Virus record (IMG/VR): IMGVR_UViG_3300040781_000188 | Coordinates: 1-61,481 of that record | Length of the DNA: 61,481 nucleotides | Source: a virus | Direction: 5' to 3' (one strand) | Part shown: one piece after another, positions 1 to 61,481 of the stretch | Position numbering within the stretch: the first letter of the stretch is position 1 | How the letters are laid out: each line of letters starts with the position of its first letter | Notes under the pieces: model-generated | Databases searched by the model: none | The model's input: the letters and a program-made list of their open reading frames with translations, nothing else | What the model was told of the DNA's origin: nothing | Position numbers and translations under genes: made by a program

Positions 1-102
1 ACTAGAGATAATGAAAAATTTTCTTGGATATATGATGATTATAAATATGTAGATGATAATTACGGAACTAATTTAGTTGAGTATTATAATTTATCAAAAT
101 AA
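1..102 (+). CDS. C-terminal end of an unidentified protein (5' truncated)
   Basis: An open frame runs from the first base to a TAA at 100-102 and gives 33 residues rich in Tyr, Asp and Asn, ending in YYNLSK. It has the same strand and AT-rich codon use as the next gene. The rest lies outside the window, so no function can be given. Confidence 0.5.
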   Translation, partial: TRDNEKFSWIYDDYKYVDDNYGTNLVEYYNLSK

Positions 103-163
103 AAATGAATCATCCACGAAGGTATTATATATTCAAGTAAAATGTTAGAATTAGGAGAATAAA

Positions 164-1081
164 ATGAATCCAAGTGAAATTTGCGCTAAGAGGAAAGGAA
201 CAAATACTGGGAACACTAGCATATTCTTTTTAACAGAACACTGCAATTTAGATTGTGAATATTGTTATGAATCAAAATGTCGTAAAGATCTTAAAACTCA
301 AAAAGATGCAACAGAACAAGAAATTGTTTCTTTCTTAACTAATCTTAAAGAACAAGAACCAGACACAGCTTCTATTATTAGGTTACTTGGTGGAGAACCT
401 TTACTCCGAATGGATTTAGTCGAATTTTTTATCCGTTCTTGTCATGAAATTAAACCTACTGATCATGTAGAAGGTCATTATACAAAACATGGATTTGCTA
501 TTAATTTAATCACTAATGGAACAGTACTATCTGATCCGAAAAAATTAGATCAATTCGAACAAATCTTGTCTCTCATAGAAGAATATAAAATTGGGTTTGC
601 TTTGGATGTTAGTTATGATGGATCAGGAAATCATCGACGTGTATTTAATAATTCCAGATTACCATCTACAGACACAGTTCTTAAAGTTTTAGATTCTCTT
701 CAAGAACGAAGTATTCAATTTGGTGTTAGTTATGCTGTTCACAAAGATAACCATCTAATGACTGTTGAAGATTTTGTATGGTTATGTGAGCGATATAAAG
801 AGTCGATGAGAAATATTAAGATTAATTATGTCTATAAGGAATTGGCCGAAATCTATGGCGGAGAATTTATAACTACTAATTTTCATCGTAACGCTCTTCG
901 TCCTTATGCCCAGTCGATGTTTAAGAAATATGGCATCCCAGTTTGTTCCGGAGTAATTTGTGATGTTTGTGGTAAATGTGAATATGTTGAATCTACTTGG
1001 ACTATAGGTGTTCCTGGTGGGCAAATTTTTGAAAATGAATCGGTTGAAATTCAAGAATGGGATTATTTTAAGTCTAAATAA
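164..1081 (+). CDS. Radical SAM enzyme, peptide-modifying type
   Basis: A 305-residue radical SAM protein. The N-terminal motif CNLDCEYCYE supplies the CxxxCxxC triad that holds the 4Fe-4S cluster used to cleave S-adenosylmethionine, and RLLGGEPLLR is the usual GGEP motif. Near the C-terminus a second cysteine set (CSGVICDVCGKC) could bind an auxiliary cluster, as in peptide or protein maturases. The AGGAG ribosome site sits just before the ATG. The gene is 14 bp upstream of a structural-looking protein with a Cys/Asp-rich tail, a possible substrate. Function beyond radical SAM chemistry is inferred. Confidence 0.85.
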   Translation: MNPSEICAKRKGTNTGNTSIFFLTEHCNLDCEYCYESKCRKDLKTQKDATEQEIVSFLTNLKEQEPDTASIIRLLGGEPLLRMDLVEFFIRSCHEIKPTDHVEGHYTKHGFAINLITNGTVLSDPKKLDQFEQILSLIEEYKIGFALDVSYDGSGNHRRVFNNSRLPSTDTVLKVLDSLQERSIQFGVSYAVHKDNHLMTVEDFVWLCERYKESMRNIKINYVYKELAEIYGGEFITTNFHRNALRPYAQSMFKKYGIPVCSGVICDVCGKCEYVESTWTIGVPGGQIFENESVEIQEWDYFKSK

Positions 1082-1095
1082 TTTAGGATAATAAA

Positions 1096-1830
1096 ATGGC
1101 TTTATATGATTACGAATTCTCAATATCAGATGACTTTACAAGTTTACCAACAGTCAATGATTTAAATATCACAATATTACAGCAACAGATAGATACAGAA
1201 AATTCAATAACTCCTCCCGTACATCATATATTAGCTAATATTGACGATGATAATTGTCTTATCTATTTCGAAACAGAATTAACATCAGAAGAAGAAGATG
1301 TATTAGCAGGAATAATAGCTAATCATACAGGATTGTTTGAGGACGGCACAGATCCTGATGATGTCCAAGAGGAAGATGGTGGCCCTGCGGATATTAATTT
1401 TGTTTTTGCAGATAGTGCAAACGACTATCATTTGAAGTTTAGTTCTTCGAGTTTTAGAATTGGTTGTCAATTTATATTTAGTGGTAAGAATCAAGGAATG
1501 CCCTCAGGTGTTAAATTAATAGCTGAAGGTGATGGGTGTATTAGACTTTATGATAAGACTAATAATAATATAATATTTGAATGGCATAATAAAGATTTTG
1601 GTAATGATTTTAATATATGGTCAAAAGCACCATTAGATTCGAATTTATTACCATCAAACGAAGCTATCTTTGAATTACAAGCAAAGAAAGATGGTAGTGA
1701 TAATGTTTATATATCTTGTTTTCAGTTAACATATTCGCCTTCAATAACTGATAATGAACCACCAGATCAATCTGGTTCTTGTTGTTGTTCTGAGGGCGGA
1801 AGCGATGATGGTGGCGATGATGACGATTAA
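1096..1830 (+). CDS. Unknown, probably virion protein with Cys-Asp-rich C-terminus
   Basis: A 244-residue acidic protein. The N-terminal ~75 residues and the beta-rich middle look like a small fibre or appendage protein. The C-terminus is odd: SGSCCCSEGG followed by an Asp-Gly run. No known enzyme motif is visible. It lies between a radical SAM gene and another structural-looking gene with short spacers, so cotranscription is likely. The CCC tail could be a target for the radical SAM enzyme, but that is only inference from adjacency. Confidence 0.6.
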   Translation: MALYDYEFSISDDFTSLPTVNDLNITILQQQIDTENSITPPVHHILANIDDDNCLIYFETELTSEEEDVLAGIIANHTGLFEDGTDPDDVQEEDGGPADINFVFADSANDYHLKFSSSSFRIGCQFIFSGKNQGMPSGVKLIAEGDGCIRLYDKTNNNIIFEWHNKDFGNDFNIWSKAPLDSNLLPSNEAIFELQAKKDGSDNVYISCFQLTYSPSITDNEPPDQSGSCCCSEGGSDDGGDDDD

Positions 1831-1841
1831 CGGAGATAAGT

Positions 1842-2759
1842 ATGATAACACTCAATAAGTATAGAATTTGGTGTGAAACAGAGCAGATGTACTACGAGAC
1901 ATGGGGAGAAACAAGCCCTCCTGCTTGTCCTAATAATTCAGGTCATACGATAGATTCAACTAAAACAACTATTGTTAATAGTTTAACTGAAGAAGAATTA
2001 AGAGATATCTCTGGTAAATTAAGAGTCCAACAGTCATCTAGGCCTATTGGTACTAAAATACATTTTACTGGAAAAGGGGATCATCCAGAATATGTATCTG
2101 ATGTTGGTGGCGGACAAGCTATGAAGTTTGATCACCATATAGGAGATTCACTTACTCAAATTATGTATGTAGATTTTAACTTTGTAGAGAATAGAAGTTT
2201 TATTCACGAAGGTTATGTTACTTGGACTGGATGTAAATTTGACACTATATCATTAGAAATAGTACCGACTGTTACACCTACTATTCCGGCAACAAATACT
2301 CCTTATTTTGTTAATCCTGCTATGCCTCATATTGTATTACCAAAAGAACTTGCTGGTGGACTTAGTAATGTTGATATTACTAGTGATCTTACTCAACCTA
2401 GAGGTGGTTTGATTTATATGCCACAGGCAGGTGACGTTCAATTTGGTCGTCCTCCAGCTTATTGGAATGCAGATTATAATAAAACTACTCATCTTTATGA
2501 AAATATTAGCCCAGCTCCCGGTGGAGATGGTAGGTATAATATATTCACTGTTGAATTTGCTATGTCTGTATTTGCTAACGAACTAATTCTTATGGGTGAG
2601 AATGCCTTGCTTCTTAAAACATCAGACACTGAAGAATTAGGACATGGAATGAGAGTAAGAATAACTGCTAACACTCATGTTAATATAGATGATAACGAAC
2701 CCGATCATGACTGGGGCGCCGGATGCATGCTAACTATGCATAGGACAAGAAGCATATAG
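1842..2759 (+). CDS. Probable tail fibre or baseplate appendage protein
   Basis: A 305-residue protein whose N-terminus (YRIWCETEQMYYETWGE, then PPACPNNSGHTID) is a small cysteine-bearing module common at the start of phage fibre or appendage proteins. A similar module recurs inside the 24516-25559 protein (YTVYCLTEQKEFIVYS, then YVCPTDSNHVC). The rest is Gly/Thr-rich and beta-like, without catalytic motifs. It sits 12 bp before the lysis-like genes. A structural role is inferred from composition and context. Confidence 0.6.
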   Translation: MITLNKYRIWCETEQMYYETWGETSPPACPNNSGHTIDSTKTTIVNSLTEEELRDISGKLRVQQSSRPIGTKIHFTGKGDHPEYVSDVGGGQAMKFDHHIGDSLTQIMYVDFNFVENRSFIHEGYVTWTGCKFDTISLEIVPTVTPTIPATNTPYFVNPAMPHIVLPKELAGGLSNVDITSDLTQPRGGLIYMPQAGDVQFGRPPAYWNADYNKTTHLYENISPAPGGDGRYNIFTVEFAMSVFANELILMGENALLLKTSDTEELGHGMRVRITANTHVNIDDNEPDHDWGAGCMLTMHRTRSI

Positions 2760-2770
2760 GAGCAATTATT

Positions 2771-3442
2771 ATGTCGAGTTTATTAGACAACTTTTCTAGA
2801 TATGCTCATGATAAACTATGGTGGAAACTATTAGTTAGATTTATAGGTGATATTAGAGTGTATTGGGGTGGAATGGTTTTATGGGGAGGGTCGTCCTATA
2901 AAATCAAAGGTCCTGATATGAGGTCAATTTTAGATACATTGGTTCCTGGTGATGTATTATTGCGAGTATATAATCATTATATTGGTAGTATATTTGTACC
3001 TGGTTATTGGTCTCATGCTGCTATCTATGTAGGAGACAATAGTGTTATACATATGCTTGGTCATGGTATATGTAAAGAAGACATTCTTACATTTATGCGT
3101 TGTGATGGTATCGCTATTCTTCGATGTACTAAACCAGAATTAATTGGTCCGGCCATTGCTAAAGCGGAAGAATATTTATCAAAAGGAACGGATTATGATT
3201 ATGGTTTTATTCGCGGGGATACAAATCTTTATTGTTCTGAATTAATATACCAAATATTTGATCAACCAGAAGAAGTAAAATTTGATAAATATATATTGCC
3301 AGATGATCTTGCTTGCCAACTATTTGAAGTTATGTATATTAAAGACCATCCTAAATATTCTGTAAAATCAAAAGTTATAATTAAAGACGAACAAGGGGAT
3401 TTAGTTATTGATGTAGAAGAAATAGAAGATGAAGCAAAATAA
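2771..3442 (+). CDS. YiiX-like permuted NlpC/P60 cysteine hydrolase
   Basis: A 223-residue protein with the order typical of permuted papain-fold (YiiX/NlpC-P60-like) enzymes: LVPGDVLLR, then WSHAAIYVG carrying the His, then YDYGF and LYCSELIYQIF carrying the nucleophile-type Cys. Such enzymes hydrolyse amide bonds in peptidoglycan or lipids. It lies 50 bp before a GH108 muramidase-like gene, which suggests a pair of cell-wall enzymes for lysis or entry. No signal peptide is visible. The family is fairly clear; the substrate is not. Confidence 0.75.
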   Translation: MSSLLDNFSRYAHDKLWWKLLVRFIGDIRVYWGGMVLWGGSSYKIKGPDMRSILDTLVPGDVLLRVYNHYIGSIFVPGYWSHAAIYVGDNSVIHMLGHGICKEDILTFMRCDGIAILRCTKPELIGPAIAKAEEYLSKGTDYDYGFIRGDTNLYCSELIYQIFDQPEEVKFDKYILPDDLACQLFEVMYIKDHPKYSVKSKVIIKDEQGDLVIDVEEIEDEAK

Positions 3443-3492
3443 ACCTTTAAGAATTGATCGAGGCCGTATGTGGCTTGGAACGAGGATATAAT

Positions 3493-4077
3493 ATGGCAGA
3501 TTTTGAACGTTCGTTTCTAGCAACTATGGGTCATGAGGGTAAATATTCAAATGATCCGGATGATGCTGGTAAAGAAACTTATAGAGGTATTTCTAGAGTA
3601 TATCATCCAAATTGGGTAGGGTGGCGGCTTATTGATGGACTTAAAAGATCTCCTAATTTCCCAAAGAATCTAGAAAGAGAAAAAGCACTACAAGATTTAG
3701 TTCGCGATTTTTATAAATTAGTTTTTTGGGATAGATTTCAAGGAGACAAGATTCCAGATCAAGAACTTGCCGATGAGATGTTTGATACCGGAGTTAATAT
3801 GAATGTGACTCGGGCTGTCAAGTTTCTCCAGAGAAGTTTAAATTACTTAAACAGAAATTCAAAATTATTTCCAGATATGGTTGATGATGGAGTACTAGGA
3901 CCTACTACTCTAAAATGTTTAGATATTTATATGAAAAATGATCGTATTGATTTATTACTTAAAATGATGAATGTATTACAAGCCCAACATTATATGAATT
4001 ATATGAGTAAGAGTCCAACTCAAGAAAAATATTGTCGCGGGTGGTTTAAAAGGGTTACATTTAAAGTTAACCATTAA
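3493..4077 (+). CDS. GH108-type muramidase (endolysin-like)
   Basis: About 194 residues from the ATG at 3493, which follows GAGG; an in-frame TTG at 3454 is less likely. The N-terminus has HEGKYSNDPDDAGKETYRG, the GH108 signature, with Glu15 as the expected catalytic acid, and the C-terminal half (DGVLGPTTL) resembles the peptidoglycan-binding part of that family. It should cut the glycan strands of peptidoglycan. The gene follows the NlpC/P60-like gene and precedes a PilZ gene. No holin was identified nearby. Confidence 0.82.
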   Translation: MADFERSFLATMGHEGKYSNDPDDAGKETYRGISRVYHPNWVGWRLIDGLKRSPNFPKNLEREKALQDLVRDFYKLVFWDRFQGDKIPDQELADEMFDTGVNMNVTRAVKFLQRSLNYLNRNSKLFPDMVDDGVLGPTTLKCLDIYMKNDRIDLLLKMMNVLQAQHYMNYMSKSPTQEKYCRGWFKRVTFKVNH

Positions 4078-4088
4078 GGATATTTATT

Positions 4089-4457
4089 ATGGAGAAGAAA
4101 GAAGTCACTGTCATTAGAGAAAGAAGAAAACATAAAAGATCGAAAAAAGTAATTAAGTTTAGAATTACGCCTGAAGAGCAACAAGATATAGTTGGCGAAA
4201 CTAACGATCTTAGTTGTGTAGGTGCTAATTGTAAAATGAACAGTTATGTACCAGAGATGACAAAGTTAGAATTGACTCTTTCCCTTCCTGATGGTGAAGA
4301 ATCTTTTGAAGGTATTGTTGTGCGATGTGATAAAGTCAAAGAAGATGAATATGATACAGCTATATATTTTAGTCAAATTAGTAATGATATAAGAAAGAAA
4401 ATTAATGACTTTATTGATCCAAATTCCGAAGAACAAGAATTTAAAATTGATGGTTAA
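4089..4457 (+). CDS. PilZ domain protein (c-di-GMP receptor), copy 1
   Basis: A 122-residue single-domain protein. It has both parts of the PilZ c-di-GMP-binding motif: RxxxR at residues 13-17 (within RRKHKR) and D-x-S-x-x-G at 40-45 (DLSCVG), followed by the beta-barrel pattern LTLSLPDG and GIVVRCD. Binding of c-di-GMP is predicted from family knowledge. It is the first of seven PilZ genes in this window and stands alone between lysis genes and a structural-looking gene. Confidence 0.88.
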   Translation: MEKKEVTVIRERRKHKRSKKVIKFRITPEEQQDIVGETNDLSCVGANCKMNSYVPEMTKLELTLSLPDGEESFEGIVVRCDKVKEDEYDTAIYFSQISNDIRKKINDFIDPNSEEQEFKIDG

Positions 4458-4483
4458 ACAACATTATCAAAGGAGTAAATGTT

Positions 4484-4963
4484 ATGGCTAAATTTCGTTT
4501 AAGAATTCTGGAGAAGTTTGATGTTTGGGCTGATGCCGCTACTGCTTTATCTAATATCACCACAGTCCCTAAGTATGTTGTCATCAAGAAACCAACCCCA
4601 AAAATTGTTGAATATTGGGTTTGTGTACCAATGGTTGGTGATCAATTTGACTATGTTCAGGATCAACTTTTCAATGTAGAGTCCGAACTTAAAGGTCAGG
4701 TCGCGGATCTTGACGCTGCTGTTGCAGATAGAGCCAATATTGTTGATGGGCTTATTCTTGAAATGTCTAATCTTGATGGAACAGTTGATGTTTATACTGA
4801 TGATGATTCGTATGAAAATAATATGGGAACTGATGGTGCTCATCGGGCAACTGAAGGATGGACTCCTGCTAATCAAATCAAACCTTCTGGTCAAGCATTT
4901 AATGATTCCCAGTTGGGTGTTGAAGGTGCCGATTCTAAAGGGTTTGGTAATACTTTAAATTAA
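4484..4963 (+). CDS. Unknown small protein, possibly structural
   Basis: A 159-residue acidic protein with a strong AAGGAG ribosome site. The N-terminal half looks beta-rich, a predicted helix covers about residues 70-100, and the Gly/Asn/Asp-rich end resembles a flexible tail. Not recognised. It is followed by a GC-rich hairpin (4981-5002), which may separate it from the next PilZ/DRR group. Confidence 0.6.
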   Translation: MAKFRLRILEKFDVWADAATALSNITTVPKYVVIKKPTPKIVEYWVCVPMVGDQFDYVQDQLFNVESELKGQVADLDAAVADRANIVDGLILEMSNLDGTVDVYTDDDSYENNMGTDGAHRATEGWTPANQIKPSGQAFNDSQLGVEGADSKGFGNTLN

Positions 4964-4980
4964 TTGTTTGTTGGAGATTT

Positions 4981-5002
4981 CCCCCTGTGATTAAGCAGGG
5001 GG
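4981..5002 (+). terminator. GC-rich hairpin after 4484-4963
   Basis: CCCCCTG (4981-4987) pairs perfectly with CAGGGGG (4996-5002) around an 8-nt loop. No T-run follows, so it may be a weak terminator, a processing site or a 3'-end protector. The 3' arm also provides the GGGGG that may act as ribosome site for the ATG at 5014. Confidence 0.45.
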
Positions 5003-5013
5003 AATACCATAAT

Positions 5014-5226
5014 ATGATAGAAAAGAAGAAATATGTTGGACCAGATAGAAGAGATAGTCTGGTCGATCGACGCCATTATGGATTATATGGTAAATATTTA
5101 CAATGGTTATTTAGAAAGAAAAAAAGATTTTATATATTGATTTGGTTGTCTGGTATTGGTTGGGCGTATATATTTATTGAAATCGGAATTTGGTTAGAAA
5201 GACATGGGATAACCCGCGCATGGTAA
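5014..5226 (+). CDS. Small DRR-motif membrane protein
   Basis: About 70 residues from the ATG at 5014, chosen because GGGGG precedes it; an upstream GTG lies inside the hairpin. The N-terminus has GPDRRDSLVDRRHYG, a double DRR motif also seen in the 10510 gene, followed by a basic stretch and one hydrophobic segment (about residues 35-60, LIWLSGIGWAYIFIEIGIWL). Probably a single-pass inner-membrane protein. The stop overlaps the start of the PilZ gene at 5220, so the two are probably translationally coupled. Confidence 0.6.
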   Translation: MIEKKKYVGPDRRDSLVDRRHYGLYGKYLQWLFRKKKRFYILIWLSGIGWAYIFIEIGIWLERHGITRAW

Positions 5227-5522
5227 CCGACAATAGACAATTCTTAAGATTAAATAAGTCCGTTGATTTATTAATAAATGATTCTGTACCTGGATGGACT
5301 AATAATCTAAGTTTAGGTGGAATATCCGCTTTTATTAAAAATGATGTGCCATTATTTAAAGAGTTAAGTCTATCCTTAAAATTACCTAGTGGAAATGCTG
5401 TTCTTATAGGTCAATGTTTACGTTTAAGCAAACTAGAAGATGAACTTTATAATGTTGCTATAAGTTTTGAAAATTTACCAAAACGTGTAAGATCTGCGAT
5501 GATAGACTTTATTAATTCCTGA
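5220..5522 (+). CDS. PilZ domain protein, copy 2
   Basis: About 100 residues from the ATG at 5220, overlapping the stop of the DRR membrane protein. RxxxR is at residues 6-10 (RQFLR) and N-x-S-x-x-G at 29-34 (NLSLGG); the barrel pattern LSLKLPSGNAVLIGQCLR follows. A c-di-GMP-binding single-domain PilZ is predicted. It is separated from the next PilZ gene by about 12 bp. Confidence 0.88.
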   Translation: MVTDNRQFLRLNKSVDLLINDSVPGWTNNLSLGGISAFIKNDVPLFKELSLSLKLPSGNAVLIGQCLRLSKLEDELYNVAISFENLPKRVRSAMIDFINS

Positions 5523-5534
5523 TAAGTGATTGCT

Positions 5535-5876
5535 ATGAACTCACATTTAGGTAACAGACAATATGAACGAGCTACACATCCTGTTCGATTATCTATAAAT
5601 AAACATATATTAGGATCAACTTTAAATATTAGTATTGGTGGAGCATTTGCTATTGTTAATAAAGAAGTACCAGAGATGGATGAACTTGATATTATTTTAG
5701 AATTACCAGATGGAGACTTTGAAGTTAAAGGTACATGTTTAAGGTCTTCTAGTATGGGAGAAGCTTCGTATCATATCGCTTTATTATTTCAAATAGAGAC
5801 TGAAAATGAAGATAATATATTAAGATTAGCTCGATTTATTAATTGCCAGGAGATGCGTTGCCGGGAGATGCGATAA
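5535..5876 (+). CDS. PilZ domain protein, copy 3
   Basis: About 113 residues from the ATG at 5535 (a GTG at 5526 is an alternative). RxxxR is at residues 8-12 (RQYER) and N-x-S-x-x-G at 31-36 (NISIGG), with the barrel strand IILELPDGDFEVKGTCLR. The C-terminus CQEMRCREMR is encoded by a tandemly duplicated ribosome-binding segment (5846-5873) serving the next gene. The stop overlaps that gene's ATG as TAATG. Confidence 0.88.
   Translation: MNSHLGNRQYERATHPVRLSINKHILGSTLNISIGGAFAIVNKEVPEMDELDIILELPDGDFEVKGTCLRSSSMGEASYHIALLFQIETENEDNILRLARFINCQEMRCREMR
5846..5873 (+). repeat. Tandem duplication of a ribosome-binding segment
   Basis: GCCAGGAGATGCG (5846-5858) and GCCGGGAGATGCG (5861-5873) are 13-nt copies with a 15-nt period and one mismatch. 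The second provides the GGGAG just upstream of the ATG at 5876. The duplication extends the end of the PilZ gene in frame. Confidence 0.7.
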
Positions 5877-6112
5877 TGATTTCATTACTCGAGAAAAAAG
5901 TTATTAAAGTAGAAAACACTCCTAATTGGCAAGTACATGATTTCAAGAATCCACCGAATAAGGATATTGCAAAAGATTCTAGAGGGAAACCAATATTTCG
6001 TCGATTCCATCCAAAAGGACGACCAGACCGTTTAATAACCGTCGCGATTAAAAAGAATCCAGGCCCTGCAGGAGGGAAGACGGAAGTCACTTCTGTTTGG
6101 AAGAAAAAATAA
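5876..6112 (+). CDS. Small leader-tagged protein (MISLLE type)
   Basis: A 78-residue basic protein. The ATG at 5876 is chosen over an upstream in-frame ATG at 5843 because GGGAG precedes it and the resulting start, MISLLEKK, matches the shared N-terminal leader seen in about 23 proteins here. The rest is Lys/Pro-rich; its VENTPNWQVHDFKNPP stretch loosely resembles VENTPKDAKGFP in the 9804 protein. No domain recognised. Possibly an internal head protein. Confidence 0.65.
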   Translation: MISLLEKKVIKVENTPNWQVHDFKNPPNKDIAKDSRGKPIFRRFHPKGRPDRLITVAIKKNPGPAGGKTEVTSVWKKK

Positions 6113-6125
6113 ATAGGAGTAATGG

Positions 6126-6443
6126 ATGATTGACGACAGAAGATTTTATTCTAGAGGAATTATTGAACTAGATATTGCTGTTGGTCCTAGAGCCAAAGGT
6201 AAAACTGTTAATATATCTTTAGGTGGTATTCTTTGTAGGCTTGATACATTTATTCAATCTGATGTTTGTATGGATATTATAATTACTAAGAACGGAGATA
6301 CGATTGAAATGAGAGGGTACTGTAATCGTATCGAGAAAATAAAGAAAAGAGATTATTTAGCATCCATCGAATTTAGTAAAGATTGTATTAGTCCATTTAA
6401 TAAGAATAGACTCAAATTAGCTGAATATTTAAGAGGATATTAA
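6126..6443 (+). CDS. PilZ domain protein, copy 4
   Basis: A 105-residue protein with RxxxR at 6-10 (RFYSR) and N-x-S-x-x-G at 29-34 (NISLGG), both parts of the c-di-GMP site. The AGGAG is 7 nt before the ATG at 6126. It lies between two leader-tagged genes. Single PilZ domain, no partner domain. Confidence 0.88.
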   Translation: MIDDRRFYSRGIIELDIAVGPRAKGKTVNISLGGILCRLDTFIQSDVCMDIIITKNGDTIEMRGYCNRIEKIKKRDYLASIEFSKDCISPFNKNRLKLAEYLRGY

Positions 6444-6445
6444 AT

Positions 6446-7159
6446 ATGATATCTGTGACTAGAATATATGAAACTTTAGAATTAATGGAACTCGAAGATT
6501 ATATCGAGAATTTAACTGTTGCTTGTTGTGAAACATATCAAGATGAATTTGTTGACGCTGCGGTAAAATATTTAGAAGAAGATGATCATTCTATTTTAGA
6601 TGTTTATTTTGAAAGTCATTCCGAAGTATTAAACGAGCTTAAAGTTAATATTTCAAAAGAGGATGTGGAAGCTGCTAAAAAACATGTTAAAGAAAAATTA
6701 AAAGAATCTGCTAAACAACCAGTTAAGAAATCTCTTATTAGAAAATTAACTAGTAAAATGTATAAGAATAGAGTTGGGCGTGCTATTGTTAAAGGTATCC
6801 GTAAAGCGGGATATGGTACTAAACTTGGTCGAAAAGTTATGGGTAAATATGCGGATGTAAAACAAGCTATGGCTAAAGGTCATAGTGAAATGGGTAAGAA
6901 ATTTACAAAATCAGCAGGACAGTATGGGGCTATGGCTAAAGGTCTTGAAAGAGATGTTATAGGTAATGCATTATATGGAGATACAGCTAAAAATGCAAGA
7001 GATTCTTTTGTGAAAGCTGCCGGTGCTGCAGGACAACGTGCTAGGAGTTCAATGAAAGCAGCAAATCAAACTAAACGTAATTTGAAGATGACAGGTAAAA
7101 GAGAACCAAAAGTTAAATTTTCTATGCCTAAACAAAGAGCTTTACCTCATCCCGCATAA
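6446..7159 (+). CDS. Leader-tagged acidic/basic protein, internal-head-protein-like
   Basis: A 237-residue protein in two halves. The start MISVTRIYETLE matches the shared leader. Residues to about 85 are acidic and helical, and the remaining ~150 are strongly basic, rich in Lys, Ala, Gly and Arg without hydrophobic core, ending KQRALPHPA. This charge split resembles internal proteins that are packaged with DNA after prohead proteolysis. No enzyme motif. Function inferred from composition and the leader only. Confidence 0.65.
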   Translation: MISVTRIYETLELMELEDYIENLTVACCETYQDEFVDAAVKYLEEDDHSILDVYFESHSEVLNELKVNISKEDVEAAKKHVKEKLKESAKQPVKKSLIRKLTSKMYKNRVGRAIVKGIRKAGYGTKLGRKVMGKYADVKQAMAKGHSEMGKKFTKSAGQYGAMAKGLERDVIGNALYGDTAKNARDSFVKAAGAAGQRARSSMKAANQTKRNLKMTGKREPKVKFSMPKQRALPHPA

Positions 7160-7174
7160 TCCTGGTAGGTGATA

Positions 7175-7564
7175 ATGCCAAAGAAAAGAATATATTATAA
7201 AGGTAAAAAAGTATCTAAAGGTGAAAAGAAAATAATTGATCATTTACTTAAAAGAGAAATTTCTTTTGAACAAGAGAAGACGTTTGATGATTGTAAAACT
7301 AGGAACAATAGAAAACATCTTCGGTTTGATTTCTTTTTGCCGACATTTAAAGTTCTTATTGAATTTGATGGCGAACATCATTATGGTCCTGTTAATAAAC
7401 ATGCTCGTGCTAAATACGTCCATGAACGTACAGTAATAAATGATCAAATAAAAAATAATTATGTAACAACGACAGGATACGGTTTATTACGGATACCGTA
7501 TTGGGAATATGATAAAATAGAAGAGATAATAGACGAGATGATATCAAATCTAGGAAATAAATAA
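7175..7564 (+). CDS. Small PD-(D/E)xK-type endonuclease (DUF559/Vsr-like)
   Basis: About 129 residues from the ATG at 7175, with AGGTG before it. The pattern SKGEKKIIDHLL, RFDFFLP, VLIEFDGEHHY, then GYGLLRIPYWEYD is that of small Vsr/DUF559-like nucleases; the Asp in RFDFF and the Glu in IEFDGE would be the metal ligands. Such free-standing nucleases in phages act in mobility or DNA processing. It overlaps the next gene (TAATG at 7562-7566). Confidence 0.72.
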   Translation: MPKKRIYYKGKKVSKGEKKIIDHLLKREISFEQEKTFDDCKTRNNRKHLRFDFFLPTFKVLIEFDGEHHYGPVNKHARAKYVHERTVINDQIKNNYVTTTGYGLLRIPYWEYDKIEEIIDEMISNLGNK

Positions 7565-8625
7565 TGAACCCATCAAATATGGCAAGAAAAATTTTAATAT
7601 TAGATGATGAACAATCTATTGTTGATATTATATCTAAATATTTAATTAGGGTTGGTTATCAACCAATAGGGTTTATTAATGTTGAAAAAGCGTTAGAAAA
7701 ATTCGAACGAACAGAAGATATTTTTCTAGTGTTAACAGATATAGACATGCCAGATATTGACGGTATAACTGTACTTAAATCAATAAAATCGATAAGAATG
7801 GATGTGCAAGTAATTATTGTTTCTGGTGCAGGATCGTCGAATCAAATTGTTGAAGCTTTAAGATACGGGGCTTGTGATTATTTAATGAAGCCAGTTAATT
7901 TTGAATTACTTAATCATTCTATATCTAAATGCTTTGAACGATTTGATTATATTAAACATCGAGATGAATATGAAAAAAATCTCGAGGAACAAGTTAAAAG
8001 ACAAACAGAAAGTATATATTCCTTATTTAATGAATCAATTAAATCGTTGTCTAAAATAACAGCGTTACGAGATCCTTATACTGCTGGTCATCAAAAACGA
8101 GTAACCGATTTAGCTTTAGCTATTAGTCAGGAAATGAATTTAAGTGAAGATATCTGTCAAAGTATTAAAATAGCCGGTTTACTCCATGATGTTGGTAAGA
8201 TTTGTGTTCCAACAGAAATCCTTGTTAAACCTGCAAGATTGACAAAAAAAGAAATAGGATTAATGCAAGAGCATGTCACTGCTAGTTATAATATTGTAAA
8301 GAATATTCCTTTTCAAGATGTATTAAATCATGATGTTGCCGAAATAATACTACAACATCATGAACGTCTTGATGGATCAGGTTATCCTAGAAATCTTAAA
8401 GAAAATGAAATATATTTAGAAACAAAAATACTTTCTGTTTGTGATGTTATAGAATCTATGTCATTACATCGTCCTTATCGTCCCGCCTTAGGATTAAAAA
8501 AGACATTGGATGAAATAAGGAGAGGTTGTGGAACAGTTTATGATAATGATGTTTGTCAGACTGCTATAGCAATATTGGAACCTTATGGAGATAGTTTAAT
8601 GAACTATTTTAAGGGTGAATCATGA
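7564..8625 (+). CDS. Response regulator with HD-GYP domain (c-di-GMP phosphodiesterase)
   Basis: A 353-residue protein: receiver domain 1-125 with phosphoacceptor Asp59 (LTDIDMPD), Ser87 and Lys109; a helical linker; then an HD-GYP domain about 150-345. Visible HD-GYP motifs are TAGHQKRV (His176), LLHDVGK (His208-Asp209), EHV (His237) and HHERLDGSGYP at 265-275. HD-GYP enzymes hydrolyse c-di-GMP to pGpG or GMP, here probably switched by phosphorylation of the receiver. All key residues appear intact. A cognate kinase could be the 25955-30283 gene. Confidence 0.93.
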   Translation: MNPSNMARKILILDDEQSIVDIISKYLIRVGYQPIGFINVEKALEKFERTEDIFLVLTDIDMPDIDGITVLKSIKSIRMDVQVIIVSGAGSSNQIVEALRYGACDYLMKPVNFELLNHSISKCFERFDYIKHRDEYEKNLEEQVKRQTESIYSLFNESIKSLSKITALRDPYTAGHQKRVTDLALAISQEMNLSEDICQSIKIAGLLHDVGKICVPTEILVKPARLTKKEIGLMQEHVTASYNIVKNIPFQDVLNHDVAEIILQHHERLDGSGYPRNLKENEIYLETKILSVCDVIESMSLHRPYRPALGLKKTLDEIRRGCGTVYDNDVCQTAIAILEPYGDSLMNYFKGES

Positions 8626-8858
8626 TTTCTCTAGTTGAGTATGAAGTGTTGCAATTCACAAAAAGAGCATATACTGATAAATATCCTGCTATATCGTTAC
8701 CACCAAACATTTCAGATAGAGCAGTCAAAGGAATGGCTTCTCATTTATTGAATATAATAAAACTTCGAGAAAAGAATAACAAACCTTCTGAAGTAGATGA
8801 TAGTCAGGATAAATTTGACGGAACAAATTCAAATTATGATGAAAAGACAAGTATTTAA
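8622..8858 (+). CDS. Small leader-tagged protein
   Basis: A 78-residue protein overlapping the HD-GYP stop by 4 nt (ATGA-type). It starts MISLVEYEVLQFTKRAY, a variant of the shared leader with Glu at 6 and 8. The C-terminal third is Asp/Ser/Asn-rich and probably disordered. Not recognised otherwise. Confidence 0.6.
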   Translation: MISLVEYEVLQFTKRAYTDKYPAISLPPNISDRAVKGMASHLLNIIKLREKNNKPSEVDDSQDKFDGTNSNYDEKTSI

Positions 8859-8909
8859 TTAAAGAATATAATAATTGCCATAGTAGTGTATATGGTGTGG
8901 AGAAGACTA

Positions 8910-9266
8910 ATGAGATCAAAAATTATTTTTGGTTGTTTATTAATCTTTATTTCCTTTATTATTATGGGTGTAGGATTTTCTAAAGGAGATAATGTAACTC
9001 ATTATTCGAACTTCATAACAAAACAAATAAATCAATGTGCGGAACGTAGTCAAAATTTTTGTACTGCAGAAATGCCGAAGATAAAGAGAGAATCTGCAAT
9101 TGATTGTTTAAAGGCTTCTTATTTTTCTTTCCATAGAAAACAATTAATAGACATGATGGTTGAGTATAATATTGGAGTAGAAGAACACCAAATGAGCGTG
9201 TTCTTAAACGGAACGTTCTTTGAAATCCTTAGAACAGCGATTGAAGACTATGATACCAATACATAA
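8910..9266 (+). CDS. Small membrane-anchored or exported protein
   Basis: About 118 residues from the ATG at 8910, with GGAG 7 nt upstream; an earlier GTG at 8886 lacks a site. The N-terminus is MRSK followed by a hydrophobic stretch (FGCLLIFISFIIMGVGF), either a signal peptide or a membrane anchor. Three cysteines follow (QCAERS, NFC, DCLKA). Function unknown; an exported protein affecting the envelope is possible. Confidence 0.55.
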   Translation: MRSKIIFGCLLIFISFIIMGVGFSKGDNVTHYSNFITKQINQCAERSQNFCTAEMPKIKRESAIDCLKASYFSFHRKQLIDMMVEYNIGVEEHQMSVFLNGTFFEILRTAIEDYDTNT

Positions 9267-9804
9267 TCTTTTTGAACGAAAGTTCATAAGTGGTCCAGAT
9301 TATCAATATAATATGGATGCTTGGAATAATAATAAAACTAATATATTATTAGTGTTAGGTTTGAGTGGTAGTGGTAAGACGACAGATGGCATTTTATTAT
9401 CAAAGAAATATAATGTTGGTTATATCTCTTTGGATGAACTGTTTTATAACCCGATACATGATAAATTTAAAGAAAAAACAGGTCGTTATGCGGCGACAAT
9501 TGAAGAGATGTTAGATATAACTAAAAAGATTAATGTTGGTTTTAAAAAGATGTTACCTACTTTGAAAAAACGGTTTGTTATAGAAGGACTATGGCCGTTA
9601 TTTATGGATCCGAAAGAACTAAAAAATTATTCTATAATAATCAAAGGAACATCTAATTTAAAGTCATCATATCAAGTAAAATCAAGGTCTGATCATCTTA
9701 ATTTGAAAAAATCAGTAGAACGATTTTTATGGACCGCTAATTTTAATAGGCACGTTGATACTCGTATTAAAATGTTTATTCGATATTTTGAAGGATTGAA
9801 ATAA
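9250..9804 (+). CDS. Leader-tagged P-loop kinase-like NTPase
   Basis: About 184 residues from the ATG at 9250, chosen because it gives MIPIHNLFERKF, matching the leader MIPISYLFE of two later genes; an upstream ATG at 9220 is possible. The Walker A motif GLSGSGKTT lies about residues 35-45, followed by SLDELFYNP as in small nucleoside or adenylate-type kinases, and RFVIEGLWPLF. The substrate is unknown. If the leader targets proteins to the capsid, this kinase would be virion cargo. Confidence 0.7.
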   Translation: MIPIHNLFERKFISGPDYQYNMDAWNNNKTNILLVLGLSGSGKTTDGILLSKKYNVGYISLDELFYNPIHDKFKEKTGRYAATIEEMLDITKKINVGFKKMLPTLKKRFVIEGLWPLFMDPKELKNYSIIIKGTSNLKSSYQVKSRSDHLNLKKSVERFLWTANFNRHVDTRIKMFIRYFEGLK

Positions 9805-10283
9805 TGATATCTGTATGTAACTATATAACTCCTATATTTGAAGATAAGAAACCTGATCTTAAAGAGGGCGAATACGCTGTAAGAAAGCGTAAACCTAAAA
9901 AGGTTCTAGATTTCAATCCACGAACTAATCGTATGAAGAAATTTAAACGTACTCAATGGTTTGTTACTAAAATCGCTCCTAAAGATCGTACTGTAGAGAA
10001 CACACCTAAAGATGCTAAAGGGTTTCCCATATGCACACATCAAACATGGCTTATGATTAAAGGAGAACGCAGAACTCCCAACAGCTCTGTTGATAGTTTT
10101 GGTAAATCAGAAGCTAATGGTAGATGGTATGGATGGTCACATAGGGCCATTGCTTCTTTTGGAATTGGTGATGTAGTTAAACCTACTACTTCTGGATTTG
10201 AAAGATTGAAAGAACCATTTACTATTAATTCTGAAGAAAAAGCTAGAGAAGTTGCAAAGAGATTTGCGGAATCTGTTAGCTAG
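9804..10283 (+). CDS. Leader-tagged protein of unknown function
   Basis: A 159-residue basic protein starting MISVCNYITPIFEDK, a longer form of the shared leader with Glu at residue 13. The central part holds VENTPKDAKGFPICT and GRWYGWSHRAIASFGIGD. The Trp/His-rich patch looks like a folded domain found in other phage proteins, but I cannot name it. The start overlaps the kinase stop (TAATG). Confidence 0.62.
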   Translation: MISVCNYITPIFEDKKPDLKEGEYAVRKRKPKKVLDFNPRTNRMKKFKRTQWFVTKIAPKDRTVENTPKDAKGFPICTHQTWLMIKGERRTPNSSVDSFGKSEANGRWYGWSHRAIASFGIGDVVKPTTSGFERLKEPFTINSEEKAREVAKRFAESVS

Positions 10284-10292
10284 GAGACTCTT

Positions 10293-10487
10293 ATGTTATC
10301 AATTTTTCAATTATTCGAAATACAACCTAATATGCAAAAAGTGTCAAAAGCGTATTTGGATAAAATCAAGACATTACCTAAAAGTATTAAAAGAGATAAA
10401 CTTTCAAAAGGTTGGATGTTAGCTTTACAAAGACAAAATAAAAGGCCTTCTAGAAAACTTTTGAATTTAGATAATAGTATGTATTAA
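10293..10487 (+). CDS. Small leader-tagged basic protein
   Basis: A 64-residue protein with GGAG before the ATG. It starts MLSIFQLFEIQPN, a textbook copy of the shared leader (LFE at 7-9), followed by a Lys/Arg-rich helix. No domain recognised. Size and charge fit a packaged internal protein. Confidence 0.6.
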   Translation: MLSIFQLFEIQPNMQKVSKAYLDKIKTLPKSIKRDKLSKGWMLALQRQNKRPSRKLLNLDNSMY

Positions 10488-10509
10488 TATTAAAAGAACC
10501 GATGAAATC

Positions 10510-10716
10510 ATGGAACGTAATCCTAATGTTTTAGAAATGGATAGACGATCAGGAGTTGATAGACGCCAATTTTATAGTGTTGTATATTTTGCGAAAGGCG
10601 GACTAGAGCGAAGATCTGAAATTCCAAGAAGAAAAATTAAATTTGAACGACGACAAAATATCCGTCGAAAATTGAAGGATCGAAGAATTGTTACAAATAT
10701 CATAAAACAAGAGTAG
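10510..10716 (+). CDS. DRR-repeat basic protein
   Basis: A 68-residue protein built of Arg-pair motifs: DRRSGVDRRQ, GLERRSEIPRRK, ERRQNIRRK and DRR. It shares the DRRxxxxDRR element with the membrane protein at 5014. Like that one it is immediately upstream of a PilZ gene (10726). The ribosome site is weak (accgATGAAATC region). Possibly an RNA- or nucleotide-binding partner of PilZ, which is inference from context. Confidence 0.55.
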   Translation: MERNPNVLEMDRRSGVDRRQFYSVVYFAKGGLERRSEIPRRKIKFERRQNIRRKLKDRRIVTNIIKQE

Positions 10717-10725
10717 TGAGTAATT

Positions 10726-11034
10726 ATGATAGATACAAGAAAATATGGAAGAGAACTTAGAAACATACCTATTCGTATAGGTGACATTGAATGTGAAACA
10801 TTTAATCTTAGTCTTGGTGGAGCTAAATGTTATTGTGACAATCCTGTTCTTACTTTAAGAGAATTACCTATATGTTTAACATTACCTGATGGGATTCTAA
10901 ATTTTAAAGGTGTTGTTTTACGCTGTGAAGAAACTATTAAAGATCGATTTGAATTAGGGATATTTTTTAAAAATATATCAATGACGGATGACGATAGAAA
11001 TAAATTAGGTTCTTATTTGGGTTATATTTTTTAA
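10726..11034 (+). CDS. PilZ domain protein, copy 5
   Basis: A 102-residue protein with RxxxR at residues 5-9 (RKYGR) and N-x-S-x-x-G at 27-32 (NLSLGG), then LPICLTLPDGILNFKGVVLR forming the barrel. Complete c-di-GMP-binding motif. It follows the DRR-repeat gene by 9 bp and is probably cotranscribed with it. Confidence 0.88.
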   Translation: MIDTRKYGRELRNIPIRIGDIECETFNLSLGGAKCYCDNPVLTLRELPICLTLPDGILNFKGVVLRCEETIKDRFELGIFFKNISMTDDDRNKLGSYLGYIF

Positions 11035-11053
11035 TTAATAAGGAGCATTTATT

Positions 11054-11272
11054 ATGATTGCAATGTATGAAATGTGGCCATTTAGCAAAAAACAAGATGT
11101 TCCACATCCTGATGAAGGAAAAGAAGCATTAGCTAATAAGGCTGGTGGAACAGATGTGAGCGCATTTAATATGGCAAATCGGCTTAGAAAATTACGTGCT
11201 GCAAAAGAAGATATGTTATCTCAAGCTGGTAATATTGGAAGGAAAGCGGTTACGGTAGCTCAAGGAGATTAA
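11054..11272 (+). CDS. Small leader-tagged protein (weak match)
   Basis: A 72-residue protein with AAGGAG ribosome site. It starts MIAMYEMWPFSKKQD, a weak form of the shared leader with Glu at 6. The remainder is Ala/Lys/Gly-rich and helical. Unknown; grouped with the putative internal proteins by start, size and charge. Confidence 0.55.
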   Translation: MIAMYEMWPFSKKQDVPHPDEGKEALANKAGGTDVSAFNMANRLRKLRAAKEDMLSQAGNIGRKAVTVAQGD

Positions 11273-11274
11273 GT

Positions 11275-11520
11275 ATGCTATCTATACTTGAAATGACGGT
11301 AAACTTACATCCAGATGTTAAGAAGTATGCAAAAAATACAACACAACTAAATAAAGGTATATCTAAAGATTTAGCAGATATGGTTGGTGGTGGATCTAAA
11401 GTAGCTCATGATTATTACAAAGGGTTACAGAGGAACCTAAGAAGAAAAGTAGCAAAAATGCAAATTGATAAATTTAAAATGTCAAGAAAAAATCTAGGCG
11501 GACCACAATTAGCTGTTTAG
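11275..11520 (+). CDS. Small leader-tagged basic protein
   Basis: An 81-residue protein starting MLSILEMTVN (leader with Glu at 6), 2 bp after the previous stop. Its body is basic, with Lys/Arg/Gln-rich helices (LQRNLRRKVAKMQIDKFK). No known domain. Likely the same class as the neighbours. Confidence 0.58.
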   Translation: MLSILEMTVNLHPDVKKYAKNTTQLNKGISKDLADMVGGGSKVAHDYYKGLQRNLRRKVAKMQIDKFKMSRKNLGGPQLAV

Positions 11521-11529
11521 GAATTAAGT

Positions 11530-12954
11530 ATGCAAATACATAACTATTACTCAGATCTGTGTTTATCTGTTCGTACATTATTTGATAATTATATTTTTAA
11601 ACCAACTACTATTCGGTCCTATGATTTTAACATTGCGAACAGGACATTCTCTATTGATAAAGAGTTTAAAACACAGTATGAGTTGCCTGCGTGCATTGTG
11701 ACTTTAAATGATGATCATTATATCTTTGGAGAACGTCCCAATGTTATTCAGCACTTTGGACCGGAAAATCAAATGCAGCATAAGGCTCTTATAAATTTTG
11801 AAACTAATGCTGCCATCACGGTTCAAGAAGAACATGTACAAACTAATATTTCTGTTATGATAAATTGTGAAACACAATTACAAGCTAAAGAACTCGAATT
11901 CACAATCAAACGATATTTGCCTTTGAGTAAATATATTCAAATTCTAGAGTTTACTTCCTTTCTAGAAGTCTCATATGAACATCTGAGAACCCTTGACTAT
12001 GAAAATTATGGCCATAAAATAGCTAACTTATTTACGAAATTAAACGAAAATAAGGGCCAAGTAGAGTATTGTTACTCAATGAGATATCGTCCACATATTC
12101 GTCTAGAAAGTATTTCTTCGAATATAGCCGATTCAAGTCAAAGGGCTTTTTCAGTAAATGCAGAAATTAGTTATTTGACTCAAATGCCGATGTTTACATG
12201 TATTGATAATATACCACAATCTATCGAGGCTATTAATGTTATATACAGTCGGCTTGGTAATGACCCAATATCAGATTATCCTGTACAGAAAGTATTAAAT
12301 ATATTTAAAGAGATTAATTTAGAAGAAAAATTAGGGTCACCTATTCCTAAACCAGTCACAGAAAATGGTAAATGGATCATTGATCCTGATACACAAGTTC
12401 TAAGTTGGGTCGATAGATATACCGGTAATATTTTTGAAGTTGCCTCAAAACCAAATGATGGATATTGGGGGTTGGATGGAAATCAGGTGATTTGGATTAG
12501 AGACTCCGATGGGGAAAAATTCTATTTAGATTCTGAGAAAGAAAGTATTCGAAGGGGATCAATATATGGTCCTGTTTTCCTCAAAATTGGCGATGTTAAT
12601 AAACTCTTTTCAAAGCCGAAGACGTTCATTCGACGTACATATTTAATTTATGATGAAACAGATGTTGGTGCAATGTATACGGATAAGAAGGTTACGTTTT
12701 GTGTAAAATTCGATAAGAATGATTTTGTTATTCATAAACAATATAGATATAATTTTGTTGATAGATATGGTGAAATAATTAGAGATTATCCGTATTTATC
12801 TTGTGATCAAGAAGAAAACAAAGTGTGTTTTTCTGTTGAGGTAAGTGATTGGAAATTTAGGTGGAAACCATCTCTAACCTCTCCGTTAATGATACAATTT
12901 ATAGAACCTTCTCCGACAGGTCTAAAATGTTCAGACTTAGTCACAGGAGGATAA
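11530..12954 (+). CDS. Large structural-type protein, unidentified
   Basis: A 474-residue protein without catalytic motifs. It is rich in aromatic residues and beta-strand-like segments, especially after residue 280 (WIIDPDTQVLSWVDRYTG, NQVIWIRDSDGEKFY), which look like repeated beta-turns. Its neighbours are small putative virion proteins. A neck, baseplate or fibre component is plausible, but no family is recognised. Confidence 0.6.
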   Translation: MQIHNYYSDLCLSVRTLFDNYIFKPTTIRSYDFNIANRTFSIDKEFKTQYELPACIVTLNDDHYIFGERPNVIQHFGPENQMQHKALINFETNAAITVQEEHVQTNISVMINCETQLQAKELEFTIKRYLPLSKYIQILEFTSFLEVSYEHLRTLDYENYGHKIANLFTKLNENKGQVEYCYSMRYRPHIRLESISSNIADSSQRAFSVNAEISYLTQMPMFTCIDNIPQSIEAINVIYSRLGNDPISDYPVQKVLNIFKEINLEEKLGSPIPKPVTENGKWIIDPDTQVLSWVDRYTGNIFEVASKPNDGYWGLDGNQVIWIRDSDGEKFYLDSEKESIRRGSIYGPVFLKIGDVNKLFSKPKTFIRRTYLIYDETDVGAMYTDKKVTFCVKFDKNDFVIHKQYRYNFVDRYGEIIRDYPYLSCDQEENKVCFSVEVSDWKFRWKPSLTSPLMIQFIEPSPTGLKCSDLVTGG

Positions 12955-12964
12955 AGGATTACCT

Positions 12965-13189
12965 ATGTTACCAGTATCACATTTATTAACGGAAGAAATA
13001 CCAGCTAGCGCAATTCGTAATGCTTTTAAACAGGCTGCAGTATGGGGTCTAGGTGGAGCAGTTGCTGCCAAAGTAGGTCAGGAAAAAAAGAAGTCTTTAA
13101 CTAAAGAAGAGAAAAAAGCAAGGTGGAAAGATTTGTTAACACAAACTGGTATTGGAGCAGCAGCCGGCGCAGCTGGATCATTGATTTGA
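12965..13189 (+). CDS. Small leader-tagged Gly-zipper protein
   Basis: A 74-residue protein starting MLPVSHLLTEEIPAS, a shared-leader variant with Glu at 10. Two Gly/Ala-rich segments (VWGLGGAVAAKVG and GIGAAAGAAGSLI) flank a Lys-rich middle; these could insert in membranes or pack as glycine zippers. Unknown function. Confidence 0.58.
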   Translation: MLPVSHLLTEEIPASAIRNAFKQAAVWGLGGAVAAKVGQEKKKSLTKEEKKARWKDLLTQTGIGAAAGAAGSLI

Positions 13190-13230
13190 AATATTATTAA
13201 ACTGTTAACGAAAATCATAAGGAGTAGAAG

Positions 13231-13401
13231 ATGAATGCTTTTGAATTATCGGGTATTTCTGCTGGACTTGGTGCTTTAGGTATGGTTAAAAAATTGCGGA
13301 GAGTTGATGAAGGTAAAGAAATCGCTGCATTAAAGAACACGAAAAAAGAACAAAAGGGCGAAACTCCGAAACCTAAATCGGAAGTTGTTAAGAGTTGTTA
13401 A
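13231..13401 (+). CDS. Very small GLGA-KKLRR protein, copy 1
   Basis: A 56-residue protein with AAGGAG 6 nt before the ATG at 13231. It contains ISAGLGALGMVKKLRR, very similar to GISAGLGAMATTKRIRR in the next gene and to the C-termini of the 37286 and 37730 proteins. The tail is Lys/Glu/Pro-rich and disordered. It looks like a stand-alone copy of a C-terminal module. Confidence 0.6.
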   Translation: MNAFELSGISAGLGALGMVKKLRRVDEGKEIAALKNTKKEQKGETPKPKSEVVKSC

Positions 13402-13432
13402 TTTTTTTCCTTTAATTTATGAGGAGAGTGTT

Positions 13433-13630
13433 ATGCAGTTAACTGAAATGGAATACGTAGGGATATCTGCTGGCCTTGGAGCAATGGCGACGACAAAAAG
13501 AATTCGTCGATTGCAAGAAGGAGAAGTTAGAGTTCCGAAAAATCTTATTGATAAAGATCAAGAGATTAAAGTTGGCGAGGTTAACAAGTATTTTGACTCT
13601 ATGAAAACAGAAGTAGCAGACGAGGGCTAA
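13433..13630 (+). CDS. Very small GLGA-KKLRR protein, copy 2
   Basis: About 65 residues from the ATG at 13433, with GAGGAG before it; an upstream TTG-type extension from 13385 is unlikely. MQLTEMEYVGISAGLGAM is followed by TTKRIRRLQEGE. A tandem paralogue of the 13231 gene. Unknown function. Confidence 0.6.
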   Translation: MQLTEMEYVGISAGLGAMATTKRIRRLQEGEVRVPKNLIDKDQEIKVGEVNKYFDSMKTEVADEG

Positions 13631-13631
13631 T

Positions 13632-14348
13632 ATGTCGAAAGCTTACAGAGATCTTATTATTAGAGAATCGATCGATGATAGCTTCTTTTATCTCGGGGAA
13701 CCAATGACAGAAATTATTAAAATTCCAGATGTCGATAATCAGGGTGAAGAATTCATTATTGAAATTGCAGAAGATGTTGGTGATGTAGTTCTTCCTTTTA
13801 TCGAATCTAATTTGGAAAAATTTGGCCTAGAATATAACGATGTTATTGGTGAAGATGATTTGTTTGATATTATTTCTGATGTGGTTCTTTCTGAACTTAA
13901 AGCTCCAAGCAAAAAAGCTATTAATAGATATGGTACCCGTGGAGCTACTAAACTCATGAAAGCATCTGCTAAAGCAGGAACTTTAGCTAGATCTGCGCGT
14001 ACTATGGGTACTTTATCTGGTAAGATGAGTTCTTTTGGTGATAGACGAATTGCAGCTGCAAAAGAGCTTTCTAGTAGTGGTAAAGATTGGGCAGGTGCTG
14101 GTGGTGCGGTTGGATATGGTAAAGCTGCTTGGAGAGGAACAAAAGCCGCTGCTCATGCTGGTGCTGGACTAGCTGCTAAGATTGGTGCAGGAATGGCCAC
14201 AGCAAGACAAGGATATTTGCGGGGCGCAGCTAGAAGAACAATGGCTTCAGGATTTGGGGCTGCTACACAACAGAAACGATATCAAGATTTAAGAGATAAA
14301 GAAGCTGCACAAAGAGCAGAACGACTCCGACAAGCCGGTATGGGTTAA
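13632..14348 (+). CDS. Acidic/basic internal-head-protein-like protein
   Basis: A 238-residue protein with a sharp charge split. Residues 1 to about 88 are acidic (Asp/Glu/Ile-rich), ending VVLSELKAPSKK. The remaining 150 are basic and Ala/Gly/Arg/Lys-rich with little hydrophobic core. The junction contains a possible LxE protease site (LSE). This architecture, shared with the genes at 6446, 14359 and 15022, fits a precursor whose acidic part is removed in the prohead and whose basic part stays with DNA. Confidence 0.62.
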   Translation: MSKAYRDLIIRESIDDSFFYLGEPMTEIIKIPDVDNQGEEFIIEIAEDVGDVVLPFIESNLEKFGLEYNDVIGEDDLFDIISDVVLSELKAPSKKAINRYGTRGATKLMKASAKAGTLARSARTMGTLSGKMSSFGDRRIAAAKELSSSGKDWAGAGGAVGYGKAAWRGTKAAAHAGAGLAAKIGAGMATARQGYLRGAARRTMASGFGAATQQKRYQDLRDKEAAQRAERLRQAGMG

Positions 14349-14358
14349 GGAGATACTC

Positions 14359-14994
14359 GTGTTAACTTTTATTCTTAATGAATCATTTCGTGATTATGTA
14401 TTTTATGAAAATGAAGAAAATATACTACTATTAAATGAATATTTAGAATTATTAGAAAATAATCAAGTTACTCCAGATTTAGAACATAAAATATTCGAAA
14501 TCTTAGATCAACACATCTATTATAATTTCGAATTTTATGAAGCAGGTAATACGACTCTTGGTGCTAAATTTCGTAAAGCATTTAAAGAAGAAACAGCTAA
14601 AGCAGATTATAATAAATGGTCAAATAATGATCCTAGACAGCCTGGAATATCTGGTTGGGTTAAGGATAAATTAGGTATTGAAAGTTTTAGACAAGAAGGT
14701 AAAAATATTATTAATAAAGCTAAAACTTCATCAACAAATGCGGTTGCTGATACATCTTATGCTAAGAAGATAAAATCTGCCGCAGAAGCCGGTCTTGCTA
14801 ATATTAAAAAAAGAAGAAAAGATGGGAAAACTGTCCAAGCAGTAGCATCTGCAAGATTAGCTGTTTCTGATCCATCATCTAAGGAAGCAAAAACTTTAAG
14901 GAAACAAAGAGTCAAAGGTTATAATTTGTCTAAATCTGGCAAAATTAGAGAGAAGATATACAAGACGACAAGAAATGTATTAACTAAGAAGTAA
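14359..14994 (+). CDS. Acidic/basic internal-head-protein-like protein
   Basis: A 211-residue protein starting at GTG 14359, with AAGGAG 6 nt upstream. It begins MLTFILNESF, a weak shared leader. The N-terminal 60 residues are acidic and Leu-rich (EENILLLNEYLELLE) and end NFEFYEAGNTT; after that the protein is basic and Lys/Ala-rich. No fold recognised. Same class as 13632 and 15022. Confidence 0.6.
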   Translation: MLTFILNESFRDYVFYENEENILLLNEYLELLENNQVTPDLEHKIFEILDQHIYYNFEFYEAGNTTLGAKFRKAFKEETAKADYNKWSNNDPRQPGISGWVKDKLGIESFRQEGKNIINKAKTSSTNAVADTSYAKKIKSAAEAGLANIKKRRKDGKTVQAVASARLAVSDPSSKEAKTLRKQRVKGYNLSKSGKIREKIYKTTRNVLTKK

Positions 14995-15021
14995 ACTATT
15001 AATCTTTTGGAGGATTTAAAA

Positions 15022-15573
15022 ATGTTTAAGGATGAGACTGAATTGATGGAGTTTATTTGTGAAGGTGATGATGTTATTGTTAATATGGTCGTTACTGAAG
15101 CTATAAAGGATGCTTTCCTTTATGAAGACGAGAATTTCGTTAAGGCTATGGATATGTATGTTGAGCAGTTGGAGACTGACAAGATTGATGAAAAATTAGA
15201 AGAACACCTTTCGACAGTCATATCTGCGTATGTTGATAATAACGCTGATATTTTTGAAAGTCTTTTCGAAGCTAAAATGGGACCGACGCCTACTGGGCCA
15301 CGACCTATTCCGAAACCCAAGATGACTTGGACGGGTGTAAAGCAAAGAGTGAAAATGAAGAAAGCTCAATTTACTCGTGATGCCAAACGTGGTAAGAACA
15401 AGCTCCTTGCTACATTAAGAGCTCGTAAGGCTAAAGTTGGAGATATGGTTAAGTCGGCATATGGTAAAGTTGCAAGTAGCATCAAATCTACTCCTGATGC
15501 GATTAAGGCTGGTCTTGCTTGGGCTAAAGGCATGATTCCTAAGCGTAAAGCTGCTGCTGCAGCCGCTGCGTAA
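15022..15573 (+). CDS. Acidic/basic internal-head-protein-like protein
   Basis: About 183 residues from the ATG at 15022, with GGAGG 8 nt upstream. The acidic N-terminal ~85 residues end IFESLFEAKMGPTPTG, where LFE followed by Ala is a good match to the T4-type prohead-protease site. The rest is Pro/Lys/Arg/Ala-rich, ending KRKAAAAAAA. Probably processed and packaged; inferred from charge pattern and site. Confidence 0.63.
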   Translation: MFKDETELMEFICEGDDVIVNMVVTEAIKDAFLYEDENFVKAMDMYVEQLETDKIDEKLEEHLSTVISAYVDNNADIFESLFEAKMGPTPTGPRPIPKPKMTWTGVKQRVKMKKAQFTRDAKRGKNKLLATLRARKAKVGDMVKSAYGKVASSIKSTPDAIKAGLAWAKGMIPKRKAAAAAAA

Positions 15574-15619
15574 TCTTATTTTTATAATAAACGATTAAAA
15601 TTTAAATCGGAGGATGAAT

Positions 15620-15832
15620 ATGAGTTCTTTTGACGTAAATAAGATTATCAACGAATCGCTGAAGTCGACACTTGATAGTGAACCGCCTGAAGTTATCGTT
15701 GAAAATGAAGAAGTTAACGATGATAAGGGAACAACTGTCAAAGAAGGTTTTATTGTCACTGAAGCTGAATATAAAGAAGCTAAAGGTGGTATCGCTGCAT
15801 TCTTGGAAGGAGTATCAGACGAAAAAAAATAG
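15620..15832 (+). CDS. Acidic prodomain-like protein, 0-frame product before a -1 frameshift
   Basis: About 70 residues from the ATG at 15620, chosen because GGAGG is 6 nt upstream (the earlier ATG at 15614 is too close). It is acidic throughout and ends GIAAFLEGVSDEKK at tandem stops TAG TAG. The end lies on a run of eight A residues with a slippery heptamer. The -1 frame continues without a stop into a basic Gly/Ala-rich segment (15829-16224), recreating the acidic/basic layout of the preceding genes. Both short and fused products are predicted. Confidence 0.65.
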   Translation: MSSFDVNKIINESLKSTLDSEPPEVIVENEEVNDDKGTTVKEGFIVTEAEYKEAKGGIAAFLEGVSDEKK

Positions 15833-15869
15833 TAGCCCACTTAGTTGAAGGCGCCCCAATTGAGTGGGC
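15807..15869 (+). promoter_or_regulatory. Candidate programmed -1 ribosomal frameshift element
   Basis: All parts of a dnaX-like -1 site are present. There is an internal Shine-Dalgarno AAGGAG at 15807-15812, 10 nt before the in-frame slippery heptamer A AAA AAA at 15823-15829. A 5-nt spacer and two stop codons (TAG TAG) follow. Then comes a 10-bp stem: 15835-15844 (GCCCACTTAG) with 15860-15869 (TTGAGTGGGC), including G-U pairs, around a 15-nt loop. A sequencing indel in the 8-A run is the main alternative. Confidence 0.7.
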
Positions 15870-16224
15870 CAAATTAGAGGAAGGCTGGTGGGACACTACT
15901 AAACGCTACTGGGGTGATAAAGTTGCTCGAGGAGCAGGCGGTGTATCAAAAATGGATAATCTTGCTGGACGACAAGCATCTTATGGAGCAGGAATGAAGG
16001 CTGGAAGAAAAGCTGCTTTTGATAATGAGACAACTGGTTCATTACAACGTCGTGCTTTTGGCCGTACTGTTGATGCTGCTGGTGAGAAAGTAGGTGCTGC
16101 TGCTAAAGCCTTTCGCAGAGGTATAGAGGATAATCCGGGTGGTATGGGCGTTGCTGCTTTAGGTGCCGGATTAGCCACTGCTGGTTTAACTAAATTATTA
16201 GGTAGAAAACGTCAAGCTGTTTAA
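15829..16224 (+). CDS. -1-frame extension: basic Gly/Ala-rich domain
   Basis: This is the open frame entered after a -1 shift at 15829. It reads IVAHLVEGAPIEWAKLEEGW at the junction, giving two LxE-Gly-type protease sites (LVE-G and LEE-G), then a basic Gly/Ala/Arg-rich region ending GLATAGLTKLLGRKRQAV. There is no good ATG with ribosome site before 15952, where an internal ATG lies in the middle of the conserved-looking region. That supports expression by frameshift rather than separate initiation. Confidence 0.6.
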   Translation: MVAHLVEGAPIEWAKLEEGWWDTTKRYWGDKVARGAGGVSKMDNLAGRQASYGAGMKAGRKAAFDNETTGSLQRRAFGRTVDAAGEKVGAAAKAFRRGIEDNPGGMGVAALGAGLATAGLTKLLGRKRQAV

Positions 16225-16256
16225 TTTAACTTTATTTTATTTTTGGAGGATTTACA

Positions 16257-16568
16257 ATGGGTCAGAAAAGTTATGTCGAAGCTTTAATGGAGAACGAGGA
16301 AACTAAACTTTTTGTCGAGAACAACCAAGAACTTATTAATGAAGCTGTTGCGGCAACATATGATTATGGTAAGACTCTGAAGAACTTTGTTCTGGAAAAC
16401 ATTGAAGAATTTATTGGACAGAACTTAGAAGAAACTTACAAAAACATCCGTTTGTTTTCTGAAGTTGCTACGATGACTTTTGTTAACGAAGCCATTCATG
16501 CTCAGGCTGCTTTGGCCGTTGATAAAGAACAACTCGAAGAGTCAGGCGGAATTAACGAATACCTGTAA
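16257..16568 (+). CDS. Small acidic helical protein
   Basis: A 103-residue acidic protein (Glu/Asn/Ala-rich) with GGAGG before the ATG. Its composition matches the acidic N-terminal halves of the neighbouring acidic/basic proteins, but here no basic part follows. MGQKSYVEALMENEE may be a leader variant. Perhaps a stand-alone prodomain or scaffolding-core component; not recognised. Confidence 0.55.
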   Translation: MGQKSYVEALMENEETKLFVENNQELINEAVAATYDYGKTLKNFVLENIEEFIGQNLEETYKNIRLFSEVATMTFVNEAIHAQAALAVDKEQLEESGGINEYL

Positions 16569-16604
16569 TCCAATGGATGTCATATGTCCATGGAGGTATA
16601 CGTT

Positions 16605-16787
16605 ATGATTAGAAAAGAATTGCTTGAAGAAGCCATTCGTGCTGGATTTCGCCGGGCTATAAAGAACAGGCGTAATAAGTGGAAGCGTGACAAAATACTA
16701 AAGAAACTTGGTAGGAAAAAAAGGCGAACGCGTACCTTCCCAGGCTTTTCAAATATAGCAGCTGATGCTCTCGATGGTATGATGTAA
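16605..16787 (+). CDS. Small leader-tagged basic protein
   Basis: About 60 residues from the ATG at 16605, with GGAGG 9 nt upstream; an earlier ATG at 16584 is less likely. MIRKELLEEAIRAGFRR carries LLE followed by Glu-Ala, and the rest is Arg/Lys-rich. Probably DNA-associated by charge. Unknown function. Confidence 0.55.
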   Translation: MIRKELLEEAIRAGFRRAIKNRRNKWKRDKILKKLGRKKRRTRTFPGFSNIAADALDGMM

Positions 16788-16802
16788 TAGAGAGGGATTA
16801 TT

Positions 16803-17015
16803 ATGCTTTCTTTGTTTGAATATTCAGTCTTGCGAGGGAACCCCAAGCCATTAATAGGATCTCTCGCAAGGCGACCAGAGTATATGATGAAGCCAACGAA
16901 GTCTAATATACAGAGAGATAGTGACGAAAAAGTAAAAATTATGTCTTCAATAAATAGATCCAAATTACCAAAGGCGAAGAAATTTTCGACTTGGGGATCT
17001 CGTAAGATGAAATAG
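16803..17015 (+). CDS. Small leader-tagged basic protein
   Basis: A 70-residue basic protein starting MLSLFEYSVLRG (shared leader with Glu at 6), then Pro/Lys/Arg-rich and probably disordered. It is the last rightward gene before the convergent terminator at 17033-17074. Confidence 0.57.
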   Translation: MLSLFEYSVLRGNPKPLIGSLARRPEYMMKPTKSNIQRDSDEKVKIMSSINRSKLPKAKKFSTWGSRKMK

Positions 17016-17032
17016 ATACTGATAAAAAAATG

Positions 17033-17074
17033 TGACTGGCCGAACATCGGAGGTTATCCTAGTTCGGCCAGTCA
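17033..17074. terminator. Bidirectional terminator between convergent genes
   Basis: A 13-bp perfect stem: TGACTGGCCGAAC (17033-17045) with GTTCGGCCAGTCA (17062-17074), 16-nt loop. An A-run (17024-17030) precedes it, acting as a T-run on the minus strand, and a T-rich stretch follows on the plus strand. It separates the rightward gene ending at 17015 from the leftward gene ending at 17110. Confidence 0.85.
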
Positions 17075-17109
17075 TTACTACTTTGATTTGTTTCTTATAT
17101 ACCCATAGA

Positions 17110-18480
17110 CTATTCGACGTTGATTACTGTTACATTTTCTTGACTTACATTAATTTGATGTCCGCCGAATATTACGAACACAATCGGTATACTCTTACAC
17201 CACTCGTATTTTTTAATCGAACTTTCGATATCAGAGTACCCATCAGTTAAACATATAACGAGTGATATTTCTGCATTGTATTCGTCTGTTTCCCATGCTT
17301 CTTTTTGTATTCTATCAAACACAGGATTATGAGATGTTCCACCTCGCCCTTCATATCCTTCTACTTTAAGGAATGACATGAATTTATGGGCTTCTGTTTT
17401 ATCAAATTCTTTTTTCTGCTTTACATCTACATCATGAACATATAACCAAACATATTTAAAATATTGGAACGATTGATGTACGACAGATGAACATTTTTTA
17501 AGTTCTTCATCTGACATAGATCCAGAGGAGTCGGTTGCATATATAATTAGTCCTACTCCTTCCCGTTCTTCCATCATCGTTTGTCCTGGTAAAAGAATTC
17601 CAAGTGGACGATATATTTTGTTTGGCATTTTCCATGTTCTATCATCAGGTCTCATTTGGACATTTGTTTTTAATGATTTTTCAAGCAGTTTTTCCCAAGG
17701 GATTTCGACCGCTAACATACTATCCAAAAGAGATGTTAAACTTCCTGGTGATGTTCCACGAGATTTCATGATTTCGTGAAGAGCTCTAGCTTCAGCTAAA
17801 ACTTTTTCATTAGTTTGTAAAACTTGAGCGCTATTACCCTTCACTTTTTTAGGATCAGTTCCACCAACCTGCACGTTAATGGTAAACGTATTCCCATTTT
17901 CATCAGTCACTTCAACCATTGAATCTCCGGCTACTAAATGTACTTGAATATTGCCGGCATTAATTTGTTTCACAATCCAATCGTATGCTTGTTCAACACT
18001 ACATGTAGGTTGTTCTTTATGTAGTTTTTCAAAATAATGATATCGATCATCATAAGGGACAACTGAATGTGCAACATCCATAAGATCACGTTCAACAACA
18101 TGGTCACATGCTGCTGCCCATATACCATGGTCCCTTTGTCCTTTACGGAGGCCGTGGCGCCCTAGGATATGTAATAATTCGTGACAGATAATATACGCAA
18201 GATGTATATGCGTATAATCTTTTCTTTTTACGAGGTCATAATTGATGTGAATTGTGCCGTCCTCAATATCTTTAGTGTCTTTATCGAACAGTACATAACC
18301 TTCTGCATTCATGCCAGGCATTGAATGGATGCTCCATGCGTATGAATATGCACAAGCACCAAAGAAGTTTAGCCCGTCTGCTTTTTTAGATAATTTAATT
18401 TGGGCTTTGTTTATTTTCGTGTTAACTACAGCATCACTACATTCCTCATATTCTTCTTGTGCTGCTGACTCATTATACAT
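17110..18480 (-). CDS. DUF2201-like metallopeptidase-VWA protein
   Basis: A 456-residue protein with two parts. The N-terminal half has a zinc-metallopeptidase-like motif (IICHELLHILGRHG) followed by WAAACDHVVERDLM. The C-terminal half is VWA-like, with a MIDAS-type start ATDSSGSMSDEEL. This layout is known from DUF2201 proteins, usually encoded beside a MoxR AAA ATPase, as here (8-bp overlap with the gene at 18473). Such pairs act as chaperone-type complexes that handle metal cofactors or assemblies. The phage role is unknown. Confidence 0.85.
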   Translation of the reverse strand: MYNESAAQEEYEECSDAVVNTKINKAQIKLSKKADGLNFFGACAYSYAWSIHSMPGMNAEGYVLFDKDTKDIEDGTIHINYDLVKRKDYTHIHLAYIICHELLHILGRHGLRKGQRDHGIWAAACDHVVERDLMDVAHSVVPYDDRYHYFEKLHKEQPTCSVEQAYDWIVKQINAGNIQVHLVAGDSMVEVTDENGNTFTINVQVGGTDPKKVKGNSAQVLQTNEKVLAEARALHEIMKSRGTSPGSLTSLLDSMLAVEIPWEKLLEKSLKTNVQMRPDDRTWKMPNKIYRPLGILLPGQTMMEEREGVGLIIYATDSSGSMSDEELKKCSSVVHQSFQYFKYVWLYVHDVDVKQKKEFDKTEAHKFMSFLKVEGYEGRGGTSHNPVFDRIQKEAWETDEYNAEISLVICLTDGYSDIESSIKKYEWCKSIPIVFVIFGGHQINVSQENVTVINVE

Positions 18481-19726
18481 TGGATATCTCCTGGATTAAA
18501 TCATACGTCACATCTGGTTGGAGACTGTTCATTGCTTCTGATAGAATACTATAGACTTGTCGTTTCTTCAAACGTTTTTCGATGTCAATAATATTCTGCA
18601 TGATAATAAGTGCTAAATCACGATATTGATTACAATATTTCAGTACGATTTTTGCAATCGGAACAGATATACTTCTTCTGTCTTTATGATTACTGTAGTA
18701 ATTAACTAACGCATATACTAATGCGTAGCGATCTACAGGAGACGAAGGAAGTTGATATTCGTCCGGATGGGAGACAATATACTCCATATCAAATTTCGAA
18801 TATATTCTGTAGTACTTTGCAAAATCTGCCGATGCTTCTTTACCTACATGAGATGTTGCCAAATACATGACAAGATCTTCTCTCATGATGGTATTGTTTG
18901 CTCGTTCATATGCGTACAACCAATTTGAGAAACGAGTCCATGATCGATTCGATCCCCATGCGACATCGACTTGTTCTTCCATGATCCAATATTGACGATA
19001 TAGATCTTGTTCAAGGAACGAAATAACACCAGGATGTACAGAATTGTTTTCATTGGCCAGTTCTGGCAGACGGCTAGGATTGAATGACAAATGCAACTTA
19101 TCGGTGTTTCTGCCGATAGCAAAGTTTGATTTCCAATATTCAAAACTTGGAATCACATTCATCAATGCCATTCGATTGGTGATTGCCGAGCTATGTGTTC
19201 TTGCGCCTGCTTTGTTACTTGTATTTCCAGCGGCACAGAAAGCACATTTTGCTGGTACTTCATAACCTCGAATTGATCTTTCCGAAAACAATTCCTGCAT
19301 TAGTCCTAGGTGTGTTGAGCCACAAAGATGCATATCGTCAAAGAATACAACAACGACAGGAACATTTTTGTTCTCTGCCAATTGATACATTTGACCAACA
19401 ACATCAGGTAAGGACCACGCTGTTGATCGATAGCTTTTGCCACCAATCTCAATAGTGGCAAATTCAGGAATACCACCGAATTCTTCTTGTGGTTTCATTG
19501 CTGCATGAATTGTGATGAGGGCCCAATTGAGTCTCATACACAGATCTCGCATCATCGATGTTTTACCGATTCCTGGTGTTGATAGTAAATACGGCACTGC
19601 AACGTCTGCTCCATCCCAGATAGCGTCTGGATTTTTTGATGCTTGTAAAGCAAGGTTAAAAGCGAGTAACTCATTCATGGCAGTGTGGATGGGCATTGCA
19701 GTTTTCAAAAATTCCGCGTTGATCAT
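18473..19726 (-). CDS. MoxR-type AAA+ ATPase
   Basis: About 417 residues from the start at 19726 (reverse ATG with GGAG upstream); a longer start at 19771 lacks a site. The Walker A motif STPGIGKTS is at residues 49-57, Walker B is VVVFFDDMHLC, and sensor-type CAAGNTSNKAG and SAITNRM follow. It is the ATPase partner of the VWA protein immediately downstream, and the two overlap by 8 bp. The pair forms the only two-gene leftward operon in the first 50 kb. Confidence 0.87.
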   Translation of the reverse strand: MINAEFLKTAMPIHTAMNELLAFNLALQASKNPDAIWDGADVAVPYLLSTPGIGKTSMMRDLCMRLNWALITIHAAMKPQEEFGGIPEFATIEIGGKSYRSTAWSLPDVVGQMYQLAENKNVPVVVVFFDDMHLCGSTHLGLMQELFSERSIRGYEVPAKCAFCAAGNTSNKAGARTHSSAITNRMALMNVIPSFEYWKSNFAIGRNTDKLHLSFNPSRLPELANENNSVHPGVISFLEQDLYRQYWIMEEQVDVAWGSNRSWTRFSNWLYAYERANNTIMREDLVMYLATSHVGKEASADFAKYYRIYSKFDMEYIVSHPDEYQLPSSPVDRYALVYALVNYYSNHKDRRSISVPIAKIVLKYCNQYRDLALIIMQNIIDIEKRLKKRQVYSILSEAMNSLQPDVTYDLIQEISNV

Positions 19727-19759
19727 TCGAACTTCTCCTTTCTTAGGTGGTACATAATT

Positions 19760-20113
19760 ATGGAAATACAAAAGACTGACATGTTAAGTGCATTTAGTCT
19801 TTATCCAACCGATAAGATTAAATTGATTGAAGAATTTTCTAAACCAATACATAATAATGTGTTTTTTAACAATTTAGAAATATTACAACAAGATAGTGAA
19901 TTTATTTTATTTAATGTAGAAAAATGGAGTATGAGACCTGAAGTTTTTTGTCAAGATAAATATAACGAATCTCATTTCTATCAGGTCATTCTTTTGGTAA
20001 ATAACATAAAGTCTATATTTGACTTTATTCCTGATAATTTCGTAGACCGAATTATACTGGCTCCAAAGTATCAACAAATAATAAAGTTATTAGGTCAGAC
20101 CATTTATACATAA
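19760..20113 (+). CDS. Putative baseplate wedge protein, gp53/LysM-like
   Basis: About 117 residues from the ATG at 19760, with AGGTGG upstream; the longer start at 19685 lies inside the divergent gene. The pattern NVEKWSMRPEVFCQDKYN, then FYQVILLVNNIKSIFDF, then LAPKYQQIIKLL resembles the LysM-like core of T4 gp53-type wedge proteins. The match is by pattern only. Confidence 0.5.
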   Translation: MEIQKTDMLSAFSLYPTDKIKLIEEFSKPIHNNVFFNNLEILQQDSEFILFNVEKWSMRPEVFCQDKYNESHFYQVILLVNNIKSIFDFIPDNFVDRIILAPKYQQIIKLLGQTIYT

Positions 20114-20115
20114 TA

Positions 20116-20143
20116 TTTCTTTATAACATTTATAAATATTAAA
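20116..20143 (+). promoter_or_regulatory. Candidate promoter, motif copy A
   Basis: The sequence starts TTTCTTTATA and ends AATATTAAA. It matches 24 of 28 positions with the element at 52703, and a third copy is at 51715. It lies 21 bp before the 20164 gene, shortly after the minus-to-plus strand switch. A phage promoter is inferred from repetition and placement. Confidence 0.5.
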
Positions 20144-20163
20144 AAACCAAAGGAGTAGACCGA

Positions 20164-21171
20164 ATGTCATCAAATGATAAAATCGATGGGTCTAAAAGAC
20201 TTACGGGCAGTTTCCCGTCTCAAAATTACGCTCCTTCTCCTCTTAGTAATATGCTAGAAAAAGGAGAAGAAAATATTTTATGGTATGATCGGGATCATTC
20301 TAATAAAGATGTATATGATGTATTTAATAATGATTTTAATTTGTTTTTGACAAAACTACCATCAAATAATGTAAAGAAATATGTATCTAATGTATTCAAT
20401 AAATCATTAATTTTTATTGGAGTATCTAAAATTTCATCACCTGTTGTATTTAACAGAATATTAATGACCAAATCATTAGATCAATTAGCTGGTATCGTTT
20501 TAGATTCTGGTGATTTAGAAATCCGTTTAGAGGTTGGAGAATCTGCAAGAATAGATGATTGTGTCTATGCTACCTATTTTGGTCTAATTAGGGCCGCAGT
20601 TATTGCTAATAAAAATGCAATTCAAAAAGAAAAAGATTTGCATAAAACTTTAGTGCTGTTTCTTTTTCAGACATTGCTTCGAGCATTAGGTAAAGGTGCA
20701 GTATATAATGAGAAACATAGACAATTTATAATGCTGTCATGCGCTTATATATTTTATAGACATTATTTCCAACAAAAGCATTTATCTGCTGTTAGTTTTG
20801 TTAAGAGAAATTTTAAGGATAATATTAAACCTGATGTGATGAAGGAGGCAATGGACCAAATTGCTTTATCTTCTAAATATTCAACAATACAAGACATATC
20901 TAAGATTTTGATAGATTTAAAAGTTATTACAAATAATCCTAATCAGATCACTATTTCTTTGATGAAAATGTTATCTAATAAAGGGTATTATTGTGTATCT
21001 GGATCTTTAGATTTTTTTATAAGCTTTGTTATATTATGTAGATATCCAACAGGTCTTTTTCCGAGAACAGCGACTGTTGGAGATAAAGTTCACAAGAATG
21101 TTGAAGATTCGATGACAAAATATCTTAATTCTTTGAAGTATAATACTAAAATTATAACGAAAGAATATTAA
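20164..21171 (+). CDS. Unknown protein, possibly structural
   Basis: A 335-residue, mostly helical protein with AAAGGAG ribosome site. No catalytic motif or known family is visible. Long Leu/Phe/Tyr-rich helices (LVLFLFQTLLRALGKG) suggest a compact helical fold. It is the first gene after a candidate promoter and leads a run of baseplate-region genes. Confidence 0.55.
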   Translation: MSSNDKIDGSKRLTGSFPSQNYAPSPLSNMLEKGEENILWYDRDHSNKDVYDVFNNDFNLFLTKLPSNNVKKYVSNVFNKSLIFIGVSKISSPVVFNRILMTKSLDQLAGIVLDSGDLEIRLEVGESARIDDCVYATYFGLIRAAVIANKNAIQKEKDLHKTLVLFLFQTLLRALGKGAVYNEKHRQFIMLSCAYIFYRHYFQQKHLSAVSFVKRNFKDNIKPDVMKEAMDQIALSSKYSTIQDISKILIDLKVITNNPNQITISLMKMLSNKGYYCVSGSLDFFISFVILCRYPTGLFPRTATVGDKVHKNVEDSMTKYLNSLKYNTKIITKEY

Positions 21172-21182
21172 GGAGAACAATT

Positions 21183-21761
21183 ATGGATTTCGCAAAAGGT
21201 CGTTGTATCGTGATGAAAAAAGAATATGATAATTGCTTAGTAATTCCCAAAGGTACATTTTCTTCTTCACGAGATGCGTTTATTTCTGAAGAAGGAATAC
21301 TTAAAATTAAAGAATTATCGACTGCTGAAGATGCCAAAGTTAAAGAGAATGCTGTTTGTTGTATGAATCGTCAAGTATATGATAAATGTTTAGTTGTCCC
21401 AACGGGAGTATTGCATCCTAAAGTCTCTATGACTATTTCTTTTGAAGCTATCGATGGTATATTAGGTGCTATTAAAAATAGGCCTGTTGAAGATAAAAAA
21501 GAAAAGGCTCCAAAGAAACCAACTAAGAAAGAATTGGCTGCGGAAAAAGCCGCAGTGGAAAAAGAATCAGCCTTATCTGCTCTTATAGTTGAAAGAGATG
21601 TTATGGAAGAGAATATTATGTTTATTGAAGATTCATTAAAAGAAGCATCTCCAGAAGAAGCTCCGAAACTTCAAGAAGAATTAACTAATACCCAGGATGC
21701 GCTAAAAGAGAAATTACAACAGATTGATGAGTTTAAACAAATTGATCCTTCCAAAGGATAA
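21183..21761 (+). CDS. Unknown protein with C-terminal coiled coil
   Basis: A 192-residue protein. The N-terminal ~100 residues contain two related elements (YDNCLVIPKGTF and YDKCLVVPTGVL), suggesting an internal duplication. A Lys/Pro linker and a Glu/Lys-rich coiled coil (about 115-190) follow. No known function. The duplication may form a symmetrical beta-unit. Confidence 0.58.
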   Translation: MDFAKGRCIVMKKEYDNCLVIPKGTFSSSRDAFISEEGILKIKELSTAEDAKVKENAVCCMNRQVYDKCLVVPTGVLHPKVSMTISFEAIDGILGAIKNRPVEDKKEKAPKKPTKKELAAEKAAVEKESALSALIVERDVMEENIMFIEDSLKEASPEEAPKLQEELTNTQDALKEKLQQIDEFKQIDPSKG

Positions 21762-21766
21762 TTTAT

Positions 21767-21958
21767 ATGTTATCTATTGTTAGATATTTAAATGAAACTT
21801 GGAGCGCAACTCCGATTCAACCGCCTGTTGGATCAGTATCTAGTGGATATCAAAATATCATTGATCGAAATCTAAAAACAGGAAATGGGCAATTTTTATT
21901 ACTAAGGAAAAACAAAGATGATAAGTCTATTAGAATATCCTATGCCCCAAAGAAGTAA
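21767..21958 (+). CDS. Small leader-tagged protein
   Basis: A 63-residue protein starting MLSIVRYLNETWSA (shared leader with Glu at 10). The rest is polar. It overlaps the next tagged gene by 41 nt in another frame. Unknown. Confidence 0.55.
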   Translation: MLSIVRYLNETWSATPIQPPVGSVSSGYQNIIDRNLKTGNGQFLLLRKNKDDKSIRISYAPKK

Positions 21959-22250
21959 TTCTGTGGCTCCTATTGGACCGATGACTAATACTTTGCGCCC
22001 AAGATCCCCTATGAATTCACGATTTGTTAGAATGGGAACACCTGTACGGAGAGCAAGTTTAAGTACAAGTGTTCCCTCTGTACCAAGTAAGAATAATTTA
22101 GGTTTGGGGAATATTGATCGTATGAGGAGAAATGTTAGTGTCTCTCCCACTACAGGTACAAAGATGTCATCAACAGGATTAAAATTAGCTGGGAAAAATG
22201 TGCCACCGGGAACAGCTATAATGAATGTCCCAGTTAGGAGATTACGATGA
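21918..22250 (+). CDS. Small leader-tagged Pro/Ser/Arg-rich protein
   Basis: A 110-residue basic protein starting MISLLEYPMPQRS (leader with Glu at 6), with AAGGA upstream inside the previous gene. Its composition (Pro, Ser, Thr, Arg, Asn) suggests disorder. It overlaps the next gene at ATGA. Unknown function. Confidence 0.55.
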   Translation: MISLLEYPMPQRSNSVAPIGPMTNTLRPRSPMNSRFVRMGTPVRRASLSTSVPSVPSKNNLGLGNIDRMRRNVSVSPTTGTKMSSTGLKLAGKNVPPGTAIMNVPVRRLR

Positions 22251-22729
22251 ATTCAACCCTTTTAAAGGTTGCTGTTAGTAATGAATTAATGTTAGAAAAT
22301 CAAATACCAAGAGATCCTTCATTAAGTAGGATAGTAAAAGATCCATCTGTTGTTAAATTTATCACTTTAAGTAAAAAACTTTTAAATAAAGAATTAACGC
22401 CACAAGAAAAGAAAGAATATCCCAATCTATTAAAAGATCCTAAAGTACAGGCATATATTCAAGCATCAAAGAAAGTAGGTCAAAGAATAGGTTGGATTAA
22501 AGGTGGAATTTCAGGAACAGTTATTGGAGGATTAGCTAGTACAGGACCATCTGCTGCATTAGGTGCCACCGGTATTGGTCTTGCTGCTCTTGCACTTTTA
22601 GGTGCTATCGCTGGTGGATTATCTGTAGGTTATTTGGCTTCTAAGATTTATGGCATATTAAGAAAATGGAAAACTGAAGAAGAACTTACTAAGGGCGGAT
22701 TAGATAGTGGCGCATTAGTAAGATTGTAA
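22247..22729 (+). CDS. Protein with Gly-zipper membrane-like segment
   Basis: A 160-residue protein. The N-terminus holds NELMLENQIP, a possible LxE site. Residues about 90-135 form a long Gly/Ala/Leu stretch (STGPSAALGATGIGLAALAL and following), compatible with membrane insertion or tight helix packing. An ejection or holin-like role cannot be judged. The start overlaps the previous stop (ATGA). Confidence 0.58.
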   Translation: MNSTLLKVAVSNELMLENQIPRDPSLSRIVKDPSVVKFITLSKKLLNKELTPQEKKEYPNLLKDPKVQAYIQASKKVGQRIGWIKGGISGTVIGGLASTGPSAALGATGIGLAALALLGAIAGGLSVGYLASKIYGILRKWKTEEELTKGGLDSGALVRL

Positions 22730-22741
22730 AGGGAGGCGAAC

Positions 22742-22810
22742 ATGATATATTTAAATCTGTTTAGGATATCTTTACGATTTAAACTCCCTCTGTGTAAAGG
22801 AATATTGTGA
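22742..22810 (+). CDS. 22-residue leader ORF coupled to the FliN-like gene
   Basis: A short ORF, MIYLNLFRISLRFKLPLCKG-IL, has an excellent GGGAGG ribosome site 6 nt before its ATG. Its TTG TGA end overlaps the GTG start of the next gene, so ribosomes finishing it would be placed on the FliN-like start. It may be a coupling leader, or a small hydrophobic-basic peptide in its own right. Confidence 0.5.
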   Translation: MIYLNLFRISLRFKLPLCKGIL

Positions 22811-23082
22811 CACAAGAAGAAATATTAAGTAAAAATCGATCTATAATAGGTAATATTGAAGTTGAAGTCGAAATTCGTGTTGGTTCGACTAAGATGTTAA
22901 TTGAGGATATATTAAAATTAGGACCTCAAGCAATTATTAAATTAAATAAATCAAAATATGATCCATTAGATGTATTCGTTAATGGAGTATTATTTGCAAG
23001 AGGGACAGTCGTGAAGATCTCTGGGAGGGATACCTATGGGATCAAAATTACTGAATTCATATCCCCAGACCAACGGATGTAA
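22807..23082 (+). CDS. FliN-like SpoA-domain protein (flagellar motor switch homologue)
   Basis: A 91-residue protein starting at GTG 22807, with AAAGGA 5 nt upstream. Nearly the whole length matches the FliN/SpoA pattern: VEVEIRVGSTKMLIEDILKL, GPQAIIKLNK, then PLDVFVNGVLFARGTVV and YGIKITEFISPDQRM. In bacteria, FliN forms the lower ring of the flagellar switch (or the sorting platform in type III secretion). It lies next to a PilZ gene. A phage copy could act on the host motor, or serve as a structural module in the baseplate. Confidence 0.88.
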   Translation: MTQEEILSKNRSIIGNIEVEVEIRVGSTKMLIEDILKLGPQAIIKLNKSKYDPLDVFVNGVLFARGTVVKISGRDTYGIKITEFISPDQRM

Positions 23083-23098
23083 AGTAAGGATATCTGAC

Positions 23099-23443
23099 AT
23101 GTACAAAAACCGCCGAGATAATAATCGTATTGAAGTAGGGATAGATGTAACATATATTCTAGCCGATGGATCTGAAGTTAGAGTGTGTCGGACTGTTGAT
23201 GTAAGTCCAGGAGGAATGGCTATTTATGCAGATCAAATATTCCATGCGAAGACACCTTTAAAGTTTTATTTTAATACTAAACCTAAAGAAGTGTTTGATT
23301 GTGAAGTTGTATGGTGTCATAAAATCCCAGTTGTTGCAGGAGACATTCCTAAACCTTGTGAGTATAAAGTTGGACTTAAATATGGTGACGCTATTCTTGA
23401 AAGAGTAAGCGAAATCTTAAATGAAATAGAGGCAAGGAAATAA
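23099..23443 (+). CDS. PilZ domain protein, copy 6
   Basis: About 114 residues from the ATG at 23099, with AAGGA upstream; an ORF start at 23036 would overlap the FliN-like gene. RxxxR is at residues 6-10 (RDNNR) and D-x-S-x-x-G at 34-39 (DVSPGG). The sequence is typical of bacterial PilZ proteins. It lies 16 bp after the FliN-like gene, recalling the YcgR (PilZ) action on the flagellar switch. Confidence 0.9.
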   Translation: MYKNRRDNNRIEVGIDVTYILADGSEVRVCRTVDVSPGGMAIYADQIFHAKTPLKFYFNTKPKEVFDCEVVWCHKIPVVAGDIPKPCEYKVGLKYGDAILERVSEILNEIEARK

Positions 23444-23445
23444 CA

Positions 23446-24513
23446 ATGCCGTTAGGATTCGAATCAAATTCGTTGATTGAACATGAATTTATTGGAACTG
23501 TTTTACCAGATTTAGATCCTTTACAAAAAGGCAGATATAGAGTACATATCCCAGAATTGATGCAACATATATCAGAACAAAATGGTATATGGTGTAAGAA
23601 TCATGTGCATGCGTGGAGAATAACTCCTTCCGCTGATGGTGAGTATGGGAGTTATTTTCCACTTCATGCGGATACTAAAGTCATTATTAAATTTTATAGT
23701 AACGATATAAACACTGGGTATATTTGTCGAATAATATCTGATGCCTTAGATCAGACAGATAAAGAAGGACAAGATGCAGTAACCGTTAAACCATCATTGA
23801 AAGATAGAGATGAACAATATATAATCTTTAAAACGCCGAAAAAATTCAATGTATTTTATGCAAATGAAGAAACTGAAAACGAACCGAACACAATTTACTT
23901 AGTATATAATCGAGACGGTAATCCGGAGAGGAGAACGGTTTATCGTATTGATGAATCGGGTATCCATCTTTGGACTCGTGATAATAGAAGGGTCAGAATA
24001 TTATTAGATGAAAATAGACAAATTGATGGAAACCAAACCGAATATATTAAACTTTCTAGAAAGCGAAATATTGGAGAGCATGATAGTCTAGCAGTACGTG
24101 GAAATAAGATAACTAATGTGATAGAAAATGAAGACCGTACTGTTTATAAGACTAGAACAACTAATATACACGAGAATGAAGATAAGACTATTAAGAAAGA
24201 CCAAATTGAAAATGTAGAAGGTAATAAAGATAATCTCATCAAAGGAAATCTTACAATTCAAGTGCAAGGTGAATGTTCGATATCTGTTGATGGAAAATGT
24301 AATATATGGAGTGGATCGGAAATTAATGCTGTTGCTCCTATGATTAATTTAAATTGTGGTACAGCTTCTAAAGTACCATCCAAGACGTCTAAACCTGCAG
24401 AACCTGCGTTACCAAAAACAACAGTGCGTGATCTTGGACCTGGGGAAACTGAGGAATATGATCTTGAAGATTCTGTTGGTGATAAATGTGATGACGCAAC
24501 TAAGAGGGTTTAA
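23446..24513 (+). CDS. Baseplate hub/spike protein, gp5/VgrG-like
   Basis: A 355-residue protein. The N-terminal part has the gp5-type OB fold (FIGTVLPDLDPLQKGRYRVH, then GSYFPLHADTKVIIKFYSND). The C-terminal third is a repetitive beta-helix (repeats such as IENEDRTVYKT, IHENEDKTIKK, VEGNKDNLIKG), typical of the membrane-piercing spike. No lysozyme domain is inserted. The acidic end (GPGETEEYDLEDS) follows. It should form the trimeric tail spike. Confidence 0.8.
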   Translation: MPLGFESNSLIEHEFIGTVLPDLDPLQKGRYRVHIPELMQHISEQNGIWCKNHVHAWRITPSADGEYGSYFPLHADTKVIIKFYSNDINTGYICRIISDALDQTDKEGQDAVTVKPSLKDRDEQYIIFKTPKKFNVFYANEETENEPNTIYLVYNRDGNPERRTVYRIDESGIHLWTRDNRRVRILLDENRQIDGNQTEYIKLSRKRNIGEHDSLAVRGNKITNVIENEDRTVYKTRTTNIHENEDKTIKKDQIENVEGNKDNLIKGNLTIQVQGECSISVDGKCNIWSGSEINAVAPMINLNCGTASKVPSKTSKPAEPALPKTTVRDLGPGETEEYDLEDSVGDKCDDATKRV

Positions 24514-24515
24514 TA

Positions 24516-25559
24516 ATGGATATAAGTTTAACAGAAGGTATTAAGTTTGGTAAAGAAGATCTTTGTAAGGATACTGGAGATCAGATTACGGATCTACAAA
24601 GAGGATTTGAAACAACAATCTCGATGGGCAGAGGATTTGGAACTAAAGGGCTCACTGAAGGAATATCTGGTATAATTGATGCTGGTGGAGAATCTGCTTT
24701 AGGAGATTTAGATCTAGGAATTGCCGGACTTAAAGATAAATCTAATGGAATGTTTAGTTCTATTGATACTTTTAAAAATGATATAGCTAGTGGGAGTATT
24801 GTTGATGGATTAAATGTTAATGTAGGTTCTATTGTTGATTGTTTAACAGGTTTCGATTTATCAAAATTCGGAATAGGTGATGATGGTGACACTTCTAAAG
24901 TAAATATAAGTAGCACTAATAAGATTTTAGAAGAAACTATGTCTACTATGTCTACTTCTATAATGAATGAATTAAGTCAATTGATGGGGCCTGCCGAAAA
25001 AGCTCTTATGGACGGTGTAGATAAATTAAGAAACTTACTTGATATAGATGCTTTAGATAAGTTGTTCCAATTAACTGGATGTTTACAGAATTGTCCTGGA
25101 GCAGAAAGTTATCAAGGAACAGACACTTCTATTAATTCATATACTGTTTATTGTTTAACAGAACAAAAAGAATTTATAGTTTATTCTTCAACACCACCAG
25201 TCGGACCGTATGTTTGTCCAACAGATTCAAATCATGTGTGTGATGAAGAATTAACAAAAATAAAACAAAAAAATATTCCTTCTCATTTAGGAATAGAATC
25301 TAAATTATCTGCTATAGGACTAACTATAAATGGTGAAGTGGATTGGGAATCTCCGGCTCTAGAAGGTTTAGAAATTCCTACTAAATTAATAGATAATGTG
25401 AATATAGTGACGGAATTTAAAAAAGATATTGAAAATAAAGTGTCATTAGCGAAAAAATTTTCACCTTTGCCGGAATTACCTACTTTACCTAAATTACCAA
25501 CATTGAATAACCCAATTAAAGATTTGGATATGTCTGGAAAGATTGCAGCATTATTTTAA
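24516..25559 (+). CDS. Probable baseplate/hub-associated protein
   Basis: A 347-residue protein, Gly/Asp/Ser-rich and helical in its first half, right after the spike gene. At about residues 185-245 it has a cysteine module (CLQNCPGAE, YTVYCLTEQKEFIVYS, YVCPTDSNHVC) related to the N-terminus of the 1842 protein. The C-terminal Pro/Leu repeat (LPELPTLPKLPTLNNP) looks like an extended linker. Structural role inferred from position. Confidence 0.6.
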   Translation: MDISLTEGIKFGKEDLCKDTGDQITDLQRGFETTISMGRGFGTKGLTEGISGIIDAGGESALGDLDLGIAGLKDKSNGMFSSIDTFKNDIASGSIVDGLNVNVGSIVDCLTGFDLSKFGIGDDGDTSKVNISSTNKILEETMSTMSTSIMNELSQLMGPAEKALMDGVDKLRNLLDIDALDKLFQLTGCLQNCPGAESYQGTDTSINSYTVYCLTEQKEFIVYSSTPPVGPYVCPTDSNHVCDEELTKIKQKNIPSHLGIESKLSAIGLTINGEVDWESPALEGLEIPTKLIDNVNIVTEFKKDIENKVSLAKKFSPLPELPTLPKLPTLNNPIKDLDMSGKIAALF

Positions 25560-25577
25560 ATAATTAAAGAGGCAATC

Positions 25578-25949
25578 ATGTCTAATAAATTAAAAACATT
25601 TGTTATTGATGATGATGATTCTGTTATGCGTGTTTTTGTGTTGTTATTAGAAAAACTAGGTTGCGAGTCTAATATGGCATTATCTACTAAACATGCGATT
25701 AAATTAAATAACAAAGAATTATTAGATTCTGATCTTGTATTTTTAGATATAGGAATACCAGGTGAATCTTTTAAATCTAATCTTGATGATTTATTTAGTT
25801 TAAAAAAAGATATGAAAATAATTGTAATGTCTGGTGCAATTTATGATGACGAACGAACTCTAATGAAAGATCGAGGAGTTTATAAAATTATAAGTAAGCC
25901 TGTGTCCTTAGAAGAGTTAAAAGAAATTATAGGTCTCATAGGAGAATAA
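25578..25949 (+). CDS. Stand-alone receiver (CheY-like) protein
   Basis: A 123-residue single receiver domain: the acidic pocket VIDDDD is at residues 9-14, the phosphoacceptor is in VFLDIGIPG (about Asp57), Ser is in VMSGA, and Lys is in ISKPV. No output domain. It lies 5 bp before the giant hybrid kinase and is probably its phosphorelay partner. Stand-alone receivers can act like CheY on flagellar switches, which is notable given the FliN-like gene nearby. Confidence 0.88.
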   Translation: MSNKLKTFVIDDDDSVMRVFVLLLEKLGCESNMALSTKHAIKLNNKELLDSDLVFLDIGIPGESFKSNLDDLFSLKKDMKIIVMSGAIYDDERTLMKDRGVYKIISKPVSLEELKEIIGLIGE

Positions 25950-25954
25950 TCGTT

Positions 25955-28900
25955 GTGCAAAAAAATGTTTGTAGGATATTATTGGTTATATTATTATTAA
26001 TAATACCAACACTTTCTAATGCTAATTTTAAACTTAGAGTTGGCGTTTACGAAAATTATCCAGTTATTTTTATGGATGGTGATACACCGAAAGGTTTATT
26101 CATTGATATATTAGAGCATGTTGCTAAGGGTGAAGGTTGGACTCTTGAATATGTTAAATGTGATAGCTGGATAGAGTGTTTCCAAAAAGTAAGATTTGGT
26201 GGTATTGATATTCATGTAGGTGTCGCGTATTCAATTGAAAGAGACGATTATTTAGATTATAATAAAGAATCAATTCTTACATATTGGACAACAATATATC
26301 AGAGACCTTTAGGTGGAATCAACAATATTTTAGATTTGGATGGTAAAACTGTCGCTGTTATGGAAGGTGATTATAATGCTGAAGAATTTATAAATTTAAC
26401 TGAAGAATTCGACATTAATTGTGAGTATGTATGGGTAAAACAACCAATAGAAGTTTTTGATAAATTAGTGAATAATGAAGTTTCTGCGGCTATTATAAAT
26501 AGTATTAGTGGTATGGTTAATAGTGTCGATTATGATGTAAGACAGACATCTATTGTATTTAATCCTTTTGGATCTTTTTTTGTAACACGAGAAGGTAAAT
26601 TCCCTTTAGTGTTACAAGCTATTGATGATCATATTAAAATTGAAAAGAAAGATAAATTGTCATATTATCATTCTCGATTAAATTATTGGATTTCCAAAAT
26701 TAATCCAAGTTATAAAATTGACTTGATATTTATTTATTTATTTTGTGGAGCATTAGGTTTAGTTTTTATATTTTTATATTTTAAAGAAAAGGAAACTAAA
26801 GCTCCAATTAGAATAAGTTTAGTATATTTAATTATAGGAACTATTTGGATTGTTGTTAGTGATAATCTTATGTTTGGGATCACTGATCCAGAAAATTACA
26901 GGCAGTTTCAAACGTTAAAAGGTATATTGTATGTTATATTAACTACATGTCTAATATTTGTTCTTATTAGACATAGTATTCAAAGAATAAGAGATAATGA
27001 AACGAGATATAGTAAAGTAATACAGACTGTTCCACATGGAATGTTAGAACTAGATAAATATGGTGTGATTAAGTTAGCGAACACTACATTTTTTGAAATG
27101 ATTGGATATGGTAATGGTGAATTAATAGGTCAGAAAGTTCAAAGTTTTGTTGATTCTAAATCTATTAAAGATATTAATGAAATGCTTGGTAGTATACGTC
27201 AAGGTTATCCTAATAAAAACACTAATTGGTTTGGTAAAGCGGTAACTAAACGTGGAAGGACTATTGATATTGAGGTAAATTGGAGTTATTTGTATGGAGA
27301 TGATCATATATCTGGTATAGTTGCTGTTGTTACCGACAACACAGAAAAGAATAAAATTCAGATTAGATCTCAAGTAGCTAATGAGATATTAAATTTACTT
27401 AACAGAACTATCGAAATAGATGAAACTATACAGCAGTGTTTAGATTTATTAAAAGATAAACTTTTTATATCTGCTGTCGCTGTGAGATTGACTAAAGATG
27501 GAGATTACCCGTATTTTAAATCTCAGGGGTTCGATGAAGTTTTCACAGAAAAAGAAAAGTGCCTTTTAGCAGTGAAAGAAGTAATTTGTGTTGATCCACA
27601 TGATGAAGACTGTGAACATGTTTTAGATTGTCTTTGTGGTTGTGTTATTGAATACGATGAAGAAATATCTCCTACTCATTTCACAGAAAAGGGATCTTTT
27701 TGGTCGAATAATCTTTGTCAATTCTTCCAGAATTTGTCTATTGAAGATAAAGAACGATATCATATAAGAGGTTCTTGCGAAGTTGCAGGTTTTAAATCTA
27801 TTTGTCTTATTCCTCTTCGTTTTGGGAATAGAACAATTGGTTTGTTACAATTAAATGACAGACGCGTAGGTGTATTTACTAAAGATGTTATTAATTTCTT
27901 TGAAGGAATTGCTGATAGTTTAGGTATAGCTTTATATCGAAAAGTAACAGAATTAGAATTAACGAAAAGTGAACGTACTCTAAATGCTATATTTAATGCG
28001 GCTCCTATTGGTATGGGTATAATTAATAACAGGATTTTTGGAGTAACAAATAAGCATCTTCATAAAATGATAGGTCGTGGGCCAGAAGAACTTTTTGGTA
28101 AAAGTGCAAGAATACTTTATCCTACTCAAGAAGAATATGAAAGAGTTGGTCGAGAAAAACATCCTCAAGTCGAAAAATATGGTATAGGATGGGTCGAAAC
28201 CAAATTCAAACATAAAGACGGTACAATTAAGGATATTATTCTTAGTTCTTCAAGTATTGGTGAAGATGGTGAAATGGTTTTTACTAGTGTTGATATAACA
28301 GAACGTAAAAATGCTGAAGAAAAGATTATAAGAAGTGAAGTGAAGTATAGAGGATTATTTGAAAACATGTTAGATGGTTTCGCTTTACATGAAATAATAG
28401 TTAATGGTCACGGGGTACCTATTGATTATAGATATTTAACTGTTAATCCTGCATTTGAAAGAATAACAGGGTTTAAAAAAGATTATGTTGAAGGAAAAAC
28501 TGTTAAAACTGTGTTACCTAAAATAGAGGATCATTGGATTCAAAGATTTGGTAATGTTGCTTTAACAGGGGAATCTGATAATTTCGAAGAAGAAGTTATG
28601 AGTATGGATAATAGAGTTTTTGAGGTAACAGCATATAGCCCTAAAACAAATCAATTTGCGGTTTTATTTCAAGACATAACTGATCGTAAAAGGGCAGAAA
28701 ACGATCTAAAAGAGAAAAATGATCAATTTGATAAGTTAATATCAGGGTTATTTGATGGGTTTGTTAGAGTGTCATTAGACAGAATTGTTATTTCTGCTAA
28801 TCGTGCTTTTTGTGAAATGATTGGTTACACTGAAGATGAATTAAAAGCTATTACATTTGAGAATTTTACACATCCTGATGATTGGGTGTGGGAGAAACCT

Positions 28901-30283
28901 ATTGTTGAAAAATTAGTAAATGGCGAGCAAATACCCCCTTATGAAAAAAGATATATCCATAAAGATGGGAGTGTTATAGATATTGAACTTGCTCCTTATC
29001 CTATTTCTGATGATTCTGGTAATGTTGTTGAATTATGGGGTATTGCAAAGAATTTAACGCCAGTTAGAAATGTTCAATTAGAAATAATAGAAAAAGAAAA
29101 ACAATTACGTCGGGCTTCTAAAATGGAAGCTGTTGGTACTTTAGCTGGTGGATTAGCTCATGACTTTAATAATATTATTCAAATAGTAAGTGGTAATGTT
29201 CAATTAATGCGTATGGATTTGGATTCTGACGGAAAAACTTCTGATTGGAGTAAAATGTTAAATGATATGTTAGAAGCTTCTGAGAGAGGAGCTGCTATTG
29301 CAAAACGTCTTTTAACTTTTAGTCGTCAAGTCGAAAGCCATCTTGTACCAATTGATATCAATGATGAAATTATTATTGCTCATAAATTATTAGACAGAAC
29401 TGCAACGTGGCCGGTTTTAGTTAATATTAAATTAGATCTTGATGAAGATATTTGTTTAATTTTAGCGGACTCTACACAGATTAATCAGATCGTTACAAAT
29501 CTATGTATTAATGCTAAAGATGCAATGCCTTCTGGTGGATCAATAACAATTAAAACTAGAGTTGCAGAATTAGATGAATTATATTGTCGTTCTCAACCTG
29601 AAGCTGTCCCGGGAAGATACGTTTGTATGGTAGTTGCTGATGATGGTATAGGTATGAAAGCTTCTATTCTTGAAAGAATATTTGAACCATTTTTCACAAC
29701 TAAAAGTACAGGAAAAGGAACAGGATTAGGTTTAGCTGTTGTTTATGGTATTGTTAAAAATCATAATGGTTTTATAACTGTATATAGCGAAGAAAATATC
29801 GGAACGGAGTTCAAAGTGTATGTGCCATGTACAGATCAAACTCTTAGAGAAAATAATAGTTCTTCTGTTTGTGATTTATCTCAAGGTAATAAAGAATTAA
29901 TACTTATTGTAGATGATGAGTCTAGTATACGGTTTATTCTTAAAGATATATTAAGAAGGTATAATTTTAAAGTTCTCGAAGCTAATAATGGAACTACTTG
30001 TTTAGATTTATATAGTAAATATATGGATAAAATAGAACTTGTTATTTTAGATCTAGTTATGCCTGGAATAAGCGGAACAGAAACATTAAAAGAAATTTTA
30101 AAGATTAATCCTGATGCTAAAGTTATTATTTCTAGTGGGTATTCGTCTAATGGTCCAGTTAAAGATTCAATTGAAAATGGAGCATATTCTTTTATAAATA
30201 AACCATATACATTAAATAATCTTATTAGTGTCATTAAGAGAGTTCTTAGTGGCAAAAGAGATGGAGTAGATGAGATATGTTAA
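25955..30283 (+). CDS. Giant hybrid sensor histidine kinase
   Basis: A 1442-residue protein starting at GTG 25955. In order: signal peptide (1-23), periplasmic SBP_bac_3-like binding domain (about 25-245), membrane segments (about 256-275, 286-303, 324-339), a PAS domain (350-470), a Cys-rich GAF-like domain (472-668), three further PAS domains (to about 1045), HisKA with His1069 (GGLAHDFNN), HATPase ([31 protein letters not shown]) and a C-terminal receiver with Asp1366 (VILDLVMPG). All catalytic motifs look intact. Very unusual for a phage; probably host-derived. Confidence 0.93.
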
Positions 30284-30519
30284 GCATTCACCATTTATTG
30301 GAAAGTAACATACTTCAGATTGGGCCGAATGCAGAAAGCGATGTTGAAGAACTTTCTCCAGAAGGCGATAAATTAGATAAACAAATTATTAAAAATGCGT
30401 TTACTGGTGGGGATCGTACTCATGGAGAAGTCGATCCAAAAGCATCGCCTCCGAATCCTGATGCAGCATATAAATATGTAAATACACCACTTGAAAGAAT
30501 TACTAAGACACGAATATAA
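30277..30519 (+). CDS. Small leader-tagged protein
   Basis: An 80-residue protein starting [13 protein letters not shown], a full shared leader with LLE at 7-9; it overlaps the kinase stop by 7 nt. The rest is polar and acidic/Pro-rich, probably disordered. Unknown. Confidence 0.57.
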   Translation: MLSIHHLLESNILQIGPNAESDVEELSPEGDKLDKQIIKNAFTGGDRTHGEVDPKASPPNPDAAYKYVNTPLERITKTRI

Positions 30520-30522
30520 TTC

Positions 30523-30631
30523 TTGGGTGGCTAACAATCACTGGTTCTAATGTTTAATATATTAGGTAATGATATTATTATTATTAAAAATTATTTCTCC
30601 TAATTGCTTTGTTTATTTGTTAGTCACCCAA
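30523..30631 (+). repeat. 15-bp inverted repeat with long loop, terminator-like
   Basis: TTGGGTGGCTAACAA (30523-30537) pairs with TTGTTAGTCACCCAA (30617-30631), one mismatch, around a 79-nt AT-rich loop. TTTATTTT follows the 3' arm. It starts just after the stop at 30519 and ends just before the ribosome site of the 30650 gene. It could be a long-loop terminator or a structured untranslated region. Confidence 0.5.
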
Positions 30632-30649
30632 TTTATTTTGGAGAGAATT

Positions 30650-31111
30650 ATGATAAGTTTATTTGACCAAGGATTCTTAAACAGAAACTGGGGCAAATTA
30701 GCTCTTGGTGGTGGAGCTCTTGCTGTAGGCTCGATGGTTGGTGATGACCCAGAGAATTTTAAAAGTGTTACAAAAAAAGCAATGACCTCTACTAAAAACA
30801 CGATACAAGACACCCCTAAATCGATTCCTAGAGTAATAAAAAATAACTCTAATTATAATGATTTTGGTAAAGCAACAACCGCTTGGAAAGAAAAAGGTGG
30901 TAAAGCTGTTATGCAAGTGAGGCAGAGACTTTCCAATATAGATCCGGATGCCGCCGTTCAAAAGGGAGCTAGAAAAATAGGACAAATAGCAAGAACAACT
31001 AAAGACTATACAGATCGAACTGCAGGTAGTTTTAGAAGTGGTTATTCTGCTAATATTCCTAAATTGCCTAGCGAAAAATACGATGCTCGAGGAAGGATTA
31101 CTGGCTTATAA
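30650..31111 (+). CDS. Small basic protein with leader-like start
   Basis: About 153 residues from the ATG at 30650, with GGAGAG upstream; an earlier start at 30569 would run through the hairpin. It starts MISLFDQGFLN, a leader-like sequence with Asp in place of Glu. A Gly/Ala segment (LALGGGALAVGSMVG) follows, then a basic Lys/Arg/Thr-rich body. Putative internal virion protein. Confidence 0.58.
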   Translation: MISLFDQGFLNRNWGKLALGGGALAVGSMVGDDPENFKSVTKKAMTSTKNTIQDTPKSIPRVIKNNSNYNDFGKATTAWKEKGGKAVMQVRQRLSNIDPDAAVQKGARKIGQIARTTKDYTDRTAGSFRSGYSANIPKLPSEKYDARGRITGL

Positions 31112-31141
31112 TTAGGGTGAATTTAACTCTATTATAAGACT

Positions 31142-31218
31142 GGAAGGTTTCTTGAGTGTGAACTCTACCTTCCTTTATATTCCCTTGTAACGGCGGGGGA
31201 GAAATAATCTCCCTCGCC
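31142..31218 (+). terminator. Two consecutive hairpins, probable terminator
   Basis: Hairpin 1 pairs GGAAGGT (31142-31148) with ACCTTCC (31167-31173), followed by TTTATATT. Hairpin 2 pairs GGCGGGGGAGA (31192-31202) with TCTCCCTCGCC (31208-31218) with one G-U, followed by TTCTC. They fill the gap between 31111 and 31238 and probably separate two transcription units. Confidence 0.65.
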
Positions 31219-31237
31219 TTCTCATTAGGAAGATAAT

Positions 31238-31870
31238 ATGTATGTAAAATTAAAAAACACATATAAAATACTACATGAAGCAGATTCAGATATCCGATTA
31301 GATATTACTAAAGATGCTGCTAGTATTTCTAATAAATTTAAAATAAAGCCTCAAGGGTTTATTTTACAAGATACATACAATAATCCTTTCCTCCCTGTTA
31401 GACCAAGACCTAGAGTCGATACATCTAAAATGGATCTTGTTGAAGTCTTTAAAAGAGTTCGTGAATTGTATGGAAGATTTTCGATGAGCTTTCTTCCATG
31501 GCATTATGTTTGTGAACTTGTTGGTGATAGGTATTATGTTTTTAATACTAGACCAATAGACTTACAATTTCCAATGACGACTAATGATGTTTTGAGGTTT
31601 AAGGAAAGAAAGAAAACTTGGGATAATGTGACTAATATTTTTATGAATGATAGAGTTTTTGATATTAGTGAAGCTATTCATATATGCATTATCGGAGATA
31701 CTAATTTAGATGTTTATCCAAAAAAGATTTATGAACAAATAGGCAGAACGTGCATGGTCCCTTTTGTTAGGTATTTTAAATTACCAGAAGGGTTATTTCA
31801 GCGCACGTTTCCATTTAATATTGGCAAACGATTTAATATGAACTTATTGACTAAATTTGTGAGACGGTAA
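31238..31870 (+). CDS. Unknown protein
   Basis: A 210-residue protein with AGGAAG before the ATG. The N-terminus YKILHEADSD holds an LxE-Ala site that may be a leader variant. The folded part has LPWHYVCELVGDRYYVFN and IHICIIGDTNLDVYP, a Trp/His-rich pattern I cannot assign. The gene ends in TAATG overlapping the lipoprotein gene. Confidence 0.5.
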   Translation: MYVKLKNTYKILHEADSDIRLDITKDAASISNKFKIKPQGFILQDTYNNPFLPVRPRPRVDTSKMDLVEVFKRVRELYGRFSMSFLPWHYVCELVGDRYYVFNTRPIDLQFPMTTNDVLRFKERKKTWDNVTNIFMNDRVFDISEAIHICIIGDTNLDVYPKKIYEQIGRTCMVPFVRYFKLPEGLFQRTFPFNIGKRFNMNLLTKFVRR

Positions 31871-32103
31871 TGAAAGACTTATTTCTTTTATCATTGCTAT
31901 TTATTTCATTTCTTTTTTCGTCTTGTACTTATTGTAAATCACGAAAATATATTTCGTATCAAGATAAATTAAAAATTGACAAACAAATTCAATTAATAAA
32001 AGAATTAGCAACCGATTGTAGATATGGAGATTTTATAAAATGTTACCAAATTAACCCGGAAATTGAGAATTTAGAATCGATGTTAGAATCCAATGATTTA
32101 TAA
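31870..32103 (+). CDS. Small putative lipoprotein
   Basis: A 77-residue protein with a classic export signal: MKDLF, a hydrophobic core (LLSLLFISFLF) and a lipobox-like SSC at about residues 17-19. The mature part is short and polar with three more cysteines. It could be an outer-membrane spanin subunit or an exclusion lipoprotein; no partner inner-membrane spanin is identified. Confidence 0.6.
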   Translation: MKDLFLLSLLFISFLFSSCTYCKSRKYISYQDKLKIDKQIQLIKELATDCRYGDFIKCYQINPEIENLESMLESNDL

Positions 32104-32172
32104 CAAATTCTAAGTTTGTATAGAAATTTTATAAGTGGTGTCAATTACTTATAATTTCCGAGGAGAAATGAA

Positions 32173-33459
32173 GTGACAACTGTTTGTGCAGAAGTGAGAC
32201 CTGAGTCCCAATCTTTATGTGAAAACAGTTTAAGGACAGATTCAGTGCAAGATAATTCATACATCATACTTAAAAATTATTTAGGTGGGGAATTAAAAAA
32301 TTTCAGTAAAGAGAACTCAAGACCTGTTATAGGTTGTTTGAGATCAAGGACATTAAAGAAGTATGTTGAGAAACTTAGGAGTGTGCATTGTCAGTCTTTA
32401 GTAAATAGATCTGCGGTTGTCGAAGATTTATTTATTTTACAACAAACCGTCTTGTGTCTTTATAGGTATAATACTGAATTTTTAAATCTCTCTTATCCCG
32501 AATATCGCTCTAAAGTTTTATATCCTAATGTGATATATATTTTGCTACGATTATTGACAAATGGGCATAAATTTTTACAAACCGCGATTAGGAGTGTGTA
32601 TAACGAAATATGTAGAAAGTCCTACAGTGTCGTTTATTCACACATTAATACATTTTATCTAGATCATGATGTTATTAAAACAGATGTATTGTATGAATTT
32701 CTTGGTAATGGATTAAAGAAATTTAACCCACTAGATGTTGATGATATAACTGTGTTTTATAAGTGTGTATTTAGAAATATTTTTCAATATTATTTTAGAA
32801 AAGAGAAGAGAATAAATACTGTGTATGATTCTGTTTGGGAAATAGAACAATCTGTCGATAGTATAGTTTCTATTCCGGTCAGATTAGGATTATATCGTGA
32901 TGTATTATATGATTTACAAACTCTAAAATTTTATGAAAAATCGCCGACTATGTTACAATTAAGTTATAACTATAAAGTGTTTAAGAATGTTATAACTTCT
33001 AACGAATTTCAAGGTGTTTATTTTGGTTGCGAAAGAGATAGTTCTATCATTAATAATGATGAATATAAATTAATGAAGTTTTATGATGATGATATTGAAA
33101 GTAATGGAGTATTAGAGAAAATAAAAAAGTTACCAACAATCTATAAATTATTAAAGTGTGTTCATATAATTAATCCGAACAGTAGACCATATAATGAAAT
33201 GTTAATAAAACCAAAGGTCGTACAAACTGCGGTTTTAGAAGAACTAGCATATCCTTTCAGAAATATGTTCAATGAAGACTATATCTATGGTATACTTGAT
33301 AAAATTGCAGAAAATTTTACAAAGACAATACTCTCTGGTGAATATGTAAATTTGTTTACTCTTTCAAATGTTAAAATAGATCAAATAACCTTTACACAAC
33401 AATTGAAAAAATTTATAGGTATATGTTTAACAGAATCAGGGAGAAGGAATGACGAATGA
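32173..33459 (+). CDS. Unknown large helical protein
   Basis: A 428-residue protein starting at GTG 32173 with GAGGAG upstream. Rich in Tyr, Ile, Lys and Asn, mostly helical by composition, and without recognisable motifs. It overlaps the next gene by 11 nt. In general character it resembles the 20164 protein, but no clear sequence match is visible by eye. Confidence 0.55.
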   Translation: MTTVCAEVRPESQSLCENSLRTDSVQDNSYIILKNYLGGELKNFSKENSRPVIGCLRSRTLKKYVEKLRSVHCQSLVNRSAVVEDLFILQQTVLCLYRYNTEFLNLSYPEYRSKVLYPNVIYILLRLLTNGHKFLQTAIRSVYNEICRKSYSVVYSHINTFYLDHDVIKTDVLYEFLGNGLKKFNPLDVDDITVFYKCVFRNIFQYYFRKEKRINTVYDSVWEIEQSVDSIVSIPVRLGLYRDVLYDLQTLKFYEKSPTMLQLSYNYKVFKNVITSNEFQGVYFGCERDSSIINNDEYKLMKFYDDDIESNGVLEKIKKLPTIYKLLKCVHIINPNSRPYNEMLIKPKVVQTAVLEELAYPFRNMFNEDYIYGILDKIAENFTKTILSGEYVNLFTLSNVKIDQITFTQQLKKFIGICLTESGRRNDE

Positions 33460-33988
33460 TGAATTAAAAAATGCAGATGCTTCGACATCAGATACTTATG
33501 ATTATATTGGTGATGATTTTTCTAAACAAAAGAGTGAATTAGAAAAACAAATTATTGTCATGACGACAAGACAATCTGAAATTCAAAATCATATTCTTGC
33601 AATAGAACAAAATATTTCGTTTCTTAATAGCTATATAGCTAAGAATAAAGAGGATCAAGAGAAACAAAGAGTTGGGCGAGGAGCAATATCAAAGAATATT
33701 GAATTACTTGCAAAATTATATCAAGTGTACAGAGAATTCGAAGATACAAAGGTTCGTTATTATAAGAATATTTCTGATGACACATATAGATTTCATCATT
33801 TAATCTCTGTTGATATTAGGAGAATAGATGAAAAATTTTCAGCTGTTGAAGGTGGAGATTTCTTTGGTGTTATAAAAGAAATGATGAATTTAATTCAACA
33901 TGTTCAAAATGAACATGGTGGAAAGATTCCCTTGACAGAGGATCTTCAAGGAGATTTAGTAAAAACAAATCCGGAGTATGACTTATGA
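33449..33988 (+). CDS. Coiled-coil protein
   Basis: A 179-residue protein with GGGAGAAGGA upstream of the ATG. Residues about 28-75 form a predicted coiled coil (heptads of Leu/Ile with Lys/Gln/Glu), followed by further helices. Overlaps both neighbours. Possibly a structural or chaperone component; unknown. Confidence 0.57.
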   Translation: MTNDELKNADASTSDTYDYIGDDFSKQKSELEKQIIVMTTRQSEIQNHILAIEQNISFLNSYIAKNKEDQEKQRVGRGAISKNIELLAKLYQVYREFEDTKVRYYKNISDDTYRFHHLISVDIRRIDEKFSAVEGGDFFGVIKEMMNLIQHVQNEHGGKIPLTEDLQGDLVKTNPEYDL

Positions 33989-34230
33989 TTTCTATTCGAT
34001 ATTTATTTGAAACGTCAAAATATAAGCCTTGGATGGTAGGCACACCTGTACAAATAGGTGGTCCTGGGTATCCAACTGGGGATTTAAGACTAACTAAGGC
34101 GCCACCGGGTCAAATGTTGGCTTTACAAAAAAATGCAGAGCAGTTAACTAATGTTCAAAATGCTGAAATGAAAAAAGAATTAAGAAGGAAAAGGAATCTT
34201 ACTCCAGCAGAACTTGCTAGCGGAGCATAG
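33985..34230 (+). CDS. Small leader-tagged basic protein
   Basis: An 81-residue protein starting MISIRYLFETSKY, a full shared leader with LFE at 7-9 followed by Thr-Ser. The rest is Pro/Gly-rich and then basic (KKELRRKRNLT). It overlaps the previous stop by 4 nt. Likely internal virion protein by class. Confidence 0.6.
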   Translation: MISIRYLFETSKYKPWMVGTPVQIGGPGYPTGDLRLTKAPPGQMLALQKNAEQLTNVQNAEMKKELRRKRNLTPAELASGA

Positions 34231-34239
34231 GAGATTATA

Positions 34240-34473
34240 ATGTTATCTCTGTCTAAATATTACAACAAAATAGAAGAACGGGATATGGTTGTGATAAGAA
34301 GAATTGAACGAAAAGAATCTTATCCTCCAAAACCCGATGATGGTGAAGATGAAGTAGAAACTGTTTCAACTCCAGAAGAGGATGTTTCTGTTGTAAAAGG
34401 TAAAGAAATAAATAAAACAACTGGTGAAGAGATAGAAAAAGAACCTGTCGTAATAAGGCGAATGAAGAAATAA
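34240..34473 (+). CDS. Small leader-tagged charged protein
   Basis: A 77-residue protein starting MLSLSKYYNKIEERD, the long leader form with Glu at 12. The body is highly charged. VVIRRIERKE near the N-terminus and VVIRRMKK at the C-terminus repeat each other. Probably disordered; unknown. Confidence 0.55.
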   Translation: MLSLSKYYNKIEERDMVVIRRIERKESYPPKPDDGEDEVETVSTPEEDVSVVKGKEINKTTGEEIEKEPVVIRRMKK

Positions 34474-34494
34474 CAGTTTTGGAGGCGAACTATA

Positions 34495-34875
34495 ATGGCA
34501 AGAAAGAATCAAACTGTAAATACACAAGACTTATCGACCCTAGAATTAGCAGATCAAAACCTTACAGATAAACTAGGGGAAGCATTTGATAAAATTATTG
34601 AAAGAGATTTTGGACATTTGATGGCTCCAGAACCTATTGTAACACCATTCGGAGTGCAACATTTAGATGCACTCTTAGGTGGCGGTATAGTATCATCTGA
34701 CCCTATTCTCTTCAGCAGTACACCAGAAACAGGTAAGTCCACTTTAGCTTTTCAATTTAGTAAAGCTTTTCAAATGTTATATCCTAACTCGGTTGTTGTG
34801 TATTTAGATATTGAAGGATCTGGAAATAAGAAAGAAAGTGAATTCAGACAATCTAGACAAGAAATCTTTGATTAG
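34495..34875 (+). CDS. uvsX: UvsX/RecA-like recombinase, N-terminal part (frame-disrupted)
   Basis: A 126-residue reading frame with GGAGG upstream. Walker A is at residues 75-83 (STPETGKST), and VVVYLDIEGSG is the next conserved RecA-core strand. The frame stops at TAG 34873-34875 after QEIFD. The -1 frame resumes at 34872 with LDLNRFKHEPIVV and continues the recombinase for over 340 residues. No slippery heptamer lies here, so a one-base indel or sequencing error is most likely. Confidence 0.78.
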   Translation: MARKNQTVNTQDLSTLELADQNLTDKLGEAFDKIIERDFGHLMAPEPIVTPFGVQHLDALLGGGIVSSDPILFSSTPETGKSTLAFQFSKAFQMLYPNSVVVYLDIEGSGNKKESEFRQSRQEIFD

Positions 34876-35948
34876 ACTTAAATCGTTTTAAGCATGAACC
34901 TATCGTAGTAACTGTTGATGGTGTTTTTGAATTAATGGAACGTTTGATTCAAATTAAACAACAGTTTGAAGAAAAACTAAACAAACAGTTTTATATTGCT
35001 TTTATTTGGGATAGTATTGCGTCGACTCCTATCCCTAAAACTTTAGAAGCTGAAAATCCAAATTCTATTATTGGAGCTAAGGCTAGACAAGTTAGTTTTC
35101 TTTTGGACAAATATACTCCTCTAATTAAATTTAACAAGGTTACTTTAATTTGTATAGATCAGATTAGAGCTAATATTAAAATTGATGGCCCATATGTTCA
35201 ACAAGAGAAATCTGTTGGTACATTTAAAGATTATAAATCCGCAACTAATATTTATGCATTACAACATAGAACTCAGCAGTGGATTTTTCTAAGTAAAAAG
35301 AAAGTTTTGCCACCATCTGAAGGACTAGGTATTGATGGATGGTATATGGATATTTATACTGAGAAGAATAAACTTGCTCCGAGTCAACATGCTGTTACTT
35401 GTGTATTTGATAAAAAGACAGGCATTCATAAGTTTTGGTCTGAGTTTACATTTCTTATGGAACCTACTCCGAGTGAGAAAAAGATTTATAAGAGCTCTCC
35501 TCCTGCTTCATTATTTATGATGAAGAAAGTATCTCCAAGGGTTAAACTTGTCGTAACAGATGAACATGGAACTAAAATGTGGGAGAGTGAACCGTTCTAC
35601 AGAAAAAACGCAAATGAAAAATATGAATCAGATCCTGAATTTGCAAAATGGTTTGATTATGCTGTTCAAGTGAGTGTGTATAATAGAATTACTCAAGGTA
35701 TATTCAAATGTGATCAAGGTCAATATGATGCCGTTTCTGATGAATGTACTATTGACCCAACAGTCCATAATGTCTTAGTAGATACTTTGGGTGATGAAGA
35801 TACTGTCGGTGCAGCTCCGGAAATACAGAATGAAACGCAAGAGCCTCAGGAAGAAGTAGAACAAGTTGGTGAGGAATTTTTCCTCGGACAACCAGCTGTT
35901 GAAGCAAAATCTGGGTATAAATCTGTATTTGAATCAGATACGCCGTAA
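34872..35948 (+). CDS. uvsX: UvsX/RecA-like recombinase, C-terminal part
   Basis: This is the -1-frame continuation of the preceding ORF, with no good start codon at the junction; the first ATG is at 34935, inside the core. It holds FYIAFIWDSIASTPI (Walker B region), the conserved KARQVSFLLDKYTPLI and TLICIDQIRANI (DNA-binding loop region). The C-terminal extension is acidic (EEVEQVGEEFF). Together with the first part it would give about 484 residues. Strand-exchange function requires frame restoration. Confidence 0.75.
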   Translation, partial: LDLNRFKHEPIVVTVDGVFELMERLIQIKQQFEEKLNKQFYIAFIWDSIASTPIPKTLEAENPNSIIGAKARQVSFLLDKYTPLIKFNKVTLICIDQIRANIKIDGPYVQQEKSVGTFKDYKSATNIYALQHRTQQWIFLSKKKVLPPSEGLGIDGWYMDIYTEKNKLAPSQHAVTCVFDKKTGIHKFWSEFTFLMEPTPSEKKIYKSSPPASLFMMKKVSPRVKLVVTDEHGTKMWESEPFYRKNANEKYESDPEFAKWFDYAVQVSVYNRITQGIFKCDQGQYDAVSDECTIDPTVHNVLVDTLGDEDTVGAAPEIQNETQEPQEEVEQVGEEFFLGQPAVEAKSGYKSVFESDTP

Positions 35949-35955
35949 CCAAATT

Positions 35956-36022
35956 GAGTCGGGAAGGATTGATAGTCGTGTGTCTGACAACTCCTTCATT
36001 CTATTCTTTCCGACTCTTTTTT
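35956..36022 (+). terminator. Rho-independent terminator after the recombinase
   Basis: GAGTCGGGAA (35956-35965) pairs with TTTCCGACTC (36007-36016) with one G-T pair, enclosing inner hairpins, and is followed directly by six T residues (36017-36022). It lies between the recombinase stop and the next gene and has all parts of an intrinsic terminator. Confidence 0.85.
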
Positions 36023-36036
36023 AATGGGAGACCACA

Positions 36037-36924
36037 ATGGATGTGCCGTTTCTGAAAACCACTATCGAAGCATATATTGCAAAAAATAGAATGCGCGAAA
36101 GATTAAATAGCAATGATGTTTTTGAAGAAGTTTATTCTCTCGTTACTCTTATTCGAGAACAAGATATAGAACTATACCATAAATTATATGATACTGGTCG
36201 AATGACACAAGTGTCAATTATTGATGATTATTTAAATATGACATACCGAGAAGATGAATTAGATTCAATTAAAGAATCTATTGGGTTAGGAATTGGTTTA
36301 ACTCTTAGTGCTATTGTAATGTATTTAAAAGGCGAACCTCTTACTAGAGCAGGGTTTAAGATTTTAGATAAAATCGCTTCTGGATTTGAGAAGTTGGGGG
36401 CATTTCTATCAAGACGTGGCAGATATTGGAAATTTAGTTATGCTATTATTAGACAAAACGCTGATAAGTGTTATAAAAAATGTGGCATTAAAGAAGAAGA
36501 TATAACGAGTATGATGTATTTTTCAACAAGATCTAATACTCATAGTAAAATGCCAGCGTCTGGTAAATCCTTAGAAAAAGGAAACTGTTTGGCTGAATGT
36601 TATGTTAATTCCACTATTGAAGTTATTGTATTAACCACTAAAAGTTATTTTGTTTGTTTGAAGAAGACTGGTGATTTTTCGGTAGTTGAAAAGTTAAGAC
36701 CGGATGATACTATAAAAATTATTTCTGGGTTAAAGCTTTCTTCTGCATGTGATGAATATTACAAAGAAATGCAATATCTTTTTAAAGAATTTAATCAATT
36801 ATTAGATCATGTGTATGGAAATAATCGTGACGAGAAACAGAAGGCCCTTATTAGATTAAGAAACTCTCTTATTGAAGCCAGAAATCAAATTTCAAAAACT
36901 AACGATGTTAGACGATTTAATTAG
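36037..36924 (+). CDS. Unknown protein
   Basis: A 295-residue, mainly helical protein with GGGAG upstream. A mildly hydrophobic Gly-rich segment is at about residues 82-100 (SIGLGIGLTLSAIVMYL), and four cysteines lie between residues 145 and 190. No recognised domain. It precedes a set of small Lys/Ala-rich proteins. Confidence 0.55.
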   Translation: MDVPFLKTTIEAYIAKNRMRERLNSNDVFEEVYSLVTLIREQDIELYHKLYDTGRMTQVSIIDDYLNMTYREDELDSIKESIGLGIGLTLSAIVMYLKGEPLTRAGFKILDKIASGFEKLGAFLSRRGRYWKFSYAIIRQNADKCYKKCGIKEEDITSMMYFSTRSNTHSKMPASGKSLEKGNCLAECYVNSTIEVIVLTTKSYFVCLKKTGDFSVVEKLRPDDTIKIISGLKLSSACDEYYKEMQYLFKEFNQLLDHVYGNNRDEKQKALIRLRNSLIEARNQISKTNDVRRFN

Positions 36925-36937
36925 GAGATTTTGACAA

Positions 36938-37261
36938 ATGGAAAAGGAAGACATTAATTTTTTTGACGGACTAAGCGATGAAGAATTGATGAAGGAAAGT
37001 ATTAGTCTTATTGATTTTATGGAACCTGATGAGATTGATGAGAGTCTTCGTATGTCTATTACTAAAATAGATCGCAAGGATAAGCTTGCTCGTCTTGGCG
37101 GATCTATGGCTGCTAAATTAGCCAAGGAAAGAAACGACCCCGATTACAAAAAGATGATTAAATTTAAAAAATTATGGATTAAATACAAAGAAAAAGTAAT
37201 GAGAAAATATGGAATGCGTGGTAAGCAAGCTGCTCGTAAAGCTGCGATGAAAACTAAATAG
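36938..37261 (+). CDS. Small acidic/basic protein
   Basis: A 107-residue protein with an acidic N-terminal half (residues 1-40) and a strongly basic C-terminal half ending RKAAMKTK. This repeats, on a small scale, the charge split of the 13-16 kb proteins. Possible DNA-associated virion protein after processing; no motif recognised. Confidence 0.57.
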   Translation: MEKEDINFFDGLSDEELMKESISLIDFMEPDEIDESLRMSITKIDRKDKLARLGGSMAAKLAKERNDPDYKKMIKFKKLWIKYKEKVMRKYGMRGKQAARKAAMKTK

Positions 37262-37285
37262 TTTTTAATTTTAAGGGAGAGTATT

Positions 37286-37702
37286 ATGTCATATCAAACG
37301 TTTGTGGAGAAGAATAAGGTTAATGGTGTAGAGAAAGTAACTATCGAAGAAGCTGTTGAAAATTGGAACGCATTATCTCTTGAAGAACGTGCAGAATTAA
37401 TTCAAGAAGTGAAAGAAGAAAACGATCCCGAGCAAATTAAATTTCTTAGAGAAGTTTCTGAAAAAGCCAAAACAAAACCGGGAACTGAAGTTGGTGGATC
37501 TGGTGATGTTACAGGTGATGACCTTACAGTTAAAAAAGGTGGTAAAGGCGAAGACATTGTTGATGATCCTAATGCTTCCACATCGAATGTATTAAAGGTT
37601 GCACAAGCTGCCGGTATTGGTGCTGGAGTTGGTGCTATGTCTTTAGCTAAGAAACTTCGTAGAGAGCAGGCTTCCGAATCTAAAACTTCTGGGAATGAAT
37701 AA
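37286..37702 (+). CDS. SLEERAEL-family protein, copy 1
   Basis: A 138-residue protein paralogous to its downstream neighbour: both start MSYQT and carry the acidic segment LSLEERAELIxEVKE (about residues 31-47), and both end with a Gly/Ala helix plus KKLR (here GAGVGAMSLAKKLRR). The middle is Gly/Asp/Lys-rich linker. Probably a processed internal or ejection-type protein; inferred. Confidence 0.6.
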   Translation: MSYQTFVEKNKVNGVEKVTIEEAVENWNALSLEERAELIQEVKEENDPEQIKFLREVSEKAKTKPGTEVGGSGDVTGDDLTVKKGGKGEDIVDDPNASTSNVLKVAQAAGIGAGVGAMSLAKKLRREQASESKTSGNE

Positions 37703-37729
37703 TTTATAACAAATTATTATGGGGGAATT

Positions 37730-38503
37730 ATGTCATATCAAACATTATTGGAAAATTTGAAAACTGGTGAAGAAGTTGTTACTGAAGAAGTTGAAATTAA
37801 CGAACTTACTTTAGGTTGGTTATGTCTCTCTCTCGAAGAGCGTGCAGAACTGATTAAAGAAGTAAAAGAAAAAGGCACAGATTTTACAAAGCAACTTCTT
37901 AGAGAAATTGTTGAAGATGCTAAAGCTAATCAAGAAGTTTACGAAGCACGTTATATGCCAGCTGAAGAATGGGATAAACTAGAGGCTGCTGCCAGAGACA
38001 CTGCTAAACGTATTCCAAAAGAAGAATGGGGTAAAACTTTAAAGAAGGTAGATGATAGAATTGATGCTGATCAAGCCCTAACTAAAAAACTTAGTAATGT
38101 CCCGCTTATAGGTAAAACAGCGAAAAACTTCGGAAGTGGCGCAGGTTCGGCAGAGGCTGGAATTAAAGCAGCTAGGGCGACTAATGCTCTTGGTGCTTCT
38201 CCGGAAACAAGTACTAGGGTTGGTATAAAAGTTGCACGTGGAGTCGAAGGTGCAAAAGAAGCCGCAGATGCTGTGAAAGGTGCTGCTGGTAAAGTGGGAT
38301 CAGCTATTTCTGGCGCTGCTAGTAAAGCTGCTAGTAAAGCTGAAGATGTTGGTGAGAAACTTGCTGATTTTGCTAAAGAAAAAGGTGGTAAAACGGGAGC
38401 CATTATTGGGGCATCCACTGCTGCCGGATTAGGTGCTCTTGCTTTAGCTAAGAAACTTCGTGCTAAGAAGGCGGAAAGTTCTCCCGCTGCAGCTGCGAAA
38501 TAG
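37730..38503 (+). CDS. SLEERAEL-family protein, copy 2 (longer)
   Basis: A 257-residue paralogue of the previous gene. It starts MSYQTLLEN, has LSLEERAELIKEVKE at about 33-47, a longer Ala/Lys/Gly-rich middle with repeated AASKAASKAEDVGEKL-like segments, and the common C-terminus GLGALALAKKLRAKK. The extra ~120 residues suggest repeat expansion. Ends in an Ala run. Confidence 0.6.
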   Translation: MSYQTLLENLKTGEEVVTEEVEINELTLGWLCLSLEERAELIKEVKEKGTDFTKQLLREIVEDAKANQEVYEARYMPAEEWDKLEAAARDTAKRIPKEEWGKTLKKVDDRIDADQALTKKLSNVPLIGKTAKNFGSGAGSAEAGIKAARATNALGASPETSTRVGIKVARGVEGAKEAADAVKGAAGKVGSAISGAASKAASKAEDVGEKLADFAKEKGGKTGAIIGASTAAGLGALALAKKLRAKKAESSPAAAAK

Positions 38504-38516
38504 ATTGATTTTAATA

Positions 38517-38536
38517 GGGGAGGTTAACGCCTCCCC
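38517..38536 (+). terminator. GC-rich hairpin after 37730-38503
   Basis: GGGGAGG (38517-38523) pairs perfectly with CCTCCCC (38530-38536) around a 6-nt loop. An A/T-rich tract without a clear T-run follows. Likely transcript end or 3' stabiliser. Confidence 0.5.
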
Positions 38537-38568
38537 GATAAAATTAAATTCAAAAGTTATATAGAAAT

Positions 38569-38599
38569 AGTTTTATTATACTTATAATATAATAAAACT
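38569..38599 (+). promoter_or_regulatory. Perfect 12-bp AT palindrome upstream of the Cas4-like gene
   Basis: AGTTTTATTATA (38569-38580) and TATAATAAAACT (38588-38599) are perfect inverted copies around CTTATAA. The centre contains TATAAT, so this could be a -10 box inside an operator, a bidirectional promoter, or an AU hairpin in the leader of the 38619 gene. Function inferred only. Confidence 0.45.
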
Positions 38600-38618
38600 T
38601 AAACAGGAGGTCTTGTTT

Positions 38619-39596
38619 GTGCCGAATGAATTTAGTGATGTAGTCAAAATAATCAGTGGAGAGAATGACGATAATATTGCAAGTAAAATTAGTGGTAATC
38701 AACCACCGGTAAAACATGATGAACCTATTGAAGTGGAAGAAAAAATTATTGTTGATGAGCGACGAATGCCATTTGATGTTGCCACATTTGCTAGAGAAGT
38801 TGCGGATAAATCAGAAAATAAAAATCGAGTGTATGCACAAGTCGCGTCCAATATTAATGCCTATGACGTTTCAGATAATTGTATCCGAAAGATTGTTTAT
38901 AAATTATTAAAAACTCCCGTTCAATCATTTGGCGATAAATGGCTACCTGTTCTTTTTAGGGCCACGTTAGGTTCTGCTTGTCATGATTTTATACAAGGTA
39001 TAAGTAAACAATTTACTGAAAGTGAAATATCATTAAAAATACCTTCTATAAGATTTAGTGGACGATTAGATAATTTAATCGGAAATAATGTACTTGTTGA
39101 AATAAAAAGTTGTACGTTTGAAGATTATAATAAAATTATAAAGAATCAAAGACCAAGAGTTTCTGATTTTAATCAGGTGATGACATATAAATATATTTTA
39201 GAAAATCATTTAGAAGAAGCTAAAGATAAATCTATTAAAGTAAGATCAAATAAACCTTCTCTTGATAAGTATAAGATAGACACTATACAATTTCTTTATT
39301 TAGCACATGATTTAACGACTAGCGATATTGAAGATTTATCCACTGCCTTGAAACTTATTAAGTCTGTTAAGAAGTTGTTAAATTCTAAACGTAATCCATT
39401 TTATTTCATAACAAGCTTAGTTGTCGATACTAATTGTTTTGATGAAACTCCATATATTAATTATATTAAAGATAAAATATCTCAAATTAATCATTATGTT
39501 GATACTAATAAATTGCCGCCTGCCGAAGATAAATATGTGAATAGATCTCAATGTTTCTTTTGCATCTATTCCCCTATATGTGACATTAAAAAGTGA
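38619..39596 (+). CDS. Cas4/RecB-like PD-(D/E)xK nuclease
   Basis: About 325 residues from GTG 38619, with AGGAGG 8 nt upstream. GSACHDFIQG supplies the N-terminal His, RFSGRLDNLIG the Asp, and NVLVEIKSCTFEDY the E-x-K of the nuclease core, followed by a Gln/Tyr motif (FNQVMTYKY). The C-terminus has RSQCFFCIYSPICDI and an N-terminal Cys lies at SDNCIRK, a four-Cys iron-sulphur arrangement as in Cas4. Probably a DNA-end-processing exonuclease for replication or recombination. Confidence 0.8.
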   Translation: MPNEFSDVVKIISGENDDNIASKISGNQPPVKHDEPIEVEEKIIVDERRMPFDVATFAREVADKSENKNRVYAQVASNINAYDVSDNCIRKIVYKLLKTPVQSFGDKWLPVLFRATLGSACHDFIQGISKQFTESEISLKIPSIRFSGRLDNLIGNNVLVEIKSCTFEDYNKIIKNQRPRVSDFNQVMTYKYILENHLEEAKDKSIKVRSNKPSLDKYKIDTIQFLYLAHDLTTSDIEDLSTALKLIKSVKKLLNSKRNPFYFITSLVVDTNCFDETPYINYIKDKISQINHYVDTNKLPPAEDKYVNRSQCFFCIYSPICDIKK

Positions 39597-39608
39597 TGTG
39601 GTGATATA

Positions 39609-40499
39609 ATGAATATAGATAGATTGTGTGAACATCTTGAAAAGAATTTAGATCTTACTGAGTTTATTTTTGAAGTTTCACCAAGTCGTTCCCCATTACT
39701 TAAAGAGATAGAAACCAATTTTGATATTATAAGAAAAAGTTTAGTGTCTAATAATGAATCAAACAGAAGAGTTATTTTAAAACAAGTAACATTGTTAAGA
39801 AAGAATATCAAAGCTTTCACAGGTATTAATGCTGTGTATTTTTCGATTAAACCTGATTTATTTAACGCATATGTCCATACTAAATATAAAAACATTCTTC
39901 CTAAGTTATTCTCCAAAGAAAATGTTTCTAAATTTAGTGGTATAAAAGCTGAAGAATCTCCAAAATATATTGAAGGAGTATATATTGTCTTTGGTGATAA
40001 ATTAATCAAAGAAATATCACCAAGACAGTCGACATCTATATTGTTACATGAAATTGGGCACATCTATCAATATACATCAAAGATGTCATATATCACTCCA
40101 TGGATATTAAAAAATACAAGTCAATTTGCTATACTTGGGACTCTTATAAATCCAGTTACTATACCTGTCGCATTATTGTTATTTGGTTTTGCTAGAACTC
40201 TTACATTTTTTGATCATGTTGGTGAATTTAAAAGTGACGAATACGCTGTCAAATATGGGTACGGTGATGAGATGGCGAAAGTAATGTATAAATTTAGTCA
40301 ATATTATAAGAAACCCAAAGAATCATCTTGGTTAAGATCAACTGTTGCATTTATTAAAAATATATTTTCTCTTTCAACGCATCCAGAAGAAACAAAAAGA
40401 GTTTGTGCTATTATAGATAAAATGAAAAAAGATTATAAGAAGAAATACCCAAAGATGTCCAAGGAGATATCGACGATTTATGCAGATATTAAGTGCTAA
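39609..40499 (+). CDS. M48-like membrane zinc metallopeptidase
   Basis: A 296-residue protein with the zinc motif HEIGH at residues 147-151 and the downstream EFKSDEYAVKYG ligand motif, plus STHPEETKRV near the end, all typical of M48 peptidases. Between them is a hydrophobic segment (LINPVTIPVALLLFGFA), a likely membrane anchor. It overlaps no neighbour. The substrate is unknown; a virion-borne peptidase or an envelope target are both possible. Confidence 0.8.
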   Translation: MNIDRLCEHLEKNLDLTEFIFEVSPSRSPLLKEIETNFDIIRKSLVSNNESNRRVILKQVTLLRKNIKAFTGINAVYFSIKPDLFNAYVHTKYKNILPKLFSKENVSKFSGIKAEESPKYIEGVYIVFGDKLIKEISPRQSTSILLHEIGHIYQYTSKMSYITPWILKNTSQFAILGTLINPVTIPVALLLFGFARTLTFFDHVGEFKSDEYAVKYGYGDEMAKVMYKFSQYYKKPKESSWLRSTVAFIKNIFSLSTHPEETKRVCAIIDKMKKDYKKKYPKMSKEISTIYADIKC

Positions 40500-40517
40500 T
40501 TTCTAAGGGGTAAAATA

Positions 40518-42695
40518 ATGAATTTGACAGGAAACCTACTGTATTCTAAAGCTACTGCTGGATTGAGAGATCCTAAAAATATTATAAAGGATAACCAGTT
40601 TAAATTAGTTTATATATACCCCATGTTGATAGATAGTAAGTTACAAGGAGAATATGGTAACATGTTGCGGGATTTCATGGCCGTCTCAATGTTGAAAGAG
40701 ATATTTGTAAGTAATGCTCTTAACATTGTTGCTATGGCGTCTAATGATTATCCTCTATCTGATGAGCGTGGGAATAAAATCGATACTCATGCGATGATTA
40801 GTAAAACTGTCGCAACTGGTTATCCTGGAATGGATAAGGACACTGAACGGCAGACTTTAGAAATACCAAGCAATCGTCCAAAAGTAGACCCGTATGAATT
40901 GAAGCAAAGAATACAAGAAAAAACAGCAATGATTAAAAAGTATTTAGCAACAGAACCTCGAATGAAAACTCTTAATCCTTATGTTGAATTAATTACTTTG
41001 GAAAATATGATTGATGTACCAGTTATTGTTGGAACAAAAGCTTATCCATCGGATACATTATCTCTAGCATTTTTAATATCTGTTGCTTTAGCTCATGGTA
41101 GACGTCTTGATAATAGAAATGATATAGATTATATTTTTAGAGTTATGAGAAATATAGATCCTGCAGATTCTTCTTCTCTTTTTGTTGGAATGGTAAATAA
41201 AACTCAGAAGAAACAAACAGGAGCTATTCTTAATTGGATTGAAAACTCTAATAGTAAAGTTGCCGGGATTACTAGAGCTGCTGATAAATATTTATTGAAA
41301 CCAATGGCTAGATTTACAGGATTAAGTAAACCAGAACCTACTGCCATATATGTTAAAGATAGAACAAATGCTAGAGAACAGACTTTTAAAGATTTTGTCA
41401 CAGCTTCGGCTGATCAATCTAGAAGGGGTCAATTTGATATATTGAATGTACTGAAATCAGATATTGATGATTTACAATTATATTTCAAATTTATGACTGA
41501 ACCTGCTCTTTTAGCTAATCAGTTTGGGTTAAAGAAAGATTATTCTCAATTAAAAACTGCTACACAAAAAATTTCTGTAACTGCGCGAGGAATCTTTGAA
41601 GAAATGGAGCATACATTTGCTTCATATATGAGTACGATTGGTAACGCGTATATGCAATCTTGCGCGATGTTAATGTGGCCGCATCAAACAGATTTAGATT
41701 ATGTGTCACTTAAAGGTGCTATAATAGATAATGAGATGTTTTCTGATTTATTTAAAGCGACAGAAGAAGTCGCAAAATCAGTTGAACAACATTTTCATCA
41801 AGGTACACCACAAGAAAGAGAAAATGATGTTAAAGTACTATCTAAAATTTGTTCTAAGACCTTAGGTGATGTACAAAAGAGGATACAACGATTAGGTGAA
41901 AGTGTAGCAGAAAATAGAATTGTTAGTCCATATTATACTCTTGAAGATTTTAATAATTTTGCTGAAAAAGCATTAGATGCTATGAGTGAATTTTCAACTC
42001 AAATATCTATAATGCAAAAACAAGTTACTAAAGTAATGAACGCATCAGAAGAAATATTAGGACCGAAAGGAATAGATGGTATTATAACTTCTCATGTTGA
42101 TGAATTTTTCACAAAAGTTCAATCTAAAGTATGGCCAGATCGAAATAACAGTTCATTTAAGATTAATAAATATGATACGGGAGAAGATTATCCTAATGAT
42201 AAGGCTTCTATAATTGATGATGATAATGTCATTACTAATACAGTGAATCGATTTCGAGAAGGAACTGCTAATTGGTTTAAAATGTTATATATGTATTCCT
42301 TAATGGAAGCAATTTGTAAATTTTCAACAGTGATTGATATATCCTTAGAAACTGTCAAGAATGATGCGTTAGATTTGCCTAACTATTCATTAGTCATTCC
42401 GCTAGAGACAGTAGCTATGTTACACGCTGCTGTTATTGCAAAGAATTGGCGAACTATGATAAAAAGTGAAGAATCACAAAATACTAACTTGACAGACAAT
42501 TATATTAAGGGTATAGTAAAATTTGTAACTAAGAGATTAGATATCCCGAACCTTTTTGTGATAGACACAAAAAAGAATCAAATCTTTTATAAGTTACAAT
42601 ACATGAGTGTAGTACATAAATCAAATTTGAATACTTTTAAGACATTTGTAGCAACAATGACATCAACAGAATTAGAGAATAGGAACTCATATTAA
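40518..42695 (+). CDS. Large structural-type protein, unidentified
   Basis: A 725-residue, mostly helical protein without enzyme motifs. It heads a block of large genes leading to the tail-tube and baseplate genes, with 12- to 30-bp spacers. Size, lack of motifs and position suggest a virion component. Not recognised. Confidence 0.58.
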   Translation: MNLTGNLLYSKATAGLRDPKNIIKDNQFKLVYIYPMLIDSKLQGEYGNMLRDFMAVSMLKEIFVSNALNIVAMASNDYPLSDERGNKIDTHAMISKTVATGYPGMDKDTERQTLEIPSNRPKVDPYELKQRIQEKTAMIKKYLATEPRMKTLNPYVELITLENMIDVPVIVGTKAYPSDTLSLAFLISVALAHGRRLDNRNDIDYIFRVMRNIDPADSSSLFVGMVNKTQKKQTGAILNWIENSNSKVAGITRAADKYLLKPMARFTGLSKPEPTAIYVKDRTNAREQTFKDFVTASADQSRRGQFDILNVLKSDIDDLQLYFKFMTEPALLANQFGLKKDYSQLKTATQKISVTARGIFEEMEHTFASYMSTIGNAYMQSCAMLMWPHQTDLDYVSLKGAIIDNEMFSDLFKATEEVAKSVEQHFHQGTPQERENDVKVLSKICSKTLGDVQKRIQRLGESVAENRIVSPYYTLEDFNNFAEKALDAMSEFSTQISIMQKQVTKVMNASEEILGPKGIDGIITSHVDEFFTKVQSKVWPDRNNSSFKINKYDTGEDYPNDKASIIDDDNVITNTVNRFREGTANWFKMLYMYSLMEAICKFSTVIDISLETVKNDALDLPNYSLVIPLETVAMLHAAVIAKNWRTMIKSEESQNTNLTDNYIKGIVKFVTKRLDIPNLFVIDTKKNQIFYKLQYMSVVHKSNLNTFKTFVATMTSTELENRNSY

Positions 42696-42707
42696 GGGAG
42701 TCAAACC

Positions 42708-43430
42708 ATGTTTAATAATGAAGATCAGTTAAGTATTATGACTGAAGCCAGAAGCGTATTAAGTCGAATTGATGATGATAGATCTAAAAACATTAGCGCA
42801 TTAGAAGAAGCCCGTCGTGTTGCAAAACATAAAGATATGGGACGAGCGATGTATGAAATTTATGACCCTGTTATTTTCGAAGGCAAAATTAGAGTTGATA
42901 TGATGTATTACGAACAACTGTTTCAGAAATTAGAGCCTGAAGTTAAAGAGAAATTGCAAGAATCTATGGCGCATTTATTTACTAATATCCGTAAAATCTA
43001 TGAATGTATTAATATCAAACCAGAAATTTATGGTAAGGGTATAAACGAAGAAATTATTGATGAATCGATTGAACACGCTCAGCGTAAATTATCTAAAGCT
43101 ATTTATGAAAATCTTGATAAAAATTTCTATCGTCTTAATGAGGAACAAAGACAATCTAAATATTATGAAATTTGTAAGGGAACAATTAAAGATCTTATGG
43201 CTGAAGGAATGGAATCCGATTCTGCTGTTTCTTTCAGTATAAAGACTGCCGTTATTCAAGAATTGTTGAAAAGTATAGCATTCCCATTTTCTGCTTGGAC
43301 TCGTACTAAGCATTTAATGGAGAGTGTACAGTATGCAAAGGTATTTGACCAGGATAGATTAATTAATCTTGTAGAAAGCTTCGAAAAGAAGATCTTTAAT
43401 ATTTCCAAAATAATTGCTACCTGTGTTTAA
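42708..43430 (+). CDS. Unknown protein in structural block
   Basis: A 240-residue Glu/Lys-rich helical protein with GGGAG upstream of the ATG. It has no recognised domain. It lies between two larger structural-type proteins and could be a chaperone or a minor virion component. Confidence 0.55.
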   Translation: MFNNEDQLSIMTEARSVLSRIDDDRSKNISALEEARRVAKHKDMGRAMYEIYDPVIFEGKIRVDMMYYEQLFQKLEPEVKEKLQESMAHLFTNIRKIYECINIKPEIYGKGINEEIIDESIEHAQRKLSKAIYENLDKNFYRLNEEQRQSKYYEICKGTIKDLMAEGMESDSAVSFSIKTAVIQELLKSIAFPFSAWTRTKHLMESVQYAKVFDQDRLINLVESFEKKIFNISKIIATCV

Positions 43431-43457
43431 AAATCCCACCCCTAAGGAGCATACAAA

Positions 43458-44726
43458 GTGTCTGAAATAGCAAAACTTTATCAGATAATGAGACAACAGT
43501 TCCATTCTAATCCTAGAATAGAACGTCAGGTTTATCAAGACATTTCAAGATTTGTAAGCACAGCATTTACGCAATCCATGCAATCTGACGAAGGATATTG
43601 TTTTAAATTTAGTCTTCCTAATACGGAAGTAATGAAACTATATAAAACGATAGGGTTTGAGATTAAAGAGGTGTTTGACGCATACAAAAAAGATTGGGGC
43701 GCTCCTGCGATGACTAATCAGATGCATAGCGACCCTTACTATCAAATTCTCCTTTTGATTACTTATTACGGAATACTGGAGAAAAAAGAACACCTTTATA
43801 ACCATGCCATGATGCTTTGTTTGATGCGTATATGGAATGGTCGAAAAGTAAGATATATTAAATTTTGCGATAAAAAGATCATGAAGTATGTTACTACTCA
43901 TATGGTAACTAAAAAACATAATGTCGCAAAATACGATACCCCTATTAGTCTATTGCATGATTATTATATTCCTACACTTTATAAGAAATATGGTCCTGAA
44001 ATTAAAAGGAATCCTGCGAAGTTACAACAGTTATTCCAGCAAATGTGGTCTCGTATTAATCAGTTATTTGTATATAATATGAGAACCAGTTTATCGACTG
44101 GAAAAAAAGAAGCACAAGGCGGGATATTACATTTATACATGAAAGCCAAGAAAGATGGAATGTCTCTTTCTAATCCGATTATTGGAATGGGAGATGATAA
44201 TCAACCTCCTGGCTTTGATGAATATTCTACAGTACATGTCCGTGATGAAATGACAAATGACATCACAGACTATATTACAATGAATCCGAATCCGACGTAT
44301 CCTCCTAGTTTAATTAGATATTTTAACGAAAGATTTAACGTTAAAGAAGCAACTATTGGGGCCATATTAAAGGCCATGCATAATCATCAGTATCAAGCGA
44401 TTTTGCAGGATTTAGTTAGTGTTATTCTATCACGGACAAATGTTCTCGAAAAAGTTGATGTCTGTAAAACTAATTATTCAACCGTTGTTAAACGAAATAT
44501 TATATCAAGTAAAAATAATCCAGATACAAAAAAGATTCAAAAACTTTGTAATATTCTTCTTAAAAAGATTTTCGATAATGATTTAAAAGACGATACTGGT
44601 AAACCTCTCACGAAGGTATACGAGAAATATAGTGATGTCTATCAGATCCAAATTAGGAATGTGTTAGTCTATGGAATTGTTCACAATATTAAGAAGACAA
44701 TTTGCCGTGGCAATTTCTCTTCATAA
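43458..44726 (+). CDS. Unknown structural-block protein
   Basis: A 422-residue protein starting at GTG 43458 with AAGGAG upstream. Rich in Tyr, His, Met and Lys, helical in character, no catalytic motif visible. Followed by a perfect 13-bp hairpin, so probably the last gene of its transcript segment. Confidence 0.57.
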   Translation: MSEIAKLYQIMRQQFHSNPRIERQVYQDISRFVSTAFTQSMQSDEGYCFKFSLPNTEVMKLYKTIGFEIKEVFDAYKKDWGAPAMTNQMHSDPYYQILLLITYYGILEKKEHLYNHAMMLCLMRIWNGRKVRYIKFCDKKIMKYVTTHMVTKKHNVAKYDTPISLLHDYYIPTLYKKYGPEIKRNPAKLQQLFQQMWSRINQLFVYNMRTSLSTGKKEAQGGILHLYMKAKKDGMSLSNPIIGMGDDNQPPGFDEYSTVHVRDEMTNDITDYITMNPNPTYPPSLIRYFNERFNVKEATIGAILKAMHNHQYQAILQDLVSVILSRTNVLEKVDVCKTNYSTVVKRNIISSKNNPDTKKIQKLCNILLKKIFDNDLKDDTGKPLTKVYEKYSDVYQIQIRNVLVYGIVHNIKKTICRGNFSS

Positions 44727-44733
44727 GAAACCG

Positions 44734-44767
44734 ATTAGGCCTAATGTGATAATGCATTAGGCCTAAT
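44734..44767 (+). terminator. 13-bp perfect hairpin
   Basis: ATTAGGCCTAATG (44734-44746) pairs with CATTAGGCCTAAT (44755-44767) around an 8-nt loop. Each arm is itself nearly palindromic around AGGCCT. No T-run follows. It separates the 43458 gene from the tail-tube-like gene and may be a terminator or processing stem. Confidence 0.6.
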
Positions 44768-44786
44768 TAGTCATTGGAGTTGTATT

Positions 44787-45596
44787 ATGACAAGCTCTTT
44801 GGCAACAGTTGATATTATGGATATAATAAAGCATGATGGTGATTCACATGCTCATTTAGATTTTTTTCAAGAAATGTTGTTGAAGAATTTTAATCCAGAT
44901 ATAAATGGATATACTCTTTTATTTTTTGTGCCTCCCCCTCTTAGTGGTTTAAAATTTACTCAACACAGCCCTATCGATGGAGCTATAATATCTGAAGGTA
45001 ATAAGCAACAAATAGAAGAGAGTTTATTAACCATTGCTAAATTTATTACTTTCGCGGCTGTAGATTTTTCAACACCACAAGAACAATTAAACACTGAAAG
45101 AGTATCATCAAGAAGTGGCGGTATTCCTTATGCAACTGAATATTCGACGTCAGAACAAATGTCAGTTTCATATCTCGATGACGCAAATTTAACAATTTAT
45201 AATTTTCATCAAGTTTGGATGCATTATATATGGGATTTATTAGAAGGTAAATTAGCTCCAGATGATCAATATTTAAAACCAAGATATGAGAAGATTAATA
45301 ACGTAGGTAATTTTGATTATGGTGATTTTTATGCTGCAATTGATTATGCTTCTTCATTTTATGTTGCTAAATATAAACCAGATCTTAAAACAATTACATA
45401 TATTGGTAAATGTATTGGTTGTTTTCCTCAATCATTACCTTCTAAAGAATTAATAGGGCAAAGAACCACTAATGAATTGACTATGTTGCCTTTCCAATAT
45501 TTTTGCGCTGCGTATCGTGGTGAAGTTATAGTAAACGGTCATTCAAATTGGATATTGGAAGAATTTAGAACAAATGTGTTATCTACTTTTGGATAA
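44787..45596 (+). CDS. Tail-tube-fold protein (gp48/gp54 or tube-like)
   Basis: A 269-residue protein. Its C-terminal half follows the tail-tube pattern: TIYNFHQVWMHYIWDLLEGK, then ITYIGKCIGCFPQSLPSKEL, then TNELTMLPFQYFCAAYR. T4 baseplate-tube proteins gp48 and gp54 and the tube protein share this fold. The location directly before the gp6-like gene fits a baseplate-tube role. Exact assignment is uncertain. Confidence 0.6.
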   Translation: MTSSLATVDIMDIIKHDGDSHAHLDFFQEMLLKNFNPDINGYTLLFFVPPPLSGLKFTQHSPIDGAIISEGNKQQIEESLLTIAKFITFAAVDFSTPQEQLNTERVSSRSGGIPYATEYSTSEQMSVSYLDDANLTIYNFHQVWMHYIWDLLEGKLAPDDQYLKPRYEKINNVGNFDYGDFYAAIDYASSFYVAKYKPDLKTITYIGKCIGCFPQSLPSKELIGQRTTNELTMLPFQYFCAAYRGEVIVNGHSNWILEEFRTNVLSTFG

Positions 45597-45608
45597 ATGG
45601 AGTATGTT

Positions 45609-48497
45609 ATGGCAGAGAGCTCTGTTGTGAATTTTAGAACTCCTCAAGAATTCATAGAATACTATTCAACACAAATGAAGCTTGAATTGTCTGTTTATGA
45701 TTTACAGGTTAATAAATTAGGTTTCATTGGGTTTTTTCTTAATTTACTAGGATATACTAATTATGATGCCAAGCAATATTATGATTCTCTTTTTAAAGAA
45801 TCTTTTATTGCTACATCACAGGAGACAGAGAATTTATATTTCCATTCTGCAACATATGGATACTTGCCGACTTTTGCTACACCTTCTAATGCGTTTGGCG
45901 ATGTTATTTTTGATTTTGCTCTTCTTCCTAAAATGCCAGCGGGTGTAGTTAAAAGAGAAGCAATTATAGGGGCTGATGAAGTTATAAATTTCGAACAAGA
46001 TGGATATAACTTTATTAGCGAATCAAAATATAAGTTTATAGAATCTGTCGACGGTTATAGTTCTATTGTTACAACCAAAGAAGGCCGAGTTAATCAGATA
46101 CCATCTGCTAATTCTGAAGTGCATGCACCTTTTCAGGATTTTAATCAGTATAAGATAGAAGAATTTACACTAACTTTGCCTAATTATAGTTTCGGTACAT
46201 ATTACCCATATGTTGTTGAAATTGATGATGGGCATATTAGCGACATCACTGTTAGTATTAAAACGAAAAACAGTAGCACCGAAGAAGAGTATCAAGTTAA
46301 GTATGTTAAATATTTTGAAGAGAGTTTTTCTAAAACTGTTTTTCTTAGAAAATTAACATCGAAGAAATTTGTAGTTGAATTTGGGTCTGGTGTAAGAGGT
46401 GCATATATTCCTTCGGCAACTGTTAATATTTCAGTCAAGATAACAAAAGGTGAACAAGGTAATATTTCTAAAGAATCATATATTGGTCCAAAAAATTATG
46501 TTGTAATTGTTAATTATTATAGTGCAGCATATAATAATAAAATAGAGACTTTAGCAGCTCAAAGTGCTCAGAAATTTATTAAGATGCATTTTCAATACTC
46601 TAAAGATGGGGAAAACCCTCTTACTGGAGATGAATTAAGAAATCAAATTGTTTCACATATCCAAAGTTATGATATGTTAGTTTCTGAGCGCGACTTTTAT
46701 AATATAGCTCAGAAGTATATAAACGATTTTAAATTCTTGTTCAAGAAAACTAACGTACAAGAAAATATATTTTATTTGTGTAGATCGTTTAGAGACAAAT
46801 ACCAGTTAGTTTGTCCGACAACAAACTTAACCATTCCAGAGATTGATAATACATTATTTACGACAAATGAAACATCCTCAATTCTTGATGTTGGTGAAGT
46901 TGAGGCTGGTAATATTACTTATAATATTTTACCATCCGATGGATTCAATAATGCTGTAGAGACAGTTATAGTTGTAGATGCTATTTCTAGAGAATCATTA
47001 ATATCTGGTGATTATTCTTTTGTTTTCGAATCAAATGAAGTTCTTTGTTCCAACCAGACTGACTATGATAATATTAATGTTAGTGATTGGATTTACCCGC
47101 AAGATAATTTCGATAATAGATTACAGGTACTAAGTAAAGATGACACAGATGGGTATAAATTAATTCTTTCGGGATTGTATCAAGGAATTGATTCTACTGG
47201 AGATTTAGTAGTTTATTCTCCAACATCTATTCAGTTAGATTGGGATGCAGTTCCTGGAGCAGTTAAATATAAAATTTTTAAATCATATGATAATATAGAT
47301 TATCAATGTATAAACGTTTATACAAATCAAGTTATAGATGACGGTACTAATTTTGTAGATTGTTCATATTACACTAGTCAAGAATTAGTATTTAATCCTA
47401 TTTTTGATATTGCTGGTAAAACAATGATTAGCCCATTCCTTTATAAGTTTAATAGTTTTATGGGATGGTATGATGGGTATCTTCTTTATGATAGTTTAAT
47501 TGTCCATTTTTCAGAAACTAAGAACACTGGTCTTTCTAACTATGATATTCCTGTTTTATATTTCTTTATAAGGTATGATATTAATCAAGCTAAAACTATT
47601 ATAGAATTAAAATCACATCAAGACATATCACAATATCAATTTAGCATCACAATAAGTGAGAAAAGTATATATAATCAATTACTCACTAATATTAATACAA
47701 CAACATTTCGATATGAATATGATGTTGATGATGGTCTCTTTTGGGAAGAATTTCAGATTCAATTATTTGCCACAACAACATATGACCATTCTTTTGAAGG
47801 TATGACGAATTCTATTTATCAAGTTAATGATATAAAAGATCAATTAGTTGTTCATAAGCATAAAGAATTTGTCTATGTTGGAGAAACAATAGATTCTATT
47901 AACAATTTTATTATTAATATTCCTCTTATTGGTTATGATGAATTTATTGATGATGAAGAATTCTATCAGAATAAAATTAAACAGTACATTATAGATAACG
48001 ATATTCCTGGTAATAGAATGGTATCAGATGATTTACAATTTAGATTTCTTGATACTATACAGGTATCTTCATATTATCTAGAGAATTTTACGACCCAAAA
48101 ATATAATAGTTTTGAAATTAAATTCCCACTCAATCTTTCTATTGAAATCCTTGTAGATAGCGATCTTGTTATCAAGAGAAAAATAAACCTTGCAGAGAAA
48201 ACTTCAGACTTCAATTTGATGGTTGCTGATTGGTTACAAAAGAATCATACTGGAACCAGTATAGCGTTTTACAATAGTCAAGTTGTAGATCTAATACATA
48301 CTGATCAAGAATGGATTAAACAAGTAGTTGTTGAATTAACAGATTCAGTGGGGACAGTTATTCCTAATGGTATAGAAACTCTTTCTGACCGTCAAGGACT
48401 GAAAAATATTAAAGATGATAAGTTAGGAATTATTAAGTACACGTCTTGGTTTTGGCATTGGAATGTTGATAATATTGATATTAAAATGACGCTTTAA
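45609..48497 (+). CDS. Baseplate wedge protein, gp6/baseplate J-like
   Basis: About 962 residues from the ATG at 45609, with GGAG 6 nt upstream (an in-frame ATG at 45597 precedes it). It shows the J-like pattern: FFLNLLGYTNYDAKQYYDSL near the N-terminus, ATYGYLPTFATPSNAFGDV, then VEFGSGVRGAYIPSATVNIS and ISKESYIGPKNYVVIV. A fibronectin-like segment is near residues 540-590 (SIQLDWDAVPGAVKYKIFKS). Wedge proteins of this type form the inner baseplate ring. Confidence 0.75.
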   Translation: MAESSVVNFRTPQEFIEYYSTQMKLELSVYDLQVNKLGFIGFFLNLLGYTNYDAKQYYDSLFKESFIATSQETENLYFHSATYGYLPTFATPSNAFGDVIFDFALLPKMPAGVVKREAIIGADEVINFEQDGYNFISESKYKFIESVDGYSSIVTTKEGRVNQIPSANSEVHAPFQDFNQYKIEEFTLTLPNYSFGTYYPYVVEIDDGHISDITVSIKTKNSSTEEEYQVKYVKYFEESFSKTVFLRKLTSKKFVVEFGSGVRGAYIPSATVNISVKITKGEQGNISKESYIGPKNYVVIVNYYSAAYNNKIETLAAQSAQKFIKMHFQYSKDGENPLTGDELRNQIVSHIQSYDMLVSERDFYNIAQKYINDFKFLFKKTNVQENIFYLCRSFRDKYQLVCPTTNLTIPEIDNTLFTTNETSSILDVGEVEAGNITYNILPSDGFNNAVETVIVVDAISRESLISGDYSFVFESNEVLCSNQTDYDNINVSDWIYPQDNFDNRLQVLSKDDTDGYKLILSGLYQGIDSTGDLVVYSPTSIQLDWDAVPGAVKYKIFKSYDNIDYQCINVYTNQVIDDGTNFVDCSYYTSQELVFNPIFDIAGKTMISPFLYKFNSFMGWYDGYLLYDSLIVHFSETKNTGLSNYDIPVLYFFIRYDINQAKTIIELKSHQDISQYQFSITISEKSIYNQLLTNINTTTFRYEYDVDDGLFWEEFQIQLFATTTYDHSFEGMTNSIYQVNDIKDQLVVHKHKEFVYVGETIDSINNFIINIPLIGYDEFIDDEEFYQNKIKQYIIDNDIPGNRMVSDDLQFRFLDTIQVSSYYLENFTTQKYNSFEIKFPLNLSIEILVDSDLVIKRKINLAEKTSDFNLMVADWLQKNHTGTSIAFYNSQVVDLIHTDQEWIKQVVVELTDSVGTVIPNGIETLSDRQGLKNIKDDKLGIIKYTSWFWHWNVDNIDIKMTL

Positions 48498-48502
48498 ATA
48501 AA

Positions 48503-48529
48503 GGTCCTCCTCTGTATAAGGGGAGGACC
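48503..48529 (+). terminator. Hairpin after the gp6-like gene
   Basis: GGTCCTCC (48503-48510) pairs perfectly with GGAGGACC (48522-48529), extended by a T-G pair, around an 11-nt loop. There is no T-run. It follows the stop codon by 6 nt. Confidence 0.55.
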
Positions 48530-48544
48530 AGTAGGTTAGATATT

Positions 48545-48616
48545 ATGAAAGACGTAGGAACATATATAATCCTATTTCTATTAGCTATATGTGTTATGTA
48601 TATGATTTTTCATTAA
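48545..48616 (+). CDS. 23-residue single-pass membrane peptide
   Basis: A short ORF: MKDVGTY followed by a purely hydrophobic stretch (IILFLLAICVMYMIF) and His. It is almost entirely one membrane helix. The ribosome site is weak (AGTAGG). Small membrane peptides of this type occur in phages, but expression is unproven. Confidence 0.4.
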   Translation: MKDVGTYIILFLLAICVMYMIFH

Positions 48617-48631
48617 ATATATGAGGGAATT

Positions 48632-48817
48632 ATGTTATCTATATCTAGATTATTTGAAGAAATATCATCATTTCCGCTTTCAAGGAAACTACAGAAAACC
48701 GCATCTAAATTATATATGCGTGGTACCCCAGAATATAACACTATTGCTCAAAGAATTGCGGAAAAGGCTAAAACAGTTTCTCCAAAATATCAAGCAATGA
48801 AAAGGAAGCTTTCGTAA
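48632..48817 (+). CDS. Small leader-tagged basic protein
   Basis: A 61-residue protein with GAGGG upstream. It starts MLSISRLFEEISS, a full shared leader (LFE at 7-9), followed by a Lys/Arg-rich helical body. It overlaps the next gene as TAATG. Confidence 0.6.
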   Translation: MLSISRLFEEISSFPLSRKLQKTASKLYMRGTPEYNTIAQRIAEKAKTVSPKYQAMKRKLS

Positions 48818-49176
48818 TGCTATACACATACAAAGCCAAATATTTATCTAATTATGATGGGGACACTATCGACTTCTTAGTTGATTTAGGTTTTGGTATT
48901 TCTTATAAAATAAGAGTAAGGTTATTAGGGGTTAATACTCTAGAAATAAGATCTAAGATTGAAGAAGAAAGAGTTAAGGCAAGATTAGCAAGAGATGTTG
49001 TAAAAATTGAATTGTCTAATGCTGAAGAAATTATAATCAAAACAAAAAAAGATAAGACCGGCAAATATGGTCGATATTTGGCCGATATATTATATAAGCG
49101 CGATAAAATGGCAGAGATGCCAACTAGTTTGGCTCAATTACTTTTAGAACGAGAATTAGCTGTTCCGTATGAATAA
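48817..49176 (+). CDS. Staphylococcal-nuclease-like (SNase) endonuclease
   Basis: A 119-residue single SNase domain. It shows YDGDTIDFLVDLGF, YKIRVRLLGVNTLEIR (the Arg and Glu of the active site), KDKTGKYGRYLADI with the second Arg, and AQLLLERELAVPYE. Calcium-dependent cleavage of DNA or RNA is expected from the family. No signal peptide or leader tag is present. Neighbours are tagged and PilZ genes. Confidence 0.85.
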   Translation: MLYTYKAKYLSNYDGDTIDFLVDLGFGISYKIRVRLLGVNTLEIRSKIEEERVKARLARDVVKIELSNAEEIIIKTKKDKTGKYGRYLADILYKRDKMAEMPTSLAQLLLERELAVPYE

Positions 49177-49189
49177 AGAAAGACTTGCT

Positions 49190-49537
49190 ATGATAACTGT
49201 CGAAAGAAGAAAACACAATAGAATTAAAACACCTAAAATTTCATTTGCTGCTATTACCGGTAAAGAACTTTCTATGATAGTAAATAAGAAAGTTGTATTT
49301 GGTAGAGTGTACGATATAGATCCTGATGGGTTATGTGTAACATCTGATACGTTATTACCCGAGGGTAAAAATATTGAATTAATATTAAGACTATTTAAAA
49401 AAGATGTGAAATTTAATGGTAATATTATTCGAGCTAATAAAGAACACGACACTACATTTCTGGCGTTTCTATTTAATTGGAAAAATACACCAGAACAGAG
49501 TAAAGAATTTCTTCAAAAATTCTTAGAGACTATATGA
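49190..49537 (+). CDS. PilZ-like protein, copy 7 (divergent motif)
   Basis: About 115 residues from the ATG at 49190; an in-frame ATG at 49169 overlaps the SNase end. RxxxR is at residues 7-11 (RKHNR), but the second motif reads DIDPDG at 42-47, with Asp where PilZ normally has Ser. The barrel-like strands ELILRLFKKDVKFNGNIIR follow. c-di-GMP binding may be weakened or lost. Confidence 0.7.
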   Translation: MITVERRKHNRIKTPKISFAAITGKELSMIVNKKVVFGRVYDIDPDGLCVTSDTLLPEGKNIELILRLFKKDVKFNGNIIRANKEHDTTFLAFLFNWKNTPEQSKEFLQKFLETI

Positions 49538-49544
49538 GGATAAA

Positions 49545-50075
49545 ATGTTATCATTACTAAAACTATTTGAACTACAAGATTTACCTTGGAGATACAAACG
49601 TGGTGGCAGAGTACCTTTTGGTGCAGATAAAGTTAACGCTGCTATGTTTGCTTGGTTTGTTTTCCATGATGGAGAAAAACCTCCTTTTATACCAGGTAGA
49701 GTAGTTAATCATCCAGAGAAGAACTGGAAAGGTATGGGCGTAGATAAAGTTATACCTACTAAAGCTCTAGATGATTTATATGCTATTAAACAAATTCAAG
49801 GTAGAGCAAGTTGTCAAGGTACTCTTACGGATGCAAATGGTGAATTAGAAGTTCCTACTTACTATATATTTAGACCTCTTAATCAAGATAAACGATATGT
49901 TGAAACTATAGTAAACAAACTAAATAAATATTCAGATGTTAAATCTAATTACGATATAGGATTAGGTAATGAATTTCGTATAGGTGTTGTTGGGAATATG
50001 TCTTATGAAACTAATCCTAAAAGTTTTACTAAATGGTGGAATGAGTTACCAATTAAGATTAAGAAATCATTATAA
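49545..50075 (+). CDS. Leader-tagged protein with unknown folded domain
   Basis: A 176-residue protein starting MLSLLKLFELQDL (shared leader, LFE at 7-9). Unlike most tagged proteins the body looks globular: KVNAAMFAWFVFHDGEKPP, FIPGRVVNHPE, TYYIFRPLNQDKRY. I do not recognise the family. If the leader is a capsid-targeting signal, this would be packaged cargo. Confidence 0.58.
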   Translation: MLSLLKLFELQDLPWRYKRGGRVPFGADKVNAAMFAWFVFHDGEKPPFIPGRVVNHPEKNWKGMGVDKVIPTKALDDLYAIKQIQGRASCQGTLTDANGELEVPTYYIFRPLNQDKRYVETIVNKLNKYSDVKSNYDIGLGNEFRIGVVGNMSYETNPKSFTKWWNELPIKIKKSL

Positions 50076-50086
50076 ATAAAAATTAT

Positions 50087-50244
50087 CCTTCCCCATGGGT
50101 ATAGGGGAAGGTGTATCTAAAGTGTCGCCCAGACACTCTATTCCCTTTGGTCGCTATCCTGGATTTTGTCCATGTCGCGGGATAGTTTTTGCCGAGAAAG
50201 TACGAATCTTTCGATTCGAATGGACACCTAAGGGACAAGGTGTC
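50087..50244 (+). ncRNA. Structured non-coding region with five hairpins
   Basis: The gap from 50075 to 50291 packs five stems: 50087-50094/50104-50111 (CCTTCCCC/GGGGAAGG), 50121-50126/50132-50137 (AGTGTC/GACACT), 50154-50159/50180-50185 (CTATCC/GGATAG, followed by TTTTT), 50203-50208/50213-50218 (CGAATC/GATTCG) and 50223-50229/50238-50244 (GACACCT/AGGTGTC). Its GC content is higher than its neighbours. A 64-codon ORF through it looks spurious. It could be a small RNA, a leader or an intron relic; no known RNA family is recognised. Confidence 0.5.
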
Positions 50245-50290
50245 TTACTCCCCGTTAATATAATTTCTATATATCTAAAGAGAATATAAA

Positions 50291-50824
50291 ATGATATCTA
50301 TATCTCAACTTTTAGAACAAGAAAATCAAGTCCAAATCTATTGTGATATGGATGGAGTGCTTACGGATTTTAACGAGTCTGCTAAAAAGATTGGATGGAA
50401 AGGTCCACTTCCAGCGGTTACAAAAGAGGATAAATCAGCACTCTGGAAAATGGTAGTAGGAAATGCCGAAAAATTTTGGGGCGATATGCCTTGGAAAGAA
50501 GACGGTAAAATACTTTGGGAATTCATTAAGCCATATGATCCTATACTTTTGACATCTGTCGCTAATAGTCTAAGTTCAAAGTTGGGCTCAGGCGGAAAAC
50601 GTGGAAAAGAACGTTGGGTTGGGAGAGAGTTAGGTCGGGATTATGTCAAAAACAATCTGATCGTTGTAGCTTCGCATGGAAAAACTAAATATGCAAAGAA
50701 GGGTTCTATTTTAATCGACGATTTTGAAAAAAATATAATTCCTTGGGAATCTGCTGGTGGGATTGGTATTTTACATACGTCAGCTGATAGAACTATAGAT
50801 GAGTTAAAGAAACTATTGCAATAA
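50291..50824 (+). CDS. Leader-tagged HAD-type 5'(3')-nucleotidase-like phosphatase
   Basis: A 177-residue protein. After the leader MISISQLLEQENQ comes a HAD core: IYCDMDGVLTDFNE (nucleophile and acid/base Asp pair, about residues 19-21), ILLTSVANS (Thr/Ser of motif II), HGKTKYA (Lys) and ILIDDFEKN (acidic motif IV). It is most like 5'(3')-deoxyribonucleotidases. The leader precedes the domain without disturbing it, so it may be removable. Confidence 0.78.
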   Translation: MISISQLLEQENQVQIYCDMDGVLTDFNESAKKIGWKGPLPAVTKEDKSALWKMVVGNAEKFWGDMPWKEDGKILWEFIKPYDPILLTSVANSLSSKLGSGGKRGKERWVGRELGRDYVKNNLIVVASHGKTKYAKKGSILIDDFEKNIIPWESAGGIGILHTSADRTIDELKKLLQ

Positions 50825-50834
50825 AAAAGACGGG

Positions 50835-51065
50835 TTACGTCTTTCCTCCATAAACGGGGCATTCGCCTTCGTCATATGGGTTCATCTCTACGGCCTCGCG
50901 AATAATGTACTCCGCAACGCTTTCGAGGGCTATGCGGATACTACTCACTGGAATCTCTTCCAGGTTCTTCTCCGCATAGGTTAAGGTTACTGGGAAAGCT
51001 ATTCCCAGTACTCGGACGAGCTCATAAAGCTCATCCTGCCCCAGGCCTTCCAGCTGTTTGATCAT
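50835..51065 (-). CDS. Small acidic protein in GC-rich island
   Basis: About 76 residues from the reverse ATG at 51065, with GGAGG 5 nt upstream; a longer frame from 51110 is unlikely. The sequence MIKQLEGLGQDELYELVRVL suggests a helical protein; its end NPYDEGECPVYGGK is encoded by a segment repeated upstream (51094-51110). Codon use is clearly more GC-rich than the phage genes around it, suggesting recent acquisition. Unknown function. Confidence 0.62.
   Translation of the reverse strand: MIKQLEGLGQDELYELVRVLGIAFPVTLTYAEKNLEEIPVSSIRIALESVAEYIIREAVEMNPYDEGECPVYGGKT
50859..50875. repeat. 17-nt direct repeat, first copy (partner at 51094-51110)
   Basis: GCATTCGCCTTCGTCAT occurs at 50859-50875, inside the end of the minus-strand gene, and again at 51094-51110, just upstream of that gene. 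GGGTT follows in both, with a 2-nt offset. The upstream copy looks like the remnant of the 3' end of a duplicated gene. Confidence 0.7.
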
Positions 51066-51273
51066 ATGGGCCTCCTTTGTTGTGGTTTGAGGTGCATTCG
51101 CCTTCGTCATGGGTTTATTTTTACAAACTTTTTGTTCGTTTTATCTTATGATATTTCTTGTGCATAATCGAACAATTACGCACTCCCAAGCACCCTCATA
51201 AGTAGGGTCCGCGCCAGCACCACAATGGTGACTGGAATTAGGAATCTCGCGGGCGCAGCTATAACGATTCGCT

Positions 51274-51654
51274 TTACCTTGCTAGAGCAAGGCATCCGAC
51301 GATACTACCGTCGGACTTACGAACCATCCTTGCAACGGTCAACAGATCGGTTCTACCCGTCTGTCGAGCAGCGTTGGCAGTGATAGCTGAGACGATGTAG
51401 AATACACCTTTTTCAGGTGCAGGGAGATTTTCAACCTCCCCATATTCCAACCCAATAGTTGGAATATTTTCTATCGCCTCTGCATCTACCTCGACTACTG
51501 AGCAACGTGGAACGTTGCCCGAGGTTGCAGGGATCTCGCAAACGACGACAGGGTCGCCCACGAGGTTATAACTCCGAGTACGTTTGTTGTACTCGGCACA
51601 CACTGGCGACAGAATTGTCACCGCATGTGGCGTCATATTGATGACGCTGGTCAT
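51274..51654 (-). CDS. Small phage-associated protein in GC-rich island
   Basis: A 126-residue protein with AGGAG upstream of the reverse start. It has a layout I recall from many phage and bacterial hypothetical proteins: INMTPHAVTI near the N-terminus, a middle EIPATSGNVPRCSVVEVD, then LPAPEKGVFYIVSAIT and VARMVRKSDGSIVGCLAL. Function unknown. GC content is close to balanced, unlike the AT-rich surroundings. The 155-bp gap to the next minus gene holds no gene I can support. Confidence 0.7.
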   Translation of the reverse strand: MTSVINMTPHAVTILSPVCAEYNKRTRSYNLVGDPVVVCEIPATSGNVPRCSVVEVDAEAIENIPTIGLEYGEVENLPAPEKGVFYIVSAITANAARQTGRTDLLTVARMVRKSDGSIVGCLALAR

Positions 51655-51714
51655 AACCCTTTCTCCTTACAAGAGAAAGTCATTTAATTGCCCAGCGTTG
51701 GGGCTTAATTCTAA

Positions 51715-51749
51715 TTTCTTTATATGATTTTTGAATATTAAAGGATAAA
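51715..51749 (+). promoter_or_regulatory. Promoter-like motif, copy B (orphan)
   Basis: A 35-nt element beginning TTTCTTTATAT and ending AATATTAAAGGATAAA, identical at 32 of 35 positions to 52703-52737. It points rightward, but the genes that follow are leftward, so it drives nothing obvious. With copy C it flanks the two-gene leftward cassette 51761-52663 as a direct repeat. Confidence 0.55.
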
Positions 51750-51762
51750 GCCCCGAAGGGCT
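51749..51762 (-). terminator. Terminator of the leftward gene 51761-52243
   Basis: On the minus strand AGCCC-TTCG-GGGCT forms a 5-bp stem with a stable UUCG tetraloop, followed by TTTATCCTTTA. It overlaps the TAG stop of the minus-strand gene. Confidence 0.65.
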
Positions 51763-52243
51763 ACTCCTTAAATTCGTTAATAATGACTGTTTTACATTTC
51801 TCTAGATATGCTATAACCCCATCAATCACTATATCTTCATCTTCATCGTGTTCTTCTAAATGTTTATGTATCATATCTAGCAGATATATATGCAGAAACA
51901 TATTATTATAAAAAGGTTTAAGATCATTGAAGTGGTTAGCATAATCAGATACATCGTGTGTTAACTTAAATTTTCCTTCCTTATCATAACCAACAAATTG
52001 ATTAGGTAATGCATACATCAATGTATCATCTGAATCTATAATAGTGGCGAATTTATCGAATACAAAAGCTCTACCCATCATTTTTGTTATGTCACTATCT
52101 AGGTGATCATCTAGAGTTCTTATCATTTCTTCCATTAATTCTTCACTGAACTCATCAATTAGTCTTTGCGATAAATAAAGTTCTAACCGGTCTGTGAAAA
52201 CTTTAATAAGTGATTTTTTCATTACCTCTAACCATTCAGCCAT
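51761..52243 (-). CDS. Unknown helical protein (leftward cassette)
   Basis: A 160-residue, acidic, helical protein (EFSEELMEEMIRTLDDHL and similar) with AAGGAT-like ribosome site. AT-rich codon use matches the phage. It has no known domain. It forms, with the gene at 52274, a leftward pair bounded by the 35-nt direct repeats. Confidence 0.6.
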   Translation of the reverse strand: MAEWLEVMKKSLIKVFTDRLELYLSQRLIDEFSEELMEEMIRTLDDHLDSDITKMMGRAFVFDKFATIIDSDDTLMYALPNQFVGYDKEGKFKLTHDVSDYANHFNDLKPFYNNMFLHIYLLDMIHKHLEEHDEDEDIVIDGVIAYLEKCKTVIINEFKE

Positions 52244-52273
52244 TTTAATCCTTTCATCTTTTTTTGATAGAGA

Positions 52274-52663
52274 TTAATAATAGACATATATGTGAGTCGA
52301 ATTAGCAGTTTCCAAAACTCTATTTAATTCTCTTTCCCATGTTTTTGCATCAAGATTACTGGGTAATTCTGTTATTGTTGCTCCAAGAAATATTCTTAAT
52401 TTACAAGATAAATTTGGATGTATTAATGTGCCGTCTTTACGTTTATCACAAATTGGTATTATTTCTAAATTTATATCTGATGTGTAATATTCTTTATTGT
52501 GATGTATTAGAATTGATTTTGGTTCATCTTTGATTACATTAATCATATGCCCTAATATCTCACCATTAAATAGAACATCCCAATTACTTCGATTTATTCT
52601 TGGCATTTGTTTAATTAAAGATTTGGTCATTCGACGTTTCATTGTTACGATTTCAATTTCCAT
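52274..52663 (-). CDS. Unknown protein (leftward cassette)
   Basis: About 130 residues from the reverse ATG at 52663, with GGAG 6 nt upstream; the longer start at 52702 is poor. MEIEIVTMKRRMTKSLIKQM is followed by a beta-rich part (WDVLFNGEILGHMINVI, SILIHHNKEYYTS). Unknown. It is 30 bp upstream of its leftward partner. Confidence 0.58.
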   Translation of the reverse strand: MEIEIVTMKRRMTKSLIKQMPRINRSNWDVLFNGEILGHMINVIKDEPKSILIHHNKEYYTSDINLEIIPICDKRKDGTLIHPNLSCKLRIFLGATITELPSNLDAKTWERELNRVLETANSTHIYVYY

Positions 52664-52702
52664 TTTTGTCTCCATAATAAAAGTTAATGTTAGAAGAATC
52701 AT

Positions 52703-52737
52703 TTCTTTATATAATTGTTAAATATTAAAGGATAAAA
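52703..52737 (+). promoter_or_regulatory. Candidate promoter, motif copy C
   Basis: TTTCTTTATAT to AATATTAAAGGATAAA immediately precedes the ATG at 52740. Its last part (AAAGGATAAA) doubles as ribosome site. It is related to copies at 20116 and 51715. Copies A and C both sit at minus-to-plus strand switches, as expected of a promoter for the rightward block. Confidence 0.55.
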
Positions 52738-52739
52738 GT

Positions 52740-53243
52740 ATGGCAAAATTTCGTCATTTTGAGGAAAGTAGAATCCAACTTGGTGTTGGGGAAGTACACA
52801 TTCAAGAAGTAAGTGATGGTGTACATCTTACTATTAGCGAAGAAATAGAACACAGTATTCGATTAGGTATTCCAAATGAACATGGAACTACTTATAATTA
52901 TTGGCGCGATATTGTTAATATATTAAAAGATGATGAAGACTCAATTAAATTAGCTTCTGCTATAGTTGAATTAGAAGACTCTGATCTAAATCAAGAAGAA
53001 TTGCCTAAACCATTAAGACCAGAATTTGTTAATTTCTCTGATAATAATATTGATTGGATTGGAATAAAATTATTGACTTCGAATGGAGATCCTATTCTTG
53101 TCTGTTGGGAAAAAGGATCAGGCATTCCTATACCAACTATTTCATTTAATTTAGATTGGATAAAGAAAGCGACTAAAATTGGACAGTCTGTATTTTATCA
53201 AGAACTCGCCAAAGTTTGTTCGAAAGTGTTAGACGAAGTATGA
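52740..53243 (+). CDS. Unknown acidic protein
   Basis: A 167-residue acidic protein, beta-rich at the N-terminus (VGEVHIQEVSDGVHLTISEE) and with an alpha/beta C-terminal half. It is the first gene of the rightward block after the leftward cassette. It overlaps the next gene by 4 nt (ATGA). Not recognised. Confidence 0.57.
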   Translation: MAKFRHFEESRIQLGVGEVHIQEVSDGVHLTISEEIEHSIRLGIPNEHGTTYNYWRDIVNILKDDEDSIKLASAIVELEDSDLNQEELPKPLRPEFVNFSDNNIDWIGIKLLTSNGDPILVCWEKGSGIPIPTISFNLDWIKKATKIGQSVFYQELAKVCSKVLDEV

Positions 53244-53407
53244 AAACTAAAATTATAAATCAATGTGATCTAAAACATTTAGAGCAATTGATTACTTGTC
53301 CATATTATGAATGGAGATTATCTCCATTTAAATGTAATTGGAAATCATTATCTGATGAATGCTTGAATAAAAAAGCACAAGAATATTGGCTTAATAAAAG
53401 GGACTGA
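53240..53407 (+). CDS. Small Cys-containing protein
   Basis: About 55 residues from the ATG at 53240, which overlaps the previous stop as ATGA; an earlier start at 53216 is less likely. Four cysteines (NQCDLK, ITCPYY, KCNWKS, DECLNK) suggest metal binding. Unknown function. Confidence 0.5.
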   Translation: MKTKIINQCDLKHLEQLITCPYYEWRLSPFKCNWKSLSDECLNKKAQEYWLNKRD

Positions 53408-53409
53408 TT

Positions 53410-54072
53410 ATGATACCTATTTCATATTTATTTGAAGTAAGTAGATTAAAAAAAGAAATCAGATTAGGGAAACTGTCTGATGAAGGTATAATGAAAGCTC
53501 GAATGGCAGGACAAATCAAGCCTTTTCATAAATGGAGAAAAGGTATCGATAAAGGGACTAATGAACTTATTCGAAAATCAGGAGCAAAGAAATTAGTTTC
53601 TTCTGATTCATTTGGTGTTCATAAAGACAGAATTTATTCAAATGTACCACAGATGATGACAAGAGATGGAGAGAGACTTGTTGTTCTTCCAAAAACGTCC
53701 TCATCATTTTATAAAGACAAAAATCTTAGTCCTCGTGATGCTACTATTATAAATAGACATGAAGCGGACGAATCTCGGTATGGTAAAGAATATAAAAATA
53801 AATTTGGAGTTAATTTAGCAGGGAGATTTTCAAAACGGGAAGGGACAGGAGAGAAACATGTTTCTGCAAGAGTTACAAAGAGGGAATCAGAAAATCTCAA
53901 TACTGGAAAAGCATATGGACTAGGGTCTTTCCTCAGGTCTCATCGTGAAAAAACTGGAGAATCTAATTTAGTAAAGAAATCAGATAAAGAACTCAAAAAA
54001 ATTGAGAGTAGAAGAATTAAAGATTTTTTGAAGAAAAGTAATCAAATCTCTCCTGAACTGAATTTATATTAA
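53410..54072 (+). CDS. Leader-tagged basic protein
   Basis: A 220-residue, strongly basic protein starting MIPISYLFEVSRL (full leader). A central segment RDATIINRHEADESRYGKEY is the only part that looks folded; the rest is Lys/Arg/Ser-rich. The leader DNA is nearly identical to that of the next gene (26 of 27 nt), which points to copying of the leader as a module. Confidence 0.6.
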   Translation: MIPISYLFEVSRLKKEIRLGKLSDEGIMKARMAGQIKPFHKWRKGIDKGTNELIRKSGAKKLVSSDSFGVHKDRIYSNVPQMMTRDGERLVVLPKTSSSFYKDKNLSPRDATIINRHEADESRYGKEYKNKFGVNLAGRFSKREGTGEKHVSARVTKRESENLNTGKAYGLGSFLRSHREKTGESNLVKKSDKELKKIESRRIKDFLKKSNQISPELNLY

Positions 54073-54083
54073 AGGATTGTAAA

Positions 54084-54497
54084 ATGATACCTATTTCATA
54101 TTTATTCGAACAACCACAAGAATTACCTCCAGAAGAACAGGGTAATCTTGCTGATCGTATTTATGTTAGAGCGTTAGAAAGAGTACCTACTCCCGAACAA
54201 GATGAAGAAGCAGCAATTAGTGATGAAGCTGCTGCAAAAATAGAACAAGAAAAACAGGCAGCGAAAGTTGCTGCAGCTACTGCAGAAATGCGGAATAGAG
54301 ATCCAGAATTAAAACAATTAAAAGCCGCAGAAGCTATTCATAATAAACAAGCTGCTGAAGATGTTAAATCACTAGAACAGGGCGCAGTTCCTCCTAATGT
54401 AGAGCAAGATAAGGCCGAACAAGCCGCTGCTATGCAAGGCCCGCCCGAGGGTAATTCCCAAGGGCAAGTCCAAGAGAATTTATTTCAATATATTTAA
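54084..54497 (+). CDS. Leader-tagged Ala/Gln/Glu-rich protein
   Basis: A 137-residue protein starting MIPISYLFEQPQE, the same leader as the previous gene. The body is low-complexity, Ala/Gln/Glu-rich and helical (AAKIEQEKQAAKVAAATAEM), unlike the basic neighbours. Unknown; perhaps a scaffold-like or internal protein. Confidence 0.6.
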   Translation: MIPISYLFEQPQELPPEEQGNLADRIYVRALERVPTPEQDEEAAISDEAAAKIEQEKQAAKVAAATAEMRNRDPELKQLKAAEAIHNKQAAEDVKSLEQGAVPPNVEQDKAEQAAAMQGPPEGNSQGQVQENLFQYI

Positions 54498-54511
54498 GGA
54501 GTCTCGAAGAC

Positions 54512-55270
54512 ATGAGTAATAATTTGGTTATTGATCCTATAATTCATAATTTACCAGTTGCTATATTAGTTGTTGATAAAGAGCGAAAAGTAATGTTGTC
54601 TAATAAAGCTGCTGAGTTCCTTGCAAATAAATCAGAGTCACAATTATTTGATTTATATGGCGGACAAGCTTTAGGCTGTATTCATGCAGATTCTGAAGAA
54701 GGTTGTGGATTTACAGAACATTGTGATGCTTGTGATGTTAAAAATGCAGTTTTAGAAACATTCTTATCAAAGAAAGATAGAGAGTCGTTTGATACAAAAA
54801 TTAATTTAAAATTATACGGGTCTAGAGATATAAAAGTATCTGCAACATATTTAAATTTAGATGAAATTAGAGATGAAATTGTTAGTGTTGAAAGAAGAAT
54901 AAGTCGTGGTAGAAGAGAGAGTGATTTGCGTAAAGAAATGGTTATAGTTGCTATGGAAGATGTGACTGAGTTTAAAAAGAAAGAACGAATGTCTGCAACA
55001 TTAGAAACTGTTGGTGCATTATGTCATGAAATGAATCAACCATTGCAAGTTCTAGAAGGATCTCTTTCTCTTATTAAACTTGATTTGGATAGTCCGAAAG
55101 ATAAAAATAAAGAAATAAATGAAAATCTTAAAATTGCATATGAAGCACAAGTTAAATTAGCTAAAATTATATCGGATCTTAAACAATTAAAAGAATACGA
55201 AACGAAACAATATTTATCTGGTCGAATATTAGATATTGAAAAATCTGCAAATAGTGGTGAATTGTCATGA
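54512..55270 (+). CDS. PAS-HisKA histidine kinase fragment lacking the ATPase domain
   Basis: A 252-residue protein. The N-terminal PAS domain (about 1-150) has the cysteine cluster GCIHADSEEGCGFTEHCDACD seen split over bacterial PAS sensors. The HisKA region follows, with the phospho-His in LCHEMNQPLQVLEG and a helical hairpin to about 240. No HATPase motif follows; the gene ends just before terL. It could be a phosphotransfer or decoy module, accepting phosphate from another kinase, or a degraded kinase. Confidence 0.75.
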   Translation: MSNNLVIDPIIHNLPVAILVVDKERKVMLSNKAAEFLANKSESQLFDLYGGQALGCIHADSEEGCGFTEHCDACDVKNAVLETFLSKKDRESFDTKINLKLYGSRDIKVSATYLNLDEIRDEIVSVERRISRGRRESDLRKEMVIVAMEDVTEFKKKERMSATLETVGALCHEMNQPLQVLEGSLSLIKLDLDSPKDKNKEINENLKIAYEAQVKLAKIISDLKQLKEYETKQYLSGRILDIEKSANSGELS

Positions 55271-55286
55271 AGAAAATGAGGAACTA

Positions 55287-55775
55287 ATGTTTCAAAGATC
55301 TGCATCTATAAGCAAGATGGTAAGGGCGAAAAAAATTAATCAAGTTTCTCCCGCTGAGAAAAAACGCAGAGCTTTAGAAATATGGAAGTGCAGAACTAAT
55401 CCTTTCTATTTTATTCATAATTATTGTTTTCTTGATGAAGGTGGAGGTCAAACTCTTTATAAGAAAGAGTTAATGCATAATAAAATGCGAAGAGTTGTTA
55501 GATCAATTTTTCGTTATAAAAAATGCATATTGATGGCTTCTCGTCAGTTAGGAAAATCTACTATTGCTGCTTGTTTAGTTGCATGGTCTATGGTATTTTT
55601 TCCGAGAAATAAAGCAGTCATATTGAACATGAAACAAGATGCTGGTAAACGGAATCTAAGAACAATTAAATTCATAATAAAGAATTTGCCGGTTTGGATG
55701 GTTTCAGAAAGACCATTCAAGAATAAGAGTGATGCGGTAACATATTGTGAATTGTTTAATGATAGTAGAATCGAT
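55287..55775 (+). CDS. terL: Terminase large subunit, exon 1
   Basis: The first 163 residues of a T4-gp17-like packaging motor. The ATG at 55287 follows GAGG; the upstream frame to 55236 is inside the previous gene. Walker A lies at residues 84-92 (ASRQLGKST). The coding frame runs to the group I intron after NDSRID. The terminase uses ATP to pump DNA into proheads and cuts concatemers. Spliced to exon 2 it gives about 615 residues, the usual gp17 size. Confidence 0.85.
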
Positions 55776-56052
55776 TAATTATTAGTCGCCTCATACGGTA
55801 ACGTATGTTGAATAACTCTGTGAATTCAGGGGAAGCCTAAGTCATAACAGATATGGTAATCCTGAGCCAAGCTTGTGTCCGCTAACACAGGAAGGTGCAA
55901 CGACTATCCCGAGAGGGAGTACACTGGAAGCCCAGTGGAAGCGCAGAGCATCCTAGTTTAAAGATGGACTCTAGGATGATGATATAGTCTAGACTATATG
56001 GAAACATATAGCAGTCCACAAAAGGACGCCTAGAATTTAGCGAATTCTAGGG
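55776..56052 (+). ncRNA. ORF-less group I intron in terL (277 nt)
   Basis: Folding by eye gives a full group IA-type core. P1 pairs exon CGAT (55772-55775) with GTCG (55785-55788), with the splice-site U-G pair. P2 55792-55807 has a GUAA loop. P3 pairs 55816-55822 with 55942-55948, P4 55826-55830 with 55861-55865, P7 55902-55907 with 55984-55989. P7.1 is 55908-55917, P7.2 is 55922-55937, and P8 is 55949-55978. P9 elements lie at 55994-56011 (GAAA loop), 56014-56027 and 56029-56051. Terminal G is 56052. Length leaves exon frames joined. Confidence 0.92.
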
Positions 56053-57411
56053 AATGAATCGGTATTCTACCCAGCAACGACCCATGACCCTTCAACATTA
56101 GCACGTTCTTTGACTGTTGCAGTATTGTATATTGACGAATCTGCTTTTATCAAGTATATGGATGAAATTTATGGTTCAGCACAACAAACATTATCTAAGG
56201 CAAGGGAGCAAGCTAAGAAGTACAATTATCCATACTTTATGTTGGTGACAAGTACTCCTAACGGTACTCAAGGTGATGGTGAGTGGTTTTATAATCGTTG
56301 GGGAAATGCTGTTGAATCTGATGAATTGTTTGTTCCTAATGACCATGGTCTTGAAGATTGGAATCCAGATATTGATATCGATGAAACAGTAAAAGATATG
56401 TCAAGAAATACTTTTATTCGTGTTAGATATCACTGGAGTGAAGATCCAACTAAAGATGAACAATGGTATTTGGAACAATGTCAGGAACTTGGGGATCAAC
56501 GTAAAGTTAACCAGGAACTTGATTTACTTTTTGTCGGTACAACACAATGTATTTTTGAGGATGAGACATTAGCTGCATTCGAAGCTAAAACTCCAGTCAC
56601 GACTTTACCCTGCCCACACCATTCTAAATTAGACATTTTTGTCAACGAATTAGATAAAAACGATTGGTACATTATTGGATGTGATACTGCACAATCCCTA
56701 ACAGGTGCATTTTGTGCTATTCAAATATATGGATTTAGAGAATTTAATCAAATTGCCGAACTAAGTAATAAGTACGGGTCGTACCATAATTTTGGTGAAG
56801 CCATTCATTATGTGTTCCAATGGCTTTATTCTCAAGTTGGTCCAAGAATTATTTTAGCAATAGAGAATAATACGATTGGACAAGCTCCAATTGAATATTT
56901 AACTAAAAGTGTTACGACATTTGATTATATGCCTTTCTTAGAAAGAGATGTTGATAAAACTGGAAATTTAAAGCATGAGTTAGGGATTAAGACAACCGGA
57001 TTAACAAAACCGTTAATGGTAGGATGTCTTGTTGAATGTATCAACGAAAATATATTAGGATTTAAATCTAGAAATTTAATTAATCAATTTGGGACTATTG
57101 AAAAAACAAATTCAGGAACTATTCGATCAAATTCAGTAACTGATTTATTTATGGCATCTTGTTTCTGTGCTTTTACAAGAAAACGTAGAGCTATGGAGAT
57201 TATGCCACAGATTCAATTTACAAATCAACAAATTCAAGTTCAAATATTAAAAACTGTTCAAACAGCAGCATCAATTGCTGGAACAAAAGACTATATTAAA
57301 TTCACAGAAAAGAAAGATGATATATCTCATATTGTTGGTATTGATGATGATTATAATTTTGAAAAAACAGATGATATAGATTCTGCATTTTTGCCATTTA
57401 TTAATATGTGA
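56053..57411 (+). CDS. terL: Terminase large subunit, exon 2
   Basis: 452 codons continuing terL after splicing: NESVFYPATTHDPS, then Walker B VAVLYIDESAFI, the coupling motif region (LVTSTPNGTQGDG) and the RNase-H-like nuclease with WYIIGCDTAQSLTGAF, ILAIENNT and SVTDLFMASC supplying the acidic residues. Without splicing, translation of exon 1 stops five residues... into the intron, separating ATPase Walker A from Walker B, so splicing is needed for function. Confidence 0.87.
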   Translation, partial: NESVFYPATTHDPSTLARSLTVAVLYIDESAFIKYMDEIYGSAQQTLSKAREQAKKYNYPYFMLVTSTPNGTQGDGEWFYNRWGNAVESDELFVPNDHGLEDWNPDIDIDETVKDMSRNTFIRVRYHWSEDPTKDEQWYLEQCQELGDQRKVNQELDLLFVGTTQCIFEDETLAAFEAKTPVTTLPCPHHSKLDIFVNELDKNDWYIIGCDTAQSLTGAFCAIQIYGFREFNQIAELSNKYGSYHNFGEAIHYVFQWLYSQVGPRIILAIENNTIGQAPIEYLTKSVTTFDYMPFLERDVDKTGNLKHELGIKTTGLTKPLMVGCLVECINENILGFKSRNLINQFGTIEKTNSGTIRSNSVTDLFMASCFCAFTRKRRAMEIMPQIQFTNQQIQVQILKTVQTAASIAGTKDYIKFTEKKDDISHIVGIDDDYNFEKTDDIDSAFLPFINM

Positions 57412-57422
57412 TAGAGGTGTAT

Positions 57423-60400
57423 ATGGCTAATTATGGAACTTCTCCAGAAGTGATGAGAGTTGCGGCAATGTTAGAAGCCCAACGAACTCAGCAACCCCGT
57501 GCCGGACAAACTACAACTGGTGCAGGGGACATGACTGATTATATGCGATCAGAATTGGATGCTGAAAGAAATAGTAGAGTAGGAGCTACTATTCGTAAAT
57601 ATACAATGTATCCTGGTATGGCATTGTCTACTCTCGCTCGTATGGGACCACAGCTTGATTTAGAAAAGAAAATTGCAGCTTTATCAAAGACCATATCAGC
57701 ATCAAGAAAAGGTGTTAGTGGTGGAATGGATCCTGCCGCAATTTCTGATCTTATTACTAAAATTGGTGGAGTTGGTTATTTAGGTAGTATGGCTCCGCTC
57801 AATGTTATGAAACAAAAACGTATGGCTTATGAGCGTGGATTTAAAGGTCAATTAGGAGCAACAGGAACTGCTTCTAGTGCTTTAGATTCATTAAGTATGT
57901 TAAATAGAACTCTTGCCATGCCTAGAGTAGCAAGTATGATTTATGGTGGTGGAATGCCTAGTAGTTTACAAGGATCATTAGGTATGTATGGTGCTGGTGT
58001 TCCGATGGCCAAAGGTCTTGCAAAAATGACAGGAGCTTCATTACCAGCTGGAATGACGACTGGATTTGGTGGAGCAATGACTGGCATGTTACCAATGATA
58101 GCCGCTCAAATGGGGTTATCAATAATGAAACAGAAAAAGATACAAGCTATTACTGCTCAACGATCTTCAGGAGCAAAAGAAGCTAATAAATTTTCTATTT
58201 CACAACAAATTGATTCACAAATTAATATGCTTGCTGCTAGAGGTCAAATACAACCTGCGGATCAATTAAAACTTACATTATTGAAGTGGATTGAACATCA
58301 CACTTCTGTTATGCCCGAAATATATGCAGAACAAATGTATATTCGTGAAGAGAAAGAAAAGGGCGGAACAGGAGCAGGTAAATCTTATAATAGGTCGTTA
58401 ACAACTGATGATAGTATGGGTGCGATCGCCACTCTTATTGATAAAGTAGAAGGTGGCGCTTCTAAATTCATTGCTAAATATGATCCGTTTAGTCAGTTGT
58501 TTAATTTCTTATCGACTGGAAAATTGCCGAAAGCATTTCAAGATGAATTAGAGCAAGTATATCAAGGTAGTACAAGAGAAGAAGATATTAAATTAGCTCG
58601 TGCTAGAGGAATATCTATTGCCCATTCTAGGTTATTAGATTTAACTTCTAGACAACTTGTTGATTTAGCTCCTAACCATGAAGCAAAAATGATTACGCTA
58701 CTTAGTGGTTCGTATGATTTACAAAGGTTAATGGGTAGCGAATTACTTACAATAAGAAGAACTGGTTATGGTATATCAGATACTATGGCCAAAAGCGATG
58801 ATGTTACTAAAACTGGTTTAGGAAAACTTTTAGATGGATTGAAATCTATACCTGCATCGTTAGGTAATATTCCTGGTGTGAATGCTCTCTTAAATGTTGC
58901 TAAAATGCCTTTTACGATGGGACGTAAAGTAAGAGGGGCTGTTAGTAGCGTTTGGGGTGGTGCTAGAGATTTCTTGTTAGGTGGCGAAGATACTTCTAGA
59001 CTTCTTGGAAGTGAAGAAGAACTCAGAAAGAAAGCTGGTGTTTATAAGTCTCCACAAGATATGGCAACGGATTACATGGGCAGAGGATTGCCTGATGTAA
59101 TGGAAGAAATGAGATCTGTTGCGTGGAGACAGTTAACTGAATTAACAAATATTTATGTTGTGCTAGGACAAATTCTTCATGGATCAACAGGTATTAAACC
59201 AAAACGGATTGAACCGTTTTCCACAGAATCCAAAAAAGGCATATGGAGTTATACTGCTGGTAAATACCTTGATGAAAAAGGTTACGCGGATCAAACAAAA
59301 CAAGATAGAGAAAGAATGCAGTTTGCTCTTGAAGATGCATTCCGAGGTTCTAGTATAGATCGTCTATCTTGGTTTTTTGATCAAGGATCAAGTATAGACC
59401 AACGACTTAATAAGGCAACTGAACGTATTAGAAAAATACAGAGTATGCCTTTAGAGGCCGCAAAAAGAATAAATGCAGGAGAAGGTACTGGTCTTAGAGA
59501 TACTTTACAAATGGCATTATTTGCTCCATTTTTGGATATTGAAGATGTAACACTTACACCTGAAGAAACTATTGAAGCTGCAATGTTTAGACAAAGAGGT
59601 GTAAGACAAAGAGGTAGAGCTCGTCCAGTACCTGGTTGGTTTGGATTAGAAACTGAAAGAGAACGAGCGGCCTATGAAACTGATATCAGTGCTAAATATG
59701 AACGTTTTATGGCAATGATGAAAGGTGGTGGATTAGCCACTGCTGGAGGTATTGGATTAGGTGGTGCGGCATCTGTATTATCTGGTGGTGCATTATTTCC
59801 GCTCTTGATGGGTATGATGGGCGGTGGTGCCATGGGTATGATTCCTGAAGCCAAACTTCAAATGCAACAAATGGGGTTAGGTGATATAAATCAGGAAGAA
59901 CTTGCTAGAGTTATGTTTGGTATTCCGAAAGGAACAATACCAAATGAAGATAAAGGAAGAATAAGAGACAATCTTAAGAAAATATTACCGTCTAAATTAT
60001 ATGATCAATTGAATGTTAAAGATGATAAGTTCTTTGATACATTATCTAATATGCCATATATTCAGATGGGTATGCATGGGAGTACTGTTATTCCGGATTG
60101 GTCTGATTTAACAGGTGGCGGAGGTAAATCTCCTACCAGTGGACCGGGTATGTTGATTAAGTTTCCAGATTCAGAGATTATGAAAAGGGAACCTTTGCCA
60201 GTAATGATTGCTGCTATATCTAGAGATCTTTCAGGTCCATATGGTGCTCTTAGAGTAATTGAAGGCGGTAAAAAGAAATCTATTGCAGATATGAATCAAA
60301 TGTCATTGCCGGGTTTCGGAATAGCAAAAACAGATCGGGCGAAACAAAAAACAGGTGCTGTTGGTGCTAAAATTAAGGAAGATGGGTGGTTATATGTTCA

Positions 60401-61481
60401 TAAGGGTGAAGAAGTTGTCACCGCATCTAAAACAAGTACTCGAACAACAGCACAAGAATTAGAAGAAATTGAAAAGAAACGAATGTCTAATAGAATTCTT
60501 GGATCATTAGATAGATTCGATAATTATCTAAAAGAACTTGTCGAAAATACTGAATCGCTCGATGATGATGGTAAGGGTACAAAAACTGGTAAACCAAAAG
60601 CTAACTTGTTTAAGAAAATGTTAGGTGGTATGAGTATGCCTGGTATGAGTACGTTATTACCTCTTCTTATGATGGGTGGAAGTTTAGGAATGGGTGGAGG
60701 ATTATTACCAGGACTAATGGCTGCAGGAATGTTTGCTCCACGAGCATTAGGAAGTTTAGTGTCAGGAGCTGGAGGACTTGCTTGGAAAGGTATGAAAGGC
60801 GTTGGTGGCATGTTTATGGAAAGTGGTACGGATAAATCTGTAAAAGGTGCTGGTAAAGGATCATTTGACCTTTTTGGAAAAGCTATGCCAAAAGTAGGTA
60901 GTATTGGTAAATCTGGATTAAAACTTGCTGGTAAAGCTGCAGGTAAACTTGCGTTACCTTTAACATTACTCATGGGTGCGTATGAACTCATAACTGATGC
61001 TATGAAAGGTTGGAAAGAAGGTGGAATTGTTGGCGCTCTTAAACAAGCGTTTATGGGAGACAAAGAAGGTGGTATCTCATCTATGTTTAAAGGTATGGGT
61101 AAATACGCTGCTATTGGTGCAGGCATTGGCCTCATTGGTGGTCCTCCAGGAGCTTTAGCCGGTGGCCTTATTGGTACAGCAGTTGGTGGTATAATTGGGT
61201 TCTTAGGTCAAGATAAAATGGCAAGTTTATATGATAAATTTGCCGAATTTACTGGTGCGAAAATGGTTGCTGATTTATTCCCAGGAACCTATGGTAAGAA
61301 ATTTGCTTATGCTGGTGCTATTGTACCTATCATGGGACCTCTTGCTGGTGGTATAGTAGGATCGATTGTTGATGTATTTAGAACTATATTTAGTGACGAT
61401 CCAATGGGCAGAATAACGGATGGGCTTATTGGTTGGTTACCGGCATGGGCTCTTAAATTATTAGGTATAGAGAAAAAAGTA
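57423..61481 (+). CDS. Giant Gly/Ala/Met-rich virion protein, possibly tape measure (3' truncated)
   Basis: Starts MANYGTSPEVMRVAAMLEAQ at 57423 and stays open to the window end (1353 codons, incomplete). Several long hydrophobic Gly/Ala/Met/Leu blocks (for example near 59,720-59,840, 60,625-60,770 and 61,090-61,200) alternate with polar helical regions, as in tail tape-measure or ejection proteins that form membrane channels. No enzymatic motif seen. The gap before it is only 11 bp, placing it in the terminase operon. Confidence 0.7.
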   Translation, partial: MANYGTSPEVMRVAAMLEAQRTQQPRAGQTTTGAGDMTDYMRSELDAERNSRVGATIRKYTMYPGMALSTLARMGPQLDLEKKIAALSKTISASRKGVSGGMDPAAISDLITKIGGVGYLGSMAPLNVMKQKRMAYERGFKGQLGATGTASSALDSLSMLNRTLAMPRVASMIYGGGMPSSLQGSLGMYGAGVPMAKGLAKMTGASLPAGMTTGFGGAMTGMLPMIAAQMGLSIMKQKKIQAITAQRSSGAKEANKFSISQQIDSQINMLAARGQIQPADQLKLTLLKWIEHHTSVMPEIYAEQMYIREEKEKGGTGAGKSYNRSLTTDDSMGAIATLIDKVEGGASKFIAKYDPFSQLFNFLSTGKLPKAFQDELEQVYQGSTREEDIKLARARGISIAHSRLLDLTSRQLVDLAPNHEAKMITLLSGSYDLQRLMGSELLTIRRTGYGISDTMAKSDDVTKTGLGKLLDGLKSIPASLGNIPGVNALLNVAKMPFTMGRKVRGAVSSVWGGARDFLLGGEDTSRLLGSEEELRKKAGVYKSPQDMATDYMGRGLPDVMEEMRSVAWRQLTELTNIYVVLGQILHGSTGIKPKRIEPFSTESKKGIWSYTAGKYLDEKGYADQTKQDRERMQFALEDAFRGSSIDRLSWFFDQGSSIDQRLNKATERIRKIQSMPLEAAKRINAGEGTGLRDTLQMALFAPFLDIEDVTLTPEETIEAAMFRQRGVRQRGRARPVPGWFGLETERERAAYETDISAKYERFMAMMKGGGLATAGGIGLGGAASVLSGGALFPLLMGMMGGGAMGMIPEAKLQMQQMGLGDINQEELARVMFGIPKGTIPNEDKGRIRDNLKKILPSKLYDQLNVKDDKFFDTLSNMPYIQMGMHGSTVIPDWSDLTGGGGKSPTSGPGMLIKFPDSEIMKREPLPVMIAAISRDLSGPYGALRVIEGGKKKSIADMNQMSLPGFGIAKTDRAKQKTGAVGAKIKEDGWLYVHKGEEVVTASKTSTRTTAQELEEIEKKRMSNRILGSLDRFDNYLKELVENTESLDDDGKGTKTGKPKANLFKKMLGGMSMPGMSTLLPLLMMGGSLGMGGGLLPGLMAAGMFAPRALGSLVSGAGGLAWKGMKGVGGMFMESGTDKSVKGAGKGSFDLFGKAMPKVGSIGKSGLKLAGKAAGKLALPLTLLMGAYELITDAMKGWKEGGIVGALKQAFMGDKEGGISSMFKGMGKYAAIGAGIGLIGGPPGALAGGLIGTAVGGIIGFLGQDKMASLYDKFAEFTGAKMVADLFPGTYGKKFAYAGAIVPIMGPLAGGIVGSIVDVFRTIFSDDPMGRITDGLIGWLPAWALKLLGIEKKV

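What the first reader, a model, noticed from the sequence alone, without database searches (positions are those of the whole stretch)
5876..54497. A shared short N-terminal leader on about 23 unrelated proteins, resembling a minimal capsid-targeting propeptide
Seen: genes starting at 5876, 6446, 8622, 9250, 9804, 10293, 11054, 11275, 12965, 14359, 16605, 16803, 21767, 21918, 30277, 30650, 33985, 34240, 48632, 49545, 50291, 53410 and 54084 begin with M-[I/L/x]-[S/P/x]-[I/L/V] and reach a Glu at about residue 6, 8-10 or 12-13, most often as L-[F/L]-E (for example MISIRYLFE, MLSISRLFE, MISISQLLE, MIPISYLFE). Codons differ between copies (Ser as TCT, TCA, AGT, AGC), so selection acts on the peptide rather than on DNA. 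What follows is unrelated in sequence. Known: T4 internal proteins carry an N-terminal capsid-targeting sequence removed by prohead protease at (L/I)xE. Inference: a family-wide address tag for packaging proteins with DNA, reduced to about nine residues. The 11054, 14359, 16605 and 30650 matches are weak.
Basis: partly seen in the sequence, partly recalled or inferred. Interest (0 to 1): 0.93.

Follow-up and report, generated by a model that had tools for sequence, protein, structure and literature searches.

The report
Phage tag for loading capsid cargo
A giant uncultured bacterial virus and its relatives put the same roughly nine-residue tag, ending in a likely protease cut site, on 20 to 40 otherwise unrelated proteins each, most likely to load them into the virus head with the DNA so that they enter the next host cell; the trick is known from phage T4, but not at this scale in this lineage.

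Summary
About 20 of the 23 listed genes share M-[I/L]-[S/P]-[I/V/L]-x-x-[L/I]-[F/L]-E or a 6-13 residue variant; what follows is unrelated and mostly basic. Similar N-termini among non-homologous proteins far exceed controls (23 pairs versus at most 2). Residue 9 is Glu in 45 of 55 leaders picked without using Glu, and conservation stops there. Three relatives carry the leader on about 20-40 genes each; two were found by scanning 2.9 million viral contigs for the leader alone. All three encode a T4 gp21-type prohead protease, and relatives' capsid proteins have the same [L/I]xE site. More distant relatives with the protease have their own genome-wide leaders. Cargo includes a Tad6-like anti-Thoeris protein, a methyltransferase, LigD phosphoesterases, HD and SUKH proteins. 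Best reading: a T4-style capsid-targeting sequence, a new variant of a known kind, on a much larger cargo set. Packaging, cleavage and injection are inferred: no virion proteomics exists, and the window ends before the expected protease.

The parts
5876..5893 (+). leader MISLLE on a 78-aa basic protein
   Evidence: syntenic G001 gene MLPVSNLFE
6446..6472 (+). leader MISVTRIYE on a 237-aa core-like protein
   Evidence: G001 homologues MITISNLFV and MIPISELFI lack Glu at 9
8622..8639 (+). leader MISLVE; the G001 homologue has a different N-terminal module on the same cargo
9250..9276 (+). leader MIPIHNLFE on a P-loop kinase-like protein; the syntenic G001 gene has MIPIQCLFE on apparently non-homologous cargo
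9804..9842 (+). leader MISVCNYITPIFE on a Tad6-like (Thoeris inhibitor family) protein; G001 orthologue MITISWLFE|DKKPDLK keeps the same boundary
   Evidence: Pfam PF25188 2e-17
10293..10319 (+). leader MLSIFQLFE
11054..11071 (+). marginal leader MIAMYE; syntenic G001 gene MIPVSYLFND
11275..11292 (+). leader MLSILE
12965..12994 (+). leader MLPVSHLLTE; G001 orthologue MIPVAHLFE
14359..14382 (+). VLTFILNE: probably a core-type protein, not this leader
   Evidence: G001 orthologue MLEFLLKQS has no Glu
16605..16628 (+). MIRKELLE: not supported as this leader
16803..16820 (+). leader MLSLFE; G001 has MISILE on a similar-sized gene at the same place
21767..21796 (+). leader MLSIVRYLNE; G001 orthologue MISLVSYFRE
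21918..21935 (+). leader MISLLE overlapping the end of gene 21767; fused with it in G001
30277..30303 (+). leader [10 protein letters not shown]001 orthologue MLSILGTLYE
30650..30667 (+). MISLFD, Asp in place of Glu; G001 orthologue MIRLTE
33985..34011 (+). leader MISIRYLFE; G001 orthologue MIAISHLFE
34240..34278 (+). leader MLSLSKYYNKIEE; G001 orthologue MIPLSNILKE
48632..48658 (+). leader MLSISRLFE
49545..49571 (+). leader MLSLLKLFE; G001 homologue MISISYLFE, homology begins only at residue 29
50291..50317 (+). leader MISISQLLE on a HAD/5'-nucleotidase-like protein; G001 MIPLQYLIDE on the same cargo
53410..53436 (+). leader MIPISYLFE
54084..54110 (+). leader MIPISYLFE; G001 orthologue MISILYILE
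13231..13630 (+). two small genes with a second N-terminal module (GISAGLGAxxxxKxLRRxxE), also ending in [L/V]xE; this module replaces the leader on the G001 orthologue of gene 8622
13632..15573 (+). core-like proteins: acidic N-terminal part, [L/F]xE site, then basic Gly/Ala/Lys-rich part
   Evidence: reading of sequences; inference
55236..57411 (+). terminase large subunit (interrupted by a group I intron), the anchor used to find relatives

Best explanation
The leader is a capsid-targeting propeptide. A tagged protein binds the scaffold core of the assembling head through the leader's hydrophobic residues (positions 2, 4, 7, 8). A phage-encoded gp21-type serine protease then cuts after the Glu ([L/I]-x-E, residue 9, or 6-13 in variants), at the same kind of site used on the major capsid protein. 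The basic mature cargo stays inside with the DNA and enters the next host. Cargo genes come and go under a fixed tag. Shown: shared tag, unrelated cargo, sharp boundary after Glu, the protease in relatives, the matching capsid-protein site. Inferred: binding to the core, cleavage, packaging, injection, and anti-defence or metabolic roles of cargo.
For: Excess of similar N-termini over controls in the window and G001. In 46 nine-residue leaders pooled from four phages (Glu9 and a hydrophobic residue 7 required by the selection), L7 in 42 and F8 in 41, with no conservation from residue 10; Glu in 45 of 55 when it is not required. A leader-only scan of viral contigs found two further phages, both with the protease (4e-77, 7e-77). 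Protease: phrog_207 head maturation protease 5.6e-17; PDB 5jbl (T4 gp21) 3.3e-7 with the His and Ser columns aligned; Foldseek's only significant hits are T4 gp21, E 7e-10. Capsid proteins of five relatives share [L/I]xE where the conserved region begins. Orthologues keep or swap the leader around constant cargo: 9804/89533 with the same boundary, G010 66680 without a leader versus G013 36804 with one. Known enzyme domains lie behind the leader: PCMT 1.8e-47, LigD_N 6.5e-20 and 2.1e-19, DUF2196 2e-25 (in G004, behind its own leader), DUF5662 5.2e-24. Mature parts are basic in all four phages (p from 3e-6 to 0.014). Leader genes sit in the late structural cluster (30 of 32 in G010). T4 precedent: 10-residue targeting sequence; an Asp at the cut site blocks processing but not targeting (PMC9026906).
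Against: No virion proteomics exists for any of these uncultured phages. The window ends before the portal-protease-capsid region, so the protease is shown only in relatives. About ten leaders have Asp, Asn, Lys, Gly and so on in place of Glu. G008 has a protease homologue but no detectable leader family, and G003 shows only three copies. No sequence similarity to the T4 leader beyond hydrophobic spacing plus Glu.
Confidence: 0.85

Rival explanations
1. The leader is an assembly tag for scaffold or core proteins that are consumed during head maturation; cleavage is real, but most cargo is not delivered to the host.
For: Some tagged proteins (6446 and its G001 homologues) resemble core proteins with long acidic pro-regions. 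T4 core proteins gp67, gp68 and gp22 are cut to pieces by gp21 (PMC5694885).
Against: Cargo includes folded enzymes and a Tad6-like inhibitor family, which have no obvious scaffold role; cargo turns over between relatives.
Confidence: 0.08
2. The leader is a docking tag for another phage structure or compartment (tail, baseplate, phage nucleus) and is not cleaved.
For: Some leaders lack Glu.
Against: Glu is the most constant residue and conservation stops right after it; the protease co-occurs. No phage-nucleus marker was looked for systematically.
Confidence: 0.04
3. The similarity reflects an mRNA-level translation signal at the start codon.
For: It lies at the very start of genes.
Against: Third codon positions vary most, I/L/V replace each other, leader lengths vary (6-13) while Glu stays, and distant relatives use unrelated sequences with the same hydrophobic-x-Glu end.
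Confidence: 0.01
4. The tagged genes are old duplicates of one gene that diverged except at the N-terminus.
For: 53410 and 54084 share nearly identical leader DNA.
Against: No homology among mature parts in the window; cargo belongs to different folds.
Confidence: 0.02

Closest known systems
Phage T4 capsid-targeting sequence (IPI, IPII, IPIII, Alt) with prohead protease gp21
   Same: N-terminal leader of about 10 residues on unrelated basic internal proteins, hydrophobic positions plus an [I/L]xE end, gp21-type protease, capsid protein cut at the same kind of site. T4 N-termini read: IPII and IPIII MKTYQEFIAE, Alt MELITELFDE.
   Different: Leader sequence unrelated to MKTYQEF; about 20-40 tagged proteins per phage, against the handful of internal proteins in T4; unclassified jumbo-phage lineage; cargo includes a methyltransferase, phosphoesterases, HD, SUKH and a Tad6-like protein.
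phiKZ/SPN3US ejection proteins with a prohead protease
   Same: Jumbo phages with N-terminal propeptides cut after Glu; some targeting role proposed (PMC5694885).
   Different: Their propeptides are mostly over 100 residues and the motifs are SxE/AxE; here 6-13 residues and [L/I]xE.

Membership tests
T4-type capsid-targeting sequence (CTS) | Short N-terminal leader (about 10 residues) shared by otherwise unrelated proteins | tested here: met
T4-type capsid-targeting sequence (CTS) | Leader ends in [I/L]-x-E | tested here: met
T4-type capsid-targeting sequence (CTS) | gp21-family prohead protease encoded by the same phage | tested here: inconclusive
   met in G001, G010 and G013; the window record ends before the expected place
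T4-type capsid-targeting sequence (CTS) | Major capsid protein carries the same cleavage motif | tested here: met
   conserved [L/I]xE in five relatives; cleavage itself not shown
T4-type capsid-targeting sequence (CTS) | Sequence homology to the T4 leader MKTYQEFIAE | tested here: not met
   only hydrophobic spacing and the final Glu are shared, so it works like a CTS rather than being a homologue of the T4 leader
T4-type capsid-targeting sequence (CTS) | Tagged proteins found inside virions, leader removed | not testable with these tools
   no proteomics for these phages
Peptidase S77 (T4 gp21) | Sequence and fold match with catalytic His and Ser aligned | tested here: met
   Pfam PF03420 27.2 bits versus cut-off 27 for G001, up to 2e-10 in relatives; 5jbl by sequence and fold; H and S columns against T4 ELNHP and GVSSRG
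phiKZ-type propeptide system | Cleavage after S/A-x-E in long propeptides | tested here: not met
   leaders are 6-13 residues with L/I at P3; Peptidase_S80 also matches all seven proteases weakly

The most novel reading that the evidence does not exclude
Each lineage of these jumbo phages uses its own short address tag, probably matched to its own scaffold, to load 20-40 exchangeable proteins, including anti-defence proteins, into the head. The proteins injected into the host could then be read directly from sequence, including from metagenomes.
Probability: 0.6. Interest if true: 0.85.

Novelty: new variant of a known kind. Interest (0 to 1): 0.72.

Why it matters
Most jumbo-phage genes have no known function. 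If the tag marks proteins packaged in the head, function class and timing (delivered with the DNA, before any phage gene is expressed) can be assigned to dozens of unknown genes per phage from the first ten residues, and new anti-defence proteins can be picked out. It also shows T4-style cargo packaging as a modular system, with lineage-specific tags, in phages far from T4.

Tried and rejected
Nearest cultured phages: DNA and most protein searches gave no useful relative; the capsid protein hits only Bacillus phage BpSp at 21% identity, so no mass-spectrometry data could be borrowed. The Tad6-like protein matched one short stretch of Phage NCTB and was not pursued. Peptidase S78 and S77 single-family searches of the window and G001 found nothing; the protease was found through PHROGs. 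Window terminase used alone as a query failed; a two-sequence alignment worked. Leader-scan contigs G011 and G012 look like chance hits for the tag: one match each and no leader family nearby; G011 nevertheless has a weak match to the protease profile (3.9e-12). Contig G018 also has one leader match and a protease-profile match (5.5e-14) and was not pursued. Two contigs (L153, L165) seem to carry a further variant leader (M[IL]SxxxLFE), but their records hold no protease match and are fragments. Literature searches found no report of such a tag in these phages, and none on Tad6.
Full report
What was checked. The window (G000) is a 61,481-bp IMG/VR virus record from an unclassified jumbo-type phage with a contractile tail: tail tube, baseplate hub, UvsX-like protein, endolysin and terminase are recognisable. 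All 23 listed starts exist and translate as described.

More than chance. Among 79 window proteins with a ribosome-binding site, 23 non-homologous pairs have similar residues 2-10; six internal windows give 0-1 and 20 shuffles at most 2. The start M[IL][SPTA][ILVMF] is found in 21 of 79 window genes and 5 of 699 genes of related phages that lack this leader. The six strictest DNA matches in the window are never matched in 100 shuffles. None of the tagged window proteins are homologous to each other after the leader. Third codon positions vary most.

Relatives. G001 (109 kb) is syntenic and carries the leader on about 20 genes. A scan of all viral contigs for the leader's DNA alone returned 21 stretches; the only contigs with more than one match were G001 and a new 286-kb phage, G010; a single-match contig, G013 (88 kb), also proved rich in leaders. 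G010 has about 38 leader genes; of the 32 strictest, 30 lie inside the late structural cluster. Pooled nine-residue leaders read M-[I/L]-[S/P]-[I/V]-x-x-L-F-E, with no conservation from residue 10.

Protease and capsid protein. G001 has the order portal, protease, major capsid protein; the protease matches head maturation protease families. Homologues occur in G002-G005 and G007-G009 and in G010 and G013. A seven-sequence profile finds T4 gp21 in the PDB (5jbl, 3.3e-7), with the His and Ser columns aligned to T4 ELNHP and GVSSRG; the predicted fold (core well modelled, mean pLDDT 62.8) has T4 gp21 as its only significant match. In five relatives the capsid protein has a conserved [L/I]xE where the conserved region begins (LSE, LTE, LEE, LQE, IEE). 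That this is the cut site is inferred by analogy with T4.

Different tags, same end. Other relatives with the protease have their own genome-wide leaders on unrelated proteins: MDINQLVLE in G004, MILEINKxxLLEE in G007, MLSILTLLE in G002, perhaps MLQxYKLLIE in G003. G008 shows none. These leaders mostly end in hydrophobic-x-Glu.

Cargo. Mature parts are basic compared with other proteins in all four phages that carry the window's leader. Recognised domains lie behind the leader: Tad6 (Thoeris inhibitor family) in 9804 and in G004 (the Pfam match covers the C-terminal part), PCMT, LigD phosphoesterase twice, DUF2196, DUF5661, DUF5662, HD, SUKH, a weak DnaJ and a weak 5'-nucleotidase. Orthologue comparisons show modular behaviour: same boundary with a leader of different length (9804 versus G001 89533), different cargo under the leader at one locus (9250 versus 90450), a different N-terminal module on the same cargo (8622 versus 91425), and a leader present in G013 36804 but absent in its G010 orthologue.

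Mechanism. In T4 the first 10 residues of IPIII suffice for packaging; residues 4 and 7 matter for targeting and 8 and 10 for processing, and Asp at 10 blocks processing but still allows targeting (PMC9026906). T-even internal proteins are described as diverse defence proteins joined only by this sequence (PMC3012670). The present leader has the same design, so packaging, cleavage after Glu and injection are the best inference. They are not shown. The window itself does not reach the protease region.

Verdict. It is a new variant of a known kind whose scale and lineage-specific tags are the interesting part.

Noticed in passing
window 55766-56011: A group I intron (RF00028, 111.8 bits) interrupts the terminase large subunit gene; the gene is one ORF in G001.
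   Followed up: partly
window 34495-35948; G010 and G013 core genes: The UvsX-like gene is split in the window, and capsid, portal, DnaB, terminase or UvsX genes are split in G010 or G013; Rfam found no intron at those other sites that were searched.
   Followed up: partly
window 25955-30283, 7564-8625, 5190-5522, 6126-6443, 54512-55270: The phage encodes a large hybrid histidine kinase, a response regulator with an HD-GYP-like domain, PilZ proteins and a second kinase-like protein: signalling genes unusual in phages.
   Followed up: no
window 13231-13630; G001 84670, 85171, 91425: A second shared N-terminal module, G[IL][ST]xGLGAxxxxKxLRRxxE, ending in [L/V/I]xE; similar stretches lie at the C-terminus of 37286 and 37730.
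   Followed up: partly
window 37286-38503, 15620-15832: N-termini MSYQTFVE, MSYQTLLE and MSSFDVNKIINE look like further T4-style or relative-style leaders.
   Followed up: no
window 164-1081: A radical SAM protein.
   Followed up: no

Follow-up and report, generated by a model that had tools for sequence, protein, structure and literature searches.

The closest described relative of the protein reported here is the C-terminal domain of FliN (TIGR02480/PF01052), a component of the flagellar switch ring. FliM and FliN are present in this C-ring with the composition FliM1:FliN3. For FliN, dimerisation of SpoA domains is known, both among themselves and with FliM (PMC11087270). CheY-P binding has been assigned to FliN residues L68, A93, V113, and D116 and FliH binding to V111-V113, and the disordered N-terminal part of FliN is reported to be dispensable (PMC6700473); the FliN patch for FliH has also been given as L68, A93, V111, V113, and Y118 (PMC7505661). 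Stand-alone SpoA domains of similar minimal size (about 70-90 aa) occur in type III sorting platforms as SpaO-C, YscQ-C, and HrcQb. Small proteins acting on motility machines include the YcgR/PilZ flagellar brakes and the EpsE clutch, which are cytoplasmic, act on the rotor, are encoded by cellular genes, and have folds unrelated to SpoA; YcgR-type PilZ proteins act on FliG/FliM/MotA (PMC12713396). Among phages, Pf4 and others encode small proteins for which an action on a motility machine has been proposed (PMC11436027), but the organelle inhibited is the type IV pilus, and none of these proteins copies a motor part, whereas the protein reported here is FliN-like.

The window analysed comprises the whole stretch of 61,481 nt (positions 1-61,481) of the IMG/VR virus record IMGVR_UViG_3300040781_000188. 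The SpoA gene and its surroundings consist of the following features:

22247-22729, + strand, Gly/Ala-rich protein of 160 aa, probably membrane-spanning, forming the upstream flank of the SpoA slot (51% to its orthologue in the related phage G001)
22742-22810, + strand, putative leader open reading frame of 22 codons with a strong SD (AGGGAGG), read directly from the sequence
22807-23082, + strand, SpoA/FliN C-terminal-domain protein of 91 aa with a GTG start (Pfam, PDB FliN chains, NCBIfam, Foldseek)
23099-23443, + strand, PilZ protein of 114 aa (Pfam PilZ, E 7.9e-10) with an intact RRxxxR and DxSPGG c-di-GMP motif
23446-24513, + strand, T4 gp5-like baseplate hub/spike with an OB domain and a gp5 C-terminal trimerisation domain (Pfam Gp5_trimer_C, 3.4e-9; PHROG 430, 1.8e-15)

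The SpoA gene is preceded by a ribosome-binding site (AAAGGA) 4 bp upstream of its start, and the TGA of the leader reading frame overlaps its GTG (GTGA), by which the two may possibly be translationally coupled. The gap to the PilZ gene is 16 bp, using the PilZ start at 23099, which is more likely than that at 23036. The initial annotation had placed the gene between small putative virion genes and a PilZ gene just before a tail spike; the small membrane-like protein upstream and the PilZ gene downstream were recovered, and the tail spike is better described as a gp5/VgrG-like baseplate hub. A T4 late-promoter-like sequence (TATAAATA) at 20131, before the operon, was not relied on because other copies fall inside genes.

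The reading of 22807-23082 as a FliN-like SpoA protein along almost its whole length, made originally from the sequence alone, was confirmed by profile and sequence searches. The Pfam model FliMN_C (PF01052) matched with 70 bits (E 1.6e-19; cut-off 23.8) over protein residues 14-85 and profile positions 3-72 of 73, so that the protein is almost nothing but a SpoA domain. When PDB chains were searched by phmmer, the best matches were the Salmonella FliM-FliN fusion, Thermotoga FliN, and Salmonella/E. coli FliN (E 1e-13 to 3e-12), with alignments running to the C-terminal end of the protein, and SpaO and YscQ ranked far behind. The NCBIfam models ranked in the same direction, FliN (TIGR02480) scoring 73.5 bits, FliY 59, SctQ (TIGR02551) 34.4, and FliM 21, although the FliN score stays below the equivalog cut-off of 84.05. 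The match to SctQ is much weaker (cut-off 100.8), and no type III genes were seen in the window that would supply a SctQ/SpaO sorting-platform context. Judged by these scores, the phage SpoA is nearer to FliN than to FliM or type III SctQ. A FliN-motif DNA pattern had a single match in the window and none in 100 shuffles. The protein displays the FliN-type features GxTxM, PLDxxxNG, ARG, YGIKIT, and a terminal SPxxRM; its best sequence identity is about 40%. An AlphaFold2 model built from three sequences reached a pLDDT of 52 and a pTM of 0.40; with this low-confidence model Foldseek returned SpoA proteins as PDB matches 1-39 (best E 1.3e-4, TM about 0.46). We take the SpoA fold from the sequence, with which the model is no more than consistent.

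Unlike FliN, the phage protein is encoded without a flagellar operon and misses the disordered N-terminal region. Further differences concern functional positions, for which the published FliN numbering was mapped onto the phage protein through the phmmer alignment to PDB FliN: L68 corresponds to V25, A93 to K50, V111 to V68, V112 to V69, V113 to K70, D116 to D75, and Y118 to Y77. The hydrophobic FliH/CheY-P patch (L68, A93, V111-V113, D116) thus reads V, K, V-V-K, D, with lysine replacing a hydrophobic residue at two positions (A93K and V113K), whereas the fold-defining SpoA positions are conserved; the last hairpin carries a two-residue insertion. In a comparison with 96 further SpoA domains, drawn mainly from planctomycetes and SAR324, a basic residue was found at position 93 in a single one and at position 113 in 17; the majority of these 17 resemble FliM-type C-domains when typed by eye, the tree-based split not having separated FliN and FliM types cleanly. 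Since position 113 is also basic in a Listeria-like FliY and in a stand-alone planctomycete SpoA, V113K need not abolish function. In a tree of SpoA domains the phage branch was long and its support weak, and no donor was identified.

On the evidence of its large terminase TerL (56110-57411), which resembles terminases of jumbo and T4-like phages, and of the gp5-like hub, the window is assigned to a T4-like myovirus. The related phage G001 (109 kb) is collinear with it over about 60 genes (hub 64% identical, TerL 75%), and orthologues in G001 bracket the SpoA gene on both sides (22247-22729 and the PilZ gene). Because it is flanked by phage genes collinear in G001, the SpoA gene is judged to belong to the phage rather than to contamination, and its composition (GC 32%, GC3 24%) fits the phage. 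Between the same two neighbours G001 has unrelated genes of 67 and 193 aa in place of SpoA, with the PilZ orthologue still beside the hub. HMM searches found no SpoA above the cut-off in G001, G002, or G003, and none of 34 further phage records found through TerL gave a SpoA match (37 related records in all). From this gene comparison the SpoA gene is considered accessory and not structural, an insertion or deletion in an otherwise collinear hub operon. Other features of the fragment are:

17110-19771, - strand, AAA ATPase and DUF2201 (metallopeptidase/VWA) pair, on the strand opposite to most genes and conserved in G001 and G002
34495-35948, + strand, UvsX/RecA-like recombinase gene, interrupted near 34870-34935 by a change of reading frame
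55766-56011, + strand, group I intron (Rfam RF00028, 111.8 bits) interrupting the TerL gene (55236-55778 / 56110-57411)

TerL of G001 has no intron, and its UvsX/RecA-like gene is continuous in one frame; the frame change in the window may be either a sequencing error or real. As a host clue tRNA genes were sought in the window, and none was found.

Wider searches returned no second virus member of the family. SpoA matches in INPHARED were rejected as phage homologues, the matches examined being bacterial chromosome contaminants: Microcystis phage MaAM05 (L002) has fliM, pomA, glyS, and fabI beside the match, the Salmonella S.Kent 1-2-1 "phage" (L004) an enteric FliN sequence, and the Listeria LM 4-11-1 "phage" (L005) a complete flagellar operon, so that each looks like bacterial chromosome. 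Another INPHARED record (L003), an unannotated fecal contig of 75 kb, holds a canonical FliN domain. Neither a protein scan of IMG/VR (2.9 million contigs) nor two FliN-motif DNA patterns gave a match, which speaks for rarity rather than absence because the DNA patterns recover just part of the FliN genes; with the second pattern, 22 of 175 loci were recovered, two of them the window itself, and many of the loci are not FliN-bearing. The open-access literature searched describes no phage-encoded FliN. In the collections searched, the gene thus seems to stand alone as a viral member of the FliN family. A genome-collection scan with the phage SpoA retrieved just distant planctomycete and SAR324 FliNs. 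All 52 SAR324-phylum genomes (G005-G056) carry FliMN_C, in 2-13 copies each and mostly in 4 or more, which suggests expanded SpoA paralogues in this phylum.

The fragment is rich in genes related to c-di-GMP. Seven PilZ genes lie in the window (4089-4457, 5190-5522, 5526-5876, 6126-6443, 10726-11034, 23099-23443, and 49169-49537), six of which keep both RxxxR and [DN]xSxxG, and several have orthologues in G001. No PilZ was found in 10 more distant phage relatives, and two of the window PilZ proteins searched against INPHARED had no phage match. This set of seven is possibly more unusual than the SpoA gene. Associated signalling genes are:

7564-8625, + strand, response regulator with an HD-GYP-type domain (Pfam HD_5, 1.2e-36; Response_reg, 1.1e-21), with an orthologue in G001
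25578-25949, + strand, lone receiver protein beside tail genes
25955-30283, + strand, hybrid sensor histidine kinase of 1442 aa with an apparent periplasmic-binding-like N-terminus, beside tail genes

The product of 7564-8625 is probably a c-di-GMP phosphodiesterase, and a related kinase (37%) is found in G001 at the same place as the 1442-aa kinase. As annotated, this phage group carries an unusual set of c-di-GMP and two-component genes, in which SpoA is the sole flagellar component seen.

A recurrent N-terminal motif bears on where the SpoA protein may act. The pattern M[IL][SP][ILV]..[LY][FL]E (for example MISISQLLE and MIPISYLFE) was found in 10 of the 75 window proteins, with 0.19 expected and a maximum of 3 in 2000 shuffles:

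6446, 9804, 10293, 21767, 30277, 49545, 50291, 53410, and 54084, + strand, examples of small proteins with the N-terminal pattern

The motif resembles T4 capsid-targeting sequences (CTS), including their xxE cleavage site (PMC9026906), and its carriers look like many injected internal head proteins. Several G001 proteins share such an N-terminus; by visual inspection, the product of the gene of 193 aa that occupies the SpoA slot is one of them (MVSLMIYLYE). The SpoA N-terminus (MTQEEILSKNRSIIG) differs from that of T4-like internal (ejected) head proteins in having no capsid-targeting sequence with an xxE site, and the neighbouring PilZ protein likewise has none. Because both lack a CTS-like N-terminus, action inside the infected cell is suggested for them rather than injection, with unprocessed packaging as a possibility.

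We propose that the SpoA protein mimics FliN, either joining or titrating host FliM/FliN, and that it is a poor binder of FliH or CheY, a reading to which we tentatively give nearly an even chance. The C-terminal (SpoA) domain would have been acquired by a T4-like myovirus from a bacterial FliN, and infected cells would produce the protein along with the product of the neighbouring PilZ gene. By analogy with FliN it would pair with host FliN or FliM in intertwined SpoA dimers, and in this way be incorporated into the C-ring or the export sorting complex, or titrate them. As its FliH/CheY-P site holds lysines, it would behave as a blocked FliN and lower flagellar export or switching, perhaps jointly with the PilZ protein. 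For this mimic we infer expression, partner binding, the direction of the effect, and a flagellated host.

Of the two functions suggested in the initial annotation, we favour, as a hypothesis, a decoy directed at the flagellar motor of the host; it is plausible and best supported, by a conserved core, an altered patch, coupling to a PilZ gene, and a c-di-GMP-rich phage. Against it count the single instance of the gene, the weak structure model (pLDDT 52), and the position in a virion-gene operon, which suggests late expression, when a block of motility may matter little. The other suggestion, a second use of SpoA as a ring component in the baseplate, with the hub as a further possible site, draws on the same position, two genes before the gp5-like hub within a structural operon, and on the ability of SpoA domains to build rings in C-rings. 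A baseplate-ring part should, however, be conserved with the hub, and SpoA is not: it is replaced by other genes in G001 despite the 64% identical hub, it is absent from the other relatives searched, and no PHROG family contains it, which makes a virion role very unlikely. A small dimeric scaffold for phage c-di-GMP/PilZ signalling or another phage complex, with no direct flagellar action, would suit the close PilZ neighbour, the seven PilZ genes, HD-GYP regulator, and histidine kinases of the fragment, and the retention of the PilZ gene beside the hub in G001; but since G001 keeps this gene without any SpoA, PilZ does not need SpoA, and with no known SpoA-PilZ pairing found we consider such a scaffold unlikely.

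Conservation of the SpoA core residues and of the C-terminal SPxxRM, together with the dispensability of the missing N-terminal part (PMC6700473), would also allow a FliN-like helper, standing in for host FliN or adding to it so that the motor or export continues to function during infection. A93K and V113K change the functional patch, though, and the score falls short of the FliN equivalog cut-off, so that a helper appears distinctly improbable. We give the same low weight to a recently captured passenger gene without function: its singleton status would fit, but the domain is intact, a ribosome-binding site is present, and GC and GC3 are phage-like, and the strong divergence of the protein implies that the gene either has resided in the phage for long without decaying or came from a donor not yet sampled.

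Mechanism aside, a viral FliN-family gene seems not to have been recorded in the collections and open-access papers searched. It is rather unlikely, though conceivable, that this is the first known virus to disarm or steer the flagellar motor through an altered C-ring subunit together with a phage PilZ c-di-GMP module, controlling motility at the level of both the rotor and the second messenger. If the proposed mimicry is true, the protein would be a virus-made, subunit-level mimic of the flagellar switch and a small tool for probing C-ring assembly, FliH docking, and CheY binding. It would also tie phage infection directly to the control of motility and c-di-GMP, where the known phage examples considered here concern type IV pili.
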